64,000 nucleotides of DNA from Gossypium raimondii (lineage: Eukaryota; Streptophyta; Magnoliopsida; Malvales; Malvaceae): the NCBI RefSeq assembly GCF_025698545.1, contig NC_068575.1, forward strand, positions 62,257,980 through 62,321,979, given 5' to 3'. The notes beneath the pieces are model-generated. The model saw only the letters and a program-made list of their open reading frames with translations, did not search any database and was not told where the DNA came from. This document shows positions 1-64,000 of this stretch, in pieces. Numbering within the stretch: position 1 is the stretch's first letter; each line of letters begins with the position of its first letter. The position numbers and the translations under genes were made by a program.

Positions 1-384
1 CGTTTGAAATAAGCAGGTACAAGTTTGGTTTGTAATAAATGGTAAAAATGCATGCTTGGAATGTTCATTTTAGGTACTTCAACATTAGTGTCTTGAGACA
101 GCAACAACATGTCTCGAGACCACCAGTGGAAATTGAATAAATGAGTTTGGATTCGAATTCTAATCCCATTTATAACCCCGTACAACATTTAAAAACTTTA
201 AACATGGTTCATTAGCATTCATTGATTATACTCATGTGTTTTAATTGAGCTTTTATGCGATTTTATTTATTTGAATGGATGTTGCTTGTTAAATATGACA
301 TTGAGCTAGTTTGAGTTGCTTCATCAACGTAATGTGATGTCACGCATTTGAATCCGATGATCAGGTCGAGAGTGGGGTGTCACA
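1..384 (+). mobile_element. Probable right end of a degraded LTR (fossil)
   Basis: The stretch contains the phrases typical of cotton gypsy LTRs: paired 'tctcgagac / tcttgagac' motifs near 90-120 and a closing segment with 'gatgatcaggtcgagag' ending in a TGTCACA-like terminus at about 384. The left end is outside the window, so neither target duplication nor partner LTR can be seen. The assignment rests on remembered family resemblance and is tentative. It is an old, broken fossil. Confidence 0.4.
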
Positions 385-2594
385 CTTTACTTAATCAATT
401 GAGTCTTAGTTTAATTAGCACAAGTGCTATTACAATAATTAGAAGGATATAAATTCAAATGCGCTCAAGTGCCAATTTTTATATACATTACCTAAACTAT
501 TTATAATTTTTAAACTCCTAAAATGAAAAATACTACGTGTATAAGCGCATTTAAATTCATGTATTCCAAATTACTGTACTAGGATGATTTTAGCTTTTAT
601 TATCAATTAAATTATAATTTTATTTATTATTTATGTATTGGGAGATCAAAATGAAAATTCCATATATATACTCTTTTATTTTTATTTTCTAACTTCAATA
701 TTTATTTTAATAATCAAGAATACGAGAATTCTATTGAAATTAAAGAAAAGTTTAAACATATATATATTTAAAATTTTAATTACATTACTATAAAATTATA
801 CTTTAATTTAATTATGCGATGTTATAATTATATCAAATCACTCTTAATTTAGACTAATATTTTATGATAGTAAATAAACATATTTAATTAATCTTAATTC
901 ATATTATCCAACTATATAAACATTTATGGTTATCTATACATTAGTTATTATTTTATGTTCTATTTATTCTGTTACTATATTCTATTTAGTATATTATATA
1001 ATTTAGTATAATATTGTTTTTTAAGGAGTATGTTATCAAAAAGGGCGTTTTTAAGAGTAGAAATTTCACGACTAAATTGGTGCTTGAGTTGGTGGGCTCT
1101 CTTCCGGACACTAAATAAAGAACAACAAACACATAAGATACAACGAGATGATTACACAATTTAGTTCCTCTATGTTTATGAAGCCTAGTTCAGTGAGAAA
1201 CATGCATTCTCTTCGACAATTACAAAGTGAACTTACTCAATCACACACCCCGGGATCGTTTCCTTCACTCTTGCACTTCGAAGATGCAATACTCTCACCG
1301 CTATGATCACCCTTTGTGATCACAAGAAGTAAAATCACCATAAATGATTTTACTATAAAAGTAACACTCTTACAAAATTATTTTTCTAATACATTTATCT
1401 AGGCAAGTCTCTCAAATATATAAACATTGATTTCGAGATTTGCTTACAATAAAAGATCTAAACAATCTCAATGATTTTTTTTGAAAATAATAATCTATCA
1501 ATAAAGTAATAAAAATGTAAAAAATTTTAAGTAATTTAATAATTTTTGAATTGATGCTAATGATATAAATTAAGTAAAAATATTAAATAATAGTATAAAT
1601 AGTTGAATATTATTTTAATAAATCTTTTATCTAACAAAACTCAAAACTAATTACGAGCCCTGAAATTTTATCCAAGATACGTTACATTTTTCACATATTT
1701 AATTTTTTTACTTAATTTTATGTTTTAACCATTAAAAATATGTAATAAATTTAAATATTAAACTTAGCAAATATATTATTATCTAAATGTAAATATGGAT
1801 AATAAACTATAAATTAAACATATTAAAAATTATAGATATCTCTATTCATTATGTTTATTTTTCCAAGTTCATTTTCAATATAGGATGATATAATTTTGAC
1901 TCTTGAATTTGGTAAGTAAATCTACTTTGGTATCTATTATTATTATTATTTAGTTTGGTATCTAACTTTGAAACTAGATCAATTTTAGTTTTATACTTGA
2001 AAAGTATAAAATTTTGATGACGTAATATTGAGTTTGTACTATATCATCACTTGAAAATTTAAAAAATTATATAAAATATTGAATAATTACGTAGTACAAT
2101 CTTAGAGTGTAATATATAATGTTTTAATAATTGGACTAATAATTTGGTCAAACCACTAATTTTTAATTTAATCAATTTAATTAAACCAATAATTCAACCC
2201 ATTCAACTATTAACTTTTATCTCAAATTTTAATTTATACTTACTTGGAGAATAGATTCAAACCCTCTACTTGTACTAATATATCCGGCTATCCATATATT
2301 ACAATCTTTTGCTGCTCAAAGAGCACAAATTTTTAGGCTTTTTATTTATTCATTCAATGTTGACATTTATTTTTGGCCATACCAGAGTGAGCTACCACAT
2401 TTTCACCCCACGCTGCTTCCCCATATTAACCAGTGGGGGACTAATCAGTCCTATTAATGGATCACAGGCACAGCTGCTCTCATGAATACCATTAATGGCA
2501 AACCCAACTACATCAAGCGTGTGTCTTTATGTTTCTTCTTCTATTTGTAGCCACAATCTTTGTATCTCAGCACCAAATAAAGATCATAAAGGAA
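385..2594. other. AT-rich intergenic region
   Basis: No convincing coding sequence. Most of it is A/T-rich single-copy-looking DNA. A more complex patch at about 1025-1380 (higher GC, near-palindromic 'gatcaccctttgtgatcac') may be an old transposon remnant, but no protein domain is readable in it. The last 200 bases are the presumed promoter and 5' leader of the acyltransferase gene that follows. Confidence 0.5.
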
Positions 2595-3950
2595 ATGGCA
2601 GGCGTAGAAGCAGGGAAGGAGGAGGAGGCGACCGCTGTGAGAATCACCGGAAAAAGCCACGTCAAGCCGGGAAAGTTGATAGGAAGAAAAGAGTGTCAGT
2701 TGGTCACCTTTGATCTCCCCTACCTGGCTTTCTATTATAACCAGAAGCTGTTGTTTTACAAGAACGACGGTTGTGGTGAGTTCGAGGACAAGGTTGAAAA
2801 GCTCAAGGAAGGGCTGAGGGTGGTGTTAGAGGAGTTTTATCAGCTAGGAGGTAAGCTCGGGAAAGATGACGATGAGGTTCTTAGAGTTGATTATGACGAT
2901 GATATGGATGGTGTTGAAGTGGTGGAAGCCGTGGCAGAGGGGATTACCGTCGATGAATTGACGGGTGATGATGGTACGAGCTCATTTAAGGAATTGATAC
3001 CTTTTAATGGCGTCTTGAACTTGGAGGGTCTTCACAGGCCTCTTTTGTCCATACAGTTGACGAAGTTGAAAGATGGTATCGCAATGGGGTGTGCTTTCAA
3101 CCATGCCGTCCTCGACGGAACCTCCACTTGGCATTTTATGAGCTCTTGGGCTCAAATCTGTAACGGTACTTCGAGCTCCGTCGTTGTGCCGCCGTTTCTT
3201 GATCGGACCAAAGCTCGAAACACCCGCGTGAAGCTCGACCTCAGTCCGGTCGTTTCTTGCAACGGCGACGACGCCACCAAACAAGGCCCGCCGGCGCCGC
3301 AGATGAGGGAGAAACTCTTCCGTTTTTCCGAAGCCGCCGTCGATAAGATCAAATCGAGAGCTAATTCAACCCCACCACCGTCCGATGGCTCTAAACCGTT
3401 CTCGACTTTCCAATCTCTAGCTGTCCACATTTGGCGACACGTATCCCAAGCACGTAACCTCAAACCCGAAGACTACACGGTTTTTACTGTCTTCGCCGAT
3501 TGTCGTAAAAGGGTTGATCCACCGATGCCCGACAGTTACTTCGGAAACTTGATTCAAGCCATCTTCACCGCCACAGCGGCCGGGTTGTTATTGGAAAACC
3601 CACCGTCATTCGGAGCTTTAGTGATACAAAAAGCTATAGAATCCCACGACGCTAAAGCCATCGATGAACGTAACAAGGCATGGGAAGCAGCGCCGAAGAT
3701 TTTCCAGTTCAAAGACGCCGGTGTCAACTGTGTAGCGGTCGGAAGCTCACCGAGGTTTAAAGTTTACGAAGTGGATTTCGGGTGGGGAAAGCCGGTAGGG
3801 GTGAGGAGTGGATCCAACAACAGGTTCGATGGAATGGTGTATTTGTATCAAGGGAAGAGCGGTGGCCGGAGCATTGACGTTGAAATCACCATGGAAGCTC
3901 AAGCTATGGAGAAATTGGAGAAGGATAAAGAGTTTTTAATGGAAGTATAG
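2595..3950 (+). CDS. BAHD acyltransferase, DCR/PEL3-like
   Basis: Single-exon gene of 451 codons from the ATG at 2595. BAHD enzymes move an acyl group from acyl-CoA to an alcohol or amine in the cytosol. Both family signatures are present: HxxxD as HAVLD (residues 170-174, catalytic His) and DFGWG (394-398, structural). The early 'TFDLPYLAFYYNQKLLFYK' block, acidic stretch and 'HRPLLSIQLTKL' resemble the Arabidopsis DCR/PEL3 group, which acts in cutin and epidermal surface formation; this subgroup call is from memory. An in-frame ATG at 2529 would add 22 mostly hydrophobic residues. I prefer 2595 because BAHD proteins are normally soluble and the conserved part begins after it. The frame is open to the TAG at 3948. 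Substrate cannot be told from sequence. Confidence 0.88.
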   Translation: MAGVEAGKEEEATAVRITGKSHVKPGKLIGRKECQLVTFDLPYLAFYYNQKLLFYKNDGCGEFEDKVEKLKEGLRVVLEEFYQLGGKLGKDDDEVLRVDYDDDMDGVEVVEAVAEGITVDELTGDDGTSSFKELIPFNGVLNLEGLHRPLLSIQLTKLKDGIAMGCAFNHAVLDGTSTWHFMSSWAQICNGTSSSVVVPPFLDRTKARNTRVKLDLSPVVSCNGDDATKQGPPAPQMREKLFRFSEAAVDKIKSRANSTPPPSDGSKPFSTFQSLAVHIWRHVSQARNLKPEDYTVFTVFADCRKRVDPPMPDSYFGNLIQAIFTATAAGLLLENPPSFGALVIQKAIESHDAKAIDERNKAWEAAPKIFQFKDAGVNCVAVGSSPRFKVYEVDFGWGKPVGVRSGSNNRFDGMVYLYQGKSGGRSIDVEITMEAQAMEKLEKDKEFLMEV

Positions 3951-7529
<3,579 letters not shown>

Positions 7530-7567
7530 GTAATGTCTAACCGATTATCTTGATGGCGAATGTAGAA

Positions 7568-7684
7568 TTTATTTATAGGAGGAAGTATTTGTGTAAATAG
7601 TGCATTATTAAAGTAGTTTCATAGTGATATTGGTTTATTTATAGGAGGAAGTATTATGTAAATAGTGCATTATTAACGTAGTTT
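7568..7684 (+). repeat. Imperfect direct repeat of about 51 bp
   Basis: Two near-identical units (7568-7619 and 7634-7684) both read 'tttatttataggagg', then 'aaatagtgcattatta', separated by about 14 bases. They lie just after the kinase pseudogene and look like a local duplication in its old 3' region. Confidence 0.75.
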
Positions 7685-8950
7685 TATTAACTGGAACTAA
7701 AAGCGAAGGTTTGGTTAACAAGTCTCTTTAAAGATTATTTAGTATATTATTTATAATAATGAGAGTGTTTTTTTTGACAATTTTTGTAAGTGTAATAAAT
7801 ATAGTATAATTAAAATATAAATAATGTACATGTACGAATTGAGTTGAGGCCTCGTTGGCATAATGATGGTATTAAATGTAATATTGATAACTTTATTTTC
7901 TATGCATTAGTAGATAATTTTACCATACATAACAGTCTTTTTTTTTTTTTTTTTACATTAACAAACTCCCAAAATGGGAGAAGTGCAAGCAGACAAGCTC
8001 CCTATGCAGTGTCAGAACAGCAAAATTTATTAAATAATCTATAACTGCTATAATATTATATCCTATAGGAACCCGCGACCTAAATTGCTAAATCACACTC
8101 GTGATAAATAAAAAAACATAATTATATAATTAATATATTTATAAAATATATCAATAATAAATGAGGAGTTCATGGGCATGTTTTGAAAAGTCATGCCTTG
8201 CCTTGCATCAATGTCCTATATCTGCATATCTCAAGATCAATTCGGGCCTGCGTCCTACAATACATCACTTCTCGGCTGAACTTCATATTGGACCATTCTA
8301 ACATTTGAATGTCTCCTAGAGGTGTAAGCATCTTGGGCTGATAAGATTGGTTTGATTTTTTAGCACCTATATTAGTTACCTTATTTGAATTTTTAGCTCG
8401 GATTTTCCTATGAATAATCATTTTCATTTTTACTTCCGGTGTTCATATTAATCCTCATTTTACACCCAAAGATATCGTATATCTAAATCAAATTCGTACA
8501 AGTATGAAATTTGGTAAAAATACCATGGAGATTCCTAAACAATTTGTCTCATTTACTTAAAAATAAAAAAATTAGTTCTCGTACCTTAGAATAAAGAGTA
8601 ATTTGGTTTTTTTGTTAAAATTTTCATCTATTTTTTTGTTAAAACTTGCATGGATGATAAAATAACTACTGAAGTCGCACGTGTACTTCATTTTGACGAA
8701 CATTGATTAATTTTAAAAGTAAAATAGATAAAATTTTAACAGGAAGATCAATTTGTTCTTTAATCGATATATAAGGAATAATTTACCTATTTTTTAGTAA
8801 AGAGGGCAAAATGAACCTATCTCATTATGTTCTAAAATTATCGATATCTAAGTTAAAAAAACAAAAAAACACATAATATTTTATGAAATAACAAAATTAA
8901 AAGAAAAAAACAATATTTGAGGAAAAATTACCTACTAAAAAGAAGAAGAA
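7685..8950. other. Intergenic region with MITE-like remnant
   Basis: No gene seen. A T tract lies at about 7938-7954. The part from about 8540 to 8830 has a loose inverted arrangement: 'gtaatttggttt' with 'ttaaaattttcatctat' on one side, and 'atagataaaattttaac' with 'aatttacctattttttagtaaagagggcaaaatg' on the other. It matches the arms of the MITE family annotated at 43-47 kb, so it is probably a degraded member. Confidence 0.45.
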
Positions 8951-8953
8951 AAA

Positions 8954-9103
8954 TAGCCGTTGCCGCTCTCCAAGAAGAAGAAAAATAAACCCTAGATATT
9001 TCAAGAAGTAGCCGTTGCGCCTTCTATAAGAAAATCTAGATTAAAAAATTACTCGAAATACGAAGACCTTCGCTTATTATCATTTAGGCATTCACTATAT
9101 AAA
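8954..9103 (+). promoter_or_regulatory. CDC20-A promoter: two MSA-like motifs plus TATA box
   Basis: Two copies of TAGCCGTTGC (8954-8963 and 9009-9018), which read GCAACGGCTA on the other strand, match the core of the plant mitosis-specific activator (MSA, AACGG core) bound by three-repeat MYB proteins. A TATATAAA box follows at 9096-9103, about 300 bp before the ATG. The same pair-plus-TATA layout precedes CDC20-C and CDC20-D, which supports function. Binding itself is inferred. Confidence 0.72.
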
Positions 9104-9399
9104 CTCCATTGATTCCTCCATTAATCTTCAATCAATTCTCGCTCCAACATCTCCATCTCCATCTACTCTCGCATCGCATAGCATCTCTCTAATCTTTTTT
9201 TTTCTCTGTCTGTAACGTTTTCCATTTGATTTTGTTTTTGTTGATTGTTTTCTTTTTCTTTTAATTTTGGAGATTGAACTTTGCAGGTTCTGGGTTATTA
9301 TATATATTGGATTTTGCTTAACTATTTTTTTTGCAGGATCTTAAATAGTTTATCACTTTCTGTTTCTCTTTTATTATATATATTTGGATACTTGATATT

Positions 9400-11092
9400 A
9401 TGGATGCAGGATCTTTAAATTCTTTTTCAAACTTGAAGGGTCAATCTAGATGCCCACTTCAAGAACAACTTCTCCAGAGAAAGAATTCCAAGGAAAATGT
9501 ATATATTTCAACTTATTTTATTTAATTTCAATGATTGCAAATCTGGGTTTTTTTTTTTTGATTTATTGCAAAAGAACAACTTTGAATTAATCGATAAATT
9601 AGAGTTTGTAATGCATTGAAATTGAATGCGCTTTTATTGTTATTGTTTAGATGGATAGATTCATACCAAACCGTTCAGCAATGGACTTTGATTATGCGCA
9701 TTACATGCTGACCGAAGGAAGGAAGATCAAAGAGAACCAAACAGCATGCTCACCTGCCAGGGAGGCCTACAGGAAGCAGCTGGCTGAGACCTTGAACATG
9801 AACCGCACCCGAATCTTGGCTTTCAAGAACAAGCCACCAGCACCCGTCGAACTCTTCCCTTCCGAGCACTCAACGGCTTCAGCTCATCCGACCAAATCCG
9901 CAAAGCCTAGAAGACATATTCCCCAGGTAAGTACAGCACGATATGGATACTTCGGTTAGTTCAGAAAATTTTGGTTCAACAGACTCTAATATGATGCGAT
10001 TTTCAATTCTTCAGAGCTCTGAGAGAACATTGGATGCTCCTGATCTCGTCGACGATTTTTACCTGAATTTATTGGACTGGGGCAGCAGCAATGTACTAGC
10101 AATAGCACTCGGAAACACTGTGTATCTGTGGGATGCTTCAGATAGTTCTACTTCAGAACTTGTCACTATTGATGACGAAAACGGACCAGTAACAAGTGTG
10201 AATTGGGCTCCTGATGGTCGGCATATTGCCATTGGCTTGAACAATTCCGAAGTACAACTATGGGATTCGACTGCCAACCGGCAGGTTCAATATTAAAGTC
10301 TTTGCCGAACATTTTGCAGCTTCTTCTTATTGTTCCTCCATTGTTTAATTTTCCCCTTTGTTGCTGCAGCTGCGTACTCTGAGAGGTTGTCACAGATCAA
10401 GAGTGGGTTCAATGGCATGGAACAATCACATTCTCACAACAGGAGGAATGGATGGTCAGATTGTTAACAACGATGTGAGAATTAGATCCCATGTTGTCGA
10501 AACGTACAGAGGCCACCAGCAAGAGGTTTGCGGGCTGAAATGGTCGGCTTCCGGGCAACAACTAGCCAGCGGAGGCAATGATAATGTTGTTCACATATGG
10601 GATAGGTCCATGGCATCTTCAAATTCACCAACTCAATGGCTACACAGGTTGGAGGAGCATACCTCAGCTGTCAAAGCCCTTGCCTGGTGCCCTTTCCAGA
10701 GCAATTTGCTGGCCACAGGTGGAGGTGGCGGCGATCGCACCATAAAATTTTGGAACACACATACTGGTGCATGCTTGAATTCAGTTGATACCGGCTCCCA
10801 GGTTTGCTCATTGCTATGGAGCAAGAATGAGAGGGAGCTATTGAGTTCCCATGGGTTTACTCAGAATCAATTAACTCTTTGGAAATATCCATCGATGGTG
10901 AAGATGGCAGAGCTAACGGGTCATACATCTAGAGTACTTTACATGGCTCAAAGCCCTGATGGGTGCACAGTGGCATCAGCAGCAGGGGATGAGACTCTAA
11001 GATTCTGGAATGTTTTTGGGGTCCCAGAAGTGGCTAAAACTGCTCCGAAAGTGAACCGTGAGCCATTCTCTCAGTTGAACCGTATCCGTTGA
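9400..11092 (+). CDS. CDC20: CDC20 (FIZZY) APC/C activator, copy A, intact
   Basis: Four exons: 9400-9498, 9651-9926, 10015-10284 and 10370-11092, all GT-AG, giving 455 residues, the usual plant CDC20 length (about 457). CDC20 binds the anaphase-promoting complex and recruits cyclins and securin for ubiquitination at mitosis. Visible parts: a KEN motif at residues 31-33, C-box DRFIPNR (35-41), a Mad2-binding-type segment RILAF (87-91), a seven-blade WD40 propeller (WD repeats from 'TVYLWDAS' to 'TLRFWNVFG'), and the C-terminal IR tail (NRIR). The C-box falls at the start of exon 2. The ATG at 9400 begins the conserved MDAG N-terminus. Exon 2 contains the left breakpoint of the tandem duplication that made CDC20-B. 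Exon sequences are close to copies C and D. Confidence 0.95.
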
Positions 11093-11315
11093 TGGAGAAA
11101 GAGACTAGGAGTGGTGGCGGTGCCGTTGGATTCTTTGTTTTGTAAAGGTTTTCCTCTGATGGCATGTGTAGAGTAAAGTTAGGGATAGTGCGATAAATTG
11201 TTCATCCCCGTCTACATTATATTTTCAACTCCTTATTGAAAGAAAGTCTTTGGTTAAATTATGGATTTTAGTCTCTATATATTTGGTTTTTATATTTTTC
11301 GAATTGATCAATTTT

Positions 11316-11500
11316 GATAAAAATATTATAGAGGCTTATGTACTAGATGTTATATTGTATTTTAACCCCTATACTAAAAATAGACAAATTAATTTATCTA
11401 TATTAGATCAAAGAGCAAATTACCCTTCATTAAAAATCCTATGTTACTTTTACTCTTACAAACTAACATGGTTAACAAAAATAACCAAATAGTAGTAAGT
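11316..11500 (+). mobile_element. Half of a MITE (left arm only)
   Basis: The segment starting 'gataaaaatattatagagg', then 'gtactaga', 'tattgtattttaacccc' and 'ttagatcaaagagcaaatta', matches the left arm and middle of the MITE family at 43-47 kb, but no right inverted repeat follows. The counterpart in copy B lies at about 30545-30730, so the truncation predates the tandem duplication. Confidence 0.55.
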
Positions 11501-13143
11501 AGTGACATGTGATATGTACCTAATTTGAAAATGACTAATTTGGAAATGACTTTTGTAAGAACTGAAATTTTAGAATTTGAAAAGTATAAAGACTAAAATT
11601 GACTGAATTTTACAGAGACTAAATCCATATTTTTGCAAAATATAGGCACTTAATAATAAAATTTAACCAAAATATTATTAGTTGAGATTTATATATATTA
11701 AAATAATGTAACATCCGCGTTTTAACTCGGGGTTAAGTACAGATGATGGATCGGGTTAAGAATTAGTATAAAATTTTTAAAATATAATAAATAGGAATTT
11801 TGAGTATTAAATTAGGAAGTATATAGTCTAATAAGAAATTAGAAAAAAATAAAAAAATACTCTTTAGATAGGAAATTTTAAAATAGATACATTGATTTAG
11901 TTGAAAGAATAAAAAATTGTTGTGGCCAAAGTAGAAAAATATTAAGTTAGGAGATATATTATAGTAAAGGAATGAAGGACTAAAAGAAATTTAACCAAAG
12001 TGTTGTATAAGTCATATTAGGAAATATGAAAGATGAGGAAGGACAAAGTGGTAATTAGCCAAGTAAATATTTATTAGGTGTAATTATGATGGGTAAAAGT
12101 AAAAAGATGGATGGCTTAAGGACTTAGTAGCAATTTGACCATTTTAATTAAAAATGTGAGATATTTTAGTAGAATGGTGTAGAAAGTGGGAGAAAAGATG
12201 AAAATATATATCATCTTTTCACAAGCCAAACCGTCACTTCTTTCCCCCCAAGTTTCATCCAACTTTTCTTTTAATTCCCTTCATGTCCTTCCATCATAGT
12301 TGAACCATCCAAGCTTCAAACCTTCATTTTTCTTTGAAATTTCCTTGGTAAAAATCAAAGAGCTAAGGTAAGAAATGATGAAATTATCATATAAATGTTA
12401 TATGTTTTATATGAAATTGAAGAGAAAGAAAAGAAAGGAGATGGTCTAATTGAAGAAAAAGGGAAAGAGAAGGCTAAGGAGTGAAGGAAGAAGAAAATAC
12501 ATCATCTCAACTTTTTTGTTGTAAGTACTACAAGATTTTAAATTATTTTTATTTAAATGCTTATATTTTAGTATGGAATTACTTAGAATAGAAATGTAAA
12601 ATATATATTTAAATTTGTAAATAGATAAAAAAATTAGATTATGAAATTATGAAATTTGTAAAGAAAATTATATGGTGAAGAATATGAAATGGTATATTGT
12701 TTGAACACTAAGTAATGATGTTGTGGTAAAAGTATATGTGTGAAAAAGGTGTGATATTTGTTATTTGTGAAATCGGGACTAAATTGTAGATGATGGAGAA
12801 ATGAGAAATCTTTTCCGAAATATTTATCTAAAGTATTTACGTGTATGAAATTTAGCTTTAATGCCAAAATAGATGGAATTTAGAACTACTAGGATATTAG
12901 TGGCATGCCATTAAGGGACCGTAGCATGCTCTTCGATTATTAGCATATTAGTGCTCTCCGTTTAGCACATTTGTGCTCTCTGTATAGCACTTTAGTGCTC
13001 TCTGTTCAATAGTGCATAATAATGCACCTCTGTATTTATTCCGTATATCTGGTGTGTTCTATAAAGTCTACTTTGGGCTAAAAATATGAGTTGTGAACAA
13101 AAGTGAATCACCAATGTGTTGAGGTAAGTTTGATAACTTACAA

Positions 13144-15987
13144 TGTAATAGCCTGAATTTTTAGTGGTGTCGGAATGGTGATTCGAGATCACTAAATCTG
13201 ACAAACGAGTAGAAAATATTATAAATTTAGTAAGTATAAGTTAAATGTGAAGTTAGGAAAATTTTTGAAATAGTGAATAGTGTACTAGGAATAAATATTA
13301 AAATAATTAAAATAAAAAAACGAGGTATCGAGACCTCGAAGATTTTAAACCGAGCCATAAATATTTTTAGAAATATTTATAGAGTGTCATTGAGTTGGTA
13401 TTAAAGTTTCAGTTAGAAAATTTTAACGTTTGGATAGTTAATTAACTAAAAGGACTAAATTGGGAATAGTGTAAAATTTGTTAAATTGTGATTAAATAGC
13501 TTAAGTGACTAAAGTGGAGGGATTTAAAAGGCTATTAGGCCCAAATTATATGGGCTGGACGGTTGGGTAAGAAAAATCAGCAGAATGTAAGGAGAAACAG
13601 GGGCAAAATTGGAAACTTAACAAATTAAACATTTAAAACAAAGACAAAAGTGAAAAATCTAGAGATCTCTTCACAATTAATCAGCAAAAACGCCATAGGA
13701 GGTCTGGAATAAGCTGGTTTTTCATATTTTTGAATCATGTAAGTTTAATTCTTGATTATTTCTTCTAATTTTGTGATTTTGATACTTTTACAATTAGGTC
13801 CAACTAATTATTTCATTAGTTTTTGATTCCATGGCTGATTTTGAAAGTTACCATTGATTAGTGTTGGATTTTATGATGAATAAACATGAAATTGAAGCTT
13901 TAATTTTGTTATATGATGATTTTATTAAGTAATTTTGATAGAAATTGATTTTAGGGACCTAATTGTGAAAAAGTTGGGAATTAAGGTTTGGTGTTGCGGT
14001 TTTGAGTATGAAAGGCTATGTAGTAGTCTAAAATAGTTGGAAAAGGTGTTAATTGAGAAAAATTAGATCAATTGAGGGTTAATTGAGTAGGGATCAAATT
14101 GTAAAACCTGTAAAGTTTGGGGTAAAAGTGTAATTTCGAAAATTAAAGGGCATAAATTGTGAAATGAATTAGAATTGAATTAAATGCTGATGAATGAATA
14201 AATTTGCATTTTAGATCGAGAACTTGAAACAAGTCGAGGAAAAGAAAAAGTAGTCGATTAGTCCCTGAACTTTTACAAATTCTGCAAATCGATCCAGGTA
14301 AGTTCATATGGCTGAAATTTAATGATTAAATGTTAATTTCATGAATTATACAATGTATGGTGAAATGTATTTATTGTTGAAATGAGAATAAAATAAAAAT
14401 GTGAAAATCGAATAAATGATCAAATTAAGTGGAACGTCGGATTTGAGTACTTCTGATCAAGTGACAAAGTGATAAGTGGTAGTTTTAGCTACACTTATCT
14501 GATCAAGAAACAAAGTGATAAGTGGTTACACTTATCTGATCAAGAAACAAAGTGATAAGTGGTTACACTTATCTGATCAAGAAACAAAGTGATAAGTGGC
14601 TACACTTATCTGATCAAGTGATAAAGTGATAAGTGGTAGCTTCACTACACTTATCGATCAAGTGGTAAAGTGATAAGTGGTAGCCTAGCTACACTTATCG
14701 ATCAAGGACAAGTGATAAGAGGTCATATGGCAAAGTGAAAGTGAAGTACTCAAATTTCCATAACTGTTCCTTAATTTTGATCAAGGATGGTAAGTGGCAA
14801 ATGGGCCCAAAGGAATTATGGTAAAAGAATAAGTAGTAGTGAGTTTATACCAAGGAACTCACCAAAGATTGTGGTTGATGTAAATTTAGTAATGGTGTAT
14901 ATTGTATAAGTGTACAAGTGTTTGGTAAGATTTATGTTTTATGCCTATGAACTTACTAAGCTTTTCTATAAGCTTACATGTGTGTGTTTATTGTTTTGTA
15001 GATTAACGATTTATACATTCGGAGGATCGGATCTACATCAAGAATCACACTACCCAGATATACTCCGTAGTTTATGTTAAGCAACTTTTGGATTTATATG
15101 GCATGTATAGGAATTGAAGTAAAAGTAAATTTGAATGTTACGGTTATGTTAGATATCGAAATATATACATGTTTTAGTTTGAAATGGTTGATTGGTTGAA
15201 CTTCATTAGTATTTAAATGAAGTAGATGAAATCTGGAATTGGTTGTGATTTGAAATTTGCAGGGAAGGTTAGACAATTATAAAGGGGTTATATTGAATTT
15301 TTTTAAAAATTGCAATGGAGCAGTTCTTGGACAGCAGCATTGATGTAACTTTTAAAAATCACCAAAAATAGTGGAAATAGAATTAGAAGTTGAGTGAGAT
15401 ATGAAATTAAAGCTGAAAGAGTCTACTTTCATAGGAAAGAAGTGGAGTAAGCAAAAGAATTATATACTTTTAGATATTTGAATTTTAGTGAAACAGGGCA
15501 AGAATGTTTTTGAAGTCCCCTGTTCTGACTTTAGAAATTCATTAAAAATTGTACAAAAGGAATTTTGAGTTATAATTTATATGTAAAGACTCATTAATGA
15601 GTCTATTTTCAGTAGAAATAATTTTAATCACCATATGAAGCCTTTAATAAGAGATAATTAAATTTTAGTGATGAGTGGTTAGGATAGTCGATTAGTGAAA
15701 CAGGGGATACTTCAACTAATAAACTGTACTAATTGGCTAAAGCAAAAATTCTGAAAAATTTATGGTGAATAGATATATGAGTCTAGTTTTATGGAAAATT
15801 TACGGATCTAAATTTTGAGTTTCGTAGCTTGAATTATAATTATTTTAGTGACTGCTGTACAGGAGGACAGCTTTATTATGAATGATGAAATTAAATTTGA
15901 AAGTAAATTTTATGCCCGAACTTTTAAGTTAAGTCAAGTAACGCCTCATGCTCGACTCCGCCATGGTCTCGGGTAAGAGGTGTTACA
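13144..15987 (+). repeat. 5' LTR of the gypsy element
   Basis: 2844 bases, TGTAA...TTACA ends. It contains the cluster of GATAAGTG/CACTTATC units at 14460-14715. It begins right after the first TACAA target copy. Confidence 0.93.
14460..14715 (+). repeat. Tandem palindromic units in the 5' LTR
   Basis: About seven units of 35-50 bp, each with 'gatcaag', 'aaagtgataagtgg' and 'acacttatc'. GATAAGTG and CACTTATC within a unit are inverted, so every unit can fold into a short hairpin. The same array sits in the 3' LTR. Confidence 0.85.
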
Positions 15988-15992
15988 TTTAG

Positions 15993-16004
15993 TGGTATCG
16001 AGCC
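15993..16004 (+). other. Primer-binding site of the gypsy element
   Basis: TGGTATCGAGCC, a few bases after the 5' LTR, resembles the common plant site complementary to the 3' end of initiator methionine tRNA. Confidence 0.7.
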
Positions 16005-16134
16005 GGTTTAGCCGGTCCTCGAATATGTGTGAAGTGTAAAGTGTTTAGAAATACATGCCATATAAATCGTGATAGTGTGATGTGTATGATCCGATCTAAT
16101 CTTTGTTATTTTATAGATACTCTCGATTATAAAG

Positions 16135-17160
16135 ATGTCAAATTTACTGAACGTCTTGATCAAGAAGAAGTTAACGAGAGACATGATTCGAACAAAGAGC
16201 AAGCAAGGATGTTCGATTTCCCAAATGCGAGAGCATGAATTAAAGAATATGATTTATGGGATTATGAATCAGTGGTATACTGAAATGAGGCAAGAAAGAA
16301 ATCAGGCTGAACCACCTCCTCCCCCTATTGCTCCATCGATGGTACCCCCGGTTGCTCCTCCACCTCCTACAACGACTGAATCTAGTAAGCGTTCTCCATT
16401 GGAAAGGCTTAGAAAACTTGGAGCCGAAGAATTTCGGGGAAGGACTGATGATGATCCCGTCAAAGCTGAATATTGGTTACAGAGTTTGATAAGAATTTTT
16501 AAAGAAATGGCTTGCTCACCAGATGACTATTTGAGATGTGCTGTGTCTCTGTTGAAAGAAGAAGCTTATAGTTGGTGGGAGACGATCGAGGCTGTGGTTC
16601 CGGCAGAGAAAATTTCTTGGGAATTTTTCCAAAATGAATTTAAGAAGAAATATGTAAGGCATCGGTATTTGGATAAAAAGAAAAGGGAATTTCTCGACCT
16701 CTGACGAGGAAATAAATCGGTAGTGAATATGAAAGAGAATTTGTCTACCTCAAAAAATATGCCCGAGACATTGTACCCATCAAGAAGAAATGTGTATCGG
16801 TTTGAAGAAGGGTTAAATGATGAAATTAGAATGATGATTGGGGTAATGAAATACGAGAGTTCGTTGTTCATCGACCGTGCTCAAAAGCTTGAAGAAGTAT
16901 ACAATGAAAAAATGCAATGGGATCGAAAAAGTAAAGAGCCATTCAAAAGAGGTGCTTCTAAGTCATTTTCAGATTTTCCTGAAGAAATCTAGAGAAGAAA
17001 TTAATCGAACTACATCGATTATCGGGGAGATCGGCGAGATAGACCAAGACAATCGATTTCGTGGTATTCGATAGACCAGTAGCAAGTGTGAGCAAAGTTC
17101 GTAATGCTTCACGACCTAAGTGTCAATATTGTGGAAGATATCATTTGAGAATGCGGGACT
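16135..17160 (+). pseudogene. gag region of the gypsy element (fossil)
   Basis: Encodes a capsid-type retrotrans_gag domain, recognisable from 'RKLGAEEFRGRTDDDPVKAEYWL' through the 'AYSWWET' and 'FFQNEFKKKYV' blocks, preceded by a proline-rich stretch. The downstream part is the charged region leading to the zinc knuckle. It belongs to the broken coding part of the element. Confidence 0.8.
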
Positions 17161-17163
17161 AAG

Positions 17164-20100
17164 ATGGGGCTTGTTATAAATGTGGGCTCTGATCATCTTA
17201 TTCGAGATTGTCCCCGGCTGCAAAAAGATGAAGTGGAACAGAAAGAGATACAGAGAACCATTCCTCAAAGAAGTAGACGTTCGGGCCAGAGCAGTGCTAC
17301 AGGGACTACCCGTTCGGGTACGAGGGAATCAGTTGGTCGATCAGAGAATAGAGCACCAGCACGTACCTACGCCATTCGAGCAAGGGAAGAAGCTACGGCT
17401 CCTGATGTAATTGCTGGTACTTTCTATCTTTATGATGTTATTGTTTATGCATTGATAGACCCTGGATCTACTCATTCATATATTTGCACTATGTTAGCAT
17501 CTGAAAAGAATTTATCTGTTGAGTCCACTGAATTTGATATACAAGTTACAAATCCATTAGGTCATAGTGTGATGGTTAATTTAATATGTCGTAATTGTCC
17601 ACTGAAAGTGAAAGGCTATGAATTCCCCGCTGATTTGATGTTGTTACCCTTTCGGGAATTTGACATTATTCTGGGGATGGACTGGTTAATGAGGCACGAT
17701 GCGGTGGTGAATTGTCGTGATAAGCAAATCAGTTTGAAATGTCAAACAGGAGATGTAATCTCAGTTGGGTCAGAAAATATGGGCGATCTGATCGAAATTA
17801 TTTCAACTCTCTCGCTTTCGAGATTATTACGCAAAGGCAATGAAGCATTCTTGGCCTATATCCTTGATACTCGGGTTCGATTTAAAGCTCGAACAAGTGC
17901 CGATGGTGAATGAATTTCTGATGTGTTCCTCAAGAGTTACCGGTCTACCACCGATAGAAGTTGAATTTGTAATTGATGTGATTCCGGAACAACTCCTATA
18001 TCAATGACACCGCATGAAATGGCTCCAATGAATTAAAAGAGTTGAAGGCGCGATTCAGGAGTTATTAGATAAAGGGTTCATCGATCGAGTATGTCGCCTG
18101 GGTGCACTGTCTTGTTTGTGAAAAAGAAGGACGGTTCTTTAAGACGTGTATAGATTACGAGCGGTTGAATAAGGTAACAGTAAAGAATAAATATCCTTTG
18201 CCTCGTATTGATGATCTGTTTGATCGGTTGAAAGGTCTTCGCAAGATTTTCCAAGATAGACCTTCGATCCGGTATTATCGTTGAAAGTTAAAGAGTGTGA
18301 TGTGCAAAGCGCCTTTCGAACTCGATATGGTCATTATGAATTTTTGGTGGTGCCATTTGGTTTAACCAATGCTCCTGCTTTGCTTTATGGATTTGATGAA
18401 TAGAATTTTTCAGTCATATTTGGATAGATTTGTGGTTGTGTTCATTGACGATGTATTGATTTATTCAAAGACGAGTCCGAACATGCACAACATCTAAGGA
18501 TTGTATTACGACTTTGCGAGAAAGCAGTTATATGCGAAATTCAAAGAAATGTGAATTTTGGCTTGAGAAGTTGCGTTTTTGGGTCATATGGTATCGGTGA
18601 TGGAATAAGAGTGGATCCAAGTAAGATAGCGGCGGTGGTAAATTGGAAAGTTCCAAAGAATGTTATCAAGTACAGAGCTTTCTAGGATTGGCGAGTTATT
18701 ATCGCCGATTTGTCAAAGATTTCTCAATGATTACCTTACCGCTGACTCGATTACTACAAAAGAATGTTGAATTTATATGGTCGATTTAATGTCGTGAGTT
18801 TCGATCGCTTGAAAAGATGTTGACAGAGGCTCCAGTGTTGACTCAACCGAATCCAGGCGTCTGCTTTGTAGTATATAGTGATGCGTCTCGAGTGGTTTGG
18901 GTTGTGTACTTATGCAGTCAGGAAAAGTGGTGGCATATGCTTCCCGACAACTTGAAACCGCACGAGAAGAATTATCCTACACATGATTTGGAATTGGCAG
19001 CGATCGTGTTTGCTTTGAAAATATGGAGACACTACTTATATGGTGAGAAATGTTACGTGTATACTGATCATAAAAGCTTGAAGTATTTAATGACTCAGAA
19101 AGAGTTAAATTTGAGACAGAGACGATGGTTAGAGTTGCTGAAAGATTATGATCTTGTCATTGACTATCACCCAGGGAAAGCAAATGTCGTAGCAGATGCA
19201 CTTAGTCGGAAATCATCATTATTTGCATTACGGGCATTGAGTGCTCATTTATCTATTAATGAGGATGGTTCTATACTAGCGGAATTAAAAGCTAAACCTG
19301 TGTTCTTTCAACGGATTCGGGAATTACAAGATGAAGACCCAAAATTGATGCTAAAACGACAGATGGTTCAAAATGAGTTAAGCTCAGAATACTCCATTGA
19401 TGAAAATGGTATGTTATATTATCGTAATAGAATATGTGTTCCAAATAATTTAGACTTGAAAAATGATATTTTATCGAGGCTCACAAGAGTATGTGTTCTA
19501 TTCACCCGGGGAGTACAAAAATGTATTGTGATTTGAAGAAAATGTATTGGTGGCCTGGAATGAAACGAGAAATCTGTGAATATGTAGCAAGATGTTTGAT
19601 TTGTCAACAGGTGAAAGCTGAGCATCAAGTGCCGACAGGGTTGTTACAGCCCATTATGATTCCAGAGTGGAAATGGGAACATGTCACGATGGATTTTGTA
19701 TCTGGATTACCAGTAACTCCGAAGAAGAAAGATTCGATATGGGTGATTGTTGATCGGTTAACTAAGTCGGCACATTTTATTCCAATGAAGCATTATCGAC
19801 TTGAAAAGTTAGCGGAGTTATATGTGTCTGAGATAGTGAGGTTACATGGGGTACCGATATCTATTATTTCGGATCGAGATCCGAGATTTACCTCGAGATT
19901 TTGGAGTAAATTACAGGAGGCTCTGGGCACCAAATTAAATTTCAGCACAGCTTTTCATCCCCAGACAGATGGGCAGTCAGAGCGAGTGATTCAGATTTTA
20001 GAAGATATGTTAAGGTGTTGTATACTTGAGTTCGGCGGCAGCTGGGAAAGGTATTTACCTTTAGCCGAATTTGCTTATAATAATAGTTATCAAACTAGTA

Positions 20101-20740
20101 TTAAAATGGCACCGTTTGAAGCTCTGTATGGAAGAAAGTGTAGAACTCCATTATATTGGACTGAATTAAGTGAATCGAAACTGGTGGGAGTGGACTTGAT
20201 TCGGGAAACTGAAGAAAAAGTTCGTATTATTCGAGATTGTTTAAAAGCTGCCTCCGATCGGCAAAAATCATATGCAGATTTGAAGAGAAGGGATATAGAG
20301 TTTAGTGTGGGTGATCGTGTATTTTTGAAAGTGTCACCGTGGAAGAAAGTTTTACGGTTCGGCAGAAAGGGAAAACTCATTACGATTTATCGGTAGTATG
20401 AAATCATTGAAAGAATCGGTCCAGAGCTTATAGATTGGCTTTGCCGGGAACTTGAAAATATTCATAATGTGTTTCATGTGTCTATGTTGAGACGGTATAG
20501 ATCAGATCCATCACATGTAATTCCTCATACGGAAATAGAGCTCCAACCTGACATGACTTATTCAGAGGAACCGGTGAAAATTTTAGCTCGGGAGGTTAAA
20601 GAGTTGAGGAATAAACGTGTACCACTAGTTAAGGTGTTATGGAATCGACATGGATCTGAGGAGGCAACCTGGGAAACGGAGGAATTGATGAGATTTCAGA
20701 TCCTAATTTATTTCAGTCACGAAATTTGGGACGAAATTTC
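17164..20740 (+). pseudogene. pol region of the gypsy element (fossil)
   Basis: Reads in family order: a zinc-knuckle remnant, aspartic protease with the DPGSTHSY motif (near 17460), reverse transcriptase (about 18000-18790), RNase H with '[10 protein letters not shown]' and '[14 protein letters not shown]' (about 18817-19300), integrase with its zinc-binding part and 'HPQTDGQSERVIQ' core (about 19490-20400), and a C-terminal 'VKVLWNRHGSEEATWE' chromodomain-like segment. This order defines Ty3/gypsy. The region is broken in several places. Confidence 0.85.
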
Positions 20741-20742
20741 CT

Positions 20743-20754
20743 AAAAGGGGAGAG
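20743..20754 (+). other. Polypurine tract of the gypsy element
   Basis: AAAAGGGGAGAG immediately before the right LTR, the usual position for priming plus-strand synthesis. Confidence 0.75.
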
Positions 20755-20755
20755 T

Positions 20756-23596
20756 TGTAATAGCTTTGAATTTTTAGTGGTGTCGAATGGTGATTCGAGA
20801 TCACTAAATCGACAAACAGTAGAAAATATTATAAATTTAGTAAGTATAAGTTAAATGTGAAGTTAGGAAAATTTTTGAAATAGTGAATAGTGTACTAGGA
20901 ATAAATATTAAAATAATTAAAATAAAAAACGAGGTATCGAGACCTCAAGATTTTAAACCGAGCCATAAATATTTTTAGAAATATTTATAGAGTGTCATTG
21001 AGTTGGTATTAAAGTTTCATTAGAAAATTTTAACGTTTGGATAGTTAATTAACTAAAAGGACTAAATTGGGAATAGTGTAAAATTTGTTAAATTGTGATT
21101 AAATAGCTTAAGTGACTAAAGTGGAGGGATTTAAAAGGCTATTAGGCCCAAATTATATGGGCTGGACGGTTGGGTAAGAAAATCAGCAGAATGTAAGGAG
21201 AAACAGGGCAAAATTGGAAACTTAACAAATTAAACATTTAAAACAAAGACAAAAGTGAAAATCTAGAGATCTCTTCACAATTAATCAGCAAAAACGCCAT
21301 AGGAGGTCTGGAATAAGCTGGTTTTTCATATTTTTGAATCATGTAAGTTTAATTCTTGATTATTTCTTCTAATTTTGTGATTTTGATACTTTTACAATTA
21401 GGTCCAACTAATTATTTCATTAGTTTTTGATTCCATGGCTGATTTTGAAAGTTACCATTGATTAGTGTTGGATTTTTATGATGAATAAACATGAAATTGA
21501 AGCTTTAATTTTGTTATATGATGATTTTATTAAGTAATTTTGATAGAAATTGATTTTAGGGACCTAATTGTGAAAAAGTTGGGAATTAAGGTTTGGTGTT
21601 GCGGTTTTGAGTATGAAAGGCTATGTAGTAGTCTAAAATAGTTGGAAAAGGTGTTAATTGAGAAAAATTAGATCAATTGAGGGGTTAATTGAGTAGGGAT
21701 CAAATTGTAAAACCTGTAAAGTTTGGGGTAAAAGTGTAATTTCGAAAATTAAAGGGCATAAATTGTGAAATGAATTAGAATTGAATTAAATGCTGATGAA
21801 TGAATAAATTTGCATTTTAGATCGAGAACTTGAAACAAGTCGAGGAAAAGAAAAAGTAGTCGATTAGTCCCTGAACTTTTACAAATTCTGCAAATCGATC
21901 CAGGTAAGTTCATATGGCTGAAATTTAATGATTAAATGTTAATTTCATGAATTATACAATGTATGGTGAAATGTATTTATTGTTGAAATGAGAATAAAAT
22001 AAAATGTGAAAATCGAATAAATGATCAAATTAAGTGGAACGTCGGATTTGAGTACTTCGATCAAGTGACAAAGTGATAAGTGGTAGTTTTAGCTACACTT
22101 ATCTGATCAAGAAACAAAGTGATAAGTGGTTACACTTATCGATCAAGAAACAAAGTGATAAGTGGTTACACTTATCGATCAAGAAACAAAGTGATAAGTG
22201 GCTACACTTATCGATCAAGTGATAAAGTGATAAGTGGTAGCTTCACTACACTTATCGATCAAGTGGTAAAGTGATAAGTGGTAGCCTAGCTACACTTATC
22301 GATCAAGGACAAGTGATAAGAGGTCATATGGCAAAGTGAAAGTGAAGTACTCAAATTTCCATAACTGTTCCTTAATTTTGATCAAGGATGGTAAGTGGCA
22401 AATGGGCCCAAAGGAATTATGGTAAAAGAATAAGTAGTAGTGAGTTTATACCAAGGAACTCACCAAAGATTGTGGTTGATAGTAAATTTAGTAATGGTGT
22501 ATATTGTATAAGTGTACAAGTGTTTGGTAAGATTTATGTTTTATGCCTATGAACTTACTAAGCTTTTCTATAAGCTTACATGTGTGTGTTTATTGTTTTG
22601 TAGATTAACGATTTATACATTCGGAGGATCGGATCTACATCAAGAATCACACTACCCAGATATACTCCGTAGTTTATGTTAAGCAACTTTTGGATTTATA
22701 TGGCATGTATAGGGAATTGAAGTAAAAGTAAATTTGAATGTTACGGTTATGTTAGATATCGAAATATATACATGTTTTTAGTTTGAAATGGTTGATTGGT
22801 TGAACTTCATTAGTATTTAAATGAAGTAGATGAAATACTGGAATTGGTTGTGATTTGAAATTTGCAGGGAAGGTTAGACAATTATAAAGGGGTTATATTG
22901 AATTTTTTTTAAAAATTGCAATGGAGCAGTTCTTGGACAGCAGCATTGATGTAACTTTTAAAAATCACCAAAAATAGTGGAAATAGAATTAGAAGTTGAG
23001 TGAGATATGAAATTAAAGCTGAAAGAGTCTACTTTCATAGGAAAGAAGTGGAGTAAGCAAAAGAATTATATACTTTTAGATATTTGAATTTTAGTGAAAC
23101 AGGGCAAGAATGTTTTTGAAGTCCCCTGTTCTGACTTTAGAAATTCATTAAAAATTGTACAAAAGGAATTTTGAGTTATAATTTATATGTATAGACTCAT
23201 TAATGAGTCTATTTTCAGTAGAAATAATTTTAATCACCATATGAAGCCTTTAATAAGAGATAATTAAATTTTAGTGATGAGTGGTTAGGATAGTCGATTA
23301 GTGAAACAGGGGAGACTTCAACTAATAAACTGTACTAATTGGCTAAAGCAAAAATTCTGAAAAATTTATGGTGAATAGATATATGAGTCTAGTTTTATGG
23401 AAAATTTACGGATCTAAATTTTGAGTTTCGTAGCTTGAATTATAATTATTTTAGTGACTGCTGTACAGGAGGACAGCTTTATTATGAATGATGAAATTAA
23501 ATTTGAAAGTAAATTTTTATGCCCCGAACTTTTAAGTTAAGTCAAGTAACGCCTCATGCTCGACTCCGGCCATGGTCTCGGGTAAGAGGTGTTACA
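20756..23596 (+). repeat. 3' LTR of the gypsy element
   Basis: 2841 bases, same termini as the left LTR and followed by the second TACAA target copy at 23597-23601. Against the left LTR I count roughly twenty one-base length differences but only about three substitutions. Confidence 0.93.
22064..22318 (+). repeat. Tandem palindromic units in the 3' LTR
   Basis: Counterpart of the array at 14460-14715, with the same number and order of GATAAGTG/CACTTATC units. Confidence 0.85.
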
Positions 23597-24487
23597 TACA
23601 AAATGTAAGTTAAATTGTATTAAAGTAAGGTATAGCTGAAGAAACTTGTATGTGTGTAAATATGTATTAATTGAATAAGTTTAAAATATTTTGTTATGAT
23701 TCATTTACCTATTTATTTTTGTAGTGCTTATTAAGCCTTCACTGGCTTAACGTGTTTATTTTTAACGCGTAGTAACAATTAGACTTGAAGAGGTAGAGTC
23801 GGGTTAGGAGATTTCTCATCTAATCACATCCTCAAGAGCTTCAAGAGTAGGTATCATATTTTGAATTAAAATGGCATGTACATAGGTAAACTAAATGTGT
23901 TCCCATGTGTTAGGGACTAAAATACAAACTCTTGAAACTCTATCTATTTTGGTTTTACTTGAAGTATTTTAATTCTATATGAAATGAATTATTGAAACTA
24001 TAAGTATGTTTGCAAATCTGGTTTGCTAATATGATGATTATGATTGATTTCAAGTAGTTTTAAGTAATTTTAATATATTTTGAATTGGTCTTAAGTGTTG
24101 AGAAGAATATATATATTGCAAGGGGTTTTAGTGAACTTTTAGACTGATTTTTGCCAAATTTTACCAAGGGTCTAGGTATTGATACCTAGGCTATGAAATA
24201 CAAAATTTCCAAAATAGGATGTGATTTTGGTATCGTTTTTGTCATTGGTATCGATATTTTTTCCCTTATTTTGAGTAGAAATAGTGTTAAAATCATTTCC
24301 AAACATAATCTAACGTCCAATAATGATCCCACACGTTTATATTAATAGTTTTTGAGTTAAATAAGTTAAAATCCTATGTATAAATGCTTAAATTAAATAG
24401 TGTCTAGCCAAAACCATTTTGACACAAAATGTAATAGTCTTATACGAGTCTGTACGATCAGACCGGGTATATGGGTGTTACAAATAA

Positions 24488-26409
24488 CATCGTTATCAAT
24501 TTAGATACTAATTTTAAAAGAAATAACAGTTATAATTTTGAATTCCTAACATTATTTCTTCTATGTAAACATTGTTTAGTTGTTTTTTTCATTTTCTTGC
24601 ACTCTAGAATTTTCACTTGTGAGTTTTAGTACTTTAGTTGAATAGTAAAATATAAATATTGAAAATTATAAAAGTTTGGGTGAGTATTTTCGTTATTAAT
24701 TATTACTCAATTGAGTTAGTGTTTGATTAATTTATGACATTAAAATTAGTAAAAATTAGTTTTTTATATTTTTATATCCATCTTACAATTTATATTTGAG
24801 GTTCGTAGACTCTTTCTAACTATATTCTTTAAATTTCTTTTTTTTCATACCGTTTTTAATACTTAATTTTCATTAATTTATTTATGATATGGTTTATTGA
24901 TCATGCATAAATTTATATTTGAGAACCTAAAAAATTATTTTATATATTAAATTAGATAAATAGTTGCATAATTAAATACAAATAATTTTTAAATATAATA
25001 ATGAAAATAATTGTTGACTTTCTGGTTTAATCATGGCATGCTGTCCACATCTAATCACCACACCTTATGAAAAATTGTCATAGCTTCTGAATTTTTCAAA
25101 ATTTAATTAATAAATGTCATGTCAATCTTAATTTTTATCATCATTTCATTATCGACTATAATTAAATTATCATATTATTTTTTTAAAAAATTAAATTTTC
25201 GCCATCACTAAATTATAAAAAATAAAATTTCAAAATTTTTCTTTAATTTTAATTAAAAATGGAATTGTTATGGTTACATGTGTAAAAGAATTAAATAAAT
25301 TATGAATGTATTCGAATAAGGCCAAATTCCAGTCCATCGTTGTTCCTAAACATTGAATTATTGGCTCCAACCCTTCCATTTAATTACTTGCTTTTCCTGG
25401 TTTTTTTCATTAATGGTATTTGGTTTTTCTGAAAAAATTATTAATCAATTTTTAAAAGTTTTATATTTAAGCTAAAATATGAATATTCTCCTACTACGGT
25501 ACATTTCTTGGTATATAGTAGGGTTGTAACTCGCAACACTAAAACTTACACACTTCGTAAAAATCACAAAAATATATACACCTCATCTATGAATGAATTA
25601 TCAAATCCATCGTACAATGGTTCGACTTGTTAATTAATATGTAAGGGTTATCGTGTACGTTTTGATTATTTAATTTTAAAAATTATAAAATTATAAAATA
25701 ATTACTAAATTATTTAGAAATATTAAAGTTATTGGAATATTAAAATCGTTATTAAATGATATTATTTTCTACAATTTAATTTCTTTTACAAAACAGTTTT
25801 GAACCTTATAAATTTACTACTCAAAATTTAAACAGTTTTTTTCACTAATTTCCGACACTAACTGTCGAATTGACTTATGATTGTTCTACTTTTTTATGGA
25901 TACTAACAGTGTCGAATTGACTTAGGATTTTTCTACTTTTTTATGGGTACTAACTCACCAAATCAACTAGAGTTTTTTTAAAAAAAAAAAACTTAATAAC
26001 CCGATAACTTAAACAAAAAAATTTTAAATAATTCAATAACATTTTATAATTTTTAAAATTACAAAGATGAATTTAACACTATTAATCGAATCCGTATAAA
26101 TTTAGGAGAAAAAAAAAGTACGTGGTGGCCACGGCCATGAAAATCATACAGGATTCGTCGCAGTTGTATAAGAACCTCTAAAAACTCATGAAACTTAAAA
26201 CTAGTGATCCAAATCTCTCGTCGAATTGAAGGCGTTCACATGCAGACAAACAATCACCATAACTATTTTAATTTCATCGTAATGCAGCAAGTCTTTGTTC
26301 TTTTCTTCGTTTACTTTCTTATAAATGTTTTTAAGATTATAATCTTGCATGATCGAAAGAAAAAAAGAAAAAAAGAAAAAAAAGTTGAAGGTTTAAGACC
26401 AGAACAACA
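24488..26409. other. Intergenic region between CDC20-A and LSI2-A (part of duplicated unit)
   Basis: AT-rich DNA colinear with about 34164-37228 in copy B, apart from the MULE there and a few indels. At about 25873-25960 a roughly 50-bp direct repeat reads 'gtcgaattgactta' ... 'ctacttttttatgg' twice. The last 300 bases, with an A/G-rich leader just before the ATG, are the LSI2-A promoter and 5' leader. No gene seen. Confidence 0.6.
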
Positions 26410-28966
26410 ATGGCGTTAGCCGCTACATACAAAGTGGTTCTCGGCTCAATAGCCTTTGCAATCTTCTGGGTATTAGCTGTTTTCCCTGCCGTCCCACTTC
26501 TACCAATCGGAAGAACCGCCGGGTCTTTACTCGGTGCCATGCTTATGGTTTTATTCAGAGTAATAACCCCAGATGAAGCTTATGCCGCCATTGATCTACC
26601 AATCTTGGGTCTTTTATTCGGCACCATGGTCGTTAGTATTTATCTCGAAAGAGCCGATATGTTTAAGTATTTAGGTAAATTGCTTTCATGGAAAAGTAAA
26701 GGAGCTAAGGATTTAATCTGTAGAATCTGTTTGGTTTCTGCGATTTCAAGTGCTTTTTCACTAATGATACTTCTTGTGTGATATTAACCGAGTTTGTATT
26801 GAAAATTGCAAGGCAACATAATTTGCCTCCTCACCCATTTTGTTAGCACTTGCTTCGAGTGCTAATATAGGTTCTTCGGCTACTCCGATTGGGAATCCAC
26901 AGAATTTGGTGATTGCTGTTCAAAGTAAGATTTCTTTTGGGGATTTTCTTGTTGGGGTTTTGCCGGCAATGCTGGTTGGTGGGTCGGTGAATGCTTTGAT
27001 ACTTATAATTATGTATTGGAGATTGTTATCTGTTCATAAAGATGAAGAAGATGGGACTGGTGAAATAGTGGGTGAAGATGATGTGAGTTCACATCGGTTT
27101 TCGCCGGCCACAATGTCACATATTTCAGCTTCGAATTCAATGGATCATGTTCAGAGCTCTCCTAATAGCATTAATGGAAGTTTAGCAACTCACCTTGACA
27201 GCCTTAGGAACCGAGTCAACTCGGGCGATCAACTTGAAATCCAGAGGTCACCTTGTGGTTCGATTGATTCAAATGATATATCATCGCCGGCTCAATTTTC
27301 AGAGGAAAAAGAATCAAAAACAGAGCATTGGAAGAACAAGATGTGGAAATTATGTGTTTATTTAGTCACTATTGGGATGTTGGTTGCTTTGCTTATGGGT
27401 TTGAATATGTCATGGACAGCCATTACAGCATCATTGGCACTTGTTGTTCTTGATTTTAAGGATGCAAGGCCTTGCTTGGAAAAGGTTTCTGAATTAAGAT
27501 TACAGAGTGGGATTTTAAGTTTTGATTTTTTTTTTTGAATGATTAAAAAAGGTTTGCTTGTTTTTTTGTATGAACAGGTATCGTATTCGCTTTTGCTTTT
27601 CTTCTGTGGAATGTTTATTACGGTGGAAGGGTTCAATAAAACTGGGATTCCAAGTACTCTTTGGAACTTTATGGAACCCCATGCCAATGTCGATCGTGTT
27701 TCCGGGATTGCGGTTTTAGCTGCCGTTATTCTTCTCCTCTCCAATGTGGCTTCCAACGTACCAACCGGTAAAATATATTAGAATGGAGAAATATTTGAAG
27801 TCTTGTTTATCCGAAATTTGATCGATCCTTTAATGGATCGATATTATCCTCAGGTCAAGTTAATTTCTTGTTTCTGATTTAAAGAGAATCCAAGTGATTG
27901 AGATTGTCTAAAGAGGCAGTAAGTTCACAGAGTAGAAACGTCTTGTCAGATTGGACCATGTATGGATTATGGTCATTTATTATAGGTGTTCTCGCTTTGT
28001 GAACTTATCGTCTCTTAAAACAACCTCAGGAACTCAAACTCTCCATAGAGTCATGAGATAAAACTTCGGCTTGACCTAGAAATAATACCGATCTGTTAAG
28101 AGGTTTATCGACTCTGAATGAACGACATCTCCCCTAAAACACACACACACAATTTCCCCTAAAAAAAACACATATATATATTATTAAATTTTTCAATTCG
28201 ATTCAATTGAGTCGTACCAATTCTCAAAAAAAAAATTTTATTATTAAATTTATTGCCTACAAGATTACAGATTTTTATATAAATTTGGACAAATTTTGAT
28301 GTTAGTCCTATATTTTGACAAATTTGAAATTTAATCCCTATACTTCAAAATAAAAACAATTCAATCCTCATACCTTTTTTATTTAATAATTTTAGACCAA
28401 TCATTGTCTTCGTCAGTAATTTTAATTAAAATTTGCTAATATAACATGTTTACTTCTCGTCAATCATATTCATGTTACATGAAGACAATCAAATCATCAT
28501 GTCAAATTGACAAATTTTGATAAAAAATACTTATAATTTTAATGATTGAACAAAAAATAGTATGACTTGATGTTTAAGCTTTAAACTACACTAAATCTTA
28601 AATTTTATAAACTACATCAACTAACAGCATATTTTATAAAATTTTGTCTAAGTAGAGTAACTAACAGTTTCTCTTGGCACAAATATATATGTATGTTCTT
28701 CAGTTCTGTTGCTTGGAGGGAGAGTGGCGGCATCAGCCGCGGCGATATCAGCAAGTGAAGAGAAGAAAGCATGGCTGATATTAGCATGGGTGAGCACGGT
28801 AGCCGGAAACCTGTCGTTGTTGGGATCGGCGGCGAACTTGATAGTATGTGAGCAAGCTCGTCGAGTACCACATCTTGGCTACACATTGTCTTTCTGGAAT
28901 CACCTTAAATTTGGAGTTCCTTCTACGCTTATAGTCACTGCAATTGGTTTGACACTTATTAGATGA
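26410..28966 (+). pseudogene. LSI2-like anion/silicon efflux transporter, copy A, frameshifted
   Basis: Three exons by comparison with copy B: 26410-27484, 27578-27767 and 28704-28966, with the same splice sites. The product would be an ArsB/NhaD-superfamily membrane transporter of the LSI2 type (efflux of silicic acid or arsenite in relatives; substrate here unknown). Exon 1 is two bases shorter than in copy B. One T is missing in the run at 26754-26758, in the conserved 'AFFTND' coding stretch, and one in the run at 26838-26841, before '[11 protein letters not shown]'. Between the two the frame is wrong and a stop is met, so the protein would end after about 124 residues. All else, including splice sites, is nearly identical to copy B. 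Either a very recent pseudogene or a functional gene with homopolymer sequence errors. Confidence 0.8.
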
Positions 28967-29017
28967 TTATTACAACATAAACAGAATTAATTATAAATTG
29001 TTTAAAATATGTCATAA

Positions 29018-29019
29018 GC
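29018..29019. other. Junction of the tandem segmental duplication
   Basis: Left of this point the sequence is the 3' flank of LSI2-A and matches the flank of LSI2-B up to about 39787. Right of it the sequence abruptly matches CDC20-A exon 2 from 9885. Both parental ends share CATC (9885-9888 and 39788-39791), so the join shows about 4 bp of microhomology plus one extra G. The unit therefore runs from inside CDC20 exon 2 to just past LSI2. Confidence 0.9.
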
Positions 29020-30226
29020 ATCCGACCAAATCCTTAAAGCCTAGAAGACATATTCCCCAGGTAAGTACAGCACGATATGGATACTTTGGTTAGTTCAGAG
29101 AATTTTGGTTCAACAGACTCTAATATGATGCGATTTTCAATTCTTCTGAGCTCTGAGAGAACATTGGATGCTCCTGATCTCGTCGACGATTTTTACCTGA
29201 ATTTATTGGAGTGGGGCAGCAGCAATGTACTAGCAATAGCACTCGGGAACACTGTGTATCTGTGGGATGCTTCAGATAGTTCTACTTCAGAACTTGTCAC
29301 CGTTGATGACGAAAAGGGACCAGTAACAAGTGTGAATTGGGCTCCTGATGGTCGGCATATTGCCATTGGCTTGAACAATTCCGAAGTACTACCATGGGAT
29401 TCGACTGCCAACCGACAGGTTCCATATTAAAGTCTTTGCCGAACATTTTGCAGCTTCTTCTTATTGTTCCTCCATTTTTAAATTTTTCCCTTTGTTGCTG
29501 CAGCTGCGTACTCTGAGAGGTTGTCACAGATCAAGAGTGGGTTCAATGGAATGGAACAATCACATTCCCACAACAGGAGGAATGGATGGTCAGATTGTTA
29601 ACAACGATGTGAGAATTAGATCCCATGTTGTTGAAACTTACAGAGGCCACCAGCAAGAGGTTTGCGGGCTGAAATGGTCGGCTTCCAGGCAACAACTAGC
29701 CAGCGGAGGCAATGATAATGTTGTTCACATATGGGATAGGTCCATGGCATCTTCAAATTCACTAACTCAATGGCTACACAGGTTGGAGGAGCATACCTCA
29801 GCTGTCAAAGCCCTTGCCTGGTGCCCTTTCCAGAGCAACTTGCTGGCCACAGGTGGAGGTGGCGGCGATCGCACCATAAAATTTTGGAACACACATACTG
29901 GTGCATGCTTGAATTCAGTTGATACCGGCTCCCAGGTTTGCTCATTACTATGGAGCAAGAATGAGAGGGAGCTATTGAGTTCCCATGGGTTTACTCAGAA
30001 TCAATTAACTCTTTGGAAATATCCATCGATGGTGAAGATGGCAGAGCTAACGGGTCATATATGTAGAGTACTTTACATGGCTCAAAGCCCTGGTGGGTGC
30101 ACAGTGGCATCAGCAGCAGGGGATGAGACTCTAAGATTCTGGAATGTTTTTGGGGTTCCAGAAGTGGCTAAAACTGCTCCGAAAGTGAACCGTGAGCCAT
30201 TCTCTCAGTTGAACCGTATCCGGTGA
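29019..30226 (+). pseudogene. CDC20 copy B, 5'-truncated by the duplication breakpoint
   Basis: Holds only the last 42 bases of exon 2 (29019-29060), exon 3 (29149-29418) and exon 4 (29504-30226). Exon 1, the KEN motif, C-box, Mad2-binding segment and promoter are absent, so it cannot act as an APC/C activator. The acceptor before exon 3 has changed from CAG to CTG. Exon 4 still reads through 240 codons, but has replacements at positions constant in the other three copies, such as Gly to Arg in '[11 protein letters not shown]', Leu to Pro in 'HILTTGG', Thr-Ser to Ile-Cys in '[11 protein letters not shown]' and Asp to Gly in 'QSPDGC'; exon 3 has 'VQLWDS' changed to 'VLPWDS'. The open frame reflects youth, not function. 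Confidence 0.9.
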
Positions 30227-30765
30227 TGAAGAAAAAGACTAGGAGTAGTGGCGGTGCCGTTGGATTCTTTGTTTTGTAAAGTTTTTCCTCTGATGGCATG
30301 TGTAGAGTAATGTTAGGGATAGTGGGATAAATTGTTCATCCCCGTCTACATTATATTTTCAGCTCCTTATTGAAATTGTTTCCTACTCTTGAATTTTTAA
30401 TCTGCTCACATATTGAATTGGATAAATGAAAGAAATTCTTAGGTTAAATTCTACTATTATTATATGAGCTTTATGAAAATTATGAATTTTAGTCTCTATA
30501 TATTTGGTTTATTCTAGTTTTTATAATTTTGGAATTGATCAATTTTGATAATAATATTACGGAGGCTTATGTACTAGATGTTAGATTGTATTTTAACCCT
30601 TATATTAAAAATAGACAAATTAATCTATCTACATTAGATCAAAGAACAAATTACCCTTTCTGTTAAAAAATTTATGTTACTTTTACTGTTAAAAGTTAAC
30701 ATGGTTGACAAAAACAACCCAATAGTAGTAAGTAGTATGTGATATGCCATGTATATAAAGACCAA
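30227..30765. other. 3' flank of CDC20-B
   Basis: Colinear with the 3' flank of CDC20-A (11093-11520), including the truncated MITE arm at about 30545-30730. An extra stretch at about 30378-30470 is absent from copy A. No gene seen. Confidence 0.6.
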
Positions 30766-33700
30766 GGGTCCGCTTGTTTGGTGGAAAATGTTTTTCGGAA
30801 AACATTTTCCGGATTTTCCGGCATTTGTTTGGTGGAAAATGAATTCCTAAAGGAAAACATTCTCCAAAACACGAGTAAATCAATTCCCAATTTCCGGAAA
30901 ACGTCTTACCGATTTGGAATCCGTAAGACATTTTCCATTCCCTTCTCTTCACTCTCATCACAGTGGTTCTCCCTTCCTCTCTATCCATCAGCCTCCGCCG
31001 TTCCTCCTCATCTCTGTTCGTTGGCCTTGTCATCTCTGTCGGTCGACCATCGTCAAGTCTGTATTTTGAAGAAACCTTAAAAAATTAGCAGCCACAGGTA
31101 TATCACTATCTTCTTTCTTATTTATGCTCATGCTGGTTCTCTTCTAATGGCAGATTTGTAATGCATGTTGGTTCACCTCTTCTCGTTAGGTTGCTAAAAA
31201 ATTACAGCTTGAATCGTCACCGCTTCTCGCGATTCATCGAAGGTAGATTTCTACTCACATTCTTGTTTGCAAGCTCTAGGATTTAATTGTTAGGGGTTTC
31301 TGCATATTTGTATTAGTATTTTATTTTTTATTTTGTTCGATTGCTGAGGTTCGACAAATGAAGTAGGATTGAGATGTAAACTTGAGGAATTAAAAATTGG
31401 TAATTTTTTAGCTTCAACTGGCTTTAGTGTGTTAAATAAAGCATTTTATTTGATGAAACTAGATTTTGTTGATTAGTCAGGGATTTTGTTCATTTCAATC
31501 TTGGCTTGGATTTAAATTGGGGAATATTTTGAAAGGGCAGCATACATTACATACATACATACATTCACATATATGTTTTTCAGTTTTTTATTACAGTAAT
31601 AACATGAGCCATGTATATACATGTATATACTGTTGGGAGTTGGGACATATGTTCCAAATATAATAGACATGTGATCTCAAACAAATATTTAGTTTTTCTT
31701 GTAATAAATTGTATTTCTCCGTGCATTCTCCTTCTATACATTTCATTTAATGGATTATTGGGTACTTTTTCTAATTATGGGTTTCACCCTGCTTGCTTCT
31801 CCTTATGGTTCTTGGTTGAATTACTTGCATTAATTGTAATCATTATTTCGTTTAGAATAGTTAATTGGATCATGAATTTATTATTTTAAATGTAGATATA
31901 TTATGCCTCTCCTTGTTTTATTTTAAGAACAGTAAACCTCAAATGCATTAACCTGGTGTACAATCGGGAAATGAGAGTCCTTGCAACTCAACAAAGCTAG
32001 TTCAAGTTGTCGATGTACAATCTCAATGAGATTGATATTTAATTGATATATATTTTTAGTTTGTTGCTCAGCTGGAGGTATAGTAAAATAAATGGCAGTG
32101 TTCTTCTGCTCGAGTTTGGTTATTTTGCTGAAATTTATTTGTTGGGCTAATTTTTTTGAATTATGATTCTATCTTAAGTCATAATGTGTTAATGATATGG
32201 TTGTAAAAGGTTTTTCCACACATAAACCCTGATTATGTTTTAAGCTTTATCAATCTCTGATTCATGATTTTGATTCTGATTCTAATATGTTTGTTTTATT
32301 AAATTTGTGCCCAGAGATGGGCAAACAGCCTTGGTAGCAATTTTTGTTTTGATGCATGAGAGGTGATTTACATAAAGGAGTTACACAGTTTAGAAACTTA
32401 TTTAAATAAAAGGTAAATTGAATTGGTGGTTCAATCATGATTTAACATTCATTTGGGTTTTACTGGAAAGTGCCTTAAGTAAACTATTATAGTGCTATTA
32501 CGTAAATATCTAATTGATCTTAATTCTCTGTAGCTTTTGATTATTGAGTTAGTGAAGTTATTGTGTGATTCAGAGCATTGGGTATTGCTTAGAATTTCTA
32601 GTTGATTGTAAACATGTGCCACTTGCTACCCGTTATAAAGTCAGGATAAATTTTAGGATCACTAATCTATAAAGTTAGGATTGAAAATCATTTATTGCAA
32701 TCTGTAAGACACTTATGAATATAACATAAAAAATTGATCCTCATATATGAGGGGAAGAGATGAATATATTTGTTGATGAATTTGTCTTGCTGCATGCAGT
32801 AATTCTGTAGCTAGGGAGCGAAAAGGTGCTCTAATAAGTTCTGTGATGGTTTATACATATAAATGCCAGTTAGTTGAAGATTGAAAAGTTACTTGGAAGA
32901 AAAAATGAACCTATCTGTTGGACGTTAGAGGTTAAACAATCGAAAAATTGACTATTCAATGTTTTGAAAAGAATCTAACCATGCCTCATGAATATCCATA
33001 AGCTCCAGTGACGTTGCATAGGGGTTATTTTTATTGATGAATATTTATCTGAAATGTTTTGTTGGATGTTTATCTAGTAGGAAAATATATTTATTGATGA
33101 ATTTTAGACTATGAAATATGAAGAAAGATTAATTTTATGGAGGGACCAAAATTGAGTTATAAAATTTTGCAAACATTATAATATAATTTTATTATTGTAC
33201 TATTTTTATAGCTTTCAATTTTTATAAATTAAAGAATAATTATTTTTTCTATTTGTGAGGGAGGCAAAAATACTTGACATCCTCTGTCGCCACATCTGTT
33301 TTTATGTATCTAACTTTTAATAAAAAATTTATACTTTACAATCAGTTCCATTGGGTTCCATTTTGATAGCAAAGTTTATATGCCCAAGAATATGCAATGT
33401 TTAATTAAAATATATTTTGATTACGTGATACCGAAAATAATTAAAATAATATATTTAAAACTAATACTGATATGATTAATATTTTAACGAACTAACCATT
33501 GAATTCATTAATATACTTGTACTTGTCATGCATGTAAAATTATAAATTGATCTAAAATATTGTATATATTAATATTTATTGAAGTATTGGTACAAAGAAA
33601 GTAGCTTATAATTTCTCAAAAATTATTAAAATTACAAAGAAAGTAGCTTAATTTCTCAAAAATTATTAATGCAATTATAATTAGCTTGATATGTATGTAT

Positions 33701-33995
33701 GCACTTTAGTCATGGTAACTTTTAGTCATATATGTGATCTTATGAAAATCTTGCATCTTTTTGTAGTGATCAAATATTTATTTATAAATAAATCATTGCA
33801 ATATATGTAAAATAATTTAAAATATAAATTTATTAATATGTATATAAATTTATTAATATATGTAAAAACAGCTTTTCCGGAAAATATTTTCAGGAAATCT
33901 GCCAAACAACAGGAAATATTTTACACAGATTCATCCAAACACCAGAAAAGTAAATCATTTTTCGAAAAATATTTTACTTGCAAACAAACGGAGCC
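30766..33995. mobile_element. Non-autonomous PIF/Harbinger-like DNA transposon (3.2 kb)
   Basis: Terminal inverted repeats GGGTCCGCTTGTTTGG and, on the other strand, GGCTCCGTTTGTTTGC, followed by related GGAAAA/TTTTCC-rich subterminal sequence, mark 30766 and 33995. The flanking triplets are CAA and TAA, consistent with a decayed 3-bp TWA-type target site. The paralogous position in copy A (about 11520) lacks it. The interior has no readable transposase. A pyrimidine-rich patch at about 30930-31080 and an 'acat' microsatellite near 31545 are the only distinctive parts. TIR sequence and target length favour Harbinger/Tourist, but this was not checked against a library. Confidence 0.68.
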
Positions 33996-34837
33996 TAATT
34001 TGGAAATGACTTTTATAAAGATTGGAATTTTGAAATTTAAAAAATATAACGACTAAAATTGACCAAATTTTAGAGAGGCTAAATCAATATTTTGCAAAAT
34101 ATAGGCACTTAATAATAAAATTTAACCAAAATATTATTAGTTGAGATTTATATGTATTAAAAATAACACCATTATCAATTTAGATACTAAATCTTATTTT
34201 AAAAGAAATAACAGTTATAATTTTGAATTCCTAACATTATTTCTTCTATGTAAACATTGTTTAGTTAATTTTTCATATTTCTTGCACTCTAGAATTTTCA
34301 GTTGTGGGTTTTAGTAATTTGGTTGAATAGTAAAATATAAATATCGAAAATTATAAAAATTTGGGTGATTATTTTTGTTATTATTTATTACTCAATTGAG
34401 TTAGTACTCGATTAATTCATGACACTAAAATCAGTGAAAAATTTAATTTTTATATTATTTATAACCATTTTATAATTCATATTTAGGGTTAGTCGATATA
34501 TATCGTTTCCAAAATTATCACATTGTACCAAAATCTTTTAAATATTTGTTATATTAATGAAATGATTTTAAACATGAATTATGATTAATTGATACGTAAG
34601 AAGACAGCATTTTGCTTATAAATATTTGACGAGTTGTTAATTCATTTAACCAAATATAATATTTTGCAATTCTTTATTAATGGCGGTCCAATTCCAAAAT
34701 AGAAAATGGAAATAAAAAAGAAAATAGTTTTAGAGTTTGTAAAAATATACACATTTTAGTAAATAAAAAATAACAAATTTTGATTTTAAATTTAATACTT
34801 AGTTTTTCATTAATTTATTTATGATATGGTATATTGA
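33996..34837. other. Duplicated intergenic DNA with empty site for the solo LTR
   Basis: Colinear with copy A on both sides of its 12.8-kb nested insertion: 33996-34167 matches about 11532-11707 and 34168 onward matches 24488 onward. The single AATAA target copy lies at about 34163-34167. No gene seen. Confidence 0.75.
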
Positions 34838-35854
34838 GGGCAAATGACCAAAAAAAGCCATTTCTTTTTAAATTACCGTAATGGGCTAATTAGCTAATTA
34901 TTTACCGGAATGGTCCATTTTTCGCGAAATCGCGTCCACGTCAGCGCGATGTCAGGGTACGCGCCAGGAAATCGCGTCCACGTCAGCGCGATTTGCTTAC
35001 GTGGCATTAACAGTTTATGTTTTTTAGCTCGGAAAACTTTGAAAGGCCATAACTTTTCGCTCGGTTGTCCGATTGAGACGATTTTTTTTATTTCGAATAA
35101 ATTTTCGAGATCTACGCGCTGACAAACTGCCCGCACTTTTCATCAAAAAAGATCATTTTTTACCCCTAAATTTTGATTTTTTCGGTTCAAAATTGAATTT
35201 TGTACTTGATGTTATTGATGTAATATTGAAGAGTTGATTGATTCAAAAGATTCAAAAGATTCAAAATTGTTACTAACAAGATTTGAACCAAGGTACTAAG
35301 GGAAAAGAGCAAGCATCTTAACCAACTAAGCTAAACTAATTAATTAATATATTATAAAAATACTGTTATTATCTTAATTATATTACTTACGTTCTAACGA
35401 TTTATCAGACCTATTCCATACATGTGTCAAATCAGAAGAAATAATACAACAATTCTGTAAAAAAAATCCGGTGTTTACTCCGAATAAATAAGAAAAATAA
35501 TGATTTGAATGTTTCAAAATTCAATTTTGAACCGAAAAAATCGAAATTTAGGGGCAAAAAGGATCTTTTTTGACGAAACGTAGATCTCGAAAAGTTATTC
35601 GAAATAAAAAAAATCGTCTCAATCGGACAACCGAGCGAAAAGTTATGGCCTTTCAAAGTTTTCCAAGCTCAACAAATAAACTGTTCATGCCACGTCAGCA
35701 AATCGCGTCCTAGAGGGAGCTATTTGTGTCCACGTCAGTAAATCGCGCTGACGTGGACGCGATTTCGCGAAAAATGGACCATTCAGGTAAATAATTAGCT
35801 AATTGGCCCATTTTAGTAATTTAAAAAAAAAAGGCTTTTTTTGGTCATTTGCCT
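34838..35854. mobile_element. Foldback MULE (Mutator-like MITE) with long inverted repeats
   Basis: A 1017-bp element with arms at 34838-35204 and 35515-35854 that are inverted copies (ends GGGCAAATGACCAAAAAAAG / AGGCAAATGACCAAAAAAAG). It is flanked by a perfect 9-bp duplication GTATATTGA (34829-34837, 35855-35863). Long terminal repeats and a 9-bp duplication are the marks of Mutator-like elements. Copy A has one uninterrupted site near 24890. The arms carry repeated 'aaatcgcgtccacgtcagcgcgat' modules. No transposase. Confidence 0.9.
35266..35336 (-). other. tRNA-like fragment inside the MULE loop
   Basis: On the minus strand the segment has an A-box-like TAGCTTAGTTGGTTAAGA and, about 30 bases on, a B-box-like GGTTCAAATCT at tRNA spacing. 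The stems do not pair well enough for a working tRNA, so it is a tRNA-derived relic carried in the element's spacer. Confidence 0.5.
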
Positions 35855-35863
35855 GTATATTGA

Positions 35864-37228
35864 TCATGCATAAATTTATATTTGAGAACCTTAAAAAAAT
35901 TAATTTATATATTAAATTAGATAAATAGTTGCATAATTAAATACAAATAATTTTTAAAATATAATAATGAAAACATAGTTGTTGACTTTCTGGATTAATT
36001 ATAGCATGCTGTCCACGTCAAAACACCACACCTTATGAAAAAATTGTCATAGCTATTAGGGTCGGTTTCTCTGAATTTTCAAAATTTAATAAACAAATGT
36101 CAATTTTTATTATCATTTCATTATCGACTATAATTAAATACAATGATAACTATTATTACAAGTAAACGTAACATGTTTAGTCTAACAAATAGAAATACTT
36201 AAAACCATTTAATTATCAAATTATTATTTTATTAGAAAAATTAAATTTTCGCCAACACTAAATTATAGAAAAATAAAATTTCAAAAATTTTCGTTAATTT
36301 TAATTAAAAAAGGAATTATTATGATTGCATGTTTAAAAGAATTAAATAAATTATGAATGTTTTCGAATAAGGCCAAATATAGTAATAAGAATACCAAAAC
36401 TGGTCGCTGTTTTGGTCCCAAGAGTTAGGTCTTGGCTGTATGGAAAATGTAAGATGGTCCCAGTCCATCGTTGTTCCTAAACATTGAATTATTGGCTCCA
36501 ACCCTTCCTGGTTTTTTCATTAATGGTATTTGTCTTTTTTGAAAAATTTATTAATCAATTTTTAAAAGTTTTATATTTAATCTAAAATATTAATATTTTC
36601 CTACTACGGTACATTTGTTAGTATATGGTAGGGTTGTAACTTGCATCATCAAAACCTACACACTTCATAAAAACCACAAAAATATATACACCTCATCTAT
36701 GCATGAATTATCAATTACATTATATAATGATTCGTTTATATTTTGATTATTTAATTTTAAAAATTATAAAATAATAAAATAACAATTTTCTTCATTTTGG
36801 AATTCTTCTACTCTTTGATGATCACTAGCCTATCGTATTTATTGTCACTTAAAGTTTCTTAACCAGATGTTTTTAAAAAAATAAATTTAATAACCTAATA
36901 ACTTAAATAAAAAATTTTCAAATAATTCAATAAATTACACACACGGCCACGGCCATGAAAAATGAAATCATACAGGATTCGTCGCAGTTGTATAAGAACC
37001 TCTAAAAACTCGAGAAACTTAAAACTACTGACCCAAATCTCTCATCGAATTAAAGGCGTTCACATGCAAACAAACAATGACCATAACTATTTTAATTTAA
37101 TTGTAAAGCGGCAAGTCTTTGTTCTTTTCTTCGTTTACTTTCTTATAAATGTTTTTAAGATTATAATCCTGCATGATCGAAAGAAAAAAAAAAGAAAAAA
37201 AAGTCGAAGGTTTAAGACCAGAACAACA
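35864..37228. other. Upstream region of LSI2-B (duplicated unit)
   Basis: Colinear with the copy A upstream region. About 80 bases at 36380-36460 are present here and missing in copy A. The last 250 bases before 37229, with an A/G-rich leader, are the likely promoter and 5' leader. No separate gene seen. Confidence 0.6.
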
Positions 37229-39736
37229 ATGGCGTTAGCCGCTACATACAAAGTGGTTCTCGGCTCAATAGCCTTTGCAATCTTCTGGGTATTAGCTGTT
37301 TTCCCTGCCGTCCCACTTCTACCAATCGGAAGAACCGCCGGGTCTTTACTCGGTGCCATGCTTATGGTTTTATTCAGAGTAATAACCCCAGATGAAGCTT
37401 ATGCCGCCATTGATCTACCCATCTTGGGTCTTTTATTCGGCACCATGGTCGTTAGTATTTATCTCGAAAGAGCCGATATGTTTAAGTATTTAGGTAAATT
37501 GCTTTCATGGAAAAGTAAAGGAGCTAAGGATTTAATCTGTAGAATCTGTTTGGTTTCTGCGATTTCAAGTGCTTTTTTCACTAATGATACTTCTTGTGTG
37601 ATATTAACCGAGTTTGTATTGAAAATTGCAAGGCAACATAATTTGCCTCCTCACCCATTTTTGTTAGCACTTGCTTCGAGTGCTAATATAGGTTCTTCGG
37701 CTACTCCGATTGGGAATCCACAGAATTTGGTGATTGCTGTTCAAAGTAAGATTTCTTTTGGGGATTTTCTTGTTGGGGTTTTGCCGGCAATGCTGGTTGG
37801 TGTGTCGGTGAATGCTTTGATACTTATAATTATGTATTGGAGATTGTTATCTGTTCATAAAGATGAAGAAGATGGGACTGGTGAAATCGTGGGTGAAGAT
37901 GATGTGAGTTCACATCGGTTTTCGCCGGCCACAATGTCACATATTTCAGCTTCGAATTCAATGGATCATGTTCAGAGCTCTCCTAATAACATTAATGGAA
38001 GTTTAGCAACTCACCTTGACAGCCTTAGGAACCGAGTCAACTCGGGCGATCAACTTGAAATCCAGAGGTCACCTTGTGGTTCGATTGATTCAAATGATAT
38101 ATCATCGCCGGCTCAATTTTCAGAGGAAAAAGAATCAAAAACAGAGCATTGGAAGAACAAGATGTGGAAATTATGTGTTTATTTAGTCACTATTGGGATG
38201 TTGGTTGCTTTGCTTATGGGTTTGAATATGTCATGGACAGCCATTACAGCATCATTGGCACTTGTTGTTCTTGATTTTAAGGATGCAAGGCCTTGCTTGG
38301 AAAAGGTTTCTGAATTAAGATTGCAGAGTGGGATTTTAAGTTTTGATTTTTTTTTTTTTGAATGATTAAAAAAGGTTTGCTTGTTTTTTTGTATGAGCAG
38401 GTATCGTATTCGCTTTTGCTTTTCTTCTGTGGAATGTTTATTACGGTGGAAGGGTTCAATAAAACTGGGATTCCAAGTACTCTTTGGAACTTTATGGAAC
38501 CCCATGCCAAGGTCGATCGTGTTTCCGGGATTGCAGTTTTAGCTGTCGTTATTCTTCTCCTCTCCAATGTGGCTTCCAACGTACCAACCGGTAAAATATA
38601 TTCTAACTTTTTTTTAGAATGGAGAAATATTTGGAGTCTCGTTTATCCGGAATTTGATCGATTCCTTAATGGATTGATATTGTCCTCAGGTTAAGTTAAG
38701 GTCTTGTCTTTGATTTGAAGAGAGTTCAAGTGATTGAGATTGTCTGAAGAGACAATAGGTTCATAGAGTAGAAATGTCTTGTTAGATTGGAACTTGCGTG
38801 GTTTATGGTCACTTATCATAAGTATTCTTGTGAACTTATCATCTCTTGAAACAACCTCAAGAACTCAAACTTTCCATAGAGTCATGAGATAAAACTTCGG
38901 CTTGACCTAAGAATAATACCGACCTGTTAAGAGGTTCATCGACTCTGAATGAACGACATTTTCGAGGACTTCTTAGGAAAGAATCAATCTCCCCTAAAAA
39001 ACACATATATATATATATATTATTAAATTTATTGCCTACAAGATTACAGATTTTTTATATAAATTTGGACAAATTTTGATGTTAGTCATATATTCAGACA
39101 AAATTTGAGATTTAATCCCTATACTTAAAAGTAAAAACAATTCAATCCTTGTACCTTTTTTTTTATTTAATAATTTTAGACCAATCATTGTATTCTCTAG
39201 TAATTTTAATCAAAATTTACTAACATAACATGTTTATTTCTCGTCAATCATATTCATATTACATGAAAGCAGTCAAATCATCATGTCAATCGACAAATTT
39301 TAATAAAAAATACTTATAATTTTAATGATTGATAAAATAGTAAGACTTAATGTTTAAGTTTTAAAGTACACACTAAATCTTAAATTTTATAAACTACATC
39401 AACTAACAGCATATTTTATAAAATGTTGTCAAAGTACAGTAACTAACAGCTAATATATATGTATGTTCTTTAGTTCTGTTGCTTGGAGGGAGAGTGGCGG
39501 CATCAGCCGCTGCGATATCAGCAAGTGAAGAGAAGAAAGCATGGTTGATATTAGCATGGGTGAGCACGGTAGCCGGAAACCTGTCGTTGTTGGGATCGGC
39601 GGCGAACTTGATAGTATGTGAGCAAGCTCGTCGAGCACCACATCTTGGCTACACATTGTCTTTCTGGAATCACCTTAAATTTGGAGTTCCTTCTACGCTT
39701 ATAGTCACTGCAATTGGTTTGACACTTATTAGATGA
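37229..39736 (+). CDS. LSI2-like anion/silicon efflux transporter, copy B, intact
   Basis: Exons 37229-38305, 38401-38590 and 39474-39736, all GT-AG, encode 509 residues, the usual length for plant LSI2-like proteins. They belong to the ArsB/NhaD ion transporter superfamily: polytopic plasma membrane proteins that in relatives export silicic acid or arsenite, probably by proton exchange. Visible: N-terminal hydrophobic helices from residue 8, FTND (117-120), GNPQN (162-166), a hydrophilic central loop (about 205-320), then more helices through '[15 protein letters not shown]' near the C-terminus. The frame stays open 89 codons upstream of 37229, but that extension is not in frame in copy A and is low complexity. 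I start at MALAATYK, which aligns with copy C. True substrate is unknown. Confidence 0.92.
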
Positions 39737-40415
39737 TTATTACAACATAAACAGAATTAATTATAAATTGGTTAAAATATGTCATAACATCTGTACTCTT
39801 TTGTAAATTTAAAATTTAGTCCTTGTACTTTATTTTTAGGAATTTAATTTAAAATTTAGGTATAACTCATAACACTGTTAAAATTATTTTATTAAATTCA
39901 AGTTATTACAATGTCATTTTTGAGTTATATTGCTGACAAATGATATTTTTAAAATTTTCAAAATGTCACACTAACTAATTTAATAAAAACTAAATTCGAA
40001 AATGAAAAATACAATGACTAAATTTTAAATTTATGAAAAGAAAACATATTTTAACCATTATAAATTAGATTTGGACACAACTTACTATGTAGATAGAATT
40101 TTTTTCTCATCAATTTTATAAAAGCAATACGTAAAAAATTAAATGTAGCTTTAGATGAAATGATAAAATTAAGATAATAAAGTTGTTGATTTTATATAAA
40201 ATATAAAAAGATAAGAATATAATTAAAATAATAAATTATTAGTAATTTTACAATTGAATTGAAACTCAACTAAGGAAGAGACTAATTTGAGAATCCATGA
40301 CATTCACTTAATCAAGAACGGTGAGGTTTTTTATTATTAAAAAAAATATTTTAGGATCTTAAACTCAAAGTTAATCCAATAATTTCAATATAAGTTTAAT
40401 ATTCAAATCTCAATA
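39737..40415. other. 3' flank of LSI2-B
   Basis: AT-rich. The duplication unit ends at about 39787; beyond it the sequence is native flank not present in copy A. No gene seen. Confidence 0.55.
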
Positions 40416-40420
40416 TTTAC

Positions 40421-43169
40421 TGTAACACCCCTTACCCGTATTCCTTACCGGAACAGAGTATGAGGTATTACTAAATTTTTAAAAAATTTCGACAGCATTC
40501 CTACTTATTTTTGCTTAAACCTCCTGCAAATTTAGAACACATTCCAATATACCAACCAATTTTATTTGTATAAACACACATATAGTTTAACTATTAATAA
40601 ACACTACATTTAAAAGGGAATCATAACATATATTTACATGATGATCCCACATTACATAAATTGTCTATACATGCCATAAAATTTCGGAACACTAGTAGTA
40701 AAATACCCCAAATGTGAAGGATAGTGTAGATGATTGTCTGACTTCGTTCCAATTTCCGAGTTGTTGGAAGTCACTATAACCAAGAGAAAAATAAAATCGA
40801 GTAAGCATATAGCTTAGTAAGTAAACACATGATAAATAAGTAATTACTCCCATAACTACACCAAAATATAAACTTATTCATGAATAACTTTATTGTTTAG
40901 GCAATTTCCAGCAAGCTGTTTTTCTGCGTCATAGTCGCTAATTTATTTTTATCTGGAGCTACAGGGCTCCAAATTGAGTTCCGTAAATTTTCCCTGAAAC
41001 TAGACTCATATACCATTTCACCATAAAAATTTCAGAATTTTTCACCCAGCCAATTAGTACAGTTTATTCATTAAACCTTCCCCTGTTTCACTGCCCAACG
41101 GTTCTGACCCTTACTCACTAAAATTCACTTAACTCTCTGTACAAAATTTTAAAATGGTTTCGCTTGTTTCTAATAAAATAGACTCAATAAGGATTCCAGG
41201 GATATAAATTTCATGCCATAATTATTTTTTTCAATTTTGGTAATTTTCCAAAGTTAGAACAGGGATCTCGAAATCAATCCAGCCCTGTTTCAGTAAAATT
41301 CAGATATCTCCAAAATACAACTCCTTTGCTTATTCTATTTCTTTCATATGAGAATAGATACATTCAACTTCAATTTCATATATTATTCAGCTTCTCATTC
41401 ATTTTCCACCATTTATGGTGATTTTTCAAAGTTACCCAATTGCTGTTGTTCAACACAGTTTATAATTAAATCGTTCCTTTTATGCTTTTTGATATTTTCT
41501 CCCATCTCATACATGGGTCGATTTAGTATTCAACTCAATATTTACCCCATAAAATTTTCCACCATATGGCAATATTCATCTTCCACACTTTTCGTTGAAC
41601 ACTGAATGTTAGCCGTTATTGGTGGATCCCGACTTAGCACCACCAATCGAATCGGGAATCAAGACTTAGCAACCCCTGGGAATCAAAGACATAGCAACCC
41701 CTTTTATTTCAAAGATATGGTGGATATCGCACTTAGCACCACCAATGAATCGGGAATCAGCACTTAGCAACCCCTCGGGGGAATCAGCACATAGCAACCC
41801 CCTTTCATTTTAAAGATATGGTGGATATCGACTTAGCACCACCAATGAAATCGGGAATCAAGACTTAGCAACCCCTGGGAATCAAGACATAGCAACCCCT
41901 TTCACATTTCAAAGATATGGTGGATCACGCACATAGCACCACCCATAAATCGGGAATCAGCACACAGCAACCCTTTTATATACAACATACTCCGCTTATT
42001 CCGAGTGTTCAACCCATAACCCATATATTGCAACCCTTTATCACCTTTCCGATTTAACAACATTTTTAGGATATTGCCAAAATTTATTTTAATTCCAAAT
42101 AAATCTCAACATATATCAAATAATATCAAAATAATACATTAAGTCACGTGTTTACTTACCTCGTGCAAAATATCGTAATTTTGCACTTTACTCCACTATC
42201 TTTTCTTTTCCCGCTTGATATACTCTTCACGTCTTTCTTGATCTATAATAGCAAATTTAACTCGTTTATTATTCACATTTATTAAAATAATCCACCACCC
42301 AACTTTTGAAAATTACAATTTTTCCCCAAACTTTTGCATAATTACACTTTTGTCCCCAAGCTCGAAATTAAACTTCATCACTTATTCTTAAGTTTTATAA
42401 CATGCTGAACATTTTTCCCTTCTATGGCAACATCAAATTCCCACTCCAACACATACTTTTGAATATTAATTATTTTTACCGATTATGTCTATTTACCCGT
42501 TTTCGCTTAAAATTGCTTAGCAAAAGTTGTTTAACATAATCTCTAGCTTCATATTCCACCATAAAACAGCAAAATAAACACATTTCACCTATGGATATTT
42601 TTCCAAATATGAACCCTAACACGAATTAATGGTAGAATAAGCTAAACCAAGTTACGGACTCCAAAATACGAAGAATATTAAAACGGGCTTAGAATCACTT
42701 ACTATGGAGCTTGAAAGCTTAAAAACCCTAAATATGGCTTCCCCCTTGCTGATTTCGTTCACCATGAAGAAGATGAGCATATTTTGCCATCTTTTTCCCA
42801 TTTAATTCTATTTAATAACCAAATGACTAAAATGCCCCCATTTAAAAAAAAATCTATTTCACCCATTTCTTATGTCTATTTTTGTCCATCAACTAACTAA
42901 TGGTCTAATTACCACATAAATACCTCCAATTTAAAATTTCATAACAATTAGACACCCCTAAGATGTAGAACTCAACTTTTGCACTATTTACAATTTAGTC
43001 CTTTTGACTAAATTGAGTGCCCAAACGTCGAAATTTTCGAACGAAATTTTTACGAAAATTTTCCGTGAAATTTTAGACCATAAAAATATAATAATAACCA
43101 TATTTTCCCTCGTCGGATTTGTGGTCCCGAAACCACTATTCCGACTAGGCCCAGAATTGGGCTGTTACA
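40421..43169 (-). mobile_element. Solo LTR, gypsy type, minus orientation (fossil)
   Basis: 2749 bases with TGTAACACCC at one end and GCTGTTACA at the other, flanked by the 5-bp duplication TTTAC (40416-40420, 43170-43174). Read on the minus strand it starts TGTAACAGCCCAATTCTGGG, a common cotton gypsy LTR start. It shares phrases with the LTRs of the 13-23 kb element in inverted sense, for example around 'ccaattagtacagtttatt' near 41043, so the families are related. No internal coding part, hence a solo LTR. Confidence 0.88.
41621..41975 (-). repeat. Tandem repeat inside the solo LTR
   Basis: About three and a third units of roughly 108 bp, each with 'ggtggat', 'cttagcaccacc', 'atcgggaatca' and 'tagcaacccc'. 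Comparable tandem blocks sit in the LTRs at 14.5 and 22.1 kb, although the unit differs. Confidence 0.85.
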
Positions 43170-43276
43170 TTTACGATAATTTTAATTATCTATTAAATCT
43201 TTATTTGAAACTTTGATTTTGTTTGTGCATGTATAACCATGTGCATACACCTAGTAATAACTAACAAGAAATGAAT

Positions 43277-43562
43277 CGATAAAAGCATAATGGAGGTCTC
43301 TATATTAAGAGTTGTATTGTATTTTATTCTTTCAACTCAAAAAATGAGCAAATTAGTCCCTATATATTAGATCAAATAGTAAATTAATTCTTGTGTTAAA
43401 AATTTCTTCCATTTCTACTGTTTAAAACTATGCCTTGTACAAATGGATGAAAATTTTAATTTGCTTTTGATTTAACATACAAAAATTAATTTACCTATTT
43501 TTTGAGTAGAGAAGACAAAATATAACCAAACTCTTAGTACATAGGTCGCTATTATTAACAGA
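43277..43562. mobile_element. MITE (GTAAAAGTACCATGGAGG-type family), degraded
   Basis: Left arm 'gataaaagcataatggagg', then 'ttgtattgtattttattc'; right arm 'gacaaaatataaccaaactcttagtacatagg'. The middle 'ttagatcaaatagtaaatta' and 'aatttacctattttttgagtagag' match other members at 44.0, 46.0 and 46.6 kb. Confidence 0.6.
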
Positions 43563-44030
43563 ATTTTATATTGTTTTCCTTTTAGCAGTATTTATTTATT
43601 TATTGGATGGTTAGAATCTTCATTCATTAAGGTCCATCCAAATAGTTTAATATCTCTATTAGTAAGTTTCCAATAAAATTATATTAAGTTTCCCAGTTGC
43701 TTATTAAAGTCCAAATCTGATCTGTGCCATGAATAATTGCACTCATGACGTGAGTAGAATACCCATTAAATTAGTGAAATGAGATTGTCACATTTCAAAC
43801 CCTTATTAATTAAAACCATAAACAGAGGCGATTATGGAAATTTGCTATTTAGACCTTCTAAATCTTTTAAAATTTTAACCCTTAAAATTATAAAGATTTA
43901 ATTTAATACTTTAAAATTATAAAATATAGACTATAAAAATTAAAATTTCATTCGCCCCTAAAAATTATTCGACTTCGCCTCGATCATAAACATGATTACA
44001 AAAATATAATACCATAAATATGGGTAAAAA
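43563..44030. other. Intergenic region
   Basis: AT-rich spacer between two MITEs; no coding or structural signal seen. Confidence 0.5.
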
Positions 44031-44307
44031 ATCATAAAAGTCCTTTATTAGGAGTTATATTATACTTTGCCCTTTTTCTAAAAAATATGTAAATCAGTTT
44101 TATACATTAGATCAAAAAGTAAACTGGTCATTTTCATTAAAATTTCATTCATTTTACAGTTAAAAGTTGACATAGCTACCAATAGAAATTGATGAAATTT
44201 TTAATTTATTTTTGATCCAACGATAAAAATTAATTTACATTTTAAAAAAAAAATAAAACAAAATATAATTCAACTCTTAATACATACACTATAATACTTT
44301 TATCCAA
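44031..44307. mobile_element. MITE, same family
   Basis: Left 'gggtaaaaaatcataaaagtc' pairs with right 'actataatacttttatcc'. The arms continue through 'gagttatattatactttgcc' and 'caaaatataattcaactc'. About 280 bp, no coding capacity. Confidence 0.68.
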
Positions 44308-44990
44308 AATTTTCACATTTGAAACCCTCATACATGGCAGTTGTTAAACCTTCCCTTTCCACATTAATTGGCTTGCAACTTCGAAACCCTTACCAATCCT
44401 TGAGAAAATATTTTATTAATTAAATTTTAACAATCACTTAATCGGTAATAATTTTTGTATATTCAACTATGACAAATTACAAAATAACCCTCTTTCTTTT
44501 TTACAAAGTGTTTAATATTTATATATTAATTTCTTTAATCTAACCTATAGTAATTAATTTAACTGTTCTTTAAAAAAACAAAATAAAATAAAATCTAACT
44601 CTTAATACATGAGCCTCATGATATTTTTATATCAAATTTAAATTATTAATATATGTGAAATAGATATCATCTTTATATACAATTATTGAAAGTAATTTGT
44701 ATTCCATACTAATATTATCAATTCATTAAAAAAATAACACAAAATCAACGAATAGCTGGATCTTATCCAGGATGGAAAGATGAGAGGCAGGCTAAATTGC
44801 TAAAATACATGTGGGATCATATTCTCATTTCTCAGTGTAAAAGCTGAATTCCAGTAAAGGGATTTATAGTTCATGTAGTTTCAATTCAACGGCTTTGTTT
44901 AAAGTTGATAAAACCCATCAAATTAAACCTTGCAGTTTCTTTGATTTGGAGATTTCTATGGTTTTTCTCTGATCTTTTTTTAGCTTAAAG
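44308..44990. other. Upstream region of LSI2-C
   Basis: Contains a partial right arm of the same MITE family ending near 44630 ('aaaatctaactcttaatacatgagcctcatgatatttttat'-like, degraded). The last 250 bases are the likely promoter and leader of LSI2-C. No gene seen. Confidence 0.5.
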
Positions 44991-47453
44991 ATGGCTATGG
45001 CAGCTTATGTGAAACTGATTCTAGGTTCAGTTGCCTTTTCAATCTTCTGGGTATTAGCAGTTTTCCCCACTGTTCCATTATTACCTATTGGAAGAGCTGC
45101 CGGGTCTTTATTAGGAGGTATTTTAATGGTCATTTTTCAAATCTTAACCGTCGATCAAGCATATCAAGCCATTGATCTTTCAATCCTTGTTCTTCTCTTT
45201 GGAACAATGGTGGTAAGTGGATACCTCGAAAGAGCCGATGCGTTTAAGTATTTGGGTAAGTTATTAACATGGAAAAGCAAAGGTGCAAAGGATTTGATTT
45301 GTAGGATCTGTTTAATTTCAGCTATTTCAAGTGCTTTGTTCACTAATGATACATCTTGTATGGTATTAACTGAGTTTGTATTGAAAATTGCAAGGCAAAA
45401 TAATCTCCCACCACAGCCATTTTTGCTTGCACTTGCTTCAAGTGCTAATATTGGATCCACTGCAACACCTATTGGTAACCCTCAAAATTTAGTGATAGCT
45501 ACTCAAAGTGGGGTTTCTTTTGGTGAATTCTTAATTGGGATTCTCCCTGCTACTGTGTTGGGACTTGTATGTAATGCTTTGTTGCTCATTTTCATGTATG
45601 GTGACTTGTTATCTGTTAAGAAAGGTCAACAAGATTCAACTGTAGCATTTAATGGTGATGGTGTTGATCACCAATTTTCACCAGCTACAATGTCACATGT
45701 GGAAACCACAAATGTGGACTCAGTTCATCATCATGAAAGTCTTAGAAACCGAGTTAACTCGAAGCAAGCAATGGGCGCGGCCGAGGTTCCTTGGTCTTTA
45801 AATGGTGCTTATTGGGACCATAGGAACCAAAAACTATGGAAATCATGTGTTTATATTGTTGTTGTTGGAATGTTGGTGTCTTTGCTTATGGGCTTTAATA
45901 TGTCAGGGACTGCCATTACTGCAGCCCTTGCTTTAATGATTCTTGATTTCAAAGATGCTGTCCCATGCTTGGAGAAGGTAAAGAAAACAACAGTATTGAG
46001 GTAAAAGTACCATGAAGGTCCTGTACTAGAAGTTAAATTGTATTTTAACTCATTTACTTGCAAATCTTTGTATATTAGATAAAAATGTAAACTAATCTTT
46101 CCTGTTATTCATTTCTACTATTTCTTGCTAAAAATTCCATCAATTTCTACTCTTAAAAACTGTTAATATGTAGAAACTAATTTGCCCATTTTTAAGTAGA
46201 GGGGGCAAAATACAATCTAACTCTTGATACAATAACCTCCATGGTACTTTTACTCAATATTGACACTTATTATTGTTCTTTGTGTTAATTGCTTGTTTGG
46301 GGTTTTAATTTCTTCGTTTTTTGTAAACAGGTATCCTACTCTCTTCTAATATTCTTCTGTGGGATGTTTGTGACAGTCCAAGGGTTTAATAAAACTGGAA
46401 TCCCTAGTGCTTTATGGGAATTAATGGAACCTTATGCAAAGATTGATGAAATCAGTGGAATAGCAGTTCTTGCACTTGTTATTCTTGTACTGTCAAATTT
46501 GGTCTCAAATGTGCCTACTGGTATGTTGATTTTTTCTCTTTTATGTGCTCGGCCTTCTTTTAGGTAAAAGTATTATAGAGGCTTTTGTACTAGGAATTTA
46601 TTGCATTTTGGCCCCTCTACTTAAAAAATGGGAGAAATTATTCCTTATCTATTAGACCAAAAAGCAAATTTGTCATTTCTATTACAATTTTTATCTATTT
46701 GTATTATTAAAAACCAGTATGCTTAACGAAATAACTAGACAGTGAAACATGACATGCCACGCTGACACAATGATCAGTTTTTAATAGTAGAAATGAATGA
46801 AATTTTTAACAGAAAAACCAATTTTCTCTTTGATCTAATAATATACATGGACTAATTTGCCTATTTTTTTAGTAGAGGGAACAAACATGATTCTTTTACC
46901 CCTTATTTAATGTGAGTTTTTGAGCATTAGAAATGTATCATATTTGGAACATATGGGAACTCTTTACTCATTAGCCTTTCAAGGATTTGTCTTTTGGTTC
47001 AAACCAAGGATCACTAACTCAAGCTACCTAGTCCAATCGGTGCTTGTGTTGTCAGTCATCGGCTCGAACTAAGAAAGGCATACTTGCGGGTGACAAACCC
47101 TTCAAGGAGCTCAAAGAAAACAATATGATGTGATGAACTTTTTGTTTGTTTCGAATCATTATTTGAAGCATGTTTCTCCTGTGTCAGTTCTGTTGCTTGG
47201 GGCAAGAATGGCGGCATCTGCAGCATTGATATCAACAGCCTACGAGAAGAAAGCATGGCTGATTTTGGCTTGGGTGAGCACAGTGGCTGGGAACCTGTCG
47301 TTGTTGGGATCGGCAGCCAACTTGATAGTGTGTGAACAAGCTAGCCGTGTTCCGGATCTGGGTTACACTCTAACCTTTTGGAACCATCTCAAATTTGGAG
47401 TCCCCTCCACCCTTTTAGTCACTGCCATTGGCTTGTTGCTCTTAAAATCATAG
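44991..47453 (+). CDS. LSI2-like anion/silicon efflux transporter, copy C, intact and diverged
   Basis: Exons 44991-45977, 46331-46520 and 47188-47453, GT-AG, encode 480 residues. The exon boundaries fall at the same codons as in copy B (after CLEK and within VPT-V). It keeps the family core: hydrophobic start '[19 protein letters not shown]', FTND, GNPQN, and the C-terminal '[17 protein letters not shown]'. It differs from copies A and B at many positions and its cytosolic central loop is about 30 residues shorter, so it is an older paralogue, not part of the recent tandem duplication. Each of its two introns holds a MITE of the same family. Its 3' end faces the 3' end of CDC20-C, about 470 bp away. 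Substrate unknown. Confidence 0.92.
45991..46262. mobile_element. MITE in LSI2-C intron 1, foldback type
   Basis: Arms beginning CAGTATTGAGGTAAAAGTAC (45991) and ending, inverted, CTCAATATTG (46262) pair over about 60 bases, including GTAAAAGTACCATGRAGG. The element starts only 13 bases after the 5' splice site and fills most of the 353-bp intron. Confidence 0.82.
46562..46902. mobile_element. MITE in LSI2-C intron 2
   Basis: Left arm 'ggtaaaagtattatagagg', right arm 'catgattcttttacc', with the family's interior phrases 'ttagaccaaaaagcaaatt' and 'gactaatttgcctattttttt'. The right arm is more diverged than the left. Confidence 0.7.
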
Positions 47454-47926
47454 TACACAGCATTTAAAATTTGATCATTGAATTTGTTAAATATCACCTT
47501 ACTAGGAGTGTTGTATGTATCAATTGAACTAAGTCCAAGTTTGGATATTAATATTCTTTATTTATATATATTTGTCATTGATATTCATGTCAAATGAACC
47601 TATCTCAATTTCATAAGAGTTACAATTGACAACATAATAGCTTGAAGAAACAATTGATCAATTGATGTCCAAAACCCCTAAAAAAATGTACAAAATCCAT
47701 TGTTGCCTTCCATAGTGGCGATTGCTCCAGATGAAGTAAATCTCCATCATCTGCTCAAAATAAAGACATATATTACTTGGACTCGGGTGTAAGTTGGAGA
47801 AGTGAAAAGTTAGAGCAACTGATTACCTTTTGGATAACTTGAAGCTGGTTTAGAAGGAACTACAACTGGACCATCTATGGTAGAGTTAGGGACTACAGGG
47901 ACAGCATCAGGCACCATCTCCTAGTA
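47454..47926. other. Convergent 3' spacer between LSI2-C and CDC20-C
   Basis: Holds both 3' UTRs. No coding signal or repeat recognised. Confidence 0.6.
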
Positions 47927-49618
47927 TCACCGGATACGGTTCAAATGAGAGAATGGCTCACGGTTCACTTTCGGAGCAGTTTTAGCCACTTCTGGGACCC
48001 CAAAAACATTCCAGAATCTTAGTGTCTCATCCCCTGCAGCTGATGCCACGGTGCACCCATCAGGGCTTTGAGCCATGTAAAGTACTCTAGACGTGTGGCC
48101 AGTTAGCTCTGCCATCTTCACCATCGATGGATATTTCCAAAGAGTTAATTGGTTCTGAGTAAATCCATGAGAACTCAATAGCTCCCTCTCATTCTTGCTC
48201 CACAGCAATGAGCAAACCTGAGAGCCGGTGTCAACTGAATTCAAGCATGCACCAGTGTGTGTGTTCCAAAACTTGATGGTTCGATCTCCGCCACCTCCAC
48301 CTGTGGCCAGCAAATTGCTCTGGAAAGGGCACCAGGTAAGGGCTTTGACAGCTGAGGTATGCTCCTCCAACCTGTGTAGCCATTGAGTTGGTGAATTTGA
48401 AGATGCCATGGACCTATCCCATATGTGAACAACATTATCATTGCCTCCACTGGCTAGTTGTTGCCCGGAAGCCGACCATTTCAGCCCACAAACCTCTTGC
48501 TGATGTCCTCTGTAAGTTTCGACAACATGGGATCTAATTCTCACATCGTTGTTAACAATCTGACCATCCATTCCTCCTGTCGTGAGGATGTGATTGTTCC
48601 ATGCCATTGAACCCACTCTTGATCTATGACATTCTCTCAGAGTACGCAGCTGCAGCAACAAACAGAAAGATTAGTATCAGAGTAAACGTTGGAAGAACAA
48701 AACGGACAGGCTGCAAATAAGTCTACAAAACCTGTCGGTTGGAAGCTGAATCCCATAGTTGTACTTCAGAATTGTTTAAGCCGATGGCAATATGCCGACC
48801 ATCAGGAGCCCAACTCACACTTGTTACTGGTCCATTTTCATCATCAACAGTGACAAGTTCTGAAGTAGAACTATCTGAAGCATCCCACAGATACACAGTG
48901 TTTCCGAGTGCTATAGCTAGTACATTGCTGCTGCCCCAATCCAATAAGTTCAGGTAAAAATCGTCAACGAGATCAGGAGCGTCCAATGTTCTCTCAGAGC
49001 TCTGAAGAATTGAAAATCGCATCATATTAGAGTCGGTTGAACCAGAATTTCTGAACTAACCAAAATATCCATATAGTGCTCTACTTACCTGGGGAATGTG
49101 TCTTCTCGGCTTTGCGGATTTGGTCGGATGAACTGAAGTGGTTGAGTGCTCGGAAGGGAAGAGTTCGACAGGTGCCGGTGGCTTGTTCTTGAAAGCCAAG
49201 ATTCGGGTACGGTTCATGTTCAAAGTCTCAGCCAGCTGCTTCCTGTAGGCCTCCCTGGCAGGTGAACAGACTGTTTGGTTCTCTTTTATCTTCCTTCCAT
49301 CGGTCAGCATGTAATGTGCATAATCAAAGTCCATTGCTGAACGGTTTGGTATGAATCTATCCATCTAAACAATAACAATAAAAGCACATTCAATTTCAAT
49401 GTCTTTACAAACTCTAATTTATCAATTAATTCAAAGCTGTTCTTTTGTGATGAATCAAAAACAAAGAAACTCCAGATTTGCAATCATTAAAATTTAATAA
49501 AATAAGAAGAAATATTTACATTTTCTTTAGAATTCTTTCTGAAGAGAAGCTGTTCTTGAAGTGGGCATCTAGATTGACCCTTCAAGTTTGAAAAAGAATT
49601 CAAAGATCCTGCATCCAT
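47927..49618 (-). CDS. CDC20: CDC20 (FIZZY) APC/C activator, copy C, intact
   Basis: Complement of exons 49520-49618, 49089-49364, 48732-49001 and 47927-48649; 455 residues, same exon phases as copy A. Role as for CDC20-A: it activates the anaphase-promoting complex in mitosis. KEN (31-33), C-box DRFIPNR (35-41), RILAF (87-91), all WD40 blades and the NRIR tail are present. Shared small variants with copy D ('VSWAPDG', 'SASNRQ', 'MLTDGRK') against A ('VNWAPDG', 'STANRQ', 'MLTEGRK') make C and D sisters. Its own differences include 'LRECHRSR' and 'KALTWCP'. Tail-to-tail with LSI2-C. Confidence 0.94.
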
Positions 49619-49908
49619 AATATCAAAGTATCCAAATATATATATAATAAAAGAGAAAGAAACAGAAAGCAATAAAACTATTTAAGATCCTGCAAAAAAT
49701 AGTTAAGCAAAATCCAATATATATAATAATAACCCAGAACCTGCAAAATTCAATCTCAAAATTTCAAAGAAAAAACAATAAACAAAATCAAAATCAAATG
49801 GAAAATGTTATAGACAGAGAAAAAAAAAGATTAAAGAGATGCGATGCGAGAGGAGATGGAGACGTTGGGGCGAGAATTAATTGAAGATTAATGGAGGAAT
49901 CGATGGAG

Positions 49909-50042
49909 TTTATATAGTGAACGCCGATAATAAGCAGAGGTCTTTGTATTTCGAGTACTTTTCTAATCTAGGTTTTCTTATGGAAGGCGCAACGGCTATT
50001 TCTTGAAATATTTAGGGTTTATTTTGGAAGGGAAACGGCTAT
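49909..50042 (-). promoter_or_regulatory. CDC20-C promoter: TATA box and two MSA-like motifs
   Basis: TATATAAA on the minus strand at 49909-49916. Two AACGG-core motifs upstream: CGCAACGGCTA (49988-49998) and GAAACGGCTAT (50032-50042). Same arrangement as before CDC20-A and D. Confidence 0.7.
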
Positions 50043-50761
50043 TTTTTATCTTTTAAACAGGTATTTTTTTTTCTCAAATATAGTTTTTTTAAAATTTTGT
50101 TATTTTTTAAAATATTATGTTTTTTTCCTGGAATTTAGACCTCGACATCTTTAGAATATAATGAGTTGACACTATGTTAACTTCGATATCGACTAATGTT
50201 GATATTGGTCTTTTTTTTTCAAAAATTCTTATAGAAATTTTGTACTTGCACTGATACAAATTTAACTTGGATAGATTAGCCTTGACATCTTTGGGGCCGA
50301 AGCTAAAAATGAAAGTTTATAGGAAAATCATTACTAGAAATACAAATAAGATAACTCGTCTAAAATATAAGTGATAGGAGTTTACGAAAGGATGTGTTCA
50401 GTTTGTTGAAATCACATTAAATTATAATGTTATCGAGGTCATGGTATATAGACACTAATAAATTAACAATTTCTTAATCAATATATATGCAGAGGTTGAA
50501 GATGTTGACTATGGATACGAAATTTATGATTGTCTACTTATAGTAAGGCTTCCAAATTTATAATATCAAGTGTCTACTCATAGTAAGGCTTCCAAAGTGG
50601 AGATTTCCAAATTTTAATATTTTTCTATTCAAGAGTTGGTGATAACTAAAATGTAAGAGATGATGCCTTTAATTGAACTGAACCAATCTTATAGCCTACT
50701 ACACCAATGGTAATAGACATTTAAAGGTTAGAATGATGTAATATTGTAATTCAAAAGTCAC
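50043..50761. other. Spacer upstream of CDC20-C
   Basis: AT-rich. A short direct repeat 'tgtctactyatagtaaggcttccaaa' occurs at about 50531 and 50571. No gene seen. Confidence 0.45.
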
Positions 50762-50976
50762 TTTAGCATGGTTTCTAATAAACACTTTTGGGACAAAAAA
50801 TATTTTTAAGATAAAACCATTACTAAACAAGATACTTTTGAGTTTTTCAAAAATACTTTTGGGACAAAAAAAAGTTTTACAAAGACACTTTATGTTAACA
50901 AAAGCAAAAATTTTTAATTTTTACTTAAAAATGCTTTTTGACCCAAAAGCACTTTTGAGAAATAATGTTAAACTAA
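50762..50976. mobile_element. Small foldback MITE-like element
   Basis: Left 'tttagcatggtttctaataa' with 'cacttttgggac' and right 'ccaaaagcacttttgagaa' with 'taatgttaaact' are inverted, imperfectly paired arms around an A/T-rich centre. It resembles small MITEs common in dicots. Ends and target duplication are not certain. Confidence 0.5.
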
Positions 50977-51776
50977 GTCGAATCTCACTTTTCCAGACCC
51001 CAACATTTTGGCGATGACTTCAAAGAAATGGAAGGATTTGAAGCCAAAGTCGAAGTTGGTGTTAAAGTGGATAAAGCTCCGAAATTCCTACAGATCAAGC
51101 ACCATCTTTCATGCAAATTGAGGGCATAACTTTTGAAAATATGACCATCCATTCAATATACAATTGCAAACTCCGCCTGGGCCAAATATTTCCATTAAAA
51201 AGATGCTGTAGTTAGAGCCATCAAAGGGATTAAATCTACACGCCAACGTACGAGGTATCTTGAAACCTGCAAATGAAAAAATCTAGACAACATTTATGAA
51301 GAAGAAATAATGTTAGATAATTAAAAAATAAACGGTTTGTTGGAGATTGTGATCATTTAATAAGTTGTATAAATGGCGGTCCAAGAATTCGTCCATGATT
51401 CATCATCTATTCCAACCATTCAAAACCATGTATAAATTTACGGCAACATGCTTTCGGGGACTATACAGAGATAGCCATAAGATTTGCAGTACGGTGTGAA
51501 ATTTATGCGTGCTGAGATTATTGAAGGCTGCTGAAAATGTTATTTTTGAAATAAGATTTAGTAACTAAATTGATATTATTTTTAACATATTTAATCTCAA
51601 CTTCTAATATTTTCTTGGAATTAACCAATTCATTTTGTTAGCAGAATAAATTCAAGAGTAGGGAACAATTTCACTAAGAAGTTGAAAATATAATGTACAT
51701 ATAAACATGGGGATGAACAATTTTATCCCACAATCCCTAACTCTGCACACAAAACAAAGAACCCACCACCATGTTA
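50977..51776. other. Spacer between CDC20-D and CDC20-C
   Basis: A patch of more complex sequence at about 50990-51270 could be a gene or transposon remnant, but no frame gives a recognisable domain. The right end includes the 3' UTR of CDC20-D. Confidence 0.4.
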
Positions 51777-53536
51777 TCACCGGATACGGTTCAATTGAGA
51801 GAATGGCTCACGGTTCACTTTTGGAGCAGTTTTAGCCACTTCTGGGACCCCAAAAACATTCCAGAACCTTAGTGTCTCATCCCCTGCAGCTGATGCCACG
51901 GTGCACCCATCAGGGCTTTGAGCCATGTAAAGTACTCTAGACGTGTGGCCGGTTAGCTCTGCCATCTTCACCATCGATGGATATTTCCAAAGAGTTAATT
52001 GGTTCTGAGTAAATCCATGAGAACTCAATAGCTCCCTCTCATTCTTGCTCCACAGCAATGAGCAAACCTGAGAGCCGGTGTCAACTGAATTCAAGCATGC
52101 ACCAGTGTGTGTGTTCCAAAACTTAATGGTTCGATCGCCGCCACCTCCACCTGTGGCCAGCAAATTGCTCTGGAAAGGGCACCAGGCAAGGGCTTTGACA
52201 GCTGAGGTATGCTCCTCCAACCTGTGTAGCCATTGAGTTGGTGAATTTGAAGATGCCATGGACCTATCCCATATGTGAACAACATTATCATTGCCTCCAC
52301 TGGCTAGTTGTTGCCCGGAAGCCGACCATTTCAGCCCACAAACCTCTTGCTCATGCCCTCTGTAAGTTTCGACAATATGGGATCTAATTCTCACATCGTT
52401 GTTAACAATCTGACCATCCATTCCTCCTGTCGTGAGGATGTGATTGTTCCATGCCATTGAACCCACTCTTGATCTATGACATCCTCTCAGAGTACGCAGC
52501 TGGAGCAACCAAGGGGAAGGTTAGTGTCAGACTAAACGTTGAAAAAGGGATAGCTGCAAATAAGTCTATAACATCGAACCTGTCGGTTGGAAGCTGAATC
52601 CCATAGTTGTACTTCAGAATTGTTCAAGCCGATGGCTATATGCCGACCATCGGGAGCCCAACTCACACTTGTTACGGGTCCATTTTCGTCATCAACAGTG
52701 ACAAGTTCTGAAGTAGAACTATCTGAAGCATCCCACAGATACACAGTGTTTCCGAGTGCTATTGCTAGTACATTGCTGCTGCCCCAATCCAATAAATTCA
52801 GGTAAAAATCGTCAACGAGATCAGGAGCATCCAATGTTCTCTCAGAGCTCTGAAGAATCAAAATAATAATTATGATCAGTCTGTTGAACCAAAAGTTTCT
52901 GAACTAATCAAATTATGCATAACAAGCTCTATTTACCTGCGGAATGTGTCTCCTGGGCTTTGCGGATTTGGTCGGATGTGCGGAAGCAGTTGAGTGCTCG
53001 GTAGGGAATAGTTCAACTGGTGCCGGTGGCTTGTTCTTGAAAGCCAAGATTCGGGTGCGGTTCATGTTCAAGGTCTCAGCAAGCTGCTTCCTGTAGGCCT
53101 CCCTGGCAGGTGAGCATACTGTTTGGTTCTCTTTAATCTTCCTTCCATCGGTCAGCATGTAATGCGCATAATCAAAGTCCATTGCTGAACGGTTTGGTAT
53201 GAATCTATCCATCTAAACAATAACAATAAAAGCACATTCAATTTCAATGTCATCACAAACCCAAATTTATCAACTAATTCAAAGCTGGTTTTCTAAAATC
53301 AATTTAAGACACCAAAGATTCGATCATCTAGAATCCTTTGTGTCAAATTGAAACCCATAAATCAAGAACAAGAAAAACTCAGATTTGCAATCATTAAAAA
53401 TTCAATAAAATACTAAATAATAAGTTGAAATATTTACATTTTCTTTAGAATTCTTTCTCTGGAGAAGCTGTTCTTGAAGTGGGCATCTAGATTGACCCTT
53501 CAAGTTTGAATAAGAATTCAAAGATCCTGCATCCAT
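51777..53536 (-). CDS. CDC20: CDC20 (FIZZY) APC/C activator, copy D, intact
   Basis: Complement of exons 53438-53536, 52937-53212, 52580-52849 and 51777-52499; 455 residues, same four-exon structure as A and C. KEN, C-box, RILAF, WD40 blades and the terminal NRIR are all present. It sits head-to-tail behind copy C, about 2.2 kb upstream, and is its closest relative, so C and D are a separate, older tandem pair from the A/B duplication. Variants peculiar to D include '[14 protein letters not shown]'. Intron 1 is about 70 bp longer than in C. Expected role: mitotic APC/C co-activator, as in the multi-copy CDC20 family of Arabidopsis. Confidence 0.94.
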
Positions 53537-53834
53537 AATATCAAAGTGTCCAAAAAATCCAAATATATATAATAATAAAAGATAAACAGAAAGCAATAAA
53601 CTATTTAAGATCCTGCAAGAAATAGTTAAGTAAAATCCAAAAATATATGTATACAATATACTAACTCAGAACCTGCAAAATTCAAATCAAAATTAAAAAA
53701 GAAAAATCGATAAACGAAAAAAGGATCAAATGAGAAACGTTAGCCAGAAAAAATTATTAAAGAGATGCTATGCTAGAGAAGCTGGAGATATTCGACAGAG
53801 AATTGATTGAAGATTAATGGAGGAATCGATGTAG

Positions 53835-53970
53835 TTTATATAATGAATGCCTAAAAGATAACAAGCGGAAGGTTTCGTAGTTCGAGTAATTTTTTAATCC
53901 GAGTTGAAGGACATATCTAGGATTTATTATGGAGAGCAGCAACGGCTAGTATGGTATGCGGCAACGGCTA
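53835..53970 (-). promoter_or_regulatory. CDC20-D promoter: TATA box and two MSA-like motifs
   Basis: TATATAAA on the minus strand at 53835-53842. Two GCAACGGCTA motifs at 53939-53948 and 53961-53970, 22 bp apart start to start, closer together than in A (55 bp) or C (44 bp). Confidence 0.72.
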
Positions 53971-54762
53971 ATTTTTCTTTTAACTGGTATCGTGTTCCTT
54001 ATTTGGTTGTTTTTTTTTTTTTCCTCTCTTTATTTTAGTTAATAAAATATAATATTTAATGGATATTTATTAAATAATATGAAAATAAAATTATAATTTT
54101 TTATTTTTATACAAATGAATTTTAATATCTATTACTATATATATATATATATAAAAGACACATTTGTGCACCGTAAAAATCTGGCCCTAAGCATCTGACA
54201 CGTGTACTTTTTTTAAATATATTTCTCAGCTAAAGGCTAGGAATTTGTGGTTGTGTGAAAGCAGCAGGCTTGGAGGCTTTTTCTCCCCTCAACTAGGGAC
54301 GTTTGGTAAAAGGAAAACGGTAAATGGAAAAGGAGAGAATGAGAAAGGAAAATAATTTTTGTTTTTATTTTTATATTTTTATTATTTAAAAATATTGTTA
54401 TAATTGTCGTATTATATTGTGTTTATATCATTTTAATTACTTTCCAAATATTGTATATATATCATATATTACTTCACTTATTATTTTGTATAAATTATTC
54501 ACGAATTTTATGTTAATATTCGTGATCTATATTGATAAGTTTTTAAATTATTTTAATAATGTTATAATGACGTTGAAAAAATAAATCTTAATTTATGACC
54601 TATTGGTTCGGTGTTAACATTTCCTAGAGATAATCTAACAATGGGGTCTAGAACCAATTTATGGCTTAGAACCCTACATATAATAGTGCATCATGGGCCT
54701 AGGGCAATTATACCAAAGCCACATTAGCAAAAACTCAAAGTTTAAATCTGTAAAACACTGTT
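53971..54762. other. Intergenic region
   Basis: Contains a T tract (about 54009-54021) and a short AT microsatellite (about 54136-54154). No gene or clear element seen. Confidence 0.5.
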
Positions 54763-55204
54763 ACATTTCGATCACATAACATCAAAAGGATGAATTTACA
54801 ACCAAAAAGGATCCCAGTAACTTGATGTGGCCTAATGCCTCAGACTTCTAATTATCTAGCCTTGTCATTGAGATTTGGCCCCTGTAATAGACCTTTCTAA
54901 CAATTAGATACTTGGAAGATATAAAAAAAAATCACAATTATGAAGTCAAAGTTTAAATCAGTCAAACATCTTAACTCATAAGCTAATGGCAGGCTGGCAT
55001 GTTCCGGTAAGCCGAAAAAAGTTTGATACATTTCGATAACAGAACATCAAAAAGGAATATACAAACAAAAGGCTCCGATTAACCTGACATCGGCCTAGTG
55101 GTCGTATCGCATAAAGAAATGGTTCGGACTTCTATTTGTTTTAGCCTAGTCATTGAGATTTGGGATCACAAATCTATTTGTCTAGCCTTGTCATTGAGAT
55201 TTGG
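54763..55204 (-). repeat. Local duplications of the SPPL1 3' end
   Basis: The 23-base stretch that encodes 'PNLNDKA' just before the SPPL1 stop (55182-55204) recurs at 55142-55163 with one change and exactly at 54856-54878. A wider match joins about 54763-54878 with 55028-55163 ('acatttcgat', 'aacatcaaaa', 'cagacttcta/cggacttcta'). The stretch therefore holds two diverged copies of a unit of about 115-135 bp plus a third copy of its end. Confidence 0.75.
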
Positions 55205-57321
55205 CATGGTTCCTTCCCATAATTCAGCTAGATCCTTCCTTAACCATGAGATAAAAAATATAGGTCCCAGCGTTGAAGGTACCTGTGTAAAATTACAGGA
55301 TTGAGGATATAATGCCACAGAAGAACCCGGGGAAAACAATTAAATATTATTACCCGTTGAATGTAAACCGCATTGGATATTGATAAAGTAGTTTGATAAG
55401 AGTGATAATAAAGTACCAGGTAAAGAAGAGCAGGTTGAGGTGAGTGAGTCAAAATGCCAGCTGCGAGGGCGGTCACCAATCCGATAGCATACCCAGGAAG
55501 AGCATACCATATATACTTGTTCCCCTTCAAGGAATGCAAATCTAAAAGATTTACGGTGTCCCTACTATTTCGATGATCAAAACAAAGGACTAATGCTAGA
55601 AGCATGGCGGGAATGGCCTACATGAACATAAAATGAAATTAATCAGAACCTTTAATGATAAGGAAAAAGACGGAAACTAACCGGCAAAATAGTGTAGAAC
55701 TGGCAAACAGTGCTAGAATGTTATTCACAATATGTCACATGCATAAGTTGGGAGTGCTTGTCGTTACAAAAGCATGAATTGCAAATTGTTTATGGTTGGT
55801 CCACAAGTACACAGCACTGGTATTCCTTGTGCAAGTATCATCTGCACACTAAGATTTGATTGAGAGGACATGTTTGTTCATCTAATGGCAATCATGCCGG
55901 GAAAAGGGGCAGTAAGTAATAACAACAAACTTTTCAAAGCTCGAAACTAGACCTCACAATATCAGACATGATACAGGAAAAAAAGAACTACAAAAAACTT
56001 ATAAAACATGACATGAATGCATGAACATGGCAAAATCTATATAACCACAAATTATTAACATGTCAAAATTTATATAAATAAAAACATTTTAAACATAAAT
56101 ATAACACAAGAAAATACATGAACACGAATACTCGAATTACCAGGTTTAATTGAAATGCACCTTAAAATAGATACTAATAAATGTTTGCCCAGTAACAAAG
56201 AACAACACAGACATGCAAATATGCAAGGCACCGCATGATATGTGACATGGGAAAATAAAGAGAATAATGAATTGAATACATTAACTCTAAACAAAAAAAA
56301 GTCTCACTGTAGGGAATTCAATAGTATTGCACCAGTAAAGTTGCCCGTAATTACTGCTGAAGCAGCATAGCAGACAGATATCTGAATTATTCTACATATT
56401 CATTCATGAAAAATTGGGCTCAAAATAATGAGATGCAACGATGACGGCTAATTTCATCAAGTAAGACACCTTCAAAAGGTAACAAAAACTACTTTGAAGA
56501 TACAGAAGATAATGCTTTCATACCATATCACCTAGACCGAGTATCATGAAGTCTGCTGTATTCCCAGCAGGGGATGCACCACCCCACAAATTCCTTGGAA
56601 ATACAATCTTTACAGGCAACTCAAGCTTTTTTGTTATAAATTGCAAGCCAGGAAGACTCAAACTATTAGCAACTGTGTGAACCGGGTTTGATGCTTGCTT
56701 TGTTGCCACTGATACCATGACATTAGCGCCGAAAAATCTTTCAGAGAAGAAAACCCAGAATATGTCATACACAAACAAACATACAAGAAGCATCGCACAT
56801 ATTTTAATGTTCGGAAGGCGGACATGACTCACAAATGCAACACAGAGAGAGATCCCTAACAAATTGTTCAAAATCCAATGACCTGAAACAAGCCAAGTGG
56901 CAACTATAAAGATGCATGCCAACAACAATAACCCCTGTATTCTTGTAAATGACTTCGAACAGCATTGAGACAGAAATGGGTCAGCCAAACCGAATTGCGA
57001 TTTCAAGTAAGCAACATGAGGAGATAGCCAGAAGAAAAGGGATGAAACAGAAGCGATAGCCGTGAATGCAGTCAAGAGTTGTGAGACAGACGAGAAAAGG
57101 TAAAACATCAATAGCAAGCTGCAGGAGCTCATTACCGGGATCATTAGAGCTTGGGACCTATCTAAAGTAATTGATGCCTCCAACAAGTCACGGTTCCGCT
57201 CCATTTCTTTCCCATGATTCAGAGCACGAAATGCAGATCCAAATGTTACAGCCATCGCCGTAACTATAAGAGTCATAGGAGCAGGTTCAAGTAAATATAA
57301 AAGCTTCCATAAAGATTCCAT
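55166..57321 (-). CDS. SPPL1: Signal peptide peptidase-like intramembrane protease (SPPL1 type)
   Basis: Complement of exons 56524-57321, 55417-55617 and 55166-55282, GT-AG, 371 residues. SPP-like proteins are GXGD aspartyl proteases that cut membrane-spanning segments of type II proteins within the bilayer, in endomembranes. The catalytic motifs are all present: YD (185-186, in 'VYDIFWVF'), GLGD (262-265) and PAL (328-330, in 'QPALLYL'). About nine hydrophobic segments can be picked out. The length and C-terminal 'PSTLGPIFFISWLRKDLAELWEG' match the plant SPPL1 group, which lacks the long N-terminal protease-associated domain of SPPL2 to 5. The GLGD/AIPA junction falls at an exon boundary. 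The start MESLWKLLYLLEPAP is the natural family N-terminus. Downstream lie duplicated pieces of its own 3' end. Confidence 0.93.
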
Positions 57322-58330
57322 AACTAATCATGTATGCTCTTTAAGCACATAAACCAAATACAACACACGATGAGCTCAAAGTTGCACAACCTCCCTAATG
57401 AACACTATAAGCAGAGAAATCCATGCAACCTGCAAAACAATGCCAATTCAATAACTATTAAAACACTTAAAAACAGATCGGTAGCTAAATCAAATAAAAT
57501 TGATGCAGCCCTAGCCACTACTAATATATCATGTTTTACAGGTAAAAGAATAACAATTTAAGATAAAATGGAAAAAAAAAAAAAATCAATTTCACTGCAG
57601 AAGCCATACTTTCAAAATAAAAAAACGAACAAAGGTCATCTATAAAATTGCAACCTTAGCATCCCATTCCCCATTCTGTTTAATCCTTTTTGAGGCAACA
57701 TTCATTCCTCTGATTTTGCATATAAAATCTCAAAAGCCAAACAGAGACATGAAGGAAAATATGCTCCAAACAACCACCTAAAATCCAAAAAATTTAACTG
57801 CATACACGTCTTAAAGATGTAAAACTAAAAAAACTTAATTACAATTCAAACAAATTTTCTTTAATCACACGAAGCCCCAAATCCACATTAGACCTAATTC
57901 AATTGCTTAGCTTAGCTGCATTCAACTACGACTACCATTCTCGTCGAGAAACAATTAAACGTACATTTTCGTTTCTGTTTTACGTCGATGTATATAAAAT
58001 CACCTCAGAAACTTAAATTCCATACAAATCAACATGCAGAAAGTTTAAGATGAAACGCACTGATAATTACTCAAGATATGTGCAGACAATCTAAGGCTTA
58101 CAAATTTTTATGAAAAGAAAATAATAAATAAAATAAATTCTTACATATAAGCATATTCTAACCCCCAAAAAAATGTACAACAAAAATTTGATCTTCGACG
58201 ATGAGTAAAAGGACAAGGGAAAGAAACATAAATTAGGATTAAGAAAAATAATGTGGTAAGATTATGGAGAAGATATTTTCGTTAAAGACTAACCTTGGAC
58301 TTGGTTTATTCACTTCGACAAATTTTTGGC
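57322..58330 (-). other. Likely 5' leader and promoter of SPPL1
   Basis: No coding sequence. On the minus strand a possible 5' UTR intron acceptor lies near 57429 ('ttttgcag/gttgcatgg'). An upstream boundary near 58290 is plausible but not proven. Confidence 0.4.
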
Positions 58331-58974
58331 AAGTGCTTTTACTTTTTTAATTTAAGATGATTTTTACAAAGCAATATTTAGTTGTTGATTTTTTTTAATT
58401 TGTTTCTTGAATTTTTCTGGATTTAATTAGTTTTGGAATTTCACAGTTTTTTTCAATTTAATCATTGAATATATATTCTATATTTGTTCAATGATGAAGT
58501 ATTATATGATTGTACCATATCATTTATCTTTATAATTTGAAAATTTTAAATTTTTAAATTAAAAATTTAGATGTTGCCGTGAAAGGTCATCATGCCGGAA
58601 TTTAAATTAAAAAATTATCAAATTCTGAAATTATTGTAGATAAAAAATTAAAATCTAAGTTAAAATTTACCAAATTTAAATACTAAAGTAATTTAAATTT
58701 TTATATATATTTTTAGTTTAATTTCACATAACAAATATTCCACGTAATGAATACTACCCTTAGTCAAACAATATAAATCTTAAACCGTACAAATAAAGAT
58801 AGCTATGGTTATATCTAAAAAAAATACATATTAACCAGTAGTCAAGGGTTTGATCCTCGACCTGGGTATGGAGTAATTTTAAAACTCGTGACAACATCTA
58901 CCTCTTAATGGGCTTATAAAATGCGAAAAACTAGTTACTGGGTTCGCTTCAATAGATACCTTGATAAATAAAAA
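58331..58974. other. Intergenic region
   Basis: AT-rich. A short stem-like piece near 58844-58864 ('gtcaagggtttgatcctcgac') resembles a tRNA T-arm, but no further tRNA structure is present. Confidence 0.45.
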
Positions 58975-59430
58975 ATCATGTAAAATTTTAAAATTCACCG
59001 TTAAACATTAAAAATGCATATTTTGTAAAAATTCTAAATCGAGTGAAAAACTAACTCTTGTTGAAATATCTATACTATAATAAATTTATTAACCGAGTTG
59101 GTATATAAAATTATATATTAAATTAAAATTCATGTATAATTTTAAAATTTATCTTTAAATATTAAAATGTATCATTTTATGAAAATTCTAAATTGACATG
59201 AGAAACCTTTTCTTGAAATATCTATACTATTAATAGAACTCATGATTGAGTTGGTATAAAATTACATATTAAATTAAAATTAATATATAACTTTAAAACT
59301 TGTCCTTAAATATTAAAAAATGTATTATTTTGTAAAAGTTGAAAATCAAAGTGAGAAACTAATTCCTATCAAAATATCTACTATTAATAAAAATCACGAG
59401 TTAGTGTCACAAAGTTAATTGGGTATCAAC
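58975..59430. repeat. Three diverged tandem repeats of about 153 bp
   Basis: Units starting near 58975, 59131 and 59281 share, in order, 'tttaaaat/ct', 'ttaaa.attaaaa', 'aaaattctaaat', 'gagaaac', 'gaaatatctatactat' and 'gagttggtat'. A shorter echo of the end ('tatctatattattaataaaaat') follows at about 59480. AT-rich and non-coding. Confidence 0.7.
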
Positions 59431-60359
59431 TCTATTATTAATAAAATTACTATCTTAGTTGGTGTCACGAGTTAACAATATCTATATTATTAATAAAAAT
59501 TCTAAGTTAGTGCCACGGACAGTTAGAAAATGTTTAATATACCATTTCATTAAATGATTATTATTTTGATGTTTTTTTAAATTTGTTTCATACTTTTATA
59601 TAGTTTTAAAATAAAATAATTAAAAATAACATTTTAAGAATTTGAACTCGTATTTGATGGATTTATAAACAAATATTTTACCATTATATCAATAATATTT
59701 TTAATAAACTTTAAAATTAACTTTTAACCTCTCAACAAAATTGGAGTGTATAATGACTAATTATATGTTTATTATATGTTATTCTTAAACATAGATCTGT
59801 ATTTTAAATTTATGATTTTCATAAGCATACCTAATAAAATTTTTAATTTTAATAAGGAGGAAAAACGGCTTTTTAATTTTTAATAAAGAAAGTTTGAAAA
59901 TAACATTTATTAATGTAAGTTTAATTTACCTACTTTTGTTTCTATGCATTTATTTTTATTAATGTTTATTTGAAACTTGCTTCAATACCGTATTATATAT
60001 TGTGAACTTATTTTGGTTGTTGAGCATTCCACTTTTAACGATAATTTCTTTTTACATTTAAAAATATTCTTAATTTTAATTTTAGTACATATTTAGTATA
60101 TAAGTTAGTAATAAATTAATTTAATTAGTAATGTTTAGTCTCATTCATAAATTAATTTTAGTAAAGAGAATAAAAATTTTAGTTTATTTTGAAGATGTAT
60201 TATTTTTTACAAGAGTTATTACTTATCTTTCTAATTTAAGTTTAAATTTATACTAATTATTTTTATTTCATGCTTAACTATTATAATACATATATAATAA
60301 ATATTTTTTTATGTTATTACAAACAAAGTGTGTTTTTCTTTAAGCTTTTATTTTTTATA
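59431..60359. other. AT-rich intergenic region
   Basis: Very AT-rich with no coding frame and no recognised element. Confidence 0.5.
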
Positions 60360-61010
60360 AAGAGCAATATTTGTCGCTCACATAGAGAGAAAAGAGCCAA
60401 AACAATTGAAGCACTTGAGAGCTAGAATGCTATAACTTATCCCTCCCATGAGAAAGAAAATGCATTTAGATATCCATTGTAGCTATCGCAACAAGGACCA
60501 AGGATGGAGACGCGTTAAAACACAAATAAGAGGTGCTCAATCACTCATTCCAAGACAAGTGCATTGATTCCCAACAATAACTGCACTCTCCACGTTAACA
60601 ACTATCAACTCTGCAAGACAAATCACAAAGAAGACAAAAGGTGAGGTGAGAACTAGAGTTAATCTCAAGCTTAGTAAAAGGCCCACACCTCCAAATGGAG
60701 GCAAGAACAACAGCCTAATCGCCCAAAACCATTTACTTCGACAAGTCAAATATAGTGGTAGAGAAACAATGCTGAATGAGTGAAAAAAAGAAGAAGCAAA
60801 CTCTAGCCAAACTCTCCCTTAAAGAGATGAAAGAATCCAACGAATGAATAACGAAAATATGATGAAAAAGTCGAAATAAACCCATTAGTTCATTGAAAGA
60901 GGAAAGCAACGAACCAATCGCACAAGCAATGCCAACAAGGCAATGTGTTGCTATTAAAGATAGAGGAGGTTTTAGAGAGAGTATCAGCTACGGATCCAAA
61001 TTATTCACTA
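60360..61010. other. Unidentified, more complex non-coding patch
   Basis: Base composition is clearly richer in G and C than the flanks and reads like former coding or element sequence, but every frame is short. Neither strand gives a domain I recognise. A broken transposon or gene relic is the simplest view. Confidence 0.35.
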
Positions 61011-61777
61011 TTATTTTTTATACAAAGCTTATTTGTACCCATAATTCCTCCTTTAAAAATAGAAAAAATCATACTTAAATAAAATAATAATGTCAAATAA
61101 AATAGTGATAAATCCACTGCTACTAAGTTTTTAATTCAACCCGAATTCTCATTTGATACCATACAAATATAAAATATAAAGAGATTATTGGATAAAATAT
61201 AAAATAAATTTTTTTATGTGTACAAAGAAATAAATAAATCACTACACGCCTAGGAAGAGCTAGCTGGATAAAATAAAATAATACTTCACGTGTTTAGTAT
61301 TAAGAAAATAATGTAAATGAACTAATAATACGAATAAACATTTTGTTTCATTTTTCATACATGACAAACAGACACGCCATTTCGTTGCAATGTAAGGACA
61401 AAATGGGTAATTTAACTACATGCCATGCCCGCCCCGCACTTTTACCAAATCAAAACCCACTTATCCAACTGACACTCTGACTCATAAACATGTGGCATTC
61501 TACCATAACGCACCGCAGCAAGCCACTGGAATTCCCAAAACACCCTTAATCCCAAGAGCAAAAGATTTTTGATATTTAAGGGACTACTGAACCACCCATT
61601 GACCTTAATATCTCCGCCATTTTACACTCTTCCGCCTGTACTTATCACTGTAACCAAAAGGGGAAAAAAAAAATCACTGGACCCAACAGAAAGCTAAAAC
61701 TTATTACTAATAATTTCAAAGAAAAAGGAGCGTATCATCGAAGCGGAAGCGGGATTCGCGGTGGTAACTATACTGCG
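61011..61777. other. Promoter region and 5' leader of TPP2
   Basis: AT-rich up to 61400, then a mixed region with pyrimidine tracts typical of a plant promoter and leader (61550-61777). No separate gene. Confidence 0.45.
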
Positions 61778-64000
61778 ATGCCTTGTTCTTCGATCGAGAC
61801 TAGCAATAATTTTTGTGGTGGCGGTGACGGAGGTGATGTGAATGGGCGTATTCACAATTTCAAGCTGAACGAGCACACTTTCTTAGCTTCTCTGATGCCG
61901 AAGAAGGAGATTGGCGCCGATCGCTTCATTGAAGCTCATCCTCATTACGACGGTCGCGGCGCCGTCATCGCAATCTTTGGTACCTTCTTTTGACTGTTAA
62001 TAAAAAAAAAAAGAATCTGTAAATGAAGAGAAAAGAAAGCAAGTGTTTGATTCTTGATCTTTTTTTTTTTAAAATTTGATTAAAATTGTTGTTTTCAGAT
62101 TCTGGTGTTGACCCTGCTGCTTCTGGCTTGCAACTGACATCAGATGGGAAGCCAAAGATCTTAGATGTTATTGACTGGTACTTCTTTTTTTCAGCTTGCT
62201 GTACTATCTGTTTGTTGAACTTGTTATTTACTTATTATATTTTAAAGTTACTTGAGAATTTATTTATTTATTTATTTATTTAGTACTGGGAGTGGAGATG
62301 TTGATACCTCAAAAGTGGTGAAGGCTGATAAAGATGGTCGAATTCAAGGAGCTTCAGGTTGTATTATTGCTGACATATTTGATGAACTTGTGATTATGGA
62401 AATGTGCAGTAGATTAATTTTGAATAAAGTGATTTTACGTTTTTAATTTTAATTTATTAAATATAAACCAATCATTGTTCAACTTGCTGAATATAATTGA
62501 AATATATTTACTTATTTTGATAATTCAAATATTATAATATCTATAATACTAATTAAGTGCGAATTAATCTACAATTATAGTTCGTTGCTTATCGAGCAAA
62601 GGGAATAATTAAAATCATAGTGAAAGTGCGATTCAACATAGAAAAGAAGTGTAATTCGACTTGACATGGGGATATATAATTTTGTAAATCTTCTAATAAG
62701 TAATATGCTAAAATAAAATATTATTCTAATGTCAATTTAGTAATATAATAAGAGTATTTTTGTTAGTTCAAAAGATTATTCACATTTGTAATTATATATA
62801 TTATTATAGCAAAAGATGGGAGTTCCTTTTCTTGTTCCTCGAGGTTTACTTGGTTCTGCATTGGAGTGGTTGCTAAAACTTACTGAATTAAATGCTAAAT
62901 GATAGGTTATTCATGTAGTTTGTCTTCCGATTGATCAATAGGGTCTATTTTCATGTAATTCTTGGATAGTTTCTCCTTCACTTCATCTTTGTTAATAAAA
63001 TGTGTGAATCTTCAAATGTTCAGAGCATGGTGGATTATTCTCTTGTACTTGTGTGACAGTATTTAGCTTCTTGGCAATGTTCTGTGCTATTGTCTTTTTG
63101 TATATATCCTTGTAGCATAATCATGATTCTGACTTGACTTTCTATTTTCTGATCCCATGTTCTGTATTTTGATAAAAAATGATATATAGGGGCTTCATTG
63201 GTTGTCAATTCTTCTTGGAAAAACCCTTCTGGTGAGTGGCATGTGGGCTATAAATTGATTTATGAGCTCTTTACTGACACTTTGACTTCACGTATAAAGG
63301 TAAGAACTATTTTCTGTTTAATTCATGAGAATTTTTGAATTTTTGCTATTGACCATGATAAATTAACTGATGAATGACTGTCTTCTTATTATTCCCTTCA
63401 TTATTCATGTTGCAGAAAGAAAGAAAGAGAAAATGGGATGAAAAGAACCAGGAGGAGATTGCAAAGGCTGTATTGCATCTTGATGAATTTGATCAGGTTA
63501 TTGAAAATTCCACTTGCTAATCTCTTTCTGTATGATAATAGACATAGATATTCATATTTCAAATAGATTTTTCTTTAGTTTGAATAAACCTGGTATAATT
63601 GCATGCAAATTGTCAAATATATATTCCATATATATTTGCATGCATAACTAGTTCTTCAGATTTATTTATTTCTTGTGCTGTGACAGTGCTGTGTAGCTAA
63701 TGCCTTAATTATATCTTCACTAATTTGGCAAGATTGACTTCAATTTGAAATATATGAGCATTGAGGGATGAGTTCGCTCTTTCTTTGGTTAGCAACAAAA
63801 AGATTACATGCTTTCTGTACTCAGTATCATTCATTTTGGTGATAAGTGATTATTTTAACCTTCTTATAATTCAAGTTCATTAATCGCTCATATGCTTCAA
63901 AATATGTTTGATTTCTTCCATGGTAATGAAGGTTCTCTAGGGGTAAGTAGAAAAGTCTTCCATGATAAAGATGGTGGGTAAATTTCTATCATCATACTTG
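61778..64000 (+). CDS. TPP2: Tripeptidyl-peptidase II (TPP2), 5' part, runs off the window
   Basis: Exons 61778-61979, 62099-62177, 62284-62357, 63190-63299 and 63416-63496, joined at GT-AG sites in consistent phases, give the first about 182 residues. TPP2 is a giant cytosolic subtilisin-family exopeptidase that removes tripeptides from proteasome products. The reading 'FKLNEHTFLASLMPKKEIGADRFIEAHPHYDGRGAVIAIFDSGVDPAASG' then 'DGKPKILDVIDCTGSGDVDT' follows the Arabidopsis protein closely. DSGVDP carries the first member (Asp) of the catalytic triad, split by intron 1. The next blocks are 'SLVVNSSWKNPSGEWHVGYKLIYELFTDTLTSRIK' and 'KERKRKWDEKNQEEIAKAVLHLDEFDQ'. His and Ser of the triad lie beyond the right edge. 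From 63497 to 64000 I see only intron. Confidence 0.92.

Follow-up and report, generated by a model that had tools for sequence, protein, structure and literature searches.

Private transposon insertions and uneven divergence between tandem copies of a CDC20-like and transporter gene pair in Gossypium raimondii

Repeat insertions can be ordered by their nesting and dated by LTR divergence, and this is the approach set out in the REANNOTATE paper (PMC2672092). In interlocus gene conversion and concerted evolution, parts of duplicated genes are more alike than the age of the duplication predicts, as described in two further papers (PMC2720389, PMC3924837). A literature search on tandem duplicates with both conversion and transposable element insertion found nothing related. 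The window analyzed here is a 64,000-nucleotide stretch of G. raimondii NC_068575.1, and all coordinates are positions within it (Table 1). A two-gene block in this window was duplicated, and the two neighboring copies then gained different transposons. With the inserts removed, copies A and B are collinear across the unit apart from smaller indels, the largest of which is 227 nt in the alignment. At the A/B junction (29018/29019), one extra G lies next to a CATC match of both parent breakpoints. A CDC20-like copy outside A and B, copy D, serves as a reference: 42 sites support the grouping AB|CD, and the other two pairings are supported by 1 and 1.

Table 1. Features of the duplicated locus (window positions; TSD, target site duplication).
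Feature	Positions	Strand	Remarks
Copy A	9885-29018	+	most of CDC20-like gene, intergenic DNA, CitMHS-type transporter gene
Copy B	29019-39788	+	starts inside CDC20-like gene, hence 5'-truncated
Transporter gene, copy A	26410-28966	+	
Transporter gene, copy B	37229-39736	+	exons 37229-38305, 38401-38590, 39474-39736
Solo LTR	11707-24482	+	2,318 bp without nested element; halves 11707-13143, 23602-24482
TSD AATAA left of solo LTR	11702-11706	+	
TSD AATAA right of solo LTR	24483-24487	+	
Empty solo-LTR target, copy B	34162-34166	+	single AATAA
Third, empty solo-LTR target	51535-51613	-	flank of CDC20-like copy D
Nested Ty3/gypsy element	13144-23596	+	within solo LTR
Gypsy 5' LTR	13144-15987	+	
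Gypsy 3' LTR	20756-23596	+	
MULE-like element	34838-35854	+	copy B only; long inverted ends
Empty MULE target, copy A	24892-24900	+	single GTTTATTGA
PIF/Harbinger-like element	30766-33995	+	copy B only; 3-bp TSD
Empty Harbinger target, copy A	11536-11538	+	TAA
MITE-like inverted-repeat block, copy A	11252-11668	.	ends GGTTAAATT/AATTTAACC
MITE-like block, copy B	30442-34127	.	split by Harbinger-like element

A sequence-only reading of this DNA had proposed that copy A carries a solo LTR with a nested gypsy element where copy B has one AATAA, and the target sites bear this out. The solo LTR has TG...CA termini, is flanked on either side by the 5-bp TSD, and has no internal region of its own. One genome relative in its family (on C6) has two same-orientation copies 7.3 kb apart, which indicates that the sequence is truly an LTR. 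The primer-site-like sequence TTGGTATCAGAGC, which we take to be an iMet-type primer site, directly follows the first LTR of that pair, and together they place the solo LTR in a family of full LTR-internal-LTR elements. The flank of copy D contains the same target in its empty state (79.8% identity to copy B across 89 alignment columns; comparing just these two short sequences gives E 7e-17), and the solo-LTR insertion is therefore the derived state. Seventeen solo-LTR loci were compared, L062 and L063 being the two LTRs of one element, and 11 were used in a tree. The six omitted loci either repeat others (L059, L060, and L065 repeat L007, L011, and L010) or are incomplete matches (L015, L064, and L066). 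The terminal branch of the host LTR is 0.043 per site; the duplication, taken as half of 0.097, comes to 0.049 per lineage. The branch is only an upper bound on the age of the insertion and lies near the age of the duplication itself.

The gypsy element is later than its host LTR, as had been claimed, because it is nested within it and has the TSD TACAA on both sides (13139-13143 and 23597-23601). Its LTR pair ends in TG...CA. No comparable insert was found at this point in any of 11 rows of host-LTR relatives. Relative L013 is missing about 10 bp there. A domain search on either side of the RT stretch (between 17910 and 18790) found gypsy-order domains and a chromodomain spread over several open pieces: gag (Retrotrans_gag, E 2.6e-6), protease (RVP_2, 3.2e-35), RNase H (RT_RNaseH, 1e-24), and integrase (Integrase_H2C2, 3e-15), with rve (2.9e-6) and Chromo (9.1e-5) both under their curated cut-offs. 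The element has many near-identical relatives in the genome. Its LTRs differ by 2 isolated substitutions, or 6 including gap-adjacent ones, per 2,829 sites, and by 24 small gap events. The 1-nt gaps dominate the raw identity, and the small gaps are most simply assembly errors. With 24 gaps against 2 isolated substitutions (6 when all are counted), the 99.0% BLAST identity was not kept as a measure of age. The sequence-only reading had proposed setting this divergence against that between copies A and B; the comparison is usable for substitutions only, and by these the gypsy insertion, the youngest, is very recent: about 1% as old as the duplication, with an upper limit of about 5%.

Copy B carries the two DNA elements that had been assigned to it, each facing a single target in copy A. 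The MULE-like element has terminal inverted repeats and the same 9-bp TSD, GTATATTGA, on both sides (34829-34837 and 35855-35863; 9/9). Judged by its 1-kb sequence, it looks non-autonomous. The TSDs of its relatives, scanned at nine loci, matched at 9/9 positions in two, 8/9 in one, and 7/9 in one, and five loci had no paired exact ends. The right flank of the site has diverged little between A and B (2/107 sites changed). The terminal arms are 83.5% identical, and their divergence was dropped as a clock because the arms were not necessarily identical at insertion. The Harbinger-like element has GGG..-type inverted ends and the 3-bp TWA TSD of PIF/Harbinger elements with one mismatch on the left (CAA at 30763-30765, TAA at 33996-33998). 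Five of its relatives were examined: TTA precedes the 5' end of L030 and L036, which were read at that side only; L074 has TAA on either side, read by eye and without an exact motif match; and L029 and L031 gave no motif match. A DDE_Tnp_4-type transposase domain was sought in two window ORFs of the element and none was detected, and among the 10 ORFs listed for L074, the 6 that were searched gave only HTH_Tnp_4 at E 0.052, below the cut-off. Among the 40 of 2,038 MULE candidates and the 40 of 2,576 Harbinger candidates that were scored, the matches are patchy and mosaic, and no age is therefore assigned to either element. The MITE-like block, overlooked in the earlier reading, is common to A and B and missing from copy D. 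We infer that it is older than the duplication and arose by insertion rather than by deletion in D.

The element ends are fixed independently, as many genome relatives begin or end on the same bases. Remnants of an element at the other copy's site had been named as the finding that would count against the proposed order. They were sought by comparing every insert with the opposite site in a short-word BLAST, with 30 shuffled sites each as controls, and none was recognizable at any of the three sites. The best E for the MULE insert was 0.007, which beats the shuffled median (0.029) yet lies inside the shuffled range (lowest 0.002). The other two inserts gave 0.095 (median 0.095, lowest 0.002) and 0.094 (median 0.024, lowest 0.0004). 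A genome search beyond A and B for a third copy of the MULE or Harbinger site returned only repeat-family or short AT-rich matches. The copy D flank alignment ends before the MULE site and is without the block containing the Harbinger target. For these two insertions, the polarity therefore depends on precise excision being rare. PIF/Harbinger elements are able to excise cleanly, and this, with the missing third copy, leaves room for one or both elements having been present before the duplication and later excised precisely from copy A, or having been polymorphic at the time of the duplication. We consider this very unlikely. MULE excision generally leaves footprints, the sites in copy A have neither a footprint nor a remnant beyond the shuffled range, and two independent clean losses would be required if both elements were that old. 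Insertion of the Harbinger-like and MULE-like elements after the duplication is by far the likeliest history. The claim that all three insertions postdate the duplication is firm for the solo LTR, with copy D empty, and is the likeliest reading for the DNA elements. The empty sites give no order between the A-side and B-side insertions.

An assembly artefact, with tandem copies collapsed or chimeric, could in principle mimic a reciprocal pattern, and the many 1-nt LTR gaps do suggest imperfect base quality in repeats. Two 1-nt frame differences of copy A from copy B in transporter exon 1 lie within T runs and are possibly assembly errors. As the source of the reciprocal pattern, an artefact is exceedingly improbable: every insert carries a TSD of its own and termini that match, and A and B mismatch at 377/5,946 aligned sites, mainly non-coding, so they are not a single locus read twice.

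The divergence between A and B was measured as K2P distance, given for well-aligned and for all sites in intergenic DNA and intron 2. The intergenic value was 0.097 ± 0.009 for well-aligned sites (n = 1,469) and 0.132 over all 1,784; intron 2 gave 0.096 (786 sites) and 0.113 over all 856. In transporter exon 1 the distance was 0.0037 (1,075 sites), and in the CDC20-like gene 0.0245 (1,204 sites). Transporter exon 1 and non-coding DNA are thus about 25-fold apart. Synonymous changes in exon 1 numbered 2/244 compared to 70/786 changes in intron 2 (Fisher P 9e-7). The transporter gene has a dS of 1.16 against paralogue C, which shows that its silent sites can change freely. The lowest-divergence 1,000 aligned sites contain 4 mismatches, and the minimum across 2,000 shuffles was 34, placing a tract of low silent divergence within diverged flanks. 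Synonymous sites as alike as the exons point to gene conversion, and conversion between A and B probably keeps the genes nearly identical. The homogenized stretches stop near the exon 2/intron 2 and intron 2/exon 3 boundaries of the transporter gene. A spliced, reverse-transcribed transcript as template would homogenize exons and spare intron 2, but this is highly improbable. Divergence is low in the short intron 1 as well (2/93 changed, 8.5 expected, P 0.01), which argues against such a template.

Purifying selection combined with faster mutation in AT-rich, methylated DNA would need no conversion and would make the non-coding age of the duplication right or too old. The changes in intron 2 are transition-rich (54 to 16), and rate differences could account for part of the exon contrast. 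The CDC20-like contrast is weaker than that of the transporter (9/243 synonymous compared to 133/1,469 intergenic, P 0.004), and its private changes, 22 in copy B and 5 in copy A, show that relaxed constraint acts there too. So few changes in A are what would be expected if A is the functional copy. Selection and mutation rate alone are nonetheless an unlikely explanation, because the contrast persists in transversions only (3/1,075 in exon 1 compared to 16/786 in intron 2), intron 1 is alike as well, and the synonymous sites of exon 1 are nearly unchanged despite the dS to paralogue C. Since the genes, unlike the surrounding DNA, are held nearly identical, the clock is less clean than it appeared. 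The description of the locus as an unusually clean internal clock stands only in part, given the uneven A/B divergence, the gap-dominated LTR identity, and insertions that are not ordered between the copies.

Tandem duplication, private insertions, and conversion of the coding parts together are very probably the correct account of this locus. A MITE-like element would have stood between both genes before an event of the end-joining type duplicated the CDC20-like gene, minus its 5' part, with the adjoining transporter. The non-coding DNA of the copies then diverged to a K of about 0.10. Copy A gained an LTR retrotransposon, of which the solo LTR is left; a chromodomain-type gypsy element landed in that LTR later and very recently. 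Copy B would have gained the Harbinger-like element within the old MITE and the MULE-like element. Conversion would have homogenized the coding parts, chiefly transporter exons 1-2 and the short intron between them.

This layered transposon history, in which each duplicate is the empty-site control for the other, is otherwise ordinary plant genome turnover. It exposes two traps: conversion of coding parts can make gene divergence understate the age of a duplication, and small indels in an assembly can make a young element look too old by raw LTR identity. The nested element resembles plant chromodomain Ty3/gypsy elements in its gag, protease, RNase H, integrase, and weak chromodomain matches and in its near-identical relatives, and no distinguishing feature was found. 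The DNA elements resemble plant long-TIR non-autonomous MULEs and PIF/Harbinger elements in their 9-bp and 3-bp TSDs, matching termini, and many relatives, and no transposase domain was detected in the two ORFs scanned of the Harbinger region. Order from nesting and age from LTR divergence are shared with REANNOTATE (PMC2672092). Here, however, the host DNA is itself duplicated, its sister copy provides both the empty sites and another clock, a non-coding one, and LTR identity is usable from substitutions only. Compared with the interlocus conversion described in the other two papers (PMC2720389, PMC3924837), the divergence contrast at this locus adjoins private transposable element insertions that sit in the apparently unconverted stretch.

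The window lies at C11:62257980-62321979 of an assembly of 750.8 Mb in 281 contigs. Self-comparison identified a tandem duplication in the window, copies A and B. Each unit contains most of a CDC20-like WD40 gene (PF24807, 6.9e-93, copy A scanned) and a transporter gene (CitMHS PF03600, 3.8e-69, copy B scanned), which resembles plant LSI2. The first base of copy B falls within the CDC20-like gene. CATC is common to both parent breakpoints and one extra G is present at the junction, so the junction is as end joining would give. Two further tandem CDC20-like copies and a third transporter copy form a cluster of the two gene families, and the gypsy-LTR-related stretches are perhaps another old LTR.

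Features of the duplicated locus and its surroundings
Feature	Position	Observation
Copy A	9885-29018	tandem unit
Copy B	29019-39788	tandem unit
MITE-like block	A 11252-11668; B 30442-34127	common to A and B, absent from D
Solo LTR	copy A, 11707-24482	TSD AATAA twice; single AATAA in B
Gypsy element nested in solo LTR	copy A, 13144-23596	TSD TACAA twice
Gypsy LTR pair	13144-15987 and 20756-23596	24 mostly 1-nt gaps, 2 isolated substitutions (6 in all)
Harbinger-like element	copy B, 30766-33995	TSD CAA/TAA; TAA at A site
MULE-like element	copy B, 34838-35854	TSD GTATATTGA twice; A site GTTTATTGA
Transporter exon 1	copy A, 26410-27484	two 1-nt gaps vs B in T runs
Gypsy-LTR-related stretches (74-80%)	40913-43050, minus strand	101-bp tandem repeat between them (41620-41973)
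Third transporter copy	44991-47447	
Further CDC20-like copies	47926-50165 and 51776-53899, minus strand	tandem; inverted relative to A/B

The sequence-only reading had placed a solo LTR with a nested gypsy element in A opposite one AATAA in B, the MULE-like element in B opposite one similar target in A, and the Harbinger-like element in B where A has none. The TSDs and empty sites show that these insertions were seen correctly. When each insert was searched with short words against the matching site of the other copy, to look for remnants, the best E values were 0.095, 0.094, and 0.007 (the last at the MULE site). Thirty mononucleotide shuffles per site gave medians of 0.095, 0.024, and 0.029 and minima of 0.002, 0.0004, and 0.002; the MULE value is below its shuffled median, and these searches found no remnant beyond the shuffled range. 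The base that distinguishes B from A at the MULE target is present in both MULE TSD copies; the change predates the MULE if it arose in B and is uninformative if it arose in A.

Copy D, a further CDC20-like copy, provides a third version of the solo-LTR target. Over 89 columns its flank (minus strand, 51613-51535) shows 79.8% identity to B 34128-34216 (E 7e-17, two-sequence comparison); over 63 columns it shows 79.4% identity to A across the joined LTR flanks. The LTR is absent from it in both alignments. In the CDC20-like gene, 42 of 44 informative sites group AB against CD (C is a further paralogue), which places D outside A plus B. Since B and D are both empty, the LTR insertion in A is the derived state, and the proposed logic of insertion order is sound for the LTR. 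A 56-nt stretch missing from A is present in B and mostly kept in D, so A lost it.

The gypsy element was also claimed to be later than its host LTR. It is nested inside that LTR, and a gypsy-type insert at the same point is missing from all 11 rows of host-LTR relatives compared, which upholds the claim; one relative (L013) lacks ~10 bp there. Solo-LTR relatives include two copies on C6 that lie 7.3 kb apart on one strand, with TTGGTATCAGAGC, presumably a tRNA-Met-type primer site, directly after the first LTR. In a tree of 12 rows the solo LTR has a terminal branch of 0.043 and short adjoining inner branches. The length of this branch sets a maximum for the age of the solo LTR and is slightly less than the 0.049 per lineage for the duplication. 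The gypsy family is young and numerous: among the best 40 of 5,771 first-look candidates, 38 (the window's own included) match the LTR piece nearly full length at ≥97% and two at 95%.

The ~420-bp MITE-like block has inverted ends GGTTAAATT/AATTTAACC. Parts of it are widely repeated (55 matches, three within the window, with the best 40 of 1,623 candidates scored). Its flanks in B, AAATTCTTA and AAAATATTA, are 7/9 alike, and D carries AAAATATTA once (by eye). The best reading is that the block is a MITE of Mutator type, itself containing a second repeat, and that it was already in place when A and B were duplicated; the alternative is that an older block was deleted from D. Insertion before the duplication, an event absent from the sequence-only reading, is likely. 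The Harbinger-like element of B sits within this block. A longer Harbinger-like relative elsewhere (L074, G000:C9:2072800-2079400, ~6.4 kb) has TAA on both sides; no transposase domain above cut-off was found in its six scanned ORFs.

A/B divergence (K2P) is 0.097 ± 0.009 over 1,469 well-aligned intergenic sites (0.132 over all 1,784) and 0.096 ± 0.012 over 786 sites of intron 2 (0.113 over all 856). Across 200-column windows K ranges from 0 to 0.41, the highest windows being gap-rich and doubtful. Both flanks of the LTR and Harbinger sites have K of 0.06-0.21; at the MULE site the right flank is low (2/107) and the left high (8/49). The transporter exons diverge by 0.0037, 0.016, and 0.015 (exons 1-3) and the CDC20-like gene by 0.0245. 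Four mismatches fall in the 1,000 aligned sites of lowest divergence, compared to a minimum of 34 in 2,000 shuffles. Constraint is left out of that shuffle but is taken into account by the silent-site test: silent changes number 2/244 in exon 1 and 5/358 in the whole transporter, and these sites are not frozen because the transporter has a dS of 1.16 against paralogue C. Recent gene conversion is the best reading of the exon 1-exon 2 stretch. The case is weaker for the CDC20-like gene (9/243 silent changes, P 0.004), where a further complication is that the truncated copy B has changed faster than A (22 vs 5 private changes, P 0.0015). The frame of transporter exon 1 in copy A looks broken, and its differences may be assembly errors.

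The proposed comparison of A/B with LTR-pair divergence gave 0.097 vs 0.0007-0.0021. Over 2,829 aligned LTR sites, the four non-isolated mismatches adjoin gaps; 25 gap events were counted, one being alignment trimming. Compared with 11 other family copies, the window 3' LTR piece has 12-19 gaps and the 5' piece 4-11, and those copies among themselves have 478 gaps and 478 substitutions (55 pairs). The simplest explanation for so many 1-nt gaps is long-read error left in the repeats, which suggests indel errors in the assembly there. K is 0.0007 (95% 0.0001-0.0026) from isolated substitutions and 0.0021 (0.0008-0.0046) from all six. At equal rates and K 0.097, the duplication is ~137 times (two changes), 46 times (six), or at the far limit at least 21 times older than the gypsy insertion. 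At a substitution rate of 7e-9 per site and year, the duplication is ~7-9 million years old and the gypsy insertion ~50 thousand, up to ~0.3 million. Comparing the exon conversion (4/1,075) with the LTR pair (2/2,829) gave P 0.052, which sets no order between the conversion and the gypsy insertion.

In the order supported here, the MITE-like block precedes the A/B duplication. The LTR parent and, after it, the gypsy element followed in A, and the Harbinger-like and MULE-like insertions in B most likely also postdate the duplication, with no order between them. Ordering by nested insertion combined with LTR dating is a standard method, as in REANNOTATE (PMC2672092). The locus fits known transposon and gene-family evolution and nothing beyond it.
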